64,000 nucleotides of DNA from Oasisia sp. SBJ-2009 (taxonomy: Eukaryota; Annelida; Polychaeta; Sabellida; Siboglinidae): positions 26,491,933 through 26,555,932 of the forward strand of contig OZ024862.1 of the NCBI GenBank assembly GCA_964017155.1, given 5' to 3'. The stretch's first letter is position 1. The number at the start of each line of letters is the position of its first letter. Below, piece after piece: positions 1 through 64,000 of this stretch. The translations under genes and the position numbers were made by a program. The notes below the pieces were generated by a model. The model ran no database searches, was not told where the DNA came from, and saw only the letters and a list, made by a program, of their open reading frames with translations.

Positions 1-2
1 TG

Positions 3-1208
3 GCACTGGAGATAGCGGAGAACTTCTACGTGTCATCGCTACGCCGACATGGCATAGACAATGTCATGTTTGTCACCGCCGACAGTGGATGTGGTGACGC
101 GATGACAGCGCGTCACCTGCCGTGTCATGTATATGACCGTAATGACATGGGTGACAGTGTCAACGTCCAATCCAGTCACGTCCTCGAGATGTTTAACCTA
201 ATCACGACGGCTCTCCGTGCAGGATATACTATCCTTTACACGGATATCGACGTGGTGTTCTTCGAAAACCCCTTCAGCCACATCAACTGCTCCGACTGCG
301 ATGTGGCGGTCTTGGCTGACCTTGACCTTGGCTTCATGTACGCGCACCCAACACCACGGAGCATGGAGCTGTTTATTTTCATCAGCAAGGTGACGCTCAG
401 GTTCACGCAAACTCGTCAAGACATAACCCGGGATATTTATGACATCATGAAAGGGTTCAAGGTCACATGGTTACCGCGGGAATCCTTCCAGGGCGGACAT
501 CTTTACTTCGAGCTGGGCCTGCGCACTTACTACGGACAGTATCCTTGTGTGAAATGCGTCGTCGTACAAAACAACGGGCTGCACTCGGCACCGGCGAAGA
601 TCTACCGCCTCAAAGAGAACATGATGTGGACGAAAGACACAGACGCCTACTATAGCAGCGAAACCAGAAAATATCTCCTCTACGGAAACCCAATTGTGGG
701 AGGGGTATACGACACCCAGAGACTCGAGAAATTGGCATTGGAGAGTGCACTAGCCATCGGAAAGGTCCTTAACCGAACAGTCATACTCCCGCGGTTCTAC
801 TGCGCTGATAAGAATACACATTGCAGTCTCATGTCGCTTTATAACGTCACTGTGTTCGATGCAGCATTTCGGGGTATGTACCGTGAGCACGTTTTTCTCG
901 GCAACGAATTGGTTCCAGAAGTAATCCGAGAGTCACAAACTCAGGATTATGTCATTGCTACACCGGCGAATGACAGGGCTCTTGGACAAACACTAAAGCT
1001 ATTCCCTCGAATCCGACTAGTGCCAAATAACATCTATAAGGGAGCGACGTCGGAGGAAATACGACAGTGGCTTGGTAGCATTACGGCTAGCGTCCTGTGT
1101 TTCCATGCTTTATATTCTGCGTTTGACCGATTCACAGACCCCGACGTAGACGCAGAGTTCAAAGAGAGGCTGAAATGGGGCATACAAGTGGCCGGTTATC
1201 ATCAGTAA
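3..1208 (+). CDS. Nucleotide-diphospho-sugar transferase-like glycosyltransferase, 3' part
   Basis: The frame is open from the window edge to a TAA at 1206-1208 and has no start here, so the entry is 5'-partial. The first half looks like a Nucleotid_trans-type (GT77-like) domain: an MFVTADSGCGDA strand-turn, then YTDIDVVFFENPF with a D-x-D motif expected to bind metal and nucleotide sugar, then a GGHLYFELGLRTYYGQYP segment. The second half (from about 680) begins GGVYDTQRLEKLALESA and contains LNRTVILPRFYC, which resembles the Rossmann-type half of O-fucosyltransferase-like proteins that open with a 'large family, old name' helix. So this may be a two-domain enzyme or one enzyme plus a pseudo-domain. 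It is probably a Golgi type II protein whose signal anchor lies upstream of the window. The whole visible part is one exon. The acceptor sugar is unknown. Confidence 0.75.
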   Translation, partial: ALEIAENFYVSSLRRHGIDNVMFVTADSGCGDAMTARHLPCHVYDRNDMGDSVNVQSSHVLEMFNLITTALRAGYTILYTDIDVVFFENPFSHINCSDCDVAVLADLDLGFMYAHPTPRSMELFIFISKVTLRFTQTRQDITRDIYDIMKGFKVTWLPRESFQGGHLYFELGLRTYYGQYPCVKCVVVQNNGLHSAPAKIYRLKENMMWTKDTDAYYSSETRKYLLYGNPIVGGVYDTQRLEKLALESALAIGKVLNRTVILPRFYCADKNTHCSLMSLYNVTVFDAAFRGMYREHVFLGNELVPEVIRESQTQDYVIATPANDRALGQTLKLFPRIRLVPNNIYKGATSEEIRQWLGSITASVLCFHALYSAFDRFTDPDVDAEFKERLKWGIQVAGYHQ

Positions 1209-1927
1209 CCAGCCCCCGTTGTACACAGAAATGTCATTTGTAGATGCATCTCTGCACTTCAGTACCCATGAAATTAACTGTCTGTGATACACAAATTACA
1301 TAATTGCTTTGAAATAAATGGAAAGTTTGTGAGTGACACTTGCCTGATATGGTACGTCTATCATAGATGGTGGCAGGTTGTACAACTGCTCTGTCTTGAT
1401 GGTCTCACTCCCTCCATTGTCAACAAACTCCACCTGCAAACAGTGAGACGTCAAACACGAGGTCTACCACTTCTACCACTGCCAGTGTACATAATATAAA
1501 ACAAAGATAAGTGGGCAAAGAATTTTCAACTCAAAACACGGCCATTACATTTAATGGTTGCTAGCATCCTCATGGTTCGTCTGATCCCAGCCATCTTGGT
1601 ATCACTTGCTCTCTGCTATTCTAGTGTCTATCTAGATTTCATGGTGCAACTTTATAGATAGTGGCATTCATAGATGGTGATATTTTTTGTGTTTTGATCA
1701 GTTCCAAAAACTTTGAATCGATGGCAGGTATTCAATACACAAAGTTTATGATCGCAGTGTGCAATATCTCGTTTGCAAATGATTCAGACGTGCGCTCGTC
1801 ACAAGTTCTTGATTTCATGCTACGAGTTCCATCAATGTATAAACAGCAGTTAAACTGAGGGGCTTTTGACAGTGGCATTCTTAGCATCAGTGTAAAGTCA
1901 CAATGTACACCAAACAGAGGACGCTAA

Positions 1928-2409
1928 GGCCGACTTCGATTGAGCTACGCGAGTAACTCGCGTAACCCGAGTCCCAATCGAACAGCCGAGATCACTCGAG
2001 CACATGACCATTTTGACCTAGATTAGCACGGTGAATTTTCAAGGCCGCTACTTGAGGCAATCGCGAATTTTACAGGATCCACTCGAGTAACTGACATCAT
2101 TAGCAGTGACAGCTAATAGGGACCGTAGGCCCCCTACTGCACAATAAATTAATTAAACGTTACATGACACAATCATTTAAATATGGATTAAAGTCACCGC
2201 ATTCTATGAATTATAATTTAAGACCAAGAAGATGAACGTCACAATTTACACACTAAACAACTGATTACTTTATTTTATTTACATAAGGTTTTTTTGTCGC
2301 CGTTCAGTTGGATTACGCGTGTAGTACTGTGCGTCAGTGTAAATAATCACAAACTGGATACCACGTTGGGGTTACGCGAGTAACTCGAGTAACTCAATCG
2401 AAGTCGGCC
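1928..2409. mobile_element. PIF/Harbinger-type MITE
   Basis: A 482-bp element has terminal inverted repeats beginning GGCCGACTTCGATTGAG and ending CTCAATCGAAGTCGGCC. It is flanked on both sides by TAA (1925-1927 and 2410-2412). A 3-bp TWA target duplication is the hallmark of PIF/Harbinger elements. Inside the ends are reiterated ACGCGAGTAACTCG motifs, and there is no coding capacity. The boundaries are well defined by inverted repeat plus duplication; the superfamily is inferred from the TSD. Confidence 0.8.
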
Positions 2410-2539
2410 TAATAGTCAATCTGCTGGCTGCTTGATGAAGGTGACTGTGTTGTGGTGTAAACAGAAAACAAAGTAAGTTTTGCTGAAGTTTAAAAGTGGG
2501 TTGAGTTTACTGTATGATATTAGAAAGTTATGCCAGAAA

Positions 2540-2690
2540 CAGCAGTGTGTGGGCAGGTGACCTGTGTGGACAGGTGACCTGTGTGGACAGGTGACATGTA
2601 TGGACAGGTGACCTGTGTGGACAGGTGACCTGTGTGGACAGGTGACATGTATGGACAGGTAACCTGTGTGGACAGGTGAACTGCGTGGAC
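2540..2690. repeat. Short tandem array, 16-17 bp unit (GTGTGGACAGGTGACCT)
   Basis: About nine degenerate copies of a unit reading GTGTGGACAGGTGACCT, with a variant ATGTATGGACAGGTGAC. The open frame through it on the - strand is a repeat artefact. Confidence 0.85.
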
Positions 2691-3065
2691 GAATCATGAT
2701 TATTTGTCAGTGCCTAAAATATCGGAAAATGACTATTGGGAAACCATTTACACGTTTGAATAGCAGAAAGTATTTCAAGTGGTATCAAGATGGCTGATAT
2801 CGGATAAGGGTGGTAGCAACCAGTGAACTGGAGGTATTAGGATGTATTCTGAGCTATAAATTTGTTGCCTGACAATCTGTTTTTGATAACGTTTCTCTTT
2901 TTTCTAACGCGATACATTTTGATAAAAGTCAATGCAGAAATATGTATGTTTCACATATTTGAAATTAATACATTGATTCACAGATCAATTTGACTGATCC
3001 AAACAGCCGACTGTCTAAGAGGCACATCAATGATAATGAAGCATAAGTAGAGCAGATACCATTAA

Positions 3066-4143
3066 CCCTCTCATGGTCAGAATGCCTGAATCAACCCAAG
3101 TCCCTTACGTGGCCAGAACGCCTTAATATGCCTGAAACCAGGGGCACATTTAAACTGCGTACCGCAAAACAGTGTCACCCAATAATGGCAATTTATATTG
3201 GCAGTTCGCATGTAATAATAATGAAGTTTCACTGGCAAGGGTCAACATTTCGAAATGCAGGCAAATTCCGTGGCTATATAGCGTCAATTGCCATGTTGTT
3301 TTGCTTGTCATGATCGTCACACAGTGAATATATTCTCAGCCAATCAGATTAAATTCTAGCATTTGCTGTGGGGTGAAAAAACTGGAAACACACACAAATT
3401 GTTCTAAACAATGTGCTTGCTGGCAATTTCTACAATTAAATGCAAACTTTTTAGCGGTGTATTTTGTTATAAAAAATATTAATGTGTTGCGTGCGGGTGG
3501 TATTTTTTAGCTCCATTGTAATTACTGATGTTGTCGTAGTGTCGAACTTCAGTAATTCAGACGTTGGTGGACTTTTCAAACTGAGTGTATAACAAAGGCT
3601 GCCATCAAACGGGAACGTTTTGCAATACGATTAAGCATTTGAAGTATAATACCAACTTAATTATTCTGCTGGGATGACAGTTACGGTCACGAAAAACGCC
3701 AGTTTGTATAAAATATGGAAAATACATGCACACACAAAACAAAATCATTTCAGTTTTGTTTACCACAGACATGTCACTAGTTGTACATTTTATAGTATAG
3801 TAATGTATTCATATTTCATATTTAGCAAGTATCTGTACTTTTTTAATAGCAAATATTTTATTATAAAACTGTTGACAAATTTATGTGTAAATATTTAAAT
3901 TTGGTCAAACTTTGATCATTCATATTTGGGTAATAAATATGCATATCTGGCACACACTTGGCTATATACACAACGAATTAGTACTATAGATGTAGTTAAA
4001 AATATTTAATCGGTCCAGAAATTATTTATTTATTTGACTTTAAGCAACTCAAGTGGAGCATATGATTCGGTCACAACACGATCTCTTGCCTTAATAGAAT
4101 TCAATAGCAGGTATATATTTCCGTTAATCTGGCCTTGAGAGGG
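3066..4143. mobile_element. piggyBac-like non-autonomous element
   Basis: Inverted ends CCCTCTCATGGTCAGA (left) and TCTGGCCTTGAGAGGG (right) are flanked by TTAA (3062-3065) and TTAT (4144-4147, one substitution). A TTAA target and CCC start are typical of piggyBac. The 1.08-kb interior is AT-rich with only short frames. It is a MITE or a decayed deletion derivative. Confidence 0.6.
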
Positions 4144-4236
4144 TTATCACCCATCAACACATTCTTCTACGGACCGAACCACCCCGCCCCACCCTACCCT
4201 ACCCTACCCCACCCCAACCTGGTAACTTGCACTGAC

Positions 4237-4294
4237 CTGTGCATATTCGGGCTGGCCGCTCAAGTTCGTTCCGAAAAGTTTGGTCAGTAGAACC
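4237..4294 (-). CDS. TDRD12: TDRD12 exon 24, Tudor 2 continues
   Basis: 58 nt encoding VLLTKLFGTNLSGQPEYAQ between TTGACAG and GTCAGT. It joins exon 23 in phase as HTFHR|VLLTK, as the family predicts. An alternative acceptor at 4308 would break the frame. No later exon was found. Confidence 0.5.
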
Positions 4295-7200
4295 CTGTCA
4301 ACAGACACCTGATGTAAGAGGCAGGACATGGCTAGGTAAAGGTAATTTCTAACACAACCCAGTAACAACTCCATGGTACCTTTCAAAGTGCCTTGCCCTT
4401 CCACCAGGGACGTAACAATACATTTAACTATCGGTGAAGTAACAGTCAATGTCACAGTGCAATATTATCAATAGTAGATTCAATATCGATAGTCATCGGT
4501 GATATCCCAGTGAACTCTTGTAGTCATTGGTGATGTCCCAGTGAACTCTTGTAGTCATTGGTGATATCCCAGTGAACTATCAATAGTCATTGGTGATATC
4601 CCAGTGAACTATCAATAGTCATCGGTGATATCCCAGTGAACTCTTGTAGTCATTGGTGATATCCCAGTGAACTCTTGTAGTCATTGGTGATATCCCAGTG
4701 AACTATCAATAGTCATTGGTGATATCCCAGTGAACTATCGATAGTCATTGGTGATATCCCAGTGATCTATCGATAGTCACTGGTGATGATATCCCAGTGA
4801 ACTATCGAGTCATCTGTGATATCCCAGTGAACTATCGATAGTCTTCTGTGATATCCCAGTGAACTCTTGTAGTCATTGGTGATATCCCATTGAACTATCA
4901 ATAGTCATTGGTGATATCCCAGTGAACTATCGATAGTCATTGGTGATATCCCAGTGATCTATCGATAGTCACTGGTGATGATATCCCAGTGAACTATCGA
5001 GTCATCTGTGATATCCCAGTGAACTATCGATAGTCTTCTGTGATATCCCAGTGAACTATCGATAGTCACTGGTGATATCCCAGTGAACTATCGATAGTCA
5101 TTAGTGATATCCCAGTGAACTATCGATAGTCATTGGTGATATCCCAGTGAACTATTGATTATCATCAGTCATATCCCAGTGAACTATCAATTGAAATTGG
5201 CCAAACATGTCGGCAGGTTTACTTGTCTCTGTACTACTGTTTACAAACATGACTGTTCGACTTTATTATACATTTACTTATTTCCCAACACATCGACCAT
5301 AGCTGTCAATCAAATCAGCCTCACAGCAAGACTGCAAACTGACACCCTCTGTATGTAATCCACAGCACCACAGTCGTTTCAGCTGTGTGCTATATTTGTG
5401 ACGTGTTCTACGAAATGAGTCATATGTCAGCGAACTTTATTTCGAGAAAACATTGCATAAACACGCAACGATGACTTTTGACGATTTTGAATTTTTTTGT
5501 CACCAAAGTGAACTTTGATATCTTTTCTGTCAATTGGCAATGCTTATTTCTCATTTATATTATTATTTAGTACATTTTGTAGCCTTTTTACAAACACTAT
5601 GTAACATTTCACACATGAATTTCGTAAAACAGAACCGATAATTTGCACTTGTTCGAGTCGCATTCTTCAGGGTTTCTCTCAACGCATGGCGGACAGTTTT
5701 GTAGATATTTGGCTGTTTTTACAGTTTTACACATATTGGGCTGGGTTTAGTCGGTTTTGCATGCATGGGGCTTGATTTAAATAGTGATTTTCACCATTTT
5801 GCATTGTATTTCTGCGTATTCAAACTCATGTTGTAATGTTGATATGAAATATGAACAGTATATACACTGAGACTACATGTGAACATTTCTTACATTTATT
5901 ATTATATTTTTATATATTTTATATATTACTCAGTGGCTTATATTATTATTTACGTGCACAAATGAGTCGTTTACCTGTGGAATGTGTGCTGTATATCTCA
6001 GTGGTTTACCTGTGGAATGTGTGCTGTATGTCTCAGTGGTTTACCTGTGGAATGTGTGCTGTATGTCTCAGTGGTTTACCTGTGGAATGTGTGCTGTATG
6101 TCTCATCAGTGGTTTACCTGTGGAATGTATGCTGTATGTCTCAGTGGTTTACCTGTGGAATGTGTGTTGTATGTTTCAGTGGTTTACCTGTGGAATGTGT
6201 GCTGTATGTCTCATCAGTGGTTTACCTGTGGAATGTGTGCTGTATGTCTCATCAGTGGTTTACCTATGGAATGTGTGCTGTATGTCTCAATAGTTTACCT
6301 GTGGAATGTGTGCTGTATGTCTCAATAGTTTACATGTGGAATGTGTGCTGTATGTCTCAGTGGTTTACCTGTGGAATGTGTGCTGTATGTCTCAGTGGTT
6401 TACCTGTGGAATGTGTGCTGTATGTCTCATCAGTGGTTTACCTGTGGAATGTGTGCTGTATGTCTCATCAGTGGTTTACCTGTGGAATGTGTGCTGTATG
6501 TCTCAGTGGTTTACCTGTGGAATGTGTGCTGTATGTCTCAATAGTTTACCTGTGGAATGTGTGCTGTATGTCTCAATAGTTTACCTGTGGAATGTGTGCT
6601 GTATGTCTCAATAGTTTACCTGTGGAATGTGTGCTGTATGTCTCAATAGTTTAGCTGTGGAATGTGTGCTGTATGTCTCAGTGGTTTACCTGTGGAATGT
6701 GTGTTGTATGTCTCAGTGGTTTACCTGTGGAATGTGTGCTGTATGTCTCAGTGGTTTACCTGTGGAATGTGTGCTGTATGTCTCAGTGGTTTACCTGTGG
6801 AATGTGTGCTGTATGTCTCAATGGTTTACCTGTGGAATGTGTGCTGTATGTCTCAGTGGTTTACCTGTGGAATGTGTGCTGTATGTCTCAGTGGTTTACC
6901 TGTGGAATGTGTGCTGTATGTCTCAGTGGTTTACCTGTGGAATGTGTGCTGTATGTCTCAGTGGTTTACCTGTGGAATGTGTGCTGTATGTCTCAGTGGT
7001 TTACCTGTGGAATGTGTGCTGTATGTCTCAGTGGTTTACCTGTGGAATGTGTGCTGTATGTCTCAGTGGTTTACCTGTGGAATGTGTGCTGTATGTCTCA
7101 TCAGTGGTTTACCTGTGGAATGTGTGCTGTATGTCTCATCAGTGGTTTACCTGTGGAATGTGTGCTGTATGTCTCAGTGGCTTACCTGTGGAATGTGTGC

Positions 7201-10200
7201 TGTATGTCTCAGTGGTTTACCTGTGGAATGTGTGCTGTATGTCTCATCAGTGGTTTACCTGTGGAATGTGTGCTGTATGTCTCAGTGGTTTACCTGTGGA
7301 ATGTGTGCTGTATGTCTCATCAGTGGTTTACCTGTGGAATGTGTGTTGTATGTCTCAGTGGTTTACCTGTGGAATGTGTGCTGTATGTCTCAGTGGTTTA
7401 CCTGTGGAATGTGTGCTGTATGTCTCAGTGGTTTACCTGTGGAATGTGTGTTGTATGTCTCAGTGGTTTACCTGTGGAATGTGTGCTGTATGTCTCAGTG
7501 GTTTACCTGTGGAATGTGTGCTGTATGTCTCAGTGGTTTACCTGTGGACTGTGTGTTGTATGTCTTAGTGGTTTACCTGTGGAATGTGTGCTGTATGTCT
7601 CAATAGTTTACCTGTGGAATGTGTGCTGTATGTCTCAGTGGTTTACCTGTGGAATGTGTGCTGTATGTCTCAATGGTTTACCTGTGGAATGTGTGCTGTA
7701 TGTCTCAGTGGTTTACCTGTGGAATGTGTGCTGTATGTCTCAGTGGTTTACCTGTGGAATGTGTGTTGTATGTCTCAGTGGTTTACCTGTGGAATGTGTG
7801 CTGTATGTCTCAGTGGTTTACCTGTGGAATGTGTGCTGTATGTCTCAGTGGTTTACCTGTGGAATGTGTGTTGTATGTCTTAGTGGTTTACCTGTGGAAT
7901 GTGTGCTGTATGTCTCAATAGTTTACCTGTGGAATGTGTGCTGTATGTCTCAGTGGTTTACCTGTGGAATGTGTGTTGTATGTCTTAGTGGTTTACCTGT
8001 GGAATGTGTGCTGTATGTCTCAATAGTTTACCTGTGGAATGTGTGCTGTATGTCTCAGTGGTTTACCTGTGGAATGTGTGCTGTATGTCTCAGTGGTTTA
8101 CCTGTGGAATGTGTGCTGTATGTCTCAGTGGTTTACCTGTGGAATGTGTGCTGTATGTCTTTGGCCGCGTACAGCCCTCCCTCCTTCAGAAGGTCTACAA
8201 CATTCACACCTCTCGGTCAGTTCATTCTGTAGTGGCCAGTCCAAGAACTCTATTGTACAACTTACAATGTTGTGTCATAATAGTGTCACGTTTGTCTTGA
8301 TTTGGTTTCCTTTCATATACCAACATTCGTGCAGCGAATAAATATGTAAATCTAACAACTGAAGCAATGCTGTAATATGGGAAAAAGGCAACGATCAGTG
8401 TCTTTTTAACAATTGTTTTTCCTATGATGACACATTTGCTACTGTTATTAAGTCTCTTTATTGTTGTTGAAATAACTAAAGATTATTTCATTATACAACA
8501 ACTTTTTGACAATATTATTCACCTAATTTTGGTCTGCATTTTCCAGAAGAAGACAAAAAGGTATTAGCTTCCTTTATGTGACATCTCTGCCAGGGTGAGT
8601 AAACGAATATGTAACAAGTCATCTACTCCAGAGACAAGAAGCTCTGATAATAATCTGTTTAGGAGTTGCAACCACAAGAAACACATTTCAGTGACCAATG
8701 GTCCCAATCCTAGGTTTAGGATCAATTGTTATACAGAGTAGCTGATCAGATAGTGTTGAGTATAGTTACCCCATGGTAGTGTGAATGAAGGGAATGATTG
8801 GTACGTTGATGGATGTAATTACAGTAGCAGTGACATTGTTTTATACTTTACAACTGCCTCTGTTCTCTCACCTGGTTCCTTGCGGTTCTTGGGAGATGAG
8901 AACCACAAGCTCATCTCCAGGACCAGCTTGTGGTAGGTGAGGGCGTGAGACGTCACCTCCCCGGCCCGACTCGTGTGTTCCAGCAGGTGGCCCACGTAGC
9001 AGCTCGCACTTGTCACATACGTCACTAGCACCTGCAACAACATGACACGTCACTAGCACCTGGAACATGACACGTCACTAACACCTGGAACAACATGACA
9101 TGTCACTAGCACCTGGAACATGACACGTCACTAGCACCTGGAACATGACACGTCACTAGCACCTGGAACATGACATGTCACTAGCACCTGCAACATGACA
9201 TGACATGTCACTAGCACCTGCAACAACATGACACGTCACTAGCACATGCAACAACATGACATGTCAATAGCTCCTGCAACAACATGACACGTCACTAGCA
9301 CCTGCATCATGACACATCACTCACTAGCACCAGCAACAACATGACATGTCACTAGCACCTGCAACAACATGACACATCACTAGCACCTGCAACAACATAA
9401 CATGTCACTAGCACCTGCAACATGACATGTCACTAGCACCTGCAACATGACATGTCACTAGCACCTGCAACAACATGACATGTCACTAGCACCTGCAACA
9501 ACATGACATGTCACTAGCACCTGCAACATGACATGTCACTTAGCACCTGCAGCAACATGACATGTCACTAGCACCTGCAACATGACATGTCACTAGCACC
9601 TGCAACAACATGACATGTCACTAGCTCCTGCAATATCACACATCACTAGCTCCTGCAATATCACATGCCACTAGCACCTGCAATATCACACATTACATGT
9701 CACCAGTACCTACATTACTTACATGTCACTAGCACCTACAACTGTTATGTCATTTGCACTGACCACATTACATGTCACAAGCACCTCCACATTACATGTC
9801 ACAAGCACCTCCACATTACATGTCACTAGCACCTACGACATTACATGTCACTAGCACCTACAACATTACATGTCACTAGCACCTACAACATTACATGTCA
9901 CTAGCACCTACATTACATGTCACTAGCACCTACAACATTACATGTCACTAGCACCTGCAACATTACATGTCACTAGCACCTACATTACATGTCACTAGCA
10001 CCTACGACATTACATGTCACTAGCACCTACAACATTACATGTCACTAGCACCTACAACATTACATGTCACTAGCACCTACATTACATGTCACTAGCACCT
10101 ACATTACATGTCACTAGCACCTGCAACTATTATGTCACGTGCACTGACAACATTAACCTGGTGATATGACACCAATGCCTACATCATTACTGGAGATCAA

Positions 10201-13200
10201 ATGTCACGTTTACAATTGTTTTCATTATACATTATAAACTGATGACATTTGTAACACAGGAAGTGACGTCAGTAAAACAACAAATTCTCAACAAGACACG
10301 AATCTGTCACGTTCCAGTGACATGTGACACCTACTCTGACGTGTCCTGTAGTGGGGACAGAGACGTGTTTGTGACGTCTGCCGGGAGCATCGATTGCTTC
10401 AAAGACCACATGACGACCATTGCATCTCTTCTCGTCCCTGCAACAGAAGCAATTGTCTGACATGAAGCACTTAAAAAAGTAAAGGCAATTTTTTTATATA
10501 GCGCAGTGTCCAGTCCTCAGGACCGTTCAAAGCGCTTTACACTTTACTTCCCTGACAGACCTGTACATTCATACACCATCTCGGCTTCTCTGGGAAGCAT
10601 CCAGCCATATGCTACAATTAATGCGCGAAGGCTGCTCGTACACATATCCACCACTGTCTATAGCCAGGTACTCGTTTATACAGCTGAGTGAACTGGAGCA
10701 ATGTAGAGTGAAAAAACACATCCAACGTTTTAACACCGCAGCACAGGATTCAAACCCGGGTTCTCGTAGTCGAGAGTGCGAAGCCCTACCCCCGAGTCAT
10801 TGCGCTCTACACTTATAATCCTACCTCTAGGATATAGATACAATCAACGTATTAGGTTGTTTTAATTTGTTTCATGTTTCAATCAACTAAGTTAGCTTCA
10901 AACTGATGGTTCTAACACACTGCTATTTTGTCACGTCACAGTCAAAAGTATGCACTTAACCTTGTTACCAGCATTTACTTAATTAACATACACACTTTTT
11001 ATGACTAGGGCAGAATGACATTGGCTAAGTCTTTTCTACTCTTATTTACCGATATTTCTATCATATAGATCAATTCTGAGCTAACTATTCAACAAAATAC
11101 ACGATGAAATGTCCAAACACTACAGATGTCCCGCATCCATTTTTCATGGCTTGACAGTCCTTGTTGTTAGGCAACTGGTCAAGTGTTGCTAGACAACTGG
11201 TCAAGTGTTGCTAGGCAACTGGTCAAGTGCTGATCAATCAACAAATAAATTCCTTGACTTTTCAGCCACATAAATTAATTCCAAATGTTAAGAATATGTC
11301 TTTCTCTCTGCACCAAAGTGACCACTGACTGGCAGCAGTATATGATGTCTAAGAGTGACCAATACCTGACCACAGTACACTAGGTACCAGAGTCAATAAC
11401 TGACCACACTATGAAACGAACCTGCAGTAGCCAAAAGCCTTGAAGTAGCCACACAGCGGCAACATTTGAGTCATGCTCTTCCGCTCGATGTGCTGTGCTG
11501 CCATCTGGCGAAGCTCTCGGGAGACTTTTGTGTGGTTGCGCTCCAGCACCTTGATGATGTAAGGGGCCTGTGTGACGCACTCCTCCGTCACGAGCAGATA
11601 CGACATGCCACATACTGCTCCCTGCACAGACACCACGGCTTACTTGCAATATCATATCATTTAGACTGCTGATGATATATATCTTCTTCTTCTTATTGTA
11701 GCTCAGCACTCTATAGTAGCCACGTATATACGTGGCTAGAGTATTGTCGAGCTTGGTCGGTCGCAAGTATATATTCATATATATGTATGTATATATATAT
11801 ATATATATATATAAATACACTAGAAAAATACCCATTGTCTGGATGGTGCAACAATGATGCAGAAGATGGAATATGTTCGATATTTACGATGAAATTTTAT
11901 GAAATTGATCTTGCATGGAAATGGTCCCCAACCCAAATGTTCGATTCTCCTTAAAACAATTGCATAACAACATTAAAAATCAATTTACATCGTTTTATGT
12001 CTAAAACCACTAAACGTATTAGACAATGGGGACTTTCTCATTAATACTGCTTCGATTTTTATCAAAAAAACCTTAGTCAATGTGGAATTTTCTAATTACT
12101 ATGGCTTCACAGAACAAATAATTTTTTTTTACAAATTATTTAAAAGATGACAGTAAGGATAAGTAACGGATGCCAGATAAACCCTCCCACTGACAGTCTG
12201 CGGTGCTTACAGTGTTGTCCTTGAACGGATGCAGGAAGTTGTCGACCATACACCAGAGTCTACGGCCAAACTCTGGCTGACTGGACGGCGGGGTGAAGTG
12301 GACGACACAACTGGCGTTTGTGATGGTCACCTCCCGCAAGGCCTCGCCAGTGACCACTGTGGACAGACAATGAACGCTACACTGAGACCAGGGCACCAAT
12401 TAAACCCTTAAACCCGATGTTGCACCTTAACATTTTGATTCTTAACAGTGATTTTGATTACCTGAAAACAGTCATCAAGAAGCGGCAGCATCACAATGGT
12501 GTGTCATGGAAATAGTGTCCTTGGTAATATGGTAATGATTTTTTGCGTTTCGAAAAAATCACTTCATTTAACAACATATTTTATTTAAGGATGAATTTTC
12601 CTTAAGAGCTCTTTATCTTAGTGGAATGGTCCCCTGCTCCAAGTCATCGTCACTACAGGACCATCATCAAATTATTTATGGACATTTCTGGATACTGCTT
12701 CTTAATGCCAGCCAGTAAAATCAATTTAGTTTTGGTAAAATATTACCTATGATACATACACTGGTAATAACTAGGTATATTTTTGGAATGGCTATAATAA
12801 TTTTGGTGTGCTTACACGCAAAGAAAGTACCGTAAAAGTAATACAAAACAGCACTTATCCTTATATTGCTGGTTTTTTGTTGGAATGCTGTTGAAATCTA
12901 CCCGAAAATTTACTGAACAATAGCTATATTTTTGCATGATATCGACAGTTCAATAAGCAAACATTTAAACTATCATTATATGACACTTACCCTGACACAT
13001 GTCACACTGTTACTCTTACCCATAAACCCCGACCCCTAAGTGTGGCATACTTTAGTGATGACCTGTGACAGTATGGACAATATGTGTCATATTATTCACA
13101 GGTATCATAATATTACTACCACATAAAAATCAATATTCACACACAGATGTGTTGCTCTATCACATTAACATTAAAACTATAACCTTTTATTCAACTTTTA

Positions 13201-16200
13201 CATAATCTTGTGACCTACCATCCCTGAATTCGAATCTACAACCAAACGTCAATTTCAATGGTAAAATGACACTACATTTACTCATATCCTAAATAAAAAT
13301 GTTTCACATAGAAAATGTAATAAAATTTCAACTGTTATAACTGAAATCTTGCAAGAGAAAGAGAAACCCTTTTCCACACACTTCCCGTGCAATAACTTGA
13401 CTGAAAGTTAAAACTGCGGTGATAATGAACAGACCTATCACTGGCAGTGAGTTCGCGGCGTGGCTGATGTTCCAGTCCCGTTGCACTCGCTCTATGTCTA
13501 GTGGCGACATCTCGTGGTGAACCAGCAGGGCATACATACTGCGGGACTGCAGGATCTGTGGGCAGAAACTGAGCTTGTGTGTGAAGGGAACACAGACTGA
13601 CCGACATGGAGGAGGGAGTTGAAGACAGCCAAATTCTTCATTGTAAGTGGCGAAGACTAAACATCTCAATCAAAAGCAGAAATTACGTTCACAGATTGCA
13701 ATCAAACTTAAAATTTTTATTTCACTATATCACATGGACCACAATTGCAGGCATGACAACATTAGACACAGTGAAAGTTGTCGATGCTTGTGTCAGTTTT
13801 AACTTTCGCGCACAACATAATTAGACAAAAACACACAAGCATGAACTGAAAACGCAGTATATCAATAGCATCTTCAAAATTATGTTAGATAACAATGTTT
13901 GCAATTGGGACAATATAACTATTGCTTGTTTAAATGGAAAACAGAACATCACATTTAACAAAAAATCTACTGTGGAAGCAAGCAGAGTTCCCAGCAGCAT
14001 CCTTTGGTGTTTAACGATCTTCCATTCCATGTTCAACACAGCAGACATCCTGTTAGCGACAACTACGCCGGCTAATTCATGTCATAGGACCAGACATCAT
14101 CCCTTAATACTCATCAGAATGCATATAGTTTATACTAGAAAACATGATTCTTCAAGAGAAACAAAGAGACAGCCTATCCTTACGATGACTATGAACCATG
14201 TACACGTACACTGAAGATCTGCTTGGCCTCACTGATGCGCTGTGTGAAGACAACGGTCCTCTGGGGGTGGGCCGTGGAGTCGAGGAGACCCAGCAACTGG
14301 CCGACTCGCTGGTCAGACTTACACATGATGGCCATCTACAAAGTGACCGCACAGTCTTGCACATTACCATGTAGTTGCTCAGTGCTTTTTCTGGACGCAT
14401 CACCTAACCATAATCCTACCAATCTATATGCATTAGAACTAGAATCTGTTGCAAATATATTATTTAGATTTTGTGTAACGATCGGACAAACTCCTTGCAC
14501 ACTTTATATAAATATGTTTTTCATACTATCTCCGAGTTGCACATCCACATGTAGTATTTGGGCTCTTATAATGCCATAATGTATATAAATGTGTGAACCA
14601 CCTCAACATAATATCTACACGACCGTGTACGACCGACCGACCGACCGACCGACCGACCGACCGACCGACCGACCGACCGACCGACCGACCGACCGACCGA
14701 CCGACCGACCGACCGACCGACCGACCGACCGACCGACCGACCGACCGACCGACCGACCGACATTTATGACATGAATACTTCATTAATCTTAAACCACATT
14801 AACAAAAATTTAAACTGTACACTTCTTATGACTTTACCATTGCATATATATATTTGTGATTTTTGTATGGACCTGTAACTGCACTGGTCCTGTAAATGTC
14901 GAACCTAAGAAAACATTACTAATAATAATAACACCGGGAATGAGACGAACCTGTCTGACTTGCCCAAAGACAGCGGCCTCCGCCTGTGACGAGATCAGAA
15001 TGAGGCCATCGGGCATGTAGGTCCTCACGAAGCGTTCGATGCCCGCCGTCCACTGACTGGCAAACAGCAGGAACTGATGAGGCAGCACGGTGCCCGACCC
15101 TCGCCGCTTCAGTACCGATGTGTAGATGGACATCATTTCCCGCACCTACATAAGGAAAGCTACATAAAGCAACATCATCGTAAAAATTGTAAACTATCGT
15201 TCTTATATACTAGTGTCCTGTTCTCAGGACTGGTGAGCTCGCCTTACACTTCATCCCCTCGACGACCTGGTCAATCCTTCTGAGCTTTCCCAGGAAGCAT
15301 GCATCTATGTTGTGAGTACTCCATGTCCATAGAGAGGGTCTTTGACAGAGAACTGTCAGTCCATCTTGTACTTACAGAGAGGGTCTTTGACAGAGACATG
15401 TCAGTCCATCTTGTACTTATAGAGAGGGTCTTTGACAGGGACCTGTCAGTCCATCTTGTACTTATAGAGAGGGTCTTTGACAGGGACCTGCCAGTCCATC
15501 TTGTACTTATAGAGAGGGTCTTTGACAGAGACCTGTCAGTCCATCTTGTACTTACAGAGAGGGTCTTTGACAGAGACCTGTCAGTCCATCTTGTACTTAT
15601 AGAGAGGGTCTTTGACAGGGACCTGTCAGTCCATCTTGTACTTATAGAGAGGGTCTTTGACAGAGACCTGTCAGTCCATCTTGTACTTATAGAGAGGGTC
15701 TTTGACAGGGACCTGCCAGTCCATCTTGTACTTATAGAGAGGGTCTTTGACAGGGACCTGCCAGTCCATCTTGTACTTATAGAGGGTCTTTGACAGGGAC
15801 CTGTCAGTCCATCTTGTACTTATAGAGAGGGTCTTTGACAGGGACCTGCCAGTCCATCTTGTCCTTATAGAGAGGGTCTTTGACAGGGACCTGCCAGTCC
15901 ATCTTGTACTTATAGAGAGGGTCTTTGACAGGGACCTGTCAGTCCATCTTGTACTTATAGAGAGGGTCTTTGACAGGGACCTGTCAGTCCATCTTGTACT
16001 TATAGAGAGGGTCTTTGACAGGGACCTGTCAGTCCATCTTGTACTTATAGAGAGGGTCTTTGACAGAGACTTGTCAGTCCATCTTCAAGACAGGCAGACG
16101 ACTGATGCAGACAGGTAATTACAACTGATAAGACCAGTGGACTTTACAGACGTCCATCTGGCCACTATCTAATGATTCTAAGCCTCAGGACCAACATTTA

Positions 16201-18761
16201 TGACTAGTACAACACTTAGCACAACTGGTAGTAACAAAACACATATGTTGTTGTTTAAATGAATAGACCAAATGACACTAGTTTGTCACCGAAAAAATAC
16301 TAAGCTAGCCAACAATGACTGTGATTAATGTAAATGGCTTCTTTGTAGCCATTGGCATGTTAAAGGGTAATTAAAGACAGGCAATGTAGAGGCCATTAAA
16401 GTCTAACATCTTGACAGTTGACACTGTGTTATTAATAATAACGTGATTAACGTAAATGGCTTCTTCGCAGCTAAAAAACACACAGTGGAGTAATTCAAGA
16501 CAGGCAAAGTTATTTCTGGCTAAGTGTTTGATATAGAGGGCAGCAGCAAAGTCTAACATCCTGATATTGTGTCGTTGTCTTCCACGGGCAACAGATGAGT
16601 AACATTAACAATGAACGGTCTAGTCCATAGCTTTTGCTTTTATTTTTGGTGTTCTGTTGTACAAAGATCACATTAAAAGATTTAAATGCAGGTAGCCAGA
16701 TAATATAATTTAACAAACGTACTGGTTCCACCAGGTCTTCAGTCAGGATGTCCGCATCATCCAGAACCTGCAAGGTGACAGCACAAGGTGACAGCACAAG
16801 GTGACAGCACAAGATGACAACACAAGGTCACAGCACAAGGTCATGACATGTTATTTACTTGCACGTGTATATTCCATTTAAGGCAACACCAATTGTTAAC
16901 TGTACATGTCTATGGGTCACATCCACACCAAAATGAAAATTTCACTGTTCTCTTCTCAAAAAGTAAGCATATGTTTTCACAAGGTCAAGTGGTTTTTATT
17001 TTTTATTACAGCCTTAAAAAATAAATCATTTAATCTCATGTCAGTGATGCCCATTACAAAGCAGATGCTAATGTTCGTTACTGCATACATTTGTTTTTCG
17101 ACACATGTTCCTTATGGAGATACACATTTTTAATAAGCAACAGAGAAAGCATTTGTTCTTTGACTGCTGTAAATTGTCCTTTGAGTTTATACTTCCACGA
17201 CGAATAAAATAAATGTATATTTCAAGATGACTTTTTCATTTTAAGGTGAAACGTATTCCTGCGAACACACTCTATCATGTACAGGAAGTGAATAAAACGT
17301 GGCCGGTGTGACTGACCATGTGACAAAGGCGTTCCAGAGACGTGATGTTCTTCTTCAGCATCCGGAGCAGGCTGTGAGGAGTGCACACAAGCAGCTCACA
17401 GCCATTGATGAGGTGGATCTGGCAGAGACAAGAGGAACTCTCTGTGAACATCTGGCCTAGTTCACACACAACTTTCTGTGTGAACATGGTAAATGACAGA
17501 CAACAAGAGCAACACTTAGCGAATCTCTGCTCTGACCCATGTACTATGTTCCCAGCGAATCTGGAGACCATTTCACTGATATTGTTTCGCATTCTTAAAC
17601 CGGAATTTTTCACTTTAAAATCAATTGAAAAATACTAAATTTAAATTCAATTGTGATTCTTTACAGTGACATTGAATACCTGAAAACTGTCAACATTGGT
17701 GTGTCATGGAATAGTGTCCTCAGTAATATGGCAATGGATATTTTGTGTTTTGAAAAATTTCATTTACTTTGACAATGGATTTTGTGTATTGTTGAATTTT
17801 CCTTAAGAGGCAGTCCCCCGCCCCGACCGAAAGACAGAAAGCATCACCTGCCCAATGTTCTGAGAAGAAAACAATATCATTCGTAGCATCCTTTATAGTG
17901 CTTTTCTTCAATCAAACCATATTGTAAAACCAATAACTAACATACTATTATGTACTCTTTGTCATATATTGTAAGCAGATCAGTGTTTGCGGTATACAAA
18001 TATCAGAATGCTTTTCTTCTGTATAATCTCTTTTTATCTAACATAATTATTTTGAGATATCACACATTTTTATGTTGGAACAATTATTATTAATAATAAA
18101 TAAATAAAAAATTATAGTTGACATAGCAACAATACCAAGTTTCACATTTTACTAAATTGCCGTAGTTGATATTTATGGGAGATTTTCACAGCATTTGTTT
18201 AGCACTGCATACAGCCTAACGTTAGTTTTACAAATATCAAACCTAACTACTAACTAAGTAAATATTTCATCCCTCCAACATAATTTCACTTTCTCAACAT
18301 ACCATCCTTGCCAAGGGATCTGAATAAGTTATAGTTGCATGTTTAGAGAACAACGTGAGAGACCTGCATTAGAAATTGGTGCAAGAGGTCACGACCTTGA
18401 CCTACCTCGAGAGACTCCTCGGCACCTCCTCCGTATATGATGGCCGTGCGACACTTCTTCATGTTGCCGAGGAAACACTCGCAGATCTCAAACACCCCGA
18501 CCGCTCGGTCCCAGGACGAACAGACAATGACACACAGAGGCTGAAAACAAACATTTGCTGCTTGATAATATTCATATTTATTTTATGAAGTGCAATTTCC
18601 AATAAAATGCTCAAAGCACTGTACAAGACTAATAATCTAAATATTCAATGCAGCCGATATATAAGCACGGTAAGTATAAAAATAAATCTGATATATTAGT
18701 TATAAAAACAGACATCTCATTCAAATAAATTAATAAAACTGTAAATAAAGAATATTTACAT

Positions 18762-18803
<42 letters not shown>

Positions 18804-21800
18804 TATAGATATATATATATATATATATATATGCAATAATGGGTAGATGTATAAAGTATAAGTTGCACAGTACAGGCTCAAAGCAAAAACAATGCAGAAA
18901 CTATTAATGAATTCTTGAAAAAAAATTGTCAAACACTAGCAGAATAATTGCAACAGTGGTCCGGTTCTCTATGCAATACCACAAAACCAGTCACTCATGC
19001 AAACTATTGTATTAATAATTTTGTTAAATGTCCATCTAATTACATCTGCCATACATATTACTTGACCTATTTACTTTCTTCCCATCCACCGAGACAGATG
19101 GTGCCACTCACCCCACTGCCGGGCGGCACGCCTTTGTAACTGTCGCCCTGCAGCAACTCGTTGATGAGCGGAAGGAGATATGCAAACGTCTTGCCACCCC
19201 TCTTGCGGGGCGCCACCCCCACCAGGCTGAGACCCCGCAGCACCGCGGGCCACGTGAAACTCTGCATGATGCGAGGTCGCGTGATCTCAAGACTGTGAAG
19301 AATCTACACGAGGAGACAAGACAGAATGCACATCAACATTGGTTACCAATCCAAGAAAGAATAAAATTTAAACTTCTCTTGATAACATTCAAGGAATTCC
19401 AGACTTGCACCGCAATATATATCTGAGCTTCTTGTTGAATATTCTGTTCAAATTCGGCTGTTGCCCTAAAAGTGCCACCCACACACATAAAGGCATTCAG
19501 AGACGGAGCTTTTGCTAAAGTGGCCCGTCTACTGTGGGACAATTTACCGCAGTGAGCCAGACAACATGACACTATCTCATTGTTTAAAATATGGCATCTT
19601 TTTAAAATAGCTTTTAATACTTAAATAACTGACATGAGTTAAAACTTTTTGTTCAGTGGCAGTGCTTTGAACAGAACAAAGAACTGAATACAGCGCGTTA
19701 TAAGACATTATTATTATTAATGTCACTGACGTGATAAAACATTAGAAGGCAAAGTTGCACAAATTAAAAACCAGCCATCAAACTAGTTATCTGGTGGACA
19801 CAGGTTTTGTCAAACTGTCATTTCTGCACATCAGTAATGCATTGCGTTCAACAGATATTAAAAAAAAACTTTAATCAGAATCTATAACATTATTTATTTC
19901 TACTTATTTCAAATCTGTCAAACAATTGTTGCAAAAAACATTAGTAAAACAAGAAACAGAAGTTATTAAACAGCTTAAAAGTAGTATACACTGTACAGGC
20001 CAATAGCTGTATTATGATGCAGTTTCACACTACAGGAGTTTGAATGCAATTTGTACAGGATAAATAAGTCAACTGACTTGCTAAACAGTCAGATCACGTC
20101 TAGAATATATAAACATAGCATATTATACATGTTTTTAAACATTGTTTACAAGTGTGAAAAACACACAGTGAAGTGTGTTGACACTTCAGGAGTGATTACT
20201 TTAATTAATATGAGTGTCATGGCTAGGGTAACCACAGAAAACATCTTGCACTTTGGTGGTGGTATTTTCTAATGATCACTACATAAAATTAATTATGCAT
20301 AAACGGAGGTAATTAATTAATGAGATGACGAGTATTGCGTAACTGCTACTTACGCGTTTCAGTAGTTCAACAAAGGGGGTATCGTCTAGCCGCAGCATGG
20401 GTTTTGGCGAGTGACCGTGGACGAGAATTCCAAAATCTTTTGCCGACATTTCAGGCACGTTCTGGTAGAATCAAAGAAATGTCTAATCAGATATACTTAA
20501 TCACAGCACATTGTAATTGCTTTTTTAGTGAAAGTCAACTTAATTAAGACAGTCAACAGTCAAATATGATCTTATTTTGGTACACAATTTGCATAACCAT
20601 ATTCAGTTGTATACTTACATAGTTATATACTTGATGAATTATAAAATTCCATGATATTTTAAATTTTCTAAGTTTTTTCCAGGCTTGCATTAATAAAATC
20701 CATGCCAAAGCCAACCTACTATTGAATACAAGACGCCTGTTTTAAAACTTATTCTCAAAATACAACCTTTTTGAGATGAGTAGTTTGCCACTCACTGTTT
20801 CCATAGGTGAAGAACTGAATTTTATGGGTATATGTCATTTTATATATGGATATTTAGATTTCTAGATTTTTCCATGCCATTTACAGAATTCTAGGCTTTC
20901 AATGCTTTGATTTTTAACCAACAGAACTCTGTGCAATTCAAGGATTTCCATGCTGAACACCACACATCAGGTGCACACACTAATCTGAATCCTTAGCAAG
21001 CATTTATAACCAATATTAACTGGCAAACATGTCACTTTTTGACAACTGTCTAGACAACTAACATTGTTACAGCCCAATGCAACAAGACAGCAACAGAAGC
21101 AAATTCTGTCTTGGAAGTTGCCAAAAGAAATTTGGCTGGTTATAAAAACAAAAAAATTCTAACCTGTGTTTCTGACATGAAAGAATCTGAGGTCTGATGG
21201 AACCTGAAACATACCCAGAGATGGACATAATTAATCACATTTCGTAGGAAAATTCACATAAGCAACTGAAACCAAAATTGAGACCACACAACAATAATGT
21301 TGTCAGCATACTTCTTTACGGATGGTCTCAAAGTTCAATTTTTTTATCATTTGGCAGTGATTCAAACCCAACCATTGGTGAGGGACTTGATGTTTTGATG
21401 TAATCACATTAGCTATACTACTTTATTTCTGCTACAAAATCAAATTCACTTCATCTGCATATTGCATAAACTTCAATTAATAACAAATGGATCCACTGAC
21501 AAACAAAATGTCAGATAGGATTGCTTTATACTATAGACATCGGACATATTATTATAAAACATTTTTATATGAAAGCATTATGAGGTGCCCGGATTTGTGG
21601 TGAAAGCAATACAAAAATAATCAATAACTGAATGCGACAGTAGTTTGTTAGAATTCTTGGAATTACCTGGAAATGGTCTCATCAGTTTCCGAGCCATTGC
21701 TGCGTTGTTGAGTAGACTTCTGGACATCCGACTGTGACGTGAGTCCTCGACTGCGGGGACTGAACACACAGACCACATGGCTACTGCCAGACAAACAGCA

Positions 21801-24800
21801 AGATAAGATACAGATGACATGTAAATGTATTATTGCAGAATTTTTTATCTGAGAGCAACTGGACTAAACAGTGAAAAAACAATGTAATATGCTAAAGAAA
21901 TATTGTCAAATGATAATTAAATTAATGAAGCAATGTTTTTCTTCTTCAAATAACAGTTAATGAAAGAAATATATCAGTTACACTACAACTATCATAGATT
22001 TGTAAAATTGCTACTGCATTTGTCAATTTCATATATAAGTATCGATGCATTCAGCTTGACCACTTTAATCATATTCATTATCGGTTGAAATTAAACCATA
22101 CACCACAAGTCACATAATTGTGTATGTTGTTTAAAGGGCATGTTGTGAAGAATCACACACTCAAGGATAATCCAATATCAGCTTAATACATTGCAGTAAA
22201 GATACTTTTCAAAGTTGGACACAATTCGCATAAAGATGTCCCTCGTAATTTTTATAATTGGAAACAAAATGGACTGAGGAATACAGCCATGGCCCCTTCC
22301 AAGGCTACCTGTAGATGGCGTCCTCTGCCTCAGAGCCAGAGCTCGGCCGTCCCTGCGACCGTTTCAGTATCGACTTCAACTTTCGGATGCGGGTTGCAGG
22401 ACTGAAAACAAATGTGGTACTCAATGGTGAAATTTCATGAAATATTTAAACTGATGGGATAATGCAGTTATAGAGACTACAATGATGGACTTACTTTGTT
22501 CAAAGTTAAAGAGTACAGGAGTTTTTCTTAGATAAAAACACTGGCTGATTTCATAGGATGCCACTGATTTTTCATAAAATAAACTCAAAACAGAGTACAC
22601 CATTTTGCATTCATACCCATTCAAATGTGACCAGGTGAAGGCTTCAACAAATTCATGTATATACCTACTTGAAATTGTTGTCAGAAAGGAAGAGAAGAGG
22701 GCTTAACAGCGTTTGTTAACATCGTTCACTAATATATTTCCCCAAAAAATTACGATCCTAATGTATCATAAATGATTAGACAAACAATTACATAATTACC
22801 TTGTCTGCATTTCATCAGAATCGCTGAACCGGACTTTGGTTGCCGATGGTGGGGTTTTTGGCCTTCCTTGGGGTGGGGTGTTGACCCTTCCTTGGGGTGG
22901 GTTGGTGGAAGTCATCTTCTGCTGTGCTAGGAAGTGAGTGGGTAGTCTGGCATGGTGTGTGGTCCCCACCCCTGGCCCACTCCCTGGTGATCTGTCATTC
23001 ACAGTTACATCCCGAGTGGGCTCCGCTTGACCCGCCGGACTGACCACAACATCAGTTGGCTGATTCTCATGATACTGACCGGATTCAGTTGGCAATGAGT
23101 GGGGTGAGTCTGTAGACCCGTGGGGTGGGGTGGCCACTGTCGCGTTCCTCTGAGTCGCCAGGAAGTGAGTGGGCAGCCTAGCACTGGGAGACTTCACTGC
23201 CCCCTGTCCATCTCCCGGCAACCGGTCACTCACCCCACCACCCTGTTTGGTTCCCGCTTCTCTCGTATCTTCAGCTGAATTCTGGACGGATCCAATTAGT
23301 GGGGAATGCAGGTCCCGAGAACTGACACTGCCCTCAGAGTAAACACCAACCTTGGGCTGTATATCCCTGAGGCCTTGGAGCAGGGCGAGGCCACGGCCTT
23401 TGGGTAGTGAGGCCACACCCTGCGCCTCAGCCAGCTGGGGTTTCTGGGGGCTTGGAGGCTTAATCCTTGTGGTCACCAATGGGGGTGACTCCTGGACTGG
23501 TGTCTGTCTATTACCGTGACCTGGCACTGTTTGTACGACTGCCTTCAAGGCACCTCCTCGACCAAATGGCACAACAGGTGACTTGGTGACGTTTGCACCG
23601 TCACCTTTCGCCCTGCCTCCACCAGCGGTCAGCGGAAGTCCAGCAGACGAGTGGACGCTGTCACCTGCCTCTGGCTGTGACCCAGGAGCGCCGTCCAGCC
23701 GTGCGGCGTACTCGTTCTCGACCAACTTGTCGTTGATGCAGATTCTGTCTCCAGTGAGTGTGTCCTCCATGTAGAGGCGGATGTGTAGACGTCCTCTGTC
23801 ATCAGCCTTTACCAGCTCCACCTGTCTATTCACTGACCCTGCATGAGAACCAGATGTGTAGTGTAACTAAAATCGCTTATTAAAAAGACAAACTGTTTGG
23901 ATTTACAAAAAATTATCAATTTTTTTAAACATTCCCCAAGTCCGTTGTCAAATAAATTATATTGTCAAATAATTTTTATGATATTGAGAACAGTGATTTC
24001 GTAATTTTACGTGTATAAGTATATATGTATCTGTACTTTATAAGTTTATGTTTTGGGGTCACATGAAGATGGCACATTATGTGCCATGTGACCACCACGT
24101 AACAATACTTTTTTGTTTAGATTGCTCATGTACATGTATAATGTTGTTACGAAACCAAAAATTATATTTTTTTAACAGAACTGAATCAGCTCCACCTGAC
24201 TGTTTACTGAACCTGCATGGGAACAGAACTGAACAGTGAACACCGAGAAAGAAATTCTTCTATGTGGCATTCTGCTCGACTCTCTGTCAAACTGAACACC
24301 ACTGACTTCTTTTAGGAAGCATTCAGCCACACTACAACTAATGTGCAAAGACAAATGCATATGTGACTATCCCCCATTGTTTATAGCCAGATACGTATTC
24401 ATACAACTCAGTGAATTGGAGCAATGTAGAGTGAATGAATTTGACCATAGTTTGACATGGCAGCACAGTATTCAATTCTGTGTCAAGTCTTTGACTGGTG
24501 CCATCTTTAAAAACAGTGGATATATGATTGTTTACAAAGGCAAAGTAATATATTTTAAATTGCAGTATCTTAAAAACGTTAGTTAAAGGACAAACAAAGT
24601 TAACTTTTACGTGGCATACACCTAATAGAGTTAATATAAAGTAACAATTTCCACATATACTCAATTTTTTAACGCCAGCGGTTTACCAGAAAAATATTTT
24701 TTAACACCCAGCCATCCAAATACTACGCGCTACTCCATCTTAGACGAAGAATGACGTCACGACGGTGATCGAGGCGCTCTCCACGTAGATTCCCTACATA

Positions 24801-27800
24801 GGGTTTGGCTGTTGTCATGAAATGGCTGCAACTCTGCAACGCGCGTAACATGCTGATGACGGTAAATATAAAGTTGTCTATTATTGTTATCGCTGAAATC
24901 ATCCCATCAACTGATGATACATGACTACATGTCTACTTCAAAGCATTTCTCCTAAAAATGGACCGAGCAAAGTGAACTGTACTTGGACTGGAGGGATTCC
25001 AAACAGTACGCCCGCAAATGTGAATCAATTTCTTCAATACTACCGGTTGTTTCAACTATTACTGCAACCGTATGCCGAACAGTAAGGCATAATTACTAAA
25101 GTATACCATAGATTTAACCACAGATTTAGATACACGTCTATAAGCAGCTGCTAGATGTCACGCCAACTGAACGAACTGTCGAAGACTCGAAGTTGTTGAC
25201 CCTTAACAACGTCGCAGGTTAAGGGTCAGACATAGAATGCTGCGCGCTGAATGGCCAAGTCAATTTAACCCTTCACTTAATGGCGGCGTCTAGACCATCT
25301 TGGATTTCGTTAGAAGTTTAGACTTTAAAGTCACATTCTGAGTAAACCGCTGACGTTAAAAAATTGAGTATATGTGGAAATTGTTACTTTATATTAACTC
25401 TATTAGGTGTATGCCACGAAACAGTTAACTTTTTTTTGCCTTTAAATATGTGGCTCTAGCTTATGTAACTCTCGTGATATGGCCATAATAGGCTATAGCA
25501 TTGTTCTTTTTGAGCTGCCACAGTTTTGGACGCCATCTTGAATTCTGTGTTAGCTCAAGGAGGATTCCTGGGGAGTGTTAGTAGGTCATGCCGGACACTT
25601 CCTCAGACGTGTGGTGAAAAATTTGCTTTTTATTATCATTGACTTTTTTGGTTTAACTCTAAAACACCTGGACTGAAGTGTAAGGTAGTTCCTACCTGCG
25701 ACAAGTTTCCTCATGTAGTCCGTCGCTGATACATCCCAGTCTTTGCATGGTCTGAAAAAAATTCATATTTGTTTCATTTACCCCATATTATCAGTTCCAA
25801 TTACAGAATAATTTCAAAGCCAGAAGATAATAGAACACAGACAAAGACTTCAAAGTAAGAAAACCTCTTGCCTGGAGTGCCTGTCACAAACTACCAAAAA
25901 TGTGGTCGTCAACACTCTCAAAAAGGATAAAATCAGACTGTTTATTGCTACTGTCGAATCAGCTCTACTGTATGGTGCGGAAATGTGGACAATAACACAA
26001 ACTATGAAAAATCAACTTGACGGTTGTTACACTAGAATGCTACGGATGGCCCTTAATGTCTCATGGAAACAACACATGCCCAACATACAACTATATGGTG
26101 AATTACCGCCAGGATCCACAAAAGTACAACAAAGAAGAATGCGGCTCGCTGGGCATTGTGTTAGACACGATGATGAAGTCGCCAACAAACTTGTCCTGTG
26201 GCAGCCAATGGATGGGCATGCAAACCGGGGAAGCCAAAAAATGACTTATGTTGACAACCTGCTGCAAGACATAGGGCTGGGAAAGACAAGTGAACTGCAG
26301 ACAGTCTTGATGGACAGAGGGTGCTGGAAGGGCGGTGTGTTCAACGCGGGGCGTCCTGAATGACGACCAAGAGAGAAGAGAGAGAGAATAGAATTATGTA
26401 CCTGACCCCGGCCCTGTAACTGACAGGTGACTTACTGCATGGATGTCTGCATGTCGATGGGCGATGAGATCATGGTGAGGGGTTGAATGCCCCACAACAC
26501 ACACTCCTTTGCCTGGGGGGGCACATTCTGCACCGACGGTGGCGCCTCACGCAACCTGGTGGACAACACAAGAACTACACTGACAATCTCAAGTGGGGGT
26601 GACGTCAAACACCGCAAGTCGCTGCAGAATTCAATATCCAATATCGTACAACTAAGCCAAACTATTTTTTAACATCCCTAAATAGATGGACGTTAATGAG
26701 TTTTTGTAATCACACGATAAACGATTAAATGAAATAAATGTACAGACAAAGCACATGTTTGATAAAATAAAGAATAATAACAGTATTGTTATTTACTTCA
26801 TAAAAAATATAGCTGAAATTTCTTAAAAGAATTAATTTGTTTAAGCCTTCCAAAAATATTGCACAGAATTACATAATATTTTCAGAACACATATACATCC
26901 AGCAAATATACTGTCAGAATTACTTATTATGAACTTGCAATGTCCCTAATTCTGCTGATTCAATATAACATATTCCACAAATTAAACTAAAAGTCAAGCT
27001 CTCACCATCGGAGTGGAATCATCTCCTTGTCAGCATAATCAAGCAGGAAACAGCTGTAAAAAATACACAAACGTGGTCTTACACTGATCGTTACAATGTC
27101 ATATGATGGGTAACAAATACATAGACGTGGTCTTACACTGATCATTACAAAGTCATATGATGGGTAACAAATACACTGACGTGGTCTTACACTGGTCATT
27201 ACAATGTCATATGATGCATAACAAATACACAGATGTGGTCTTACACTGATCATTACAATGTCATATGATGGGTAACAAATACACAGACGTGGTCTTACAC
27301 TGATCATTACAAAGTCATAGGATTGATAACAAATACACAGACGTGGTCTTACACTGGTCATTACAAAGTCATATGATGCGTAACAAATACACAGACGTGG
27401 TCTTACACTGATCATTACAAAGTCATAGGATGGGTAACAAATACACAGATGTGGTCTTACACTGATCATTACAAAGTCATATGATGCGTAACAAATACAC
27501 AGACGTGGTCTTACACTGATCATTACAAAGTCATACGATGGGTAAATTAATTGCAAAAGAATAAAGCACATAAGTGACCTACTTTGCCTTGCTTCCCTGT
27601 CTTGTCATCATGACCTCTTGAACTCTGACCCGATACCATTTCTTATCCGATGATCTGCGTCCTAAACATACCTACAAGAAATAAACAGTTACTAGTCTTT
27701 AGCAGCCTGCCAGATGTTGTTTAGATATAAGAAAGATGAGTTGAATTATTTAACGTAACCAAGACGTTTCAAGGTCAACAACATCAACTATAAAACTGCT

Positions 27801-29026
27801 GTTTTAGTTCTAAAAACATTAGGTAAATAGACAGTAAATGAATCAGTCGCCACATTGTCTTACAAGTTACAGACATCTCTCTGGATGTACCTGACATGAA
27901 GTAATTATTTGTAATCATTAGTAAGCAAATAAACCTTCAGACTTGCTGATAATTGTTATAAATATATTATGTACAGGACAGCACGGGAATATAAACTCCG
28001 TTCAATGGAGCAAAATACAAGACCTACAAATTAAAACATATAATAAATTGAATACATATTTAGTTATGCTTGATGCTTATAAAGTAAAATATTAGATCAG
28101 GTGGACACACATTATAAGTAAATAAAGCAACAGTATGCGCTTTGTCATCAATCTAATTTGAGGATGTTCAACAAGATTTAGCATGACTTTTTTGTAAGAT
28201 GGTAATATTCAAGGCTTAATGCAGGATCAAATTTTTACCATTCACACGCTTTGGTGGACACATGGATGTTAACTGCTAAGCCAGTTTACAAAATTTAAAT
28301 GTGCTTGATGACCTTATAAATGGAGTACAAACACTGACACCATTTACACTCACTTTTAATGCATAACTCACAATATCTATGGTTTTGGTCTTTTGGAAGA
28401 CCCTTTTTTGATCCTTTATTTTTTACCAATCCACCACCCATATTTCTACCCGACCACAACGGATTTTACCCCTCCAAATAACAGTGGACGGGTCTCTGCA
28501 TAAAGCTATGGTAAGACTGCGGTGATCACTGACCTGGCCCCTGACTGGGTTGGTGAGAGCGTCTACCTCCGACTGGGCGTCCCCACACAGCTGTTGTATC
28601 TGCATCGACAGCTGGTGGAACTGTTCCGCCTCACTGCTCATGTCCACCCCGGGCGCCTCCTTCACCCACAACTGACCGGCGTCCACTACCTGGTAGAGAA
28701 AGAGACAGATCGATCAAAGCAGCGCAACACAAGCAAAGCGCTAATTTTGTTTAACAATGACAAGCAGTATTCATGGTCGACATAACAGTATTATTGAATT
28801 CATGTAATTTCACCTCAACACAAACTGCGTAATATACAGCCTGCTGTTAGACCCTCAAATAAAGTACAAATCTTATATATATTATTTAGAAGATCCGGAG
28901 AATTACCAGCCTTAAAATCAACACTGTTAATAAAACAGTCTCAGTGCACAATACTTTTCCATAAGCTGGTGTAAATTTGGTGTGGGTTTAACATACCTTC
29001 AGGATCTGTACATTGACCAGGGCCAT
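4237..29026 (-). CDS. TDRD12: TDRD12 homologue, Tudor/DEAD-like helicase of the piRNA pathway (24 exons, 3' end not found)
   Basis: Germline nuage protein; in animals TDRD12 (fly Yb-family relatives) supports secondary piRNA production with PIWI proteins. Reconstructed exons, 5' to 3': 28997-29026, 28534-28689, 27583-27671, 27006-27053, 26436-26555, 25696-25751, 22800-23838, 22309-22401, 21667-21783, 21164-21203, 20354-20461, 19112-19303, 18406-18540, 17317-17418, 16723-16767, 14951-15145, 14210-14335, 13435-13555, 12211-12356, 11422-11621, 10335-10437, 8872-9031, 8137-8209, 4237-4294. All junctions are GT-AG and phases chain through 3552 nt (1184 codons). Order: Tudor 1 (about 1-165), disordered linker (about 167-600), degenerate DEAD-like helicase (about 633-1000), CCCH finger (1043-1062), start of Tudor 2 (1088 on). 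P-loop GGKT is kept (K670); motif II reads LDDAD. The Tudor 2 core and CS domain expected at the C-terminus are missing. Recognition is strong, based on remembered alignment. Confidence 0.85.
4486..5190. repeat. 31-32 bp minisatellite with higher-order structure
   Basis: About 22 copies of a 31-32 bp unit, TAGTCATTGGTGATATCCCA followed by GTGAACTATCGA. The unit holds two perfect palindromes, GATATC and ATCGAT. A multi-unit block with the same private variants (extra GATGATATC, then GAGTCATCTG, then GTCTTCTG) occurs at about 4762-4860 and again at 4950-5048, so a higher-order repeat of about 188 bp was duplicated. It lies in the intron between TDRD12 exons 23 and 24, about 190 bp upstream of exon 24. 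Confidence 0.95.
5969..8159. repeat. 35-bp minisatellite, about 62 copies
   Basis: The + strand unit is GTTTACCTGTGGAATGTGTG followed by CTGTATGTCTCAGTG, 35 bp, with a 38-bp variant carrying an extra TCA. Few substitutions (CAATAG for CAGTGG, TTGT for CTGT) show recent expansion. The right end is the 3' edge of TDRD12 exon 23: on the - strand each unit holds CACATTCCACAG|GTAAAC, a complete 5' splice site. Long + strand frames of up to about 520 codons come from lack of stops in the unit and are not genes. Confidence 0.97.
8137..8209 (-). CDS. TDRD12: TDRD12 exon 23, 3' end inside the minisatellite
   Basis: Encodes GVNVVDLLKEGGLYAAKDIQ then HTFHR. In memory this aligns to the conserved FGLYGLAEKTLFHRV segment of TDRD12. 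Phases 1 in and 2 out fit exons 22 and 24. The last 23 exonic bases and the donor CACAG|GTAAAC are the final unit of the 35-bp array. The acceptor (GACCGAGAG) lacks a clear pyrimidine tract, so the 5' edge is less certain. Confidence 0.6.
8872..9031 (-). CDS. TDRD12: TDRD12 exon 22, start of Tudor 2
   Basis: Encodes VLVTYVTSASCYVGHLLEHT, the N-terminal strand of an extended Tudor domain, through MSLWFSSPKNRKEP. The acceptor TTGTTGCAG|GTGCTAGTGAC is the terminal copy of a large tandem array. Confidence 0.85.
9032..10150. repeat. ~27-bp minisatellite at the exon 22 acceptor, about 40 copies
   Basis: Units of 22-31 bp, typically ACATGTCACTAGCACCTGCA plus ACAACATG. The distal half uses CTACAACATT in place of CTGCAACAA. 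On the - strand each unit reads TTGTTGCAG|GTGCTAGTGAC, the 3' splice site plus the first 11 bases of TDRD12 exon 22. The array fills most of the intron between exons 21 and 22. Confidence 0.95.
10335..10437 (-). CDS. TDRD12: TDRD12 exon 21, second half of CCCH finger
   Basis: Joined to exon 20 it gives CGYFKAFGYCRDEKRCNGRH, an exact C-x8-C-x5-C-x3-H zinc finger spanning the intron. It ends TGHVR before donor GTAGGT. Confidence 0.9.
10480..10816 (-). mobile_element. tRNA-headed SINE
   Basis: Read on the - strand it starts with GTAGAGCGCAATGACTCGGG, an A-box-like segment, then GGGTTTGAATCC, a B-box match, so the head is tRNA-derived. Its other end has GTAAAGCGCTTTGAACGG and a GCGCTATATAAA tail. 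It sits in the TDRD12 intron before exon 21. Partial copies at 15190-15310 and 24305-24490 share the body. Confidence 0.75.
11163..11219. promoter_or_regulatory. Three tandem X-box (RFX) motifs, 22-bp spacing
   Basis: GTTGTTAGGCAAC (11163-11175), GTTGCTAGACAAC (11185-11197) and GTTGCTAGGCAAC (11207-11219) each fit the RFX consensus RYYNYY-N-RRNRAC. They lie within a 22-bp tandem triplication in the intron between TDRD12 exons 20 and 21. Function is inferred from motif only. Confidence 0.5.
11422..11621 (-). CDS. TDRD12: TDRD12 exon 20, end of helicase and first half of CCCH finger
   Basis: Encodes GMSYLLVTEECVTQAPYIIK and ends LCGYFKAFGYC, giving the first two cysteines (C-x8-C) of a zinc finger. 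Confidence 0.9.
11770..11818. repeat. AT-rich (TA)n microsatellite
   Basis: TATGTATGTATATATATATA-type run in the intron between TDRD12 exons 19 and 20. Confidence 0.9.
12211..12356 (-). CDS. TDRD12: TDRD12 exon 19, motif V region
   Basis: Encodes VVTGEALREVTITNASCVVH and FTPPSSQPEFGRRLWCM, the TDRD12-specific form of motifs V and VI. The arginine finger HRxxR is not recognisable, so ATP hydrolysis may be weak. Confidence 0.9.
12436..12650. repeat. Dispersed repeat, copy 1 of a pair inside TDRD12
   Basis: Shares with 17655-17820 the blocks CAGTGA...TACCTGAAAAC, GGTGTGTCATGGAA, TAGTGTCCT and GAATTTTCCTTAAGAG, with substitutions and indels, in the same orientation. Probably an old non-autonomous transposon or duplication; no ends are recognised. 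Confidence 0.7.
13435..13555 (-). CDS. TDRD12: TDRD12 exon 18
   Basis: Encodes MYALLVHHEMSPLDIERVQR and W..., matching the lobe-2 segment between motifs IV and V. The acceptor is TTTCTGCCCACAG. Confidence 0.85.
14210..14335 (-). CDS. TDRD12: TDRD12 exon 17, helicase motif IV
   Basis: Encodes VGQLLGLLD and RTVVFTQRISEAKQIFS, the second RecA lobe strand. The donor AGT|GTACGT at 14210 was chosen because it keeps phase 0 into exon 18; a GT two bases earlier would not. Confidence 0.85.
14631..14760. repeat. (CGAC)n microsatellite, about 32 units
   Basis: Uninterrupted CGAC/GACC tetramer of about 130 bp in the intron between TDRD12 exons 16 and 17. All frames are open because no stop can form; none is a gene. 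Each unit has a CpG. Confidence 0.99.
14951..15145 (-). CDS. TDRD12: TDRD12 exon 16, end of helicase domain 1
   Basis: Encodes PHQFLLFASQWTAGIERFVR, where FASQW replaces the SAT of motif III, then EAAVFGQVRQ, the conserved linker between the RecA lobes. Confidence 0.9.
15190..15310 (-). mobile_element. SINE fragment (tail side)
   Basis: Resembles the tail and body of the SINE at 10480-10816 (AGTGTCCTGTTCTCAGGACTG, CGCCTTACACTT, CAGGAAGCAT). It ends where the 45-bp array begins. Confidence 0.5.
15327..16085. repeat. 45-bp minisatellite, about 17 copies
   Basis: The unit is TAGAGAGGGTCTTTGACAGG followed by GACCTGTCAGTCCATCTTGT and ACTTA. At 45 bp (15 codons) it keeps one + strand frame open, repeating IERVFDRDLSVHLVL, until one shortened unit breaks the frame at about 15780. 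It lies in the intron between TDRD12 exons 15 and 16 and is not thought to be coding. Confidence 0.97.
16318..16565. repeat. Imperfect direct duplication of about 120 bp
   Basis: GTAAATGGCTTCTTTG, AAAGACAGGCAA and AAAGTCTAACATC recur in the same order at 16330-16412 and 16453-16560, next to the 3' side of exon 15. Confidence 0.6.
16723..16767 (-). CDS. TDRD12: TDRD12 exon 15, motif II (DDAD instead of DEAD)
   Basis: 45-nt exon VLDDADILTEDLVEP. LDDAD takes the place of LDEAD: the Walker B aspartate is present and the glutamate is replaced by D. Vertebrate TDRD12 is also divergent here. The acceptor tract is a 13-bp tandem repeat. Confidence 0.85.
16768..16843. repeat. 13-bp tandem repeat forming the exon 15 acceptor tract
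   Basis: About five copies of CAAGGTGACAGCA. On the - strand this is TGCTGTCACCTTG, and the last copy runs into CAG|GTTCTGGATG, the acceptor of TDRD12 exon 15. Confidence 0.9.
17317..17418 (-). CDS. TDRD12: TDRD12 exon 14, helicase motif Ib
   Basis: Encodes CELLVCTPHSLLRMLKKN, the TPgRL-type motif Ib in its TDRD12 form TPHSLLR, then SLERLCHM leading to motif II. Confidence 0.9.
17655..17820. repeat. Dispersed repeat, copy 2 of a pair inside TDRD12
   Basis: Partner of 12436-12650, in the intron between exons 13 and 14, in the same orientation and more diverged in the middle. Confidence 0.7.
18406..18540 (-). CDS. TDRD12: TDRD12 exon 13, helicase motif Ia
   Basis: Encodes PLCVIVCSSWDRAVGVFE, the equivalent of the DEAD-box PTRELAxQ segment in divergent TDRD12 form, and ends YGGGAEESLE. 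Phase 0 to 0. Confidence 0.85.
18759..18832. repeat. (AT)n microsatellite
   Basis: TATATATA runs with single G interruptions in a TDRD12 intron. Confidence 0.95.
19112..19303 (-). CDS. TDRD12: TDRD12 exon 12, helicase Q region and P-loop
   Basis: Encodes PRIMQSFTWPAVLRGLSLVG, the Q-motif equivalent, then APRKRGGKTFAYLLP, motif I with the GKT of the P-loop present. Walker A is not fully canonical, but the lysine (K670) is retained. Confidence 0.9.
20354..20461 (-). CDS. TDRD12: TDRD12 exon 11, pre-helicase segment
   Basis: 36 codons including DFGILVHGHSPKPMLRL and FVELLKR, the conserved lead-in to the helicase Q-motif region. Phase 0 to 0, donor GTAAGT. Confidence 0.85.
21164..21203 (-). CDS. 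TDRD12: TDRD12 exon 10, microexon in linker
   Basis: 40-nt exon RFHQTSDSFMSETQ, donor GTTAGA. Supported only by phase and splice signals. Confidence 0.55.
21667..21783 (-). CDS. TDRD12: TDRD12 exon 9, linker
   Basis: Low-complexity linker with SPRSRGLTSQSDVQKSTQQR. Supported by phases 2 in, 2 out and good splice sites rather than by a domain. Confidence 0.65.
22309..22401 (-). CDS. TDRD12: TDRD12 exon 8, basic/acidic linker
   Basis: Encodes SPATRIRKLKSILKRSQGRP then SSGSEAEDAIY; a basic stretch next to a possible CK2-type acidic serine patch. Phases fit. Confidence 0.75.
22800..23838 (-). CDS. TDRD12: TDRD12 exon 7, long disordered linker
   Basis: This 1039-nt exon starts SVNRQVELVKADDRGRLHIR and LYMEDTLTGDRICINDKLV (end of extended Tudor 1). 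About 290 residues rich in P, S, T, G and Q follow. The linker holds two copies of ARLPTHFLAxQ, each preceded by DR(L/S)PGxGxG and followed by TPP or NPP, so an internal duplication of about 80-90 residues is visible. No folded domain is recognised there. Confidence 0.85.
24305..24490 (-). mobile_element. SINE fragment
   Basis: Shares GGAAGCATTCAGCCACACTA, CCATTGTTTATAGCCAGATA and GGAGCAATGTAGAGTGAA with the middle of the SINE at 10480-10816. The tRNA head has decayed. Confidence 0.65.
24587..25441. mobile_element. Palindromic-ended MITE, copy A, TTAA flanks
   Basis: The ends are long inverted repeats of about 110 bp, beginning AGGACAAACAAAGTTAACTT and continuing GGCATACACCTAATAGAGTT through AGCGGTTTA. 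Flanking TTAA is present at both sides (24583-24586, 25442-25445). A related copy lies at 40127-42816. It is in the intron between TDRD12 exons 6 and 7. A piggyBac-like origin is suggested by TTAA only. Confidence 0.75.
25696..25751 (-). CDS. TDRD12: TDRD12 exon 6
   Basis: Encodes QPCKDWDVSATDYMRKLVA, the alpha-helical end of the extended Tudor 1 region. The acceptor is GAATTTTTTTCAG. Confidence 0.8.
25835..26363 (+). mobile_element. Non-LTR retrotransposon fragment (RT C-terminal part)
   Basis: Encodes KVRKPLAWSACHKL then, after a frameshift near 25905, LLYGAEMWTITQTMKNQLDG, CYTRMLRMALNVSWKQH, QRRMRLAGHCVRHDDEVANK and TYVDNLLQDIGL, ending at 26363. This is the thumb/C-terminal region typical of animal LINE ORF2. 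It is truncated at the 5' end, lies in the intron between TDRD12 exons 5 and 6, and is antisense to the gene. Confidence 0.85.
26436..26555 (-). CDS. TDRD12: TDRD12 exon 5
   Basis: Encodes WLREAPPSVQNVPPQAKECV..., the helix and strands that follow a Tudor core. Phases 2 in, 2 out fit both neighbours. Confidence 0.8.
27006..27053 (-). CDS. TDRD12: TDRD12 exon 4, Tudor 1 core
   Basis: Encodes CFLLDYADKEMIPLR, the typical Tudor FLxDYxD strand. The acceptor TGTATTTTTTACAG is the terminal variant of a 54-bp tandem array immediately upstream. Confidence 0.85.
27061..27549. repeat. 54-bp minisatellite at the exon 4 acceptor, about 9 copies
   Basis: The unit is GTAACAAATACACAGACGTG, GTCTTACACTGATCATTACA, AAGTCATATGATGG. 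On the - strand the copy next to the exon reads TGTGTATTTTTTACAG|CTG, so the acceptor is a variant of the unit's TGTGTATTTGTTACC. 54 bp is 18 codons, and one - strand frame is open through all copies and into exon 4. Confidence 0.95.
27583..27671 (-). CDS. TDRD12: TDRD12 exon 3, first strands of Tudor 1
   Basis: Encodes VCLGRRSSDKKWYRVRVQEV..., the beta strands of a Tudor barrel (W-Y-R-V-R-V). The donor GTAGGT leaves 2 nt carried. A TAG is read at once if the intron is retained. Confidence 0.8.
28213..28506 (-). mobile_element. ~280-bp MITE, copy 1
   Basis: The ends resemble GCTTTATGCAG inverted. The interior, read on the - strand, has GAGACCCGTCCAC, GGGTAGAAATATGG and TGTGTCCACC, all shared with 44788-45051 and 48227-48490. 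It lies just past the exon 2 donor of TDRD12. Confidence 0.75.
28534..28689 (-). CDS. TDRD12: TDRD12 exon 2
   Basis: 52 codons, phase 0 to 0, opening VVDAGQLWVKEAP and ending NPVRGQ before GTCAGT. It matches the conserved N-terminal lead into Tudor 1. The acceptor TCTCTTTCTCTACCAG is strong. Confidence 0.85.
28997..29026 (-). CDS. TDRD12: TDRD12 exon 1 (start codon)
   Basis: ATG at 29026-29024 opens MALVNVQILK, then a GTATGT donor. An acceptor-like AACAAACTAG just before the ATG suggests an upstream non-coding exon. Phase 0 out. Confidence 0.75.
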
Positions 29027-29719
29027 GCTGACCTAGTTTGTTAATCCCTGTAAACAGAATTGTTCAGAACAAACTGAACCACATTATCAATCATATTTGG
29101 CATCAAGGTTGGCCATAGAAATCATGTCATGTAGCAGATTTTTTTTAGCATCAACATTTATAATCACACCTGTGTTATCCAAATATTCTCATAGTGGTTT
29201 TGTTGACATCTCATCTCTGAACTCGCTTGCATTTTAAAGTGCAATGCACAGGGTACGAAAATCTTATGCCTTGCTGTGTTAATTCAGTCAACATCTCCTC
29301 ATGCTCGGTAAGTTAAAAAATATGAAAACCTATCGCCAGAACAACCACGATCTATCGTCATCATATGTTTGCAAGTACAAATAGTCAATATTGTAGTATA
29401 TTACCCTACCGTCTTTTAGTGAGACTTTGATAACATCTTTGAATAACAAATAAATTACGTCTTGCAGAACCACCACATTCACTGGACAACACCTGTCACC
29501 TGATAAACAAGTAGTACACATTCTTTTTTTATTTTTAAAATTAGCTTGGCTTAGCCTTAGGTGACTAAATATCTTTGAACATGTATGTTGTGGTCATTAT
29601 AAGAACGTATATTAAACGTAAAAACAAAACCTAGGAGCTGTACGTGAAACTCGTCTTAATAGAAAATATCGACCTTTAGGTTTTTCGCCAACGCAAATCT
29701 AGCCTCGGTTACCCAGACT

Positions 29720-29735
29720 CCGTGAGGTGGCAGCA
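29720..29735 (+). promoter_or_regulatory. CTCF-like motif 1
   Basis: CCGTGAGGTGGCAGCA fits the conserved CTCF core (CCNNNAGRKGGCR). It is identical to the motifs at 30001 and 30177. Confidence 0.4.
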
Positions 29736-30000
29736 CTTTTAGGCCCCCTCAACTACGCCTGGGACAGTATATATTCTTAAGTTTCTACATCCGGGCAGCC
29801 TTACCCCAGAATAGGGTAGAGACGCTGATTGGCTCTCAGGCCAACTATGAAATAAAAATTTAAATAACGATATAGTTTTACAAGATAATAATATCATTTG
29901 AAAAGTATTCACCATTGAACTTATAGTAACACAACAGTAAGTAAAAATTCAAATTTACCGTTGTTTATAAAATAAGAATTACGGCAGGATTAACCAGTAT

Positions 30001-30016
30001 CCGTGAGGTGGCAGCA
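30001..30016 (+). promoter_or_regulatory. CTCF-like motif 2
   Basis: Same 16-mer as at 29720. The flanks (GTTGTTTATAAA, ATTACGGCAG) are shared with motif 3, so a segment of about 170 bp was duplicated and diverged around a constant core. Confidence 0.4.
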
Positions 30017-30176
30017 TTGTCTAGCCCGACACGGATAGCATACAAATTAAATAAGGAAACCTTTTGATTAAATAATGCTGTATTATAAAAACTATTAAAA
30101 ATTAAACTTATATTAACCCAAAATAAATAGAAATACAAATTTTCAGTTGTTTATAAAAAAAATATTACGGCAGTGT

Positions 30177-30192
30177 CCGTGAGGTGGCAGCA
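30177..30192 (+). promoter_or_regulatory. CTCF-like motif 3
   Basis: Same 16-mer; see the motif at 30001 for the shared flanks. Confidence 0.4.
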
Positions 30193-30762
30193 TTTTATAG
30201 ATCACGCGGATACCAAACAAAAGCCGGCAAATGTCACCAGACTGTCTTCTCGGCGTAGTTCCGCAGCCGACCGACAGTCGGTTAAGCGAGACTAACGCAA
30301 ATCACCAAAATGTCAATGCCCAATGGACGATAATGCGGTCAAATGACGTAAATGTTTACTATATATCGTATTAGTAGAATGACGATAACTTTTGAAAGCA
30401 TAACAAACTACTACTGAAATGCGGTCTTGCCAACAATTTGAATGTCTTGAACTTGACTGACGTTCGACAAGACAAATCGATCAAGCTGTCTGACACTGTC
30501 ACTGACAGTGTGTGTGACTGTCACTGTCTGCTTATCGGGAACCCAGCTTAACTACATCGGCTCGATTATTAACTTATACTGCGAAGTCACACAAACGCAC
30601 TCCGGCATAACACAGATAAGTGATAATACGATTTTTCTTCTGCTGTTGTTGTTTCGTATTTAGGCGATGAAACAGTACACTTAGCTACACTTTACCTCAG
30701 GGTTTACACTTTACTTTGACGCACCCAAAAGCAAAGCGAAAACATTGCAACCCACGTGTACT

Positions 30763-30778
30763 ATCGCCCCCTATCGGG
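30763..30778 (-). promoter_or_regulatory. CTCF-like motif 4
   Basis: ATCGCCCCCTATCGGG on + is CCCGATAGGGGGCGAT on -, a good CTCF-type core. Near-identical words occur upstream of METTL9 at 49534 and 49583. Confidence 0.4.
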
Positions 30779-31313
30779 AAGGCTACAGTAGGTGTACGCG
30801 ATGCTGTACCAAATGGACATTAACAAAATAAAATGTACTCAAATGAAAAACTGCACTGGGCAGAGTGGAAATTCATTATTAAAGTAATAAGACTATATTT
30901 AATGCATTTATGAATCATTGACTAAACAGGCCACATCGGTACCTTAATGAAATTATGTTATGACGAATATATAATTATGAGATGAGATATTCTGATTGAC
31001 ACTTATACGTTGCATTATAGAAAAAATCGTGACGACAGTCTGCTAATATTAAACATTTCTCGGCGTACAAATATATATACGTTATAGGTACTTTGCAAAC
31101 ACGGGTTGGATATGTTTAATCAAAATAATATTTGACTTGATGTTCGAAAGAAAACGCTCGTGCAACAATATTCTGAAGACCGGCAATTTGGCGGGAAATA
31201 GTCTCTCTAGCGCCAAATTAGCATAGCCATGGCGTGTGCGTATCCGATATTTTGAAAAAGTTATTAATGTAAATATTTACCCAACTTTTAAACAATTTTA
31301 GCCCGTAGATGAC

Positions 31314-31745
31314 ATGGGCCCCGTAGCGAAACAAGTAAGGAAGCGGGTAGGGACATTGTCGGTAAAATTACACGAGCTTTTTCGTCAATATATTGCATCA
31401 GGAAAAGTGCCTTCTGTGCAGTCGCTGAAAAAAGCAAAATTTAAGTTCTGGCCTGGAAAATGCTACGCATATGGTTTTCTAAAACGCAAATCACGCATAA
31501 GTGTATTATCGGATACCGACGGGGACAAGTTATGCCCCAAGGTGTATGCGGAAGGGTTTGTTTTGGAGAGATTTCGCGCTTGGGCAAAGCGAATGAAAGT
31601 TAGTCAGGATGGTCATCTGTTGTTCGTTGGAAACGATAAGATTATTATTCCAAAGGAGCATTTCCCTGAGTTGGTCCGTAAGGTGCACACGAAGGATGGC
31701 GCCAGCGGACTGAAACATCGGTCGTTTGTGAAAACGCTCAAAGTG
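31314..31745 (+). CDS. NOL4-like gene exon 1
   Basis: 144 codons, phase 0 out, donor AAAGTG|GTGTGT. Holds the FKFW and HFPELVRKVH motifs. Confidence 0.8.
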
Positions 31746-34745
31746 GTGTGTATTTTTAGCACGCCATAGTTTGGAATGTCTTCCTAGCAGTCAATTAGAA
31801 ATATGCTGCCAGTTAATAAAATCACCTGAAATTGTAAGTTTTGTTATTAAAGTTACTTGTGTTAAATAAATTAAATATTTTTCGATTTTTAAAACAGTTA
31901 ATTTTAGCTTTTAACGTTAATATTCAGTGTGTGAAAAAGTGATGCCAAGAAAAATGACCAGGCATCTTTGAATTTGTTTAATGGCAAAATTGAGGCTTTT
32001 ACCGCCACAATGTTAATGGTGTTAACAAATAACATTTAGAAGAATTTGGATGTTCATCTTTGTAGAGTTGACAATGATAAGCAGCACTGACAACAGAAGT
32101 TGTGTTCTTTCTACCTTCAGCTTCGCAAAATGTATTCAATTGGACGGCGACAGTTTGGTGTCAGCCCACAATTTGTCAAGAATATTGTTCAGTACTGCAC
32201 TGATGAAAAATGTTCGGCCAAACAATACAAATTACGCAGGAATAGAGGTAAGATAACTATAATCTCTTAGCATTTAGTGAAATGGTATAAATGATGAATA
32301 AAGTTTAGCTTGGATACATAAGCTGGCTTTCTCAATATTTCAGTGTTTCCCCTGAGTAACATGATGGGCGATGTGGTAGGATAGGCTGAGTGAGCCCTGA
32401 AGGTGGGTATGGCCAGCCAGAACTACTTTTAAAACTACTGTCAAAATGGTGCATTCTGAAGGGTGTTTTAACTTATTTCTTGGGATTTAGAGAGGAAACA
32501 AATGCATAACTCCAAGATAGCAACATGTTTATAGCAAGAAATGGCAATGAGATGGCAACTTTGACATGTTTTGAGCGAGATCGCTTAGAAAAACTGTGAG
32601 GTCGCCCACCTCGCTCATCATATAGCATGGGAAACACTGGTATTTGATACTTTCAATGAACAAACACACTTTAAATAAAATTACATCCAATGTTTGCTTT
32701 ACAATGCTTGCATTAGCATTGCGCACAGCACAAACTCCTGGTGTATGAACAAAGAACAATTGTCCCCAGGATTGTCTGCAAGCTTATTTATGCTTCAAAT
32801 TTTGATTGTTGTGGTCCTACTATATGCTTAGTCAGAATGAAATGGGTTAAGACAAACCTGCTCTGCTAATTGAAGGAAGATAGCATAGAAACAGATAATG
32901 ATACACAAACAGTATCCCTGTTTAAAGTCATGTCTGTTGCCTGCGTGTCACAGGGATGTTGACAGATGACAATCTGTCAACCAAGTCACCACGTCACGGC
33001 AGCGAGTCCGACTGTTCCCTCCCAGAGTCTCACGGTGACGATGATGCGAAAGCAGAAACTGACATGAACACTGACACCATTGACGTTGTCAGTGTCGAGA
33101 ACCCATGTGACAGTGGTAGCAACGTCCAGGATTTGACAAGTGACCACTGGAAACATGACGGTGTGACCAACGCTGGCAGTGAGTTAGTGTCTGATTTCCA
33201 TCACGAGCTCCTCCACCTGGCTCCGAAGTGCTCAAGAGTCCCGGAGCGGGAGGCTGACTGCGGCTTTGGGAGCAACCGGAGCCTGGCTGTGATGCTTGAC
33301 TCGGAGCAGTCGTCAAGAGACGACGCACCTCAGCGAACTCCACCAGGAAAACTGTCCAGCCGGGTTGCAGCTCAACAGGACAAGACGTCTCAGTCTCACT
33401 GCGTGGATAACAAGATGTGTCACAAGTCAGCCGTTAAGACACCCGATGTCCACAAAGTGTGTGCGCCGCTTTGGACACCACCTGCGCCGCAATCCACACA
33501 GGTGGTGCAAGCCAGTGCTGACAAGAAGTCTCCCAAGCAGGGACACACCAACAGTTGTACATCATCCAAACCCCAGGCCAGCCCACTGGACCCCAAGACA
33601 CTGGTCCCGAGACAGATGGGTGGAAGACAGGGAAGCAAGGAAGTTGCACAGTCGACAGGGAAGATTGTTAAGGGAAGCTGTTGGGAGTTCTCAGCGGGCA
33701 CAGTGCATGTCAACAAGGCAATTCCGGTAGACACCAAGAACACATCTTGTGGCATGGACAACCAGCACAACAGGAAGAAAATGGGTACCTATTATTTTGT
33801 TAATTACCATATGAATTGGTGTGAGGACAACGTTGTTTTATCAGTCGCATAATACTAACTTATGGGAAGATTGTGAACAATATTAATGTTATTTCATACT
33901 AGAGACACAGTTGGTTTTATCTATATGTTGTGCCTTCAACCGGTTGTCTGCCACTTCGAAATTATGAATACAATTAAATAACATACTTCACAACTTCATT
34001 GGGAAATAATATTTATGGATAAGCGTAACTAGGACAGGTTATTTGTAATACAAGCACTGACAGGTCACTGTGTTCTTCCAGCTGGGATAGTCGTGACTTC
34101 ACACACAAAGAAGTTTGGTCAATTGCTGGATGTGATTCGACAGATGAAGATGGACATCGGCCCGGCTTGTGCCAATAACCAGATGGCTCTGGAGAGGCTC
34201 AAGCAAAGTGAGTTATATGCAACTACTGAAGTAATAACTGTGTTGTGTTTATTAAAAATGTAAAACAAAAATGTATGCAACTGATATATGCATTCTTATG
34301 ATGACGGACATTTTTTATGGGTCATCTGTTATCAAAGTTCATTTTTAAACATCTGATTAAGCTTGACGCATGTTTTCAACATACAAAACTGGTAAAAATA
34401 ATGGGAATTCATTAAACATTGGAACCATTTGTTTGCTAAGATGTGTTGGAATTTATATTCCTCACCGGCATTTCAAAGGTCTAATATGTGGGACAATGAT
34501 GGGCGTATGTATGCTGGGTGTAGATGCTCATTATTTCACAGATAAACATAGTAACGTTGGACTTAGTGTCTTGACAGAATGTCATATTTGTTGTTGCTGT
34601 GATCCGCACTGGACTTAATGCACACACTGGAGGTCATGTTTCTGTTGCAGAGATCCATATTGGACTCAATGTTCTCACGGAATGTCGCTGTTTGCTGCAC
34701 AAATACGAGGACACTCAATGGTCAGCAACAGGCCACTACAAGTGA
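31314..34745 (+). CDS. NOL4-like / integrase-zinc-binding-fold protein, 536 aa, five exons
   Basis: Exons 31314-31745, 32121-32247, 32954-33784, 34082-34207, 34651-34745 have GT-AG junctions and chain in phase to 1611 nt ending TGA. The N-terminal ~190 residues (KKAKFKFWPGK, LFVGNDKIIIPKEHFPELVR, KVHTKDGASGLKHRSF, then YGVSPQ-like FGVSPQFVKNIVQYC) resemble the domain shared by NOL4 and retroelement integrase H2C2 modules; the metal ligands would be H125, H135, C170 and C175, with wider spacing than usual. Residues about 187-463 are a disordered D/S/Q/T-rich stretch. The C-terminal ~73 residues are helical (GQLLDVIRQMKMDIGPACAN, HIGLNVLTECRCLLHKY). It is likely a nuclear protein of unknown job, descended from a domesticated integrase-type domain. 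An in-frame TAG at 31299 favours this ATG. The family call is tentative; the gene structure is firm. Confidence 0.8.
32121..32247 (+). CDS. NOL4-like gene exon 2
   Basis: After CTTTCTACCTTCAG, encodes LRKMYSIGRRQFGVSPQFVK and the C-x4-C pair, then KQYKLRRNR. Donor G|GTAAGA, phase 1. Confidence 0.8.
32954..33784 (+). CDS. NOL4-like gene exon 3, disordered region
   Basis: 831 nt starting GMLTDDNLSTKSPRHGSESD and ending DNQHNRKKM before donor GTACCT. Low complexity, no domain recognised. Confidence 0.8.
34082..34207 (+). CDS. NOL4-like gene exon 4
   Basis: Encodes AGIVVTSHTKKFGQLLDVIR and QMKMDIGPACANNQMALERL, a helical segment. Acceptor TTCTTCCAG, donor GTGAGT. Confidence 0.85.
34554..34640 (+). 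pseudogene. Decayed partial duplicate of NOL4-like exon 5
   Basis: GTTGGACTTAGTGTCTTGAC, AGAATGTC (34556-34583) parallels ATTGGACTCAATGTTCTCAC, GGAATGTC in exon 5, and GTGATCCGCACTGGACTTAA (34600-34619) parallels the exon 5 start. Without a good acceptor it reads to a TAA at 34616, so it looks inactive. Confidence 0.5.
34651..34745 (+). CDS. NOL4-like gene exon 5 (stop)
   Basis: Encodes KIHIGLNVLTECRCLLHKYE and DTQWSATGHYK, then TGA. Acceptor TTTCTGTTGCAG. A decayed copy of its first ~30 bases precedes it at 34554-34640. Confidence 0.8.
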
Positions 34746-34852
34746 TTTGATGGCATTCGTAACAATCTCACAAGTTACTGCTGATAACTTGTGCCCTTAA
34801 GCCAACGTGTTATTTTCTCAATGCAGTTTCATTGTAGAAATGAATTAAATGC

Positions 34853-34858
34853 AATAAA
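34853..34858 (+). terminator. Poly(A) signal of the NOL4-like gene
   Basis: AATAAA lies 108 nt after the stop codon and is followed by an AT-rich stretch. It is the first canonical signal downstream. Confidence 0.6.
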
Positions 34859-34869
34859 ACATTTGAAAG

Positions 34870-36683
34870 TAAATAATCTGTTTATTAAAATCATTATTAA
34901 ATAAAATAAAATACACATTGTATTCACCATCTACACATTATCAATTTTACTGAAAAACACAGGTAGCTATGAACGTTCTTGCTAATCATTACACAATGTA
35001 AGAAATAAACAGCAGTGCTGATTTATACAGTTCTGACCCATGTTCTACATTTGATAGGTTGTGGTCAACAAGACCTTCAACTGTATAAAGCTGGTGTTCA
35101 CACACAATTTGGTGGACAACACAGAAACTAAATTTTAAAGGCAATTGTGTGGGCCTGTAATAAAAAATATAAACTATAAGCATTTGCAACTACAATCAAC
35201 AATATCACAATTGCGGTTTATTCAAAATTTATTTTCAAAGTGGATGATCCCAATGAAATATTACAGCTACCATATTGAGATCCCTGGAGTTTGATCTATA
35301 AGCACCTAGAGCATTTATACGGATGTTGCAGTGGTATGCTGAATTAATGCTTTTTTTGATTATGCCAGGTCATAATGTTGGTTTCTCATATTCATCGAGA
35401 TTCAGGGCTAATTTGTAAGAACTTATGATGTCATACAGTGATATTCTTAGTTCTGCAAACTAGGAATCTTGAGTGAACATTGGTGACATTAGGCTGACTA
35501 TCACAATGCCCATGTAACTAAAACTGTGTCTTCAACAAAGTTGTAGTAAACTGCTTGCATAATATTCTTGAATATAGTTGCAAATGGTTACTTTTATTAA
35601 TTCTTAACAGTAAATGCATTTTATTTTCCTTTAAACAACATTCGGATTGTCAGTTTTTTATTTTACATTTATACAAACACGTCTAACGTTCTTATTGTCA
35701 TAGTGACTGATAAGTTGTTGGTCTTGGCCTCTAGACTGGCAGTACTTTTGAACACTGGTTCTGACCATAGCACTTAGTAGATATTCTGCTCTGGTTATAA
35801 ATTTCAGCTCGTCTGATTATCACTTATCTCAACCATTTGTCACCATTGAAAATGGGCTCGGCTGCAGAAACAGATGGCAGCTTTCTGCTAATTCTGATAT
35901 GTCACAAATTTAACTACACCATGTAGCATTATTCAACAATTCACACCCTCGGTGAAACATGATGTACGATCACAACAAATATGTACATAACAATTCCTCA
36001 ATAACTAATCGATGAAACTTAAAAACTAGTGTAGCATTAATAAAACCAAGCTAAAGGTTTCTAATGGTGTACAATCAATGATTCATGATTGTACACAGCA
36101 GATTTCCACAATGCAGTGATGTTCACATATTCACACCATCTTTATAATTTCTAAAACAAATTCACATGAACTCTGATAGATACCTTGTCATTAAACACAG
36201 TATATTAACATATTATGTGTCTGGTATTCCTCCCAGTTCTACAAGTCTTGATGCTTGGCATCGTTGTGGAATGATATGGACACTTGGTTGTACAAAATGG
36301 CATGAGCATTACATGACAGCCCCGTATGTAGCCTCATTGTATCTTCACATGTGGTGCTTCCCTGGTTCTCAACCCATGGGCTACATGTGGTCTAAGTTGC
36401 ATAGAGGTGTTGCCTATTTATCACTTGCTGTCAAGAAAACATCAGCCGGCAAATAATGCAAATTACAAAATATGTTCATTTGTGAGTGCAATGATGTACA
36501 TGACACATTCTAGGTAATGCATATAGTCCAAGTTAGTAAAGGGATTGAGAACCATTGTTCTAACTAGCCACAATGAGCACAATGTCAACAGTCACAAACG
36601 CTCAATGTCTGAACATTGCATCACTGATCAGATATTTTCATCTCTGAAAACAAACAACGTTTATGCAGTAAGGCATTTGTGAA
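34870..36683. other. Convergent intergenic / METTL9 3'UTR region
   Basis: No reading frame or repeat recognised. TTTATT words (AATAAA on -) occur at 34881, 35216 and near 35593, so the METTL9 3'UTR may extend across much of this stretch; the end cannot be fixed. Confidence 0.4.
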
Positions 36684-36949
36684 CTATGCCTGCATGGTTA
36701 TGGTTTCGGTTTCCCTTGGCAAGACTGCTGGCTCTTCTGTTGTCGAGTCTGGTTTGAGCACGAAGACAATATCCGAGAGGATATAGAAGGAGCGTTCAAG
36801 GTCACCTTCACACAGGTAAGGCAGCCTCGTGAAACGTTCAACAGTGAAGCCAAACGGCTTGAAGACGTCTCTCTCAAAACTGGCGATCTGCTCCTCCACT
36901 GTGTCGCCGCTCAAAGGTAGGATCTCGGAAGGCTTGTGATCAGTTCCAC
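36684..36949 (-). CDS. METTL9: METTL9 exon 6 (stop)
   Basis: Encodes GTDHKPSEILPLSG to ILSDIVFVLKPD and a short tail. Acceptor TCGTTCTTCAG. Confidence 0.95.
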
Positions 36950-39900
36950 CTGAAGAACGATAGCGATGCCTTAATTAACATATCCATCATCTGACCCATC
37001 GCCTAGCAACAAGATCTGTGAAACATTCAAAAGGGACGCTGAATATGGTTTAACTGTGGGACATCCTTCGTACAATTGTTGATAAGTTAGTCATAATTTG
37101 GATTTGTTTACGACAAACAAAAAGAACAATAACAAAGTTGTTTTTAAAGTGATAATTGCATGAAATTCATTGAGGAAACATCATGTTGGTCTTGCATGTA
37201 GGCAAAGTCTGACGGTGATCTTGCATATAGATATGACAATGATGTGGCCAAACTGTGCATACTAGATGTCTCGATTGGGTTAGAATGTACGCATAAAGAA
37301 AGTAAATTCCAATGTTTTCATGTTACTATGCACAAAGCATTCAGTAATGTGCTGCAAAATGTTTGCTTAATGCTGATGTGAAGTGTTCTTGAATGTACGT
37401 AATCTGTATGTATTCAGTGTCGGTGTGTAACACTGTGTGTTCAGTGTTGACATCAAGTCTGCTATATTATCTGGCGAGGGCAGTGCTACCATGCTGTGCG
37501 TGTGTGCATGCGTGTGCAATGTTGTCTAAGTGTTGTATAATGTGTTCAATGTTGATGTGTACTTTTCTTGTGTTACTGTTTACCAATACATTATAAATAT
37601 TATTCACGTCGCATTTAAAATATAATGATTTACAACATGTTCTACACCCAATAACACATGAAATCGTAACCACAATAAACTTTTAAAAAGACATAAAAAA
37701 AAAACAGAAAACAAAATACGACCATTTCTGAAAATAACTGGCAAGTTCTGCAAGTTCTAGTAATTTCAGTAAACTTGGCTAAAAAGAATTAAACTTGCCA
37801 TATTCAACATAAGGCTTGAAAGGTAAGACCGTGGCCACTATGAGTCGCCCTGTGTCCGGTACTAACGCTGCCTTCATGTTACGTAGAAGAGTCGCAGGCT
37901 CGTCGCAGCGGTCCAGTAGATTCAAACAGCTGATGACATCAAACTTGTGGCTGCCATTGTGCCACTCATCCAAGCCTATAAGACTAACAGAAAGAGAATC
38001 CACAAATGTTTGTAAGTTCAAGGAGTTTTTATACCATAATAAGAAATGCAGATTTACTTGACCACAGGTTTCCTTGTCCTCGAATGGGGAATGACAACGG
38101 AATATTTCCTCACATGGACAATTCTTCATTAAACTAAATACAGTGTACAGTGGTATTTTTTACGATATTTTTAAATATCAAAACTGCCACACAAAAGTAT
38201 CCCAGTTCTGCATCCTGGTGTCAATGATTTTCAATATACAAGATCACTCTCTTTTAAGGAGCAAAATTGACTTGAAAGTGCGAAACCAGCTTATAATCCT
38301 TCTCCTGTGCAGCTCCAATGGCATGTAACCAACTACCCCTCACAGTGCGCCAATTTGCGAGTGTTAACCAGTTTAAGGTTGCACTCGATACACATCTTTT
38401 CACAGATTATTATTTTGACAATCAACGATCGTAATTAATTAGTCAGCTATTCATCCATCTATTTTAATTTATTTATGATTTTAATGATTACATATATTTA
38501 TTATTTTATTGATCATATATTTATACTATTTTATTTATTATAACTTTTTTTATAATACACTGAATAGTTGTGTGCTAATTTATGTTGGTATTTTAAAGGA
38601 ACATGATTGTCTTTATTAGCATTTGCATATCTTATCAAAGTAGTATTGTATTAGCGTTTTATTTATTTAATAATTTTTATTATTATTTTAACTCAATTAG
38701 GAAGAATCATTATACAGCACAGCAGAACAATTATTTGGATGGGGCACTATATAAGAAATACATTTTTATTATATGCTCCTAAGAACAGTGCCTTGACCAT
38801 GATGAGTTATTACACCTGAGGGTTGATCTAAGACTTACCTGTAACCTTTCTCTTGCAGTCTCCAGGTCATTGTGGTTGACATTTCAGTGGTGTACACCTC
38901 ACAGAAGTGAGCAGCCAGTTGTTGTGTCACCATTCCATCTCCCGCCCCTGAAACATAGTTGTACATCATTTACGTAGTCTTGGTTATGATGTAAGGTATG
39001 ATGTACGTCCACAGCAAAAAGCATGGTATGGAATTTGCTAATTTTATGATACAAAATAGCTTTTATTGTGATTTATTAATCATTTATAATTTTTGATTAA
39101 TACATTTAATTGATTACAGTAATAGCCTCCACACAACGTGGTGCTGACGAATAATAGACTTAACAGGTAGTAGTTTGGGACAAGTGGGACTGCGGGTCAT
39201 TCAGTCCAAAACTATTGTGTTTTGGACTGAATGACCCGCAGTCTATCACTCAGATAAATAATACTACTCTCAGTTCTCATTATGCACAATACCTTATTTA
39301 CAATCAATCAGTGCATTCAACAATATAAAAAAGTAGTACCTGATTACATTGTCAATGTAATCAAGCACCATTACAGTAACGGAGCCTGTATGATTACTCA
39401 AATACTGTCATCCATAATTATCATCATTTTCACAAGCGTACAAACCGTACGCTGGGGGCGAGGGGGTATGACTTGAACGTACGCTTTTTTAATGTTGAAA
39501 AATAATGACAAAAACGATGTGCCCACTTATCGCTCGCTCACCCTCACACAAGGGAGAGGTAAAGACCGCCAAAACGAAAAGAAAATAGTGCTCGAATGAT
39601 TTGCTTGTATGCTAGTGATTCATCAGAATGACGCATTATTGCGAAACATGGCATCATCATTTTCACCATTTACATTTGTACACTTTCAAGGGGGAGGTCA
39701 GAAAAAGTGTACGTTTGTACGCTTGTGAAAATGATGATAATTATGGATGACCCTCTTAATGGTTACTCAAAATTTCTAAGTACAATTACCAGAGTATTCA
39801 TACAAAGGCCATAATCCTTACAGAATACCAAGAGATAAACGACACACTTTAATTACCTCCATTCTTAACATATACAGTAGAATGTGAGCCAAAAAAATAG

Positions 39901-42900
39901 CTTTTTGAAATTCAATATGGACTCCTCTCTATCTAGCACTACAAGCCATGCACCTTACCCAAGTCAAGCAACTTATTTGCTTTCCATTTCTGAGAAACTC
40001 CTAGCAGCGATTCAACCTGAGCCTTGGAGAAGACAAACATTGAGCCTCGTCGCAGAAAACTGAAAAATCAACCAATGAAACTGAGGCAGTCGTATAGTTA
40101 CACGTCTGAATCCATATTGACTTTAAAGGACAACACATGGCAACGGTTTCATGGCATACACCTAATAGAGTTAATATAAAGTAACAATTTCCACATATAC
40201 TAAATTTTTTAACGCCAGCGGTTTACCAGAAAAATATTTTTGAACACCCAGCCATCAGAATACTATGAGCTACTCCATGTTAGACGAAGAATGACGTCAC
40301 GAAGCTTCGGCGCTCTCGACAGATTCCCTGCATATTAGTTATTCATAAATCCGTCTATAGGCGCTGTGCATGCGCAGTTTAGGCCCGCACCTCGAAAAAA
40401 CACATCAATATGATCACCTACGATGACCAAACTTCGCAGGGCGTATCTATTACACCTGAACTACGCGTATGCATTTGTTACGTTATCAAAAAAGTAATAA
40501 TTAATGCCTGAAATCGATCAAAATGTGTAAGTCAATCAGAGATGGAGCGAGTACAATACAAATGTACTCGAGTACGAGTACGATTACTTTGAACATGGAT
40601 GAGTACGAGTACGAGTACTTAGAAAACAAATGTACTCGAGTACGAGTACGATTACTTTACAATGTACTCGAGTACGATTACATTAGAATGTAATCACGAT
40701 TACTTTCATGATTACTTTATTGAATATCCTGTTTCTAACATAAAGACAATTTTCATGGAATCCCTAGGTGTCATTCTTGTTCTGTTGCTGTGGGACTATC
40801 AAGTGTTCTAACTGATTACTGCTATCCACTATCCAGGTGTTATTATTACTAATAATCAGATGATTTTGGGGCGGGTTGGTATGGTTTCTGAATCAAATAC
40901 AAATATGATGCATTTAAGAATTTAAAATGTCCTCTGTTTATTTTAAATGTTAAAAACACATGATCAAATACATTACAACAACAACATTTCAACTCCAGGG
41001 GGTCATATTTAAAAGAGTATCCAATTCAACTCTATAGTATATAGGGGAGGGACATGGGGTCAAATACATTTGTATTTGATAGTATTTAAATACGTTTGTA
41101 AACTATTTATATTTGAATTCAAATACTTTTTCAAATACATTGTCAGTATCAACATTTTGTTTTCACTGTCACATATAATGCCTGCCAAACTGATTACCAT
41201 CACTGCAACTTCACCCAACAGTGCTAATTACTGATGAAGACACTTCACAGCAGATGTCCTCCATGGCCCTGCACTGACCACAACTTTTGTTTGCTCAGAG
41301 CCAGAGGACAGATTAGCACCTGACCCTTTGTTCTTTAGCTATTCTGGTTTCCTGGCTGAATTTGAAGGTGAACTGTCACACTTCCTCACAAGATCCCAGC
41401 AGTGATTAGTAGTGTCTCTTCTGAGGACAACATAGGCATTTTATTACATACCTCCTGGCTTAACATAACAGACAACATATTTTGGCCTTTACCTCTGTAG
41501 GCAGGTTTGCACTTAATTAAACTCAATAGACAGGGATTTAGCAGCTAACTGCCCAGACCCAGTCAGGATTCTGCATACCTAGGAACCATGACCAGTCATT
41601 CACACCATACTGACAGAGCAAACAGTACAGGTGGGGTGGAGTCTAAAATTACAAAGCAAGATGTTAGGGGATGCTTATCTACTGCAGGGCTTCCCAGGGA
41701 CTGTGGCAATATAACTTTATACTACCAGTACTACAGTAAGCAGGAGGGTCAGGAGATGTGGCTTCTCTGGGGAGTGAATGTTTTAATTAGGGAAATGTGA
41801 CTGAATATTAATTCAGAACAGTAATAGAAAATTAATAGCTCAATTAATATTACATTCATTAGATTATTTCTAATATTGTCATTTTATCTGTCTAATATAT
41901 TTGCATGCAACTGTTCATATGAACAAAATGTAATCGTGAGAAGTAATCGTGAGTACGATTACTTTGGTAATGTACTCGAGTACGAGTACGATTACTTTGC
42001 TTCGTACTCGAGTACGAGTACTCGTACTCCAAAAGTACTCGTACTCGAGTACGAGTACACGAGTACGATTACTCCATCTCTGAAGTCAATACGATCTGAC
42101 CCCACGGTTTAACGACAGCAAGACGGTGGGGCCACCTGACGGAGTTTACTGTTGCAGTAGTGACTCGGCGAGGTGTTATTTACTTACACATTTTGATCGA
42201 TTTCAGGCATTAATAATTTGTTTGGATCACGTGACAAGTGCATACGCGTAGTACAGGTGTAGTAGATACGCCCTGCGAAGTTTGGTCATCGTAGGTGATC
42301 ATTTTGATGTTTTTTTCGAGGTGCGGGCCTAAACTGCAAAAGTACCCGCAATTGTGAATCCAATGTTCAATACTACCGGTTGTTTCAACGGGAAAGAAAA
42401 AACAGATAGATCAAAATTTCTCACGGAACTATTACTGCAACCGTATGCCAAACAGTAAGGCATAATTGCTAAAGTTTATACCATAGATTTGACCACAGAT
42501 TTAGATACACGTCTAAGCAGCTGCTACATGTCACACCAACTGAACGAAGACTCGAAGTTGTTGACCCTTAACGATGTCGCAGGAAGCTGACCGACTTCAG
42601 CAGAGACCTAGAATGCAGCGCCCTTATTGGCCAAGCCAAGTTAACCTGTCACCGATGGCAGCGTCTAGGCCATAGTGGATTTCGGTAGAATTTTAGACTT
42701 TAAGGTAACATTCTGAGTAAACCGCTGACATTAAAAAATTGAGTATATGTGGAAATTGTTACTTCGTATAAACTCTATTAGGTGTATGACACGAAACTTT
42801 TGCCACTTTTTGTCCTTTAAGTACTATGCGTGCTAAACAATTATATACATGCTGGAATTTAGATGTCTTTTTTGGCAATGTTATTTAGAAGTGAGTTACA

Positions 42901-45900
42901 ATACTACAGTTGAGTATTAATCAGAGCAACTGATATTGTTTTAGCAGACAATAAAGACAAATGACGCTGGATTCAATTCTGAAGATTGTGAGCATAATCA
43001 AACAGCTTTAGTTCTGAGGTCATTTGTGGCCAACTGGCGGACCCTCAATCTAGCATAATTCAAGTCAAGTCAAGTCAAGGCCTGCAGTAGGTGAACTAGA
43101 TACCCCAACACTACACATGCCAAGGCCAACAGAGGATGCAGTAATACTTTCACATATATTCAGCATATTAAAAAAAGTTGAGTGTTGCCAACACCACTTT
43201 TGCCCAGTTATGAAATACTGACACATTTAATATATTATCAAAATATATTAGCATGAAGCTATTTGTAATATAACAGATTAATTGGCAAAATATAAATGCA
43301 ATAACACTTACAATACATATACCAATCACACAAAAATGCTATGATTATGTATTCATATTGTGAGCAACGATGCTGCCACCTACCCATTGACTGTTGTACT
43401 ACTCATGAACCAACTAAGCACAGATCGAGCAAGTGAATGATACAACTGCATGAATATCCATTCAGCCTTCTCATAGCAGTTTGTGAGGAATTCTTTTGTC
43501 TCTTCATCCTCGGTACTTTGAAGAAACTTCTTTTTCAATTCGTCTGACATGGAACTGGTTTCAAGCGTGTACCACTGAAACAGACCAGAAATAAACGGTG
43601 TGTATGCCACTGTTTGGATAAGAAACATCATGGCTGCAACCATTATCACAAATGATTAACTAAACTACAATTACACTGTAAGTTTTACATTGGCTTCGCA
43701 TACATTTAGCAAGCAGAATTTTTTTCACAACTACATAACTGTTTTATATGTAGAAGGAACCAAAGTCTAAATAGCAGTTGCCAATTCATCAAACCCAAAC
43801 TGTGAAACATTATCAAGTTTGAAAGGCAATGAGATAATTGGATAAAATACTTTGGGTCAGCTTCATACTTTGATCAAGAAGTATCATTCAAATATGCCAC
43901 GGAGTGCTGATATCATCATCAATGCCACCAGTCTTTGGGATATATATATATATATATTATAAATATATTACATATAAACATGGCAAAATATTATGTACGT
44001 TGTCAGTATTTTAAGACCATGAGAATGGTTCAATCATCCACTTTGTTATACAGGATGATTAGAATTCATGGTCCCACACATGATGGTAGTAACATCACTG
44101 ACTTATCCTCAAGGAAATAAATTCAACAAATAGTATTGACAACGTTGTCAATCCGATTACAGAATATCATCTACTCCTAGGTTTCAGGCTGACAACAGCA
44201 GGGAATGTTCTGGCTACAAGTGAACAAAGGTCAGAGACATAGCATTATAATCAGGGCTTTGCAAGGCTGCAAGTTATAATTCAACGATACCATCAAATAG
44301 CATTGGTGTAAATTCAAGGTTTTTCGAGGAGTTCAAGGTCTGTGCTAACTCTGCTGTTAAAACAATAATGTTACCCAGCATGACCCTCGGTGTAGTGTTA
44401 CAGCTAGCTGGCCATCTATCAACAACAACATCTGAAGCTAACTGGGACAATTCAAGTCAGTTAGGGTCAAGATGACCAGCCGGGTCCTGGTAAGGACACA
44501 ACTCAACATATCACTGGACAAGTACTTTGATCTAGACTGGGTACTGATTACCCTGTGAACTACCCCGTAGTGGATTAATTACCATTCAGCAAACACTGAT
44601 ATACTGGGATGCAGGATTGGAAATGCAACTGGCTTACTTGCCTACTGTAACTCAGATTGACTAACAGATATGATGTTATGCGTTACGCTAGCTAGCCTGG
44701 CAAACATGTAACAAACTACAGCAAGTATAATATGGAAGATAACATTATAAAGACCACTCCGACTGTCAATATTCAGTGCCACCCATAACTTTATGCAGAA
44801 ATCCGTCCACCTGGCATTTGGAGAGGTAAAACATGTTTTGGACGGGTAGAAATATGGCTGGACCGGTAAAAAAAGTCTTCATAAATCATAGATATTGTCA
44901 GTTATGCCTTAGAAATTAGTGTAAATTTTATCACGTTTGTAGTTCATTTCAGATAAAAAAACATTTCAAGTTTGTAAACTGGCTTAATAGTTGACACCCA
45001 TGTGTCCACCATAAAATGTGTGACTGGCAAAAATGTTACACTGCATAAAGCCCTGGTGCCACGATAGTGTCTGTTAGACTGGTGATCAAGTCCATAATTT
45101 GTTACTTTCGTAAGTCACTCACTACAGTAAAGATTTGACCTGTCACAGATGGACAATGATGTGTACATGACACAAGGTTTGCTATTCAGGTGGATGTCAT
45201 TGTCAAATCCTCAATGTAGCACAATTCAACAGTCAAGTCAAGGCCTGCACTAGGTGAATCAGGTGCCATACCATAACACTATATTATATATATATGTCAA
45301 GGCCCACAGAGGGATTCTCTGTACTGTACTGTACTGTGGGCTGGGCTATACCGTATTGTCCCTAATAGACGCGCAGTACGCGAGTGGGAAGGCTTGGGTG
45401 CGCGTCTATTAATTTATCAAAAGTGGGACGAATGTGGTCACCTGCTATATCGGCTTCTAAACAGAGTAGATAACTAATCTGCAATGTGGCGCCACTGAAG
45501 TACGCATATGTACAGCGCCTTCAAGTGAATGACCCGATACATGCTTCTTTTTACTGTGTAATGCTTTCAGTGCAATCTACGTGTTCTTCAAATTGTTTTT
45601 ATAATATTAAATAAATGTAGTAATGTGAACTTAGAGTAGATTTACTGCATCTAAAAGTTGCATCCGAAACGGCAAATTAGTGTCGACACACGATATCAAT
45701 GTCGATAATGATGTGCGTGGTCTTGACTCTTGACTAGAACTGTATAGAATCATGAATTATTGAAATTATCAATTGTCTGATTTATCGATAGAAGCAAAGC
45801 TTATTAACTGAAACACATGCCTGAATAAGAATTTATATGACAGTTACTCCGACTTATTCTTATTATCGAAGTTGATTGATGCCAGTTGCACTCCATGCCC

Positions 45901-48900
45901 GTGGGTGATCGTCTGGAATTGTGAAACGGATGACAATCTCACATCCGTTTGCACAATTCCATCGAATTTGTTGTAATGGTCTTCTAGATTAATGCAACAA
46001 AATACGCAAGCAGCACCATCAGAACTTATGTTGTTTCGTTGTTTTCGCTCAGAAACTTTAGGCGAACAGTCAGCGTTTAATCTAACGTAAACAAATCATC
46101 CATGTGTTTGATGCACATGACGGCCTTTCTCTGGTAGTACCATAAAACACAAAATAAAAGCCCTCTTTGTGGTAAGCATTTACCATAATTATATTACCCA
46201 CAATTGTTATTTTCGAATAGCATTAGTCTGGGCACCATCTTTGAAAATAATTGTAGCGTTCATTCTGTTGCATTTTTGCGTCAGTCAAAGAAATGTTCAT
46301 GGATTTTTTTGCATCTAAAAACGGGGGTGGGCGTCTATTAGGTAGTACGCATATATTATGGACAATGGGTATGTGTGTGCATATGTATGGCACTGTGTGC
46401 GTGTGTGGTGTGTGTTATATAATAATAACAGTTTATTTCACTCTGGGCAATCATATAGATTGAAATGGGTACATAAAACATGCCAAATACGTTTGTTAAA
46501 AATGTAATGAAATGATATATAATTTAAGACATCACCATATTATAATATAATGTAGACAATATGTATCTATAAAACTAATGGAAGACATTAAATAATTTAA
46601 TACATTAAAACATATATGTGATTATTTAACTAAACCGCTCTTTTGTCATACCTTTGTTGATTTTTATGTCATTTTGGATTGTCCAGAGGTATGCTGCATC
46701 GGCTGCTTCCTGGAGATTTGGCACCTGGGAGCCCAGTATAAATGATGCACGTGTCATCAACATATTTGTAGGAGTCGCACTGTGTCTGTAGATCATTTAT
46801 CATGAGGATAAAAGTACGGGGCCTAGCTTTGTGCCTTGTGAGTTGTGACACTCCTCTATGGATGTGATTCCAGTGGATTGTGTGTTGATGGTCAGAAGTT
46901 GCACAGCTTAACTTGTTGGGTACTTTCAGTAAACTGGCGATCCACTTCATTAAAATATTTGGGAGACCAAAAACTTGCAAGTTTGTAAAGAAGAATGTTA
47001 TAATTGGTTAGCAATATTATCCTAGCATACTGCTTTGATGCATGTGTTCTTGTATAACACTGATGTAACAGGTCAACGAGAGCATGTGTAGTGGATGATT
47101 TCTTAATGGAGCCATATTGGTTTGGGTCAACTCTGTCTTGAACAATGTCACAGACCCATTTCACAACAAACTCTTCCATTTCTTTACACAACTCAGCAGT
47201 CAAGGAGATTGGTCTAAGATCAGTTCTGATATGTTCTAGTGGTTTCTTTTTTGGAAGGGGACTGACATATGCAGCACGCCAGATTCGTAGAACATGCCCC
47301 TCTTGAAGTGCGCAGTTGTAAATTGCACCAACTGGGCTGGCAAGCAAGTCAGAGAACTACTTACGGAGAAACAGCTTGGTACAAAGTCCAGGCCCTTTGT
47401 TACACAATATTACAATCACCTTTCCCACCTCAATATTATACATAAGTAACATTATGATGTCTTGTCACACTTAATAAAATTACAAAAATAAGAACTTGCT
47501 AGGCACAGTTAAAACACTTAGTTATATGCTCGTACTGGTATAACAACATCATTATATAATCAAATAGAGAAATTTATTAATTAACAACAATGCATATCCA
47601 GAGCTGAGTGGCAGTTCATGGAGTAAATGCAGTCAAAGCAATGGGGTAGTTATGGTAGAGTCAATGGATAGGGTGCAATATTTAATTTTTAACTTGTTCC
47701 TTAAAATCTACATGTTACTTTTATGTTAACATGGAAACTTGTTGGCATCAGAAAGTCATACCCATATATAATAATAATTATGTGGAAACTGTACATAATA
47801 TGACCCAAGGCCATGCCTATAGTGCGAACAATCTAAATGTAGACCTAAGTAAAACTACTGGTTGACTGATCCTGACACCCACTTTACAAGAAGGGTTCTA
47901 TAAAACAAAAATCACTGGTGGATATCAAGCCCAAGGCTAGGCCAAGGCTAACACTCACTCACAAGAATATGACATAAACTCAACCTCAAGGCCAGATCTG
48001 AGAAGCTTCTACGAGGACACAGTACAGATTATATATCAATGCTGTGATAACATCTAGCAGGGCCCTGTCAAGGCTAGCACAACTGTCTACAGTGAGTGGG
48101 TATGTGGTGCACACTGACCCATGCAGTCTATTCAAGGCCAGTACACACAGGCAGGTCACAGCCAGCAACAATGACTTTGGCCTGGGGCTCTAACTCAGTT
48201 TCATCCCCAGGAGACAGATGGTGACAGCTTTATGCAGAGACCCGCCCACCTGTCATTTGGACAGGTAACACCCATAGTGGATGGGTAGAAAAAATAACGA
48301 AGGAGCAAAAAATGTAAGGTCTTCCAAAATTATAAATATTATTAGTCATGTAGTGAAAATAGGTGTCACATGTGTGTTTGTAGTTTACTTCAGGTTATAA
48401 AGCACATCTCAACTGGATTATAATATGAATTTTAACATCCATATGTGTCCACCAAAAGTCTGACTGGCGAATTGTTAACCTGCATAAGGCTCTGCAGATG
48501 GTAGTTTACTACACCGACACTGGAATGGTTTACTTTTTACTTAAATACTAGTTATTATATAATAAAAATACTATTTACTTCTAAAAGAATTTTTTGGCAG
48601 AATATGTTTAAGCAAGTATTTACCTGAGGAGTTACTTATATTTAGTTACTTCACTGGAGTATGTACAATTAAGTTCGTTAGTAACTTACCAACCTGACCA
48701 GACTCAGTATCTGATTCTGAATAATGGTTTATTTAATGGCTTATAGTTATGACGACAGTAATGAATTTGTACAGGTAGCCAAATGATGCATGGTAATTTA
48801 ACTGACAGTGACAGATTTCTGTTTACAAATAACAAATAATTGTCAACTTGAACTTCTCGTTGAACTGTTGTCAGTTTTGTCGTGTGCATGTCATCACTGT

Positions 48901-49461
48901 TATTGACAATGTCTTGACATTGTTGTCATTGATGTCAGTTTTGTGACTCTATCATCATCATGTACACATGTATATGAGTAATATTATAATTAATTTATAC
49001 TCCTGTCTGTCTACACTACTAGTCTTTACTCTTAGTTTATCACTTTATGTAGTGCCGTGCCTGCAATTATAGATGATTAAACCATTATTAAATTACGTAT
49101 GTGTCATAGACTGACATAGCAGACATTCAGACTTCTAAGCTTCTAAGCAAAAAGTAACTGTATGCTAGACAGAGGTAGAGCATCTTACATGAGTGTGGTC
49201 GGCATCTCGTGACCGAATATCATCCATCATCCGGTCGTGCACTACCCTCGCGAACCGGCTGCGTATCTGACTCTTTCCACGTAGAACGCTCCCCTCACTA
49301 GCAGACCTCGACACACGCATGATGATGCCTTTAGTCTGTCCGTCCGAAAAGCAACTGTTGTTGTCCCTGTCGCATCCAGCCTGCGTACTCACCACCAAAC
49401 ACGCCCTCACCAGTGCGAGCAAAGCCAAAGGGCAACAAACACAAAACTTCACCACACGCAT
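36684..49461 (-). CDS. METTL9: METTL9 (DREV) protein-histidine N-pros-methyltransferase, 374 aa, six exons
   Basis: METTL9 transfers methyl from SAM to histidine (1-methylhistidine) in HxH-type motifs of target proteins. Exons 5' to 3': 49189-49461, 43384-43574, 39959-40059, 38839-38947, 37799-37983, 36684-36949; 1125 nt, all phases agree. Residues 1-25 are a hydrophobic signal or anchor (CPLALLALVRACLVV). Family landmarks in order: HWYTLET, EWIFMQLYHSLARSVLSWFM, RRGSMFVFS, LDLGAGDGMVT (SAM motif I, across an intron), LIGLDEWHNG, KFDVISCLNLLDRCD, LPFKPYVEYGG, KPSEIL, FTRLPYLCEGD, IVFVLKPD. Length is near that of vertebrate METTL9 with a slightly longer C-terminus. The exon 5 donor is GC. Introns hold several transposons, but the coding sequence looks intact. 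Confidence 0.95.
37799..37983 (-). CDS. METTL9: METTL9 exon 5, GC donor
   Basis: Starts SLIGLDEWHNGSHKFDVISC after TTCTCTTTCTGTTAG (chosen over a later AG because it restores LIGLDEW in frame). It ends VEYG with donor TATG|GCAAGT, a GC-AG intron. Confidence 0.92.
38839..38947 (-). CDS. METTL9: METTL9 exon 4
   Basis: Encodes AGDGMVTQQLAAHFCEVYTT and EMSTTMTWRLQEKGY: the rest of motif I and the acidic motif for the SAM ribose. Confidence 0.95.
39188..39243. repeat. Perfect 25-bp hairpin
   Basis: GACTGCGGGTCATTCAGTCC plus AAAAC (39188-39212) is repeated inverted at 39219-39243 with a 6-nt loop, TATTGT. It lies in METTL9 intron 3. Probably a foldback transposon remnant. Confidence 0.95.
39408..39751. 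mobile_element. MITE with 38-bp inverted ends
   Basis: TCATCCATAATTATCATCAT plus TTTCACAAGCGTACAAAC (39408-39445) is matched inverted at 39714-39751. 344 bp, no coding capacity. TTACTCAAA occurs near both flanks, but a clean target duplication is not evident. Confidence 0.85.
39959..40059 (-). CDS. METTL9: METTL9 exon 3
   Basis: Encodes FLRRGSMFVFSKAQVESLLG to KLLDLG, where SAM motif I begins. A transposon ends 67 bp upstream of its acceptor. Confidence 0.95.
40127..42816. mobile_element. Palindromic element, copy B, interrupted by a hAT element
   Basis: Flanked by TTAA (40123-40126, 42817-42820). Ends match copy A at 24587 (AATAGAGTTAATATAAAGTA, CAATTTCCACATATAC). Inside them a second inverted pair includes CGCAGTTTAGGCCCGCACCT (about 40375) against its complement at about 42355, and GATGACCAAACTTCGCAGGG against 42276-42300. 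Nearly the whole element can fold back on itself. It lies in METTL9 intron 2. Confidence 0.8.
40537..42082. mobile_element. hAT-type element with 8-bp target duplication
   Basis: Starts CAGAGATGGAG, ends CTCCATCTCTG, flanked by AAGTCAAT on both sides (40529-40536, 42083-42090). CAGxG ends and an 8-bp duplication define hAT. Both ends carry subterminal TGTACTCGAGTACGAGTACG repeats. 1546 bp with no recognisable transposase, so non-autonomous. It inserted near the centre of the palindromic element. Confidence 0.85.
43040..43145. repeat. Dispersed repeat, copy 1
   Basis: AGTCAAGTCAAGGCCTGCAG, TAGGTGAA and CCAAGGCCAACAGAGG recur at 45200-45320. Family unknown. Confidence 0.6.
43384..43574 (-). 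CDS. METTL9: METTL9 exon 2
   Basis: Encodes WYTLETSSMSDELKKKFLQS to WFMSSTTVNG. Acceptor GGTCTGTTTCAG, donor GTAGGT, phase 0 in, 2 out. Confidence 0.95.
44788..45051 (+). mobile_element. ~265-bp MITE, copy 2
   Basis: ACTTTATGCAGAAATCCGTC ... CTGCATAAAG ends, with the same interior as 28213-28506 and 48227-48490. METTL9 intron 1. Confidence 0.75.
45200..45320. repeat. Dispersed repeat, copy 2
   Basis: Partner of 43040-43145, interrupted by a TATATATATA insertion. Confidence 0.6.
45352..46365. mobile_element. Candidate DNA transposon relic with CTAATAGACGC ends
   Basis: The left end reads ATTGTCCCTAATAGACGCGC. On the right, GGGCGTCTATTAGG (46328-46341) and GGACAAT mirror it. Conserved transposase is not visible. 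The right end has extra sequence between the two inverted words, so boundaries are approximate. Confidence 0.45.
46640..47390 (-). mobile_element. Degenerate non-LTR reverse transcriptase (jockey/CR1-type)
   Basis: On the - strand: VGAIYNCALQEGHVLRIWRA, VSPLPKKKP, LRPISLTAELCKEMEEFVVK, VDPNQYGSIKKSSTTHALVD; then, after frameshifts, HRGVSQLTRHKARPRTFILM, INDL and KYVDDTCIIYT. YVDD is the RT catalytic box. Broken in at least two places and truncated. METTL9 intron 1, same strand as the gene. Confidence 0.85.
48227..48490 (+). mobile_element. ~265-bp MITE, copy 3
   Basis: Begins GCTTTATGCAGAGACCCGCC and ends CTGCATAAGGC. METTL9 intron 1, third copy of the family. Confidence 0.75.
49189..49461 (-). 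CDS. METTL9: METTL9 exon 1
   Basis: 91 codons with an N-terminal hydrophobic segment, ending RSRDADHTH before GTAAGA, phase 0. The join to HWYTLET fits the family. The ATG at 49461 is the first good start in this frame. Confidence 0.8.
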
Positions 49462-49533
49462 TCAACAATTTTCGCTTCCTATCACATGTGCCAACACTTC
49501 TGATTCGCTGACATCTGCCACGCGAATATAAGT

Positions 49534-49548
49534 ATCGCCATCTAGTGG
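49534..49548 (-). promoter_or_regulatory. CTCF-like motif upstream of METTL9 (proximal)
   Basis: TCGCCATCTAGTGGA, read on - as TCCACTAGATGGCGA, fits CCASTAGRKGGC. It starts 73 bp upstream of the METTL9 ATG. Confidence 0.45.
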
Positions 49549-49582
49549 ATACACATCTTCCTATTTTACGCCGCTGTTTGTA

Positions 49583-49596
49583 TCGCCCTCTATCGG
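49583..49596 (-). promoter_or_regulatory. CTCF-like motif upstream of METTL9 (distal)
   Basis: TCGCCCTCTATCGG, read on - as CCGATAGAGGGCGA. Same word as at 30763 in the TDRD12 promoter region. Confidence 0.4.
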
Positions 49597-49599
49597 AAA

Positions 49600-52533
49600 T
49601 ATTTGCCATTAATTTGTTGGGGGAGGGGCACAGAGTAAGGGGACATGTCAAAGATATAAATAGGACACACTAGTTTATAGGTGCTAACCACTCATGTATA
49701 AGTGCCCATTTTTGGTTGCTCTTATGTGGAATAAGGTATAGGTTTATGGTTTATGTTTGGTTGAAGGTACTTTTGGCAAGATTGACATTATAAGGTGTTT
49801 TCCATGCATTTGATAGGCATTTGTATGTGTGGTTAACAAGAAGCCACTACCAGTTTATACAGTGCCAGTGGTGGGTGTGGGATGATTAATGATGTAACTC
49901 TGTGGGACAGATCAACAATAGTATATGACCGTAGTATATGGAAGAGTTTAATTACTAATATCATTCCGTAGTATTAACTTAGGGTAGGAAGTAGGTACAG
50001 AGGGGTAGATAGACTATGAACAATAAGTTATTATAATGCTTGTATAGTGGTCCAAAGGTGCACCAAGATCAATTTGTTATAGCTCATAGTTGTGTTCCCT
50101 TATTGGGCTAGGGAACAGAGGGTCATTGGACCCTCACAAGGTTGGATCCACACTCCACATGTACAGCCCCTTCTAGGGCTAACATAGTTGTTTAGGACCC
50201 CCATTTGTTGCAATTTTAAAGACTTTAAAAATGTTTTTAGTGTAAATTTACATAAACATGTCTCATGCATAAGGAGGCATCATTGTAGCAATTTCTTTCA
50301 CCTGTAATACATGTTAATGACCAACCAACCTCCTATGTATTTTGGGTCTGGTGCACTTATCCCTAAACATAACACAAACACAGTAAGTTGAGCTGGAGAA
50401 CAACTGTAAATCTGTATTTTTATTGAATCATCCACAGACATATCGCTATAGAGTGTGACAGAGTCTTAATGTCTGTTGACACAGCAAGTCACCATTCCAC
50501 CATGCAGATGTTCATTTTGTAGATAGCCATTTTGAAGGGTTTTCTCTCTATCTGCCAATTTCTGAACAACACCTAATGTTGGTAAACCTACACTAACATT
50601 ACACATGCACGTTCTCTAAGTGTTCCATTATTAGCACCATGAAGGAAGTCAGAGAAAAGTGGTCCATTTGCACCATAACACAAAGGAAGTCTGGAGACCC
50701 ATACATACTATGTAGCCCATGGTTGCTGCATCATATAATAATAGGTTAAAAGACACATTGAGCAATTAGACCAAACTGTCCATAACATATGTTACAAGCT
50801 GCAAAACAGGATGGTATAGTAGTATCTCCCTGCTTGCTAAATGTAGGTGGTTACAATTGAAATGCATCCATCCACCAAGCGTAAATACCTTGTTGTTTGC
50901 AAACAGGCTAAACCCAGATTGACACATTTATATAAGAGACATCTCTCTATGACATATCACATGCTCAGCCTATTGCAACCAACCAACGATTAACCATGCA
51001 GCAGTCAGTTCTCACAAATAACCTACAATATCAAGTACCCCACTGCCGTGTGTCACCGGCAGTGACTGACTGTGACAGTGGTTCACACAACCCAAGTGAG
51101 TGGATATCCCAGAATGCACATTGTCACCCCATCACATTCTTAGAATGCTAGGACTAGCACCTTGGTGTTACGTATAGCAAAATCTCCAATATGGAGCACC
51201 AATTCACAACAATGGACGGCTGCTGGTTGTGTGGATCTGTAACTGGGTCTGTAAGCTTCTGCGCCGCTGTAAATACAACACAGGAGAACTTTGCATCCGG
51301 GTGGCCCTCTCATGTATCGGGTCTACAGGCTCCCTACGTGCTCGTGCACAGGACTAATTTTCTACAGTTGCCGAGATGTTGCAGCAGCACCTCGGATGAA
51401 CAGTTATACTCAGTCGTGAGATCAAACAATTGCTGCCTTGCGGTTGCTTCATGAGAGAATGAAAAATGACACTTAAATAGTAGAGAAATCATCGCGAAAT
51501 GTTGTCGAACTGTACAGATGGCTTCTTTAAGATCGCAATGACACGTATGCATGAATATAATACAAGGACATGTTGTGCTGCAGTTCAACGATGGGTAGAT
51601 GTCCATTTATCTCACAGAAAATGGCATACATATTCAGGAAACGGTCTCATTAACAACTGGCATACTATAATGACAACACATATACAGGTCTTCCTGCAAT
51701 TCAGACTTTACCTTTTTAATAGAATTTGTTATAATATCATTTTTTTAATCTAACCACCATGTTTCCTACCATAGACTGGTACATACAAGAAAAGCCAGTG
51801 TGATATTATCATGCAAACTGTAATTATGAGCCCCTGGCATGTTTCACAATAAATCAAGGGCTGCCGTAAACAGTCATGATGGATTAATCTTTAAAAACAA
51901 TTAAAACACATATACAATCATAGGACACTTCTGTAAGTTACACACTAACAATGTTTAATGACGTGTTACAATCATGCATTGGCTATACAACAGTTTACCC
52001 TTTTTTTGCATTTCTTGTTGTTGCTGTATTTTTAACCAGTGCCTTTACCTGCCGCCAATACTCTTGGATATTGTTCCATGAAATCTCTGTTAGTAACATA
52101 TGACTGTGTTAATTTTGGAACCTGCACGAACTCTGTTGGCTGCGTTTTACAGGGTGAACCAGCATTACAGCTGCTTCTAAATCCCTGCCACACCAACAGA
52201 TATAGTGCTGTTGAAGCAGAGCTGTTCCGAGCCGCCCAAACAGTTGCTGACTTGGCCAGCTGCAGTAACAGCTGCTCACACCAACTGCAACATAACTTAT
52301 GCTCACTCTCACAAACAACTGTCACACGAATAAAATAATTACCTAGTTGATAATATACAAGTATGCGCAATGCATAAACAGTCCAGTTGCGTCAATCTTT
52401 GTGCCGTATTCCGTTCTCGTGGTCTGTACATATCGCATCGTCGTCATAGCCAAAGCCACCATGGCAACCGGCAACACCATGTCACCGGTGGCGACGGTTG
52501 CCATGGCAGCAGATCCTCACACCGTCGGTCGTC
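49600..52533. other. METTL9 upstream and probable TP53INP 3'UTR
   Basis: No coding region recognised. The stretch from 52533 down to a - strand AATAAA near 50418 could be a TP53INP 3'UTR of about 2.1 kb. An 11-bp hairpin, CATGGCAACCG at 52460-52470 paired with 52495-52505, lies just after the stop codon. Short frames at 51191-51454 and 52032-52370 show no family signature. Confidence 0.35.
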
Positions 52534-53171
52534 CTAGCAACGCCTGTTGTTGCAGACACCACTTGGTTTGATTGCATATTTCTTGCTGCGTTGGTGACGT
52601 TTGGCGTGGGCCTGGTAGTCACGTACCTTGTTGTTGCGTTCCAGGTTTTTTCGACCGATCCGGCGGTCGGCGTGTCGCTTCTCAGCGGCTTGCATAATTT
52701 TCACAGACTTAACGTGCGGCGTGAGTCCAACGTGCGCCGCGACGGCGTGCGGGCGGTGCACGGGCTGCGCCAGCACCGCCATCGGTTCCGGCAGACGAGC
52801 GTCCGAATCGTCGTCGGATGACGCGGCACTATCTACCCCGGTGCTGCCTGGACGCCGCCGGGGCGCGGTGTACACCGACATACTCGGGTGCTCTATGAGC
52901 AGGTCCTCCATGGGGCTGCTCTGCACATGCTCCGGCGACGTACCCCCTGCAGTGAAACAAGGCGGCGGGGTCACTAACCAACTCTCCTCCAGACTGGGGT
53001 ACACAACATGTTCGGGGAGCGACTGATCGCTCGAGTCGTCGCTCATCTGGTCGCCCCTCAACGCCGACTCCCTAGAACCGGATCGGGACCTACACACGGA
53101 CGACACATGACGCGACCCTCGCTTACTCCACCGGGCCAGCTTCAGCCTCAGCTGAGGGCTGTTCTCCCGAC
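52534..53171 (-). CDS. TP53INP: TP53INP coding exon 2
   Basis: Acceptor GATGTCATTTGTAG, then SRENSPQLRLKLARW and on to IKPSGVCNNRRC and stop. GC content is clearly higher than in the flanks. Confidence 0.92.
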
Positions 53172-53858
53172 CTACAAATGACATCGGTGACGGTTAGCGG
53201 ACAGAGTTCCGGCGGGCAGGCGCACACCACATGCCACCTACGAGGAGAAAACCAATCAAAGACTGCAAAGTATATCTTAACAACACGGAACACCACAGCA
53301 ACAGACGGGTAGAAACAAACACGTAAAACTGCTGTAACGTACTGCATGGACTTCTTTTGTCAAAATTGGGTTCACGAATTTGAAAGGATTACCTAAGGTT
53401 ATTCTATGTTAGTTGGATTGTGTTCTACTAGATATCATTTGACACTGCTTCACTACTACTACATTATATGCCTTACAACCTAAACGTTCTGTCTTTTGTG
53501 TTTACATCAGACCTGCTAAGTCTCACTGGTTAGCTGTGAATCTCATGGGTTCTAAAGATTTGACAGGCTCACAGGGATGTGGAAAAATGCTCATGTATTT
53601 TGAGTGCAATTTTTAATACTAACTAAGTTTTCACGAGTTTTGTTTAGAATGCATGCCAGTGCATGCTTCATTGAACTACAGAATAACTGCACTGAATGAA
53701 ATGTACATGACCTATCAGAATATTATGAAAAAAAAATTATATTTACGTTATATGTATATATATATATATTTCGTAAACAGAAAGTGCTAAATTTACATAT
53801 ATATATATTATATATATACACTTATATATATATATACATGTATATATATATATATATC

Positions 53859-53889
<31 letters not shown>

Positions 53890-54165
53890 CATAAACCGAA
53901 AATGCTAAATGGCTACATTTTTTTGTATAATTCTCACGTTATTTTGTAAAATGTCAAGGGTGACCATGTTTACAGTGTGTGTTCGCATCGGAGTTGGCAG
54001 ATCTGGTTTACTTTTCACTATCGACTACTATTGTAACCTTTGGTATTCACTGATAGCAATATCATTTATCGATTGAATATGACACTCGCCCTGAATATCT
54101 TATATTCATGTGTATCACTTAAGAGTTAACTACCAGAAATTCTTCTCTGCTGTTTATCCCTGTTC

Positions 54166-54233
<68 letters not shown>

Positions 54234-56096
54234 TGATTTGTTTATCAATATATCACTAGCAATTATTTATAAGAAACTTGTATCATATGTAACATAAAAC
54301 CATGTATTTTTTAAATAACAGAAGCCTTAATTGACGACTGCAAATTATGTCTGTTTTGAGATAAAATTACTTAGTTTTATTACAGTAGCATACTAATTTA
54401 GTCTTCAGCCAAAATTCTGAATGTTTGACTGCTAAATTAATTTATGTTCACAGACATGCAGAGGACAAAGACAGGTTGAGACAGATCATGCAAAAGTGAA
54501 TTACACAAACAAAGTTCTCCATGAGGGTATTTTACATGGTGTGATAACACATCAATAAAATGCTTACTCTTAAATCACGTAATAATTTATATATGCCACA
54601 TAAAATAATAGATTTCTGTGTGTATTAATTTTTCTTGGCCAAAAGGTTTGCAGTTTGCTCTGATGGAACCACATAAGATTGTGGTTCCACCTAGCTGACA
54701 ATGAAAGCATTAATAGCTCTACATATGGTGCCACCTGGTGACCATGTTAAAAAAATACCATTCAAGGAGAACTAAACAGCAAGCACACAAGGTAGCTGGA
54801 CACTATACAGGCTGGAAACACAAAGCAATGCATGAGTACAGTGGCAGGCGCTAGGTCTGACGACAAGCAAAGATACATTCCATTGCATGGTCCTGTTCTA
54901 CTGTGCTCACTTTCACACGATGTGTTGTATTCGTATGACACACTTAACTGGGAAACTACACAATTAACATGACATCTCTGTATTGTAAATACTATACCCA
55001 CATCTAAGTGCTGACATTAACTGACATAATTAGTCATCCACACAGCCCCCACACTAAAATAGAAATAGCATGACTGTCAGCCTGTTGGGCACATGTGCAC
55101 TATGTATACATATGTTTGTAAACAGAAGCTGAACTTGACCTAGCTGCCTGCCACGTAAGTAATAATGTATGTATGGCTGACAATGCGAGATAGGAATCCT
55201 TCGCTGCATGCAGACTCGCAGTATTTTTGACTTGCACAGTTGCTGGTAAGAAATCAGCAGTTGTCATAGGGACCTAGCTGTGTGGAACTCGCTATAAAGA
55301 GATGGCTGCTAGGACAACCAAACTGATCAATTCTGTTCTTAATTAATATAGCTGTATCAGCCTGTATGTTACATTTTGTTTGACTACTGCAAAACAACTT
55401 ATTTCTATTTTACGGCCACACAATAATATGTCATTGGGTCATGTGCAGGTCAAACAAATCAGCTTAATTAGCACCAGTATCACTTTACTGTTGTGTTTGC
55501 TGAAATGCAAAATTCAACCACTTAACCTATAGTTCTAACACTGGAAACGACTAATTTCACTTAAACAGGTTTAGAGCTGGGGACGCTGCACATACTCCAT
55601 GCTGGTAGCAACATTCTGGGTCCACAAACATGTAGTCTCTAAACACAGACATGCGATCAAGTTCGCTGCCCTAATAATGAAACACAATGAAAAGATGAGT
55701 GGGAAAAGGACGCTTGGAACTTGGAAGACAGCAGAGGGTAAGCTCACTGATTTGCACAACAGTACTGGCTGCAGACATGGCAACATGCCTAAGGAAGTAT
55801 TTTCAGAAGTAGAGAACAAAGAAGGACAAGAAACACAAAGCACATTAAAGCACACAAAATTAACATTTTCTGAAACAAAACTAGACATTTCAAGATTGAT
55901 GCACTTCAGATCTGAAGAAATATGATTGAAACTTTAAATTAGCTGACTACCAATCGCTGCTGCTGATTACACAATATAAACATTTATGATAACACATCAC
56001 ACGTCTTACTAACAATGCCACAATTTTAAAGCTTATTTTGAATTCAACCTCATCACTCTTATAAATATAAGTAACATAAATCTACATTAATACATA

Positions 56097-56130
<34 letters not shown>

Positions 56131-56325
56131 TTTATATATAAATATAATTATCAGCAATTAAAATAGAGTGGAACTAAAATACGTACTCGACTTGTCAACA
56201 AGCACCCATTCATCCTCGGCCGGGGATGTCTTGAGTCGTGGTTCGCCCGCAGCGCCATCTGATGGGCCGCACAATTCCTCTGCAGCTCCCCCTCCGAAGA
56301 GGAAGTTCGAAAGTCCGCTAAGCAT
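52534..56325 (-). CDS. TP53INP: TP53INP / DOR family autophagy adaptor and nuclear cofactor, 258 aa
   Basis: TP53INP1/2 proteins shuttle between nucleus and autophagosomes and bind LC3/GABARAP. Two coding exons, 56187-56325 and 52534-53171, 777 nt with matching phase. Residues 36-44 read AEDEWVLVD: an acidic-flanked W-x-x-V LC3-interacting region (W40, V43). Exon 2 has the family block SLEESWLVTPPPCFTAGG (about 106-123) and MEDLLIEHPSMSVY (about 137-150). The C-terminus is basic (NLERNNKVRDYQAHAKRHQR), as in the family, where it serves nuclear localisation and transcription roles. An acceptor TTGTGTTGCAG just before the ATG implies a 5'UTR exon. Invertebrates usually have one gene ancestral to TP53INP1 and TP53INP2. 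Confidence 0.92.
53752..53891. repeat. (AT)n-rich tract
   Basis: Alternating TATATATA blocks with TTTCGTAAACAGAAA-like spacers at both ends (53769 and 53890), in the TP53INP intron. Confidence 0.9.
54167..54230. repeat. (TA)n microsatellite, about 30 units
   Basis: Pure TA run in the TP53INP intron. Confidence 0.98.
56096..56142. repeat. AT-rich microsatellite
   Basis: TATATATATACATATATATA run just past the TP53INP exon 1 donor. Confidence 0.9.
56187..56325 (-). CDS. TP53INP: TP53INP coding exon 1 with LIR motif
   Basis: MLSGLSNFLFGGG start, LIR at W40-V43, donor A|GTACGT, phase 1 out. Confidence 0.9.
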
Positions 56326-56587
56326 TTTGATCTGCAACACAAGCACACTGCCATCATCTTGCGAGCAACGCTTGAAGTAGTATCAGGTTCACAGAGGGTC
56401 AGCTTGACCATCAATGATCAGCGTGCCAGATGAGCCAATTAATTCGCTTAATAACGCCAAGCCATACAACTGCATATGCACACCATTAATCTGTCCTGAC
56501 CTCACCAGATATCATAATGCCAAGCAGCCTAATGACATTCAACTAATTGTGTGCCGCCTTCAAGAGAGGTTAATGGTAATGTGATGT

Positions 56588-56602
56588 GTTGCCCATGGCA
56601 AC
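56588..56602. promoter_or_regulatory. X-box (RFX) motif upstream of TP53INP
   Basis: GTTGCCCATGGCAAC is a near-perfect palindromic X-box (GTTGCC, 3-bp spacer, GGCAAC), 263 bp upstream of the ATG. Confidence 0.45.
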
Positions 56603-56609
56603 CAATGGT

Positions 56610-59600
56610 GTTGTCATGCAGGCAAGGCTGAGGTAATGGCCAGGACTTGACCTCTACAGCTTCCTGGGCCAGGTTGTAGCTGTTATGTTACTCGTATTCG
56701 TCAGTCAGGACCGTGGCCAGTTCGGTTGAGGCTCGACACAAGAGGGTCACTGGCTACCTGCCCAAGGCCTGCTGGCTGTGGCTATCTTAGATCAATGTAT
56801 AGTCCATGATAAGTTGCCTTACTTAGGGTCTTAGATCTACCTACGCAGTACTGCCAGTATGTATGGTAGCAGCAACATCCATAGCTCACTGGAATTAGGT
56901 TCATAGGGTGCGGAGTGTGCTCCCACTCCTACTGTGTGTATGGCGTACAATTCCTAGTAACACTGCATTAAGTAATCAAACACGTCATACACAAAATGTG
57001 TGCTAATCTGCATACATCAATAAGTTATCCCAGATCTGCCTGCAAGGGATGACCTATATTATATATATATATATAACAGTTTTTTTATATAACTTTCTAA
57101 AGCGCATGTAGCAATGCGTGGAGTGATTTGCATTATGTTGGTGGTTTCATTATTTGATCTCGTCAATCAGTACTTCTGTTCAAAACTAGTACGTCTGCTG
57201 TAATTCCAAATATATCTACGGGAGGTTTATTTTCATGAAACATGCACTACATATGGTAAATTGATCCTCATGGATGATTGTCTGACTAACACAAAACTGC
57301 CTTTTATTGATCCATATTATAGTTAGCAAGCCTAAAACATAACCGTTACAATATGCAAGTAATGAAAAATTACATAACTGCCCTGTTAATTCTGCACTGT
57401 AACTGACATGACCTATAGATAAGTGGCATAATTCATGAACAATCTGAGCTGTACGTTGACCAAGTAGTGCACACAGAGACTTATGTATGACATCAATCTC
57501 TGTTCAAACACTCTTACTTATGTAAGTATAGCAGGCAAACCATTCTTATGCTGCACTGCTATAGATATCATTATTAATATATCAGCAATCATTTCTTCAA
57601 CTGATCAAGCAATGTGCTGCTGCAATAATTAAAGCAAGATCACAATTTTGATCGAACCAGTGGCCATGGCAATGACCCCGAGGTGTCCGTGATAGTGAGC
57701 CATTCAACACGAGTGCCTTAACTGACTGGACAATGAACTGGTCCAATTTGAGTAACGGTCGAGTGACCTCGTATTGTATCTACAGCACTTGTTGACATCA
57801 ACGTACCTGGCAGCATCGTAACATTCACAACCACAAAGTCTACACTCATGCATCTTATCAGTTGGCAATCTTTATTCCGTGACTTCAGTGCTGACCAAAT
57901 AACAACCTGAAGGTGTCCCCTATACTGCTAACCAAAACAAGTATCTCACTGTTGACCGAAAGTAAGTATACCTTTCACTCACACTACTGACCAATCAAAA
58001 CCATTTCCCCAACTACTGACATAATGACAACCATTCTCTTCCGGTTGACAACATAATTTAACAACCATGACGAAATTCTCTCGTCTGACCTTGTGGGCAA
58101 CCAAGCAGCGCTCCACTCTCTTGGCTCACAGGGTTGACTGAATAACAACCATTGCTTGTCAACAACAAGTCAACAACCTCCACTCCCTGATTCACATTGA
58201 CAGGATAACAACCATCGTTTGTCAAGCAACAACTTCCAAATTCTGACTCACACACACTAAACCAAATAATAACCATGGCTTGTCAACAACAACACCCCCT
58301 CTCTGTGTATGTCTTTGATCTGTTACACATTCATGTCATTCTATAGGTGTTAGGCTGTAGACTCCACACACCTTCCAGGGCTAATGTAGGAGTTGTGCAG
58401 TTCAATATCACGTCACACAAAATGACTATAAAGGCAAGAATTTTTAAAGGGATCTCCACATTTATTTGCAGGTATATGTTCAGTGCAATATGTAACGTTT
58501 GCTGCTGGCTGATGTGGTGGTTTTGTCAATATTCAAGATAGATGACAATTATTATTAGTGCAACTGGGTGACCTTTATTAAATATCAATTCAGGATTACA
58601 GAAAATTTGTAACAATAGCATAACACTTTTGTGTGTGACAGTTTGTGTGTGCGTGCGTGCGTAGCAATCAATAATGAATGAATGGGAAAATAGTATGTGC
58701 CCATCCTATACAATAACAGTGGGGTATTAATCTTGTCAGCAAAGTAAACAAAGGAAACATGTAGTCATTCACTGAGATATGTTTACCAGATAAACTAAGT
58801 GCAGTAAACTTAATACACTCAGCCGTATATAATTATATGTATCCCTGTGTAAGTGCAGTCCAAAGATACACTTTTCTTTGGGAGGACATTTTCTATTGAG
58901 GAGGTATATATAAGTGTAAACAAAATTATTTTTACACATATTAAGGGACAGATCAAAGACAGGGGAAACTACCCCAAATGCTCAATACATATTAGTCACC
59001 CTACAGGGAGTGTACAATTTCCACTATGATTGAGGATGGGTTGGCTGGTGACCAACCTGATTATAAGCCTCTATAAGTCTACATCAAGTTGTAAAATAAC
59101 AATTGCACCAATGTTTCAAGCATTGGCAAATTCCAAGGAGGAGATTTCACTTACTGGTTTGGTACACATGGGTTAACTTACTGTAGCTGGCTTCGGGTAT
59201 TAATAGCGACATACTGCTGATGTCATCGAGAGCTATTATATATAGACTGGTGCATGTAGACCTACAGCAACTTAAAAAGACCCTGTCAACTCAGGCATAC
59301 AGCTGTGCTGTGCCTTGCCGTGCCTGTGCCACTCAATTTCCAGCCAACCGAATATGGTCATTATTTGTCAGCGGCTTACTTTATCAAATGCACCAAGTTT
59401 GGACAAAAACTGAATGGTGGTTTTCAAAAGCAGCACATATAACATGGATGAAAAAATATGGAATGTGAGAATTACTACAGTTTAAATCATGCCTAAAGCA
59501 GTCCAATTTGGACTTTTAACTATGCTACTGCACATGCATGGATGTGACATAAACAACTTTCCTGCATGTAACAGTTAAGAGGTAATACTTCCACATAGAC

Positions 59601-62600
59601 AAGTCCCCCATATTTTCTGAGTTTTCCAGAATAATTGTTACTCCATCCCAGCATCCAGAATAAAAATCTCCCTGGTTGTTTTGTCAAGGCGGTCCATTTG
59701 GAAACTTTCCATAATCACGCAAGGGGAAGCTTGCACTTGGAGGTTTTTCATGACCAAGGTATGTAGTTCAAGTTTCTGCTGAGCCTCAAGATAAGGGGCA
59801 GTTAAAGGTTTTTGCTGACCATTGGGAGAGCTAGGTGTTTTGGAGAGTCGTAAACGGTGTAACTGGATGTTTTAACAATTTCTGATAAATTCCCCACCTG
59901 ATAGATATTTACACTGAAACATTGGAACTACACGACTGACATTGATCACGAAGCAAAGCATAATAGTTGTCAAAGTAGCAGCATGGAAATCATTATGCTA
60001 CCCTGATGGCAACATTTATAAAGTAACACACAGGTAGGTGACTAGGTGTGCATGCCTGTCTCTGTGACAGCTGGCTGTGACACCATTCAGTGACACAGAC
60101 CATCTGATGTCACCCATCGGTGTCATGCCGACTGTGCATTAGCGGAGCAGCAGAACTACACCTTGGAGAGAATGATTTATCTCCTGCCCTCAGGTGTGTG
60201 TCAGAGTATCACACTTCATGCGTCACCCGTGGTGACAAATACATGTTTTTCTGCTTGTTTGATTTCTGGTCATATGTCATTTGCAGACGTGCCAACAGTC
60301 ACACGCATGATGTGCCAGTGGCACAGTCAAGGATCATCCAACAGTGTCACACACTGTCAAATGAATGATGACTGTCAGAAATATCTCAATGATTTCACAG
60401 CAATTGTAGACAATTAAAACACAAACAAATTTACCATGTGGCTTTAATTAATGCAGCTTCAGATGGTAATAATATTAACTTTTAAATTCAAACACAGTTA
60501 AGAATTCATTTGATTACACCCAAATGTCTACTATAATATATCTAACAGGCTGTTGACACATTTCTTCAGTACTTCTCACTGAATGAACATACATAAAAAT
60601 TATGTACGTACAGCTACAAATATATCCAGAAAATTTCGATACTGTATTGCCAACCAATTGGACATCACTGAATGATATAATATAATCATGCCACAGTGAC
60701 CTTCTTAGATGCTAGATGAATCAATTAATTAGCAACACAGCTGTAGTTGTATTTACTTGCAGTCTATTGTGTACTTAAGACCACTCAATTACGTTTCCTG
60801 GCACTCACTAATTAAAGGTGCAATAAATTACACAGACTGGGATTTTTAATACTTAGAACACTGTCCAACACGAACATCATCAGAGACCAGGCGTGAACGT
60901 TGGGTCAATCATAATTACAGCTGTCCAGTTGGTTGCTTGTAATTGACTACTCAATTGACCCGACATAGCATATTCCATGTAAGTTTTACTGCTATATGAA
61001 TGGTGCTATTCTCTTTGTGAACATACATTACCAGGTACAAAGACAAGCCAAATAGGCAATATAAAGCTGTGCCAGATATTTTAACTAGCAGCAATCAATC
61101 ACCAGGCCAAAGTGTTCAAAGCACACATAACCTACATAACTATAGAAAATCATTCACACATCTGCCAAAAGATATGAGCAGTTTCTAGCAGTGCAGTTGT
61201 TGGCAATCTTCCAGCCATACGAGTAATAAGCCTAATTAAATCAGTTTTTAACTGAGTCATTCCAACAAAATGTATGCATGTAGTTTTTTTCTGAATGCAC
61301 ACAAATAAATGAACTCAATAGACAACTAAGTAGTTTACATACATTATACAGTTCATATGAGTCAATAATGTTATGTAAAATATAATGTTTAGCAACACAT
61401 GATAATTACTCAATTTACTGTACACATAATGAGCTTAAACCTAATTTATCTGGAGGCTACAAGACACACCACTGACAGGTTTCTATTATCTCTGTACAGT
61501 CGAATCACAACCAGCAACAGCCAAAGGCAGTTTTACTGAGAAACATATTTCTACCTGATGGTTGGTGGTGGCTGTTTAGTTGGGCTGGTTGCTGGTGCAC
61601 TGGGGCAGTTGGCTGTTGACCTTAACGGACGGAGAAAATAAATGTTGTCTCATTCATCTTGGACACATATCACAAGTAATACAATGTAGACAACGTACAC
61701 AATATTCTCACGTAACATTATAGCAAATTCACACTGTTCTCCGCAATCTTTGATGTAAACTAGCAGCATATTAAGAATTGACAGTTACCATTTAGTCGGA
61801 CTGTACAGGTTGATACTGGATTATGTGACCTTTATTTTGGACATTATCACACATCACCTGAGAGATAGAGGCTGACACTCATGCAGTAACAGTGATAATC
61901 AAACGACCATTACAATGTTCCCAAATGGTCTGTCAAATGCCAAATAGGCGTTCAAAGACAGGCATACAACTAAATTAGTATGTCTAAATTATGTAAGATT
62001 AATTAATGAACTTAGATAAGATTGAACTGAATCATGATAATTTAAATTAAATTCAACAATCTTGAGCGTATATGTCTACCATATGACAAGATCATTGACA
62101 ATAATTAATATACCAATTTCAGATTGAAATATAACAAAATCACCATATAAGTTTACAGTAATAACTCATATACAAAAGTATTATACAAATTAAACGAGTG
62201 TACGATTTTATTTACCCACCAAATGTTAAATTCGAACTAGAGTTAATTGGTTGTGCTGTTAGGAAAGTCAATGACATCACAGTTACCAGGAATAAATTAA
62301 TGATGATAATTGGGTTGCCAGCCCTAACAACCCTCTACAAATAGTAGCATAATAACTTGAAAGCTCTTGAGCGCGCGCTGCCTAGCTGAGTAGCTGGGCT
62401 CGATGAAGGTCACAAGACTCGGCAGTGACGTAGGTTTGTATACAAACAAGACGAACCACGCCCTCGTACAGCTGTCAACTAAACTACGGACAACTTTCGT
62501 AGGTCGAGGAAAATAACGGCCTGCCAAATCAGATCTAGTCGTTTACAATACTGGTATAATCGAATAGCCGGCAAACGAGTAAAAGTCGTTAATCTGATAA

Positions 62601-63519
62601 ATAAAACAGTTCTGGGCTTCTGCGCAAATGGAAAGTTTTACGTAACGGGAATAGGTTGGCTGGTCGTTGCCCGTTGCCGTTGGCGTTGCCATCAAGTCAA
62701 CCCACTGCCACAATCGGCACAAAACTAGCTGAAATCAAATGACATAAATTTTCCTGTTTCCGTTTTCTGTAGTAATATGTTTCAGCGGAAGTATTTCACT
62801 TATTTCGATGTTAGTTTGGCAATATTTAGCCGACCATTTGTCGTTATTAGTCCATTTACTGTGGGGCGTCATTGTGTTCAACACATACATTACGCTTATA
62901 GAAATGATGTCAACCAGGGGTCAGAATACGAGTTGATTTTGCCACTAGTAGTTCCCAATCAAGCTTAGTGATATATACAAAGTAGTACACATATTACGTG
63001 TGCAACTTACCGTTCTACGTTTCTTGTGAGTTTCGTACGAAATGCTTGCTTGGATCCTGAGTTATTAGTCAAAATAGTCGACAGCTTTCTGGTACACTGA
63101 ATGTATTTCACCACCAACCTTGCAGATGATGATTGTTGTTGGGGAATGACAGCCAGTGATTGGCTGGTTTTTGTTGTGTACCTCCATATATGGGCACACA
63201 TTTGAATATTATAATTAGGAACGCGTCACGACAACGCCACGTTCCGTAGACCACGTGATATAAACATGACCTATGGAAGACCTTTCTCCTTTGACCCAGG
63301 AAATGGCGTAGAGACGAAACTGTAACCATCTCGCGTAGGCCATGCGGGGAATTCCACAACCCACTCACCAAAACAAAGGAGGTGTGTTTGTATGAATTAT
63401 CTAATAGAATATATTAAACATAACCGTTAGCGTACAACAGGATCTAATTTCAGAGTAAATTGTTATGGCCGAATTCTTAATAATGTGAAAACATGTTTAG
63501 GACAACTTAACCATGAGCA
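56610..63519. other. No gene recognised; probable TP53INP 5'UTR intron and upstream region
   Basis: Scattered frames of 60-90 codons (58058-58276, 59220-59468, 60120-60417, 62324-62527, 62777-62968) have no recognisable motif. A CpG-richer patch at about 62350-62720 holds CAGTGACGTAGG (CRE-like) and TTGTTTGTATACAAAC (forkhead-like on -) and is the best candidate promoter for a far 5' exon of TP53INP; no exon could be proven. Confidence 0.3.
57880..58300. repeat. Degenerate tandem repeat (TAACAACCAT...TTGTCAACAAC)
   Basis: Recurring ATAACAACCAT, CTGACCAAATAACAACC and GCTTGTCAACAACAA words at irregular spacing of about 40-60 bp. An old, decayed minisatellite. Confidence 0.5.
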
Positions 63520-63526
63520 TGGCGCT

Positions 63527-63630
63527 GTATCTGTATCTGTATCTGTATCTGTATCTGTATCTGTATCTGTATCTGTATCTGTATCTGTATCTGTATCTGT
63601 ATCTGTATCTGTATCTGTATCTGTATCTGT
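63527..63630. repeat. (CTGTAT)n hexamer microsatellite, about 17 units
   Basis: Pure CTGTAT repeats. Because the unit is 6 bp, frames on both strands are open; none is a gene. Confidence 0.99.
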
Positions 63631-63687
63631 TACTGGCAAAATGTCCTGGGGACACATCACGCCAGTGCGCATGGTGGGTCATTTGGA

Positions 63688-64000
63688 TTAGTTGTTAAAA
63701 TGTTGGATTACATTTTTTTGAAATGAGTTTAGTGATTTACTTGAGACAGTGTTTGGGGGCAGAGAATTCCATTCTTTAATTGTGGTTGGGAAGAAGCTGT
63801 TTCCAAATATGTTTGCAGAGTGTCTAATTTGCAAGAACTGACTGTCATGTTTACGTGAGGATCTAGTGTTGTGTTGGATATAGTGATCTAGCGGGATATC
63901 TATAAGGTTATGTTCCATCTTGTATATAATGCTAAGTCTTTTAATTTTTTGTCTTGTTTGAAGGGTGTCCCATTGGAGGTCTTTGAGAAGTTGGGTTACT
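63688..64000 (-). mobile_element. Non-LTR retrotransposon, C-terminal end of RT ORF (runs off window)
   Basis: Open from the window edge on the - strand: LLKDLQWDTLQTRQKIKRLS, IIYKMEHNLIDI, TRSSRKHDSQF, NSFFPTTIKEWNSLPPNTVS, then stop at 63688. The 'SFFP-x-T-x-x-WNSLP' block is the typical C-terminus of jockey/CR1-type ORF2 proteins. The rest lies beyond the window. Confidence 0.85.

What the first reader, a model, noticed from the sequence alone, without database searches (positions are those of the whole stretch)
4237..29026. Tandem arrays gather at splice junctions of one piRNA-pathway gene
At least four of about 23 introns of TDRD12 have a minisatellite sharing sequence with, and touching, a splice site (exons 4, 15, 22, 23). 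Further arrays lie in the introns before exons 16 and 24, and a CGAC array before exon 17. METTL9, TP53INP and the NOL4-like gene have none, though the locus is shared. A process tied to transcription or splicing of this germline gene (R-loops, reintegration of spliced ends, slippage at exon edges) would explain it, and arrays in a piRNA gene could also be sources of small RNAs. This is the best candidate here for an undescribed phenomenon.
Basis: inference. Interest (0 to 1): 0.85.

Follow-up and report, generated by a model that had tools for sequence, protein, structure and literature searches.

The report
Splice-site minisatellites in a tubeworm
In a deep-sea tubeworm, short tandem repeats that copy the very edge of an exon, splice site included, are piled up at a number of gene junctions; this oddity was known from a few genes of the lancelet amphioxus, and it is not confined to the germline gene where it was noticed.

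Summary
The arrays are real. In TDRD12 (minus strand, exons 1-24 at 29026-4237) arrays overlap the exon 22 acceptor and the exon 23 donor, repeating 11 and 24 nt of exon with the splice signal; those at exons 4 and 15 only abut the acceptor. The host is a vestimentiferan tubeworm (METTL9 93% identical to Ridgeia piscesae), and part of its assembly could be read. TDRD12 runs on to about -33 kb with five more duplicated donors, one repeated 96 times: 7 of 69 modelled junctions. Myosin genes show the same at 4 of 73 junctions (Fisher P = 0.36), so the feature is not specific to a piRNA gene. Tandem duplication of exon-intron boundaries is described in amphioxus as "mirages"; the ten literature searches run listed no annelid case. 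A duplication across a junction leaves the mRNA unchanged if the exon-proximal copy is spliced, so arrays can grow into the intron unseen. Which copy is spliced was not tested.

The parts
4237..29026 (-). TDRD12 exons 1-24 and introns 1-23
   Evidence: Spliced model, GT-AG throughout, phases consistent; Tudor, DEAD, Helicase_C; Pecten TDRD12 alignment
1344..1433 (-). TDRD12 exon 25 (donor GC); further exons lie left of the window, to about -33 kb
   Evidence: tblastn with Pecten TDRD12 and splice-site scoring
5965..8160 (-). Donor mirage of exon 23: 35/38-bp units with 23 nt of exon end plus 12 nt of intron start; array runs 24 nt into the exon
   Evidence: exon 23-24 junction supported by Pecten alignment
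9021..10156 (-). Acceptor mirage of exon 22: 22/25/28-bp units with intron end, AG and about 12 nt of exon; array runs 11 nt into the exon
   Evidence: AG intact in 39 of 41 copies
27056..27545 (-). 54-bp array filling most of intron 3 and ending 2 bp before exon 4; shares the pyrimidine tract, not the exon
16771..16841 (-). 13-bp array ending 3 bp before exon 15; shares the pyrimidine tract, not the exon
15329..16085 (-). 45-bp array in intron 15, 183 bp from exon 16; no junction match above its null
4484..5188 (-). 32-bp array in intron 23, 189 bp from exon 24; no junction match above its null
14630..14761 (-). CGAC microsatellite in intron 16, 189 bp from the exon 16 donor
2546..2690 (-). 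17-bp array in intron 24; its best junction score (24, exon 19 acceptor) is marginally above its null maximum (22)
24190..24230 (-). Single 75% copy of the exon 7 acceptor region, about 374 bp upstream of it (approximate bounds)
36684..43643 (-). METTL9, 5 exons; control gene with small intronic arrays and no duplicated junction (0 of 8)

Best explanation
These are exon-boundary minisatellites of the kind called mirages in amphioxus, here found at many junctions of a vestimentiferan tubeworm. (1) Shown: in 11 junctions the repeat unit (about 20-77 bp) straddles the splice junction; copies extend into the intron, and the copy nearest the exon is the one that continues into the coding sequence. 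(2) Inferred: the seed is an ordinary small tandem duplication (slippage or break repair) that happens to straddle the junction. (3) Inferred: it is tolerated because splicing at the exon-proximal copy restores the same mRNA, while the other copies count as intron. (4) Inferred, with support: the array then grows and is homogenised by slippage, unequal exchange and block duplication. The feature is not tied to TDRD12 or the piRNA pathway.
For: Seven true junction duplications in TDRD12 among 69 modelled junctions and four among 73 in myosin genes on other chromosomes. Both acceptors (A22, L048, L049, L023) and donors (D23, D27, D31, D33, D35, D36, L047). Coding use of the exon 22-24 junctions supported by Pecten TDRD12. 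Unit columns vary as often in the exon-derived as in the intron-derived part (38 of 127 against 42 of 150, P = 0.79), as expected if decoy copies are unconstrained. Block duplication inside the D33 array: two 1310-bp spacers 99.8% identical. Splicing to a further donor would bring a stop 1, 1 and 23 nt after the exon in D23, D27 and D31, so the normal copy is presumably favoured. Published amphioxus mirages are reported not to disturb splicing (PMC3087553, passages).
Against: Uniform, neutral seeding underpredicts: 11 junction-spanning arrays against 2.3 expected, P about 3e-5; so something favours junctions, or arrays there persist longer. Mean diversity of the exon-derived part is slightly lower (P = 0.049). 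Most decoys keep their splice dinucleotide (e.g. 96 of 96 in D33; 39 of 41 in A22; but 36 of 45 in L048). The donor array of exon 23 shows no decline of identity with distance (rho 0.03), unlike the acceptor array of exon 22 (rho -0.68). No RNA evidence that the exon-proximal copy is used.
Confidence: 0.8

Rival explanations
1. One reading: a process tied to transcription or splicing of this germline gene (R-loops, reintegration of spliced ends, slippage at exon edges) makes the arrays; they may also feed small RNAs.
For: Excess of junction-spanning arrays in TDRD12: 7 against 1.0 expected; the left part alone exceeds myosin, 5 of 23 against 4 of 73, P = 0.03.
Against: Same structures in myosin genes; whole-gene comparison 7 of 69 against 4 of 73, P = 0.36. 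Array density in TDRD12 not raised.
Confidence: 0.05
2. Genome-wide mutational targeting: tandem duplications start preferentially at splice junctions, for instance through AG|GT microhomology or co-transcriptional structures, in any gene.
Against: The expectation rests on few genes, on TRF periods and on merging choices. Longer persistence of arrays anchored on a selected junction would give the same excess. Several mirage junctions are not AG|GT (D31 CTG|GT, D36 ACG|GT, L048 AG|TA).
Confidence: 0.2
3. The arrays are functional: banks of decoy splice sites that tune splicing or expression.
For: Most copies keep the splice dinucleotide; mean diversity slightly lower in exon-derived columns (P = 0.049).
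Against: Number of variable columns does not differ between exon- and intron-derived parts (P = 0.79); in L023 the decoys have lost the AG; copy numbers range from about 3 to 96 between junctions.
Confidence: 0.07
4. Assembly artefact: repeat collapse or expansion created the arrays.
For: Two 1310-bp spacers in the D33 array are 99.8% identical.
Against: Arrays with diverged units at 11 separate junctions in several genes; 764-Mb assembly in 33 contigs.
Confidence: 0.03

Closest known systems
Mirages: minisatellite-like tandem duplications of exon-intron boundaries in amphioxus (Adh3, troponin C, globins BflGb6 and BflGb9, PGBD5); PMC3087553 passages, PMC3902484 passages
   Same: Units straddle a splice junction at either the 5' or the 3' side; short units (10-72 bp in Adh3); many copies keep AG/GT.
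   Different: Host is an annelid, not a cephalochordate; up to 96 copies at one junction; seven in one gene; a rate could be estimated (4 of 73 myosin junctions). Splicing and length polymorphism not tested here.
[quoted passage not shown] model proposed for amphioxus globins in PMC3087553)
   Same: Tandem duplication across an exon-intron boundary; several units here read GT...AG (59 of 60 in D23; 95 of 95 in D33).
   Different: No new intron or exon is shown here; copies appear to lie inside an existing intron. Units of D31, D35 (as cut) and D36 were not seen to end in AG.
Intronic minisatellites near alternative exons in Caenorhabditis elegans (PMC4039745, passages) and in earthworm metallothionein intron 1 (PMC12783039, passages)
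   Same: Minisatellites inside introns, the second in an annelid.
   Different: In the passages read, the units are not said to be copies of a splice junction.

Membership tests
Mirages | Tandem repeat whose unit spans an exon-intron boundary | tested here: met
   7 of 69 TDRD12 and 4 of 73 myosin junctions; not met by the arrays at exons 4 and 15, which only abut
Mirages | Both 5' and 3' boundaries can be duplicated | tested here: met
   7 donors, 4 acceptors
Mirages | Many repeats contain the AG or GT signal | tested here: met
   exception L023, where decoys lost AG
Mirages | Regular splicing of the mRNA is not disturbed | not testable with these tools
   No transcript data at hand
Mirages | Length instability between haplotypes or within an individual | not testable with these tools
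   One assembly only; block duplication in D33 is indirect
Mirages | Reported host group: cephalochordates (not part of the definition) | tested here: not met
   METTL9 93% Ridgeia piscesae, 85% Lamellibrachia satsuma; Ridgeia is a siboglinid annelid
Intron gain by tandem duplication | A new intron or exon used in the transcript | not testable with these tools
   No transcript data at hand
Feature specific to a germline/piRNA gene | Present in TDRD12, absent from genes outside that pathway | tested here: not met
   4 of 73 myosin junctions; METTL9 0 of 8

The most novel reading that the evidence does not exclude
In vestimentiferan tubeworms splice junctions are genome-wide hotspots for tandem duplication: several percent of them carry arrays of cloned splice sites, seeded or retained there several times more often than elsewhere in introns, so that a large share of genes carries banks of intact decoy sites that the spliceosome must ignore.
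Probability: 0.35. Interest if true: 0.75.

Novelty: new member of a known kind. Interest (0 to 1): 0.5.

Why it matters
In what I could read, mirages are a curiosity of a few lancelet genes. Finding them in an annelid, in unrelated genes and at several percent of sampled junctions, would show that they arise in distant lineages. It would give many natural tests of how a spliceosome picks one site among dozens of near-identical ones, and of whether such arrays are a source of new introns.

Tried and rejected
Amphioxus as host: my first guess from the mirage literature; rejected by METTL9 (93% Ridgeia piscesae, 85% Lamellibrachia satsuma, 59% or less for the rest of the 120 listed of 919).

Selection on decoy copies: a first count biased by its anchors suggested conserved exon parts; re-cut and realigned units removed it for variable columns (38 of 127 against 42 of 150, P = 0.79) and left a marginal difference in mean diversity (P = 0.049).

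Enrichment measured as locally duplicated junction windows: junctions are less often duplicated than random intron positions (3 of 46 at 75% identity against 28%), because arrays fill intron interiors. Array edges and uniform seeding were used instead.

The 45-, 22-, 32-, 28- and 17-bp arrays as former junction copies: no convincing match (the 17-bp array is marginally above its null).

Kinesin control: 127 exon matches but no letters could be fetched. Piwi, Tudor and SNF2 family searches and a DNA search for the 35-bp unit did not complete, so other piRNA-pathway genes were not compared.

Full report
WHAT WAS CHECKED. Tandem Repeats Finder confirms the arrays named. A spliced model of the minus strand gives 24 exons and 23 GT-AG introns between 29026 and 4237, open through 1171 aa, with Tudor, DEAD and Helicase_C domains. 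Nine homologs were found for the helicase half, seven of them named TDRD12, best Pecten maximus at 34%; no tubeworm protein was among them. Alignment to the Pecten protein runs across the exon 21-22, 22-23 and 23-24 junctions, so the junctions discussed below do not rest on splice consensus alone.

ANATOMY IN THE WINDOW. The exon 23 donor array (5965-8160) is built of 35-bp units, sometimes 38, with 23 nt of exon end and 12 nt of intron start; 59 copies of CAG|GTAA were counted, and 59 of 60 units read GT...AG. The exon 22 acceptor array (9021-10156) has 22-, 25- and 28-bp units with the intron end, AG and about 12 nt of exon; AG is intact in 39 of 41 copies. In the acceptor array identity to the functional junction declines with distance (rho -0.68); in the donor array it does not (rho 0.03; copies are not independent). 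The arrays at exons 4 and 15 end 2-3 bp before the exon and share only the pyrimidine tract. The other arrays compared match no junction convincingly. METTL9 introns also hold small arrays, away from junctions, contrary to the finding.

HOST. METTL9 built from the window is 93% identical to Ridgeia piscesae and 85% to Lamellibrachia satsuma; the rest of the 120 listed hits are at 59% or less. Ridgeia is a siboglinid annelid. The window lies in an unnamed 764-Mb assembly of 33 contigs.

BEYOND THE WINDOW. 100 kb on each side were read (20 kb withheld, 5 kb of it within the TDRD12 span). TDRD12 continues to about -33 kb. The left part was modelled from Pecten hits and splice scores; exons matching Pecten residues of about 1508-1702 were not found, the donors of exons 32 and 34 were not assigned, and some sites scored weakly. 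Of the 69 junctions modelled in the gene, seven are spanned by arrays: A22, D23, D27, D31, D33, D35 and D36. D33 holds 96 copies of a 38-bp unit over 6.2 kb, GT intact in 96 of 96, with two 1310-bp spacers that are 99.8% identical. One search shows 0 of 10 for D35 only because its offset was one base out; realigned, its dinucleotide is invariant in the 7 units used.

CONTROL GENES. Myosin-head exons were taken genome-wide: 78 matches, the best 30 cut out as loci, on nine contigs. In these 30 loci 59 junctions were curated from matrix scores and by eye (one acceptor of L021 was not used, and the L028 acceptor was set by hand). Two are true mirages, the acceptors of L048 and L049. Arrays lie 9, 13, 27 and 30 bp off four others (L050, L021 and L038 donors, L024 acceptor). 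Eleven further matches inside the same loci were examined; two repeat exons already counted. For the nine others 15 junction motifs were named and 14 found. Two are mirages: the acceptor of the second exon in L023, whose decoys have lost the AG, and the donor of the second exon in L047. Another exon, the second in L042, has arrays 5-6 bp from both its ends without duplicated junctions. Total 4 of 73. Some of these myosins are close paralogs, so junctions are not fully independent. METTL9: 0 of 8.

COUNTS. 7 of 69 against 4 of 73: Fisher P = 0.36; left part of TDRD12 alone, 5 of 23, against 4 of 73: P = 0.03. Pooled 11 of 142, 95% interval 3.9-13.4%; since TDRD12 was chosen for the feature, the myosin rate of 5.5% (1.5-13.4%) is the fairer guess. 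If founding duplications fell uniformly over introns, 1.0 would be expected in TDRD12 with TRF's best-scoring periods, or 0.47 in the window part (2 seen, P = 0.08) and 0.19 in the left part (5 seen, P about 2e-6) with base periods and the three 38-bp arrays counted as one. The expectation for 73 myosin junctions was scaled from that for 59, and all of these depend on TRF periods and merging. Two readings fit the excess: seeding favours junctions, or an array anchored on a selected junction persists longer. They were not separated.

HOW IT LIKELY WORKS. A tandem duplication across a junction gives exon end - intron start - exon end - intron start. If the exon-proximal site is spliced, the mRNA is unchanged and the rest is intron. 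In D23, D27 and D31 splicing at a further donor would bring a stop 1, 1 and 23 nt after the exon. For D35 and D36 the script started out of frame; read by eye in the open frame that it prints, D35 also meets a stop one base after the exon, while the units of D33 (38 bp) and D36 (43 bp) shift the frame. So the normal copy is presumably favoured, but this is inference: no RNA was available. Variable columns are as frequent in the exon-derived as in the intron-derived part of the units, which argues against a function for the decoys; mean diversity is slightly lower in the exon part (P = 0.049).

WHAT IS KNOWN. Passages of PMC3087553 describe minisatellite-like duplications of intron-exon boundaries in amphioxus globins and Adh3, call them mirages, say that data suggest no interference with splicing, and propose them as a source of introns. 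Passages of PMC3902484 add PGBD5 and troponin C. Ten searches of the library were made; none listed an annelid case of boundary duplication, judging by titles and abstracts shown and the passages opened. The tubeworm genome papers PMC9921365 (passages) and PMC10192322 (passages) mention tandem repeats or introns only in annotation or size context. The library holds open-licence papers only, so this absence is weak evidence.

VERDICT. A real and striking structure, misread as gene-specific. It works like, and in its testable features belongs with, the mirages of amphioxus, in a new phylum and apparently not rare there. The open points are the excess at junctions and the choice of splice site among many near-identical copies.

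Noticed in passing
left of the window, about -13765 to -20009 (L008, L009): The 96-copy donor array of TDRD12 exon 33 is interrupted twice by a 1310-bp spacer; the two spacers are 99.8% identical, which suggests a recent block duplication or an assembly duplication.
   Followed up: partly
window 37798-36950 and 1343: METTL9 intron 4 starts with GC, and the TDRD12 exon 25 donor also reads GC.
   Followed up: no
window 3-1193 (+): Intronless PF03407 glycosyltransferase reading frame, cut by the window start; closest proteins 97% and 87% identical, without names; best named hits are Capitella teleta at 38% and 33%.
   Followed up: partly
window 46892-47356 (-): Reverse transcriptase fragment (RVT_1, E 2.8e-5, just under Pfam's cut-off).
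   Followed up: no
left flank -100 to -33 kb against right flank 29 to 164 kb: Minisatellites are denser on the left (0.34 per kb) than on the right (0.15 per kb); TDRD12 sits on the dense side.
   Followed up: no
window 22848-22901 (-): A 24-bp repeat of about two copies inside coding exon 7 of TDRD12 (PPQGR repeats in the protein).
   Followed up: no
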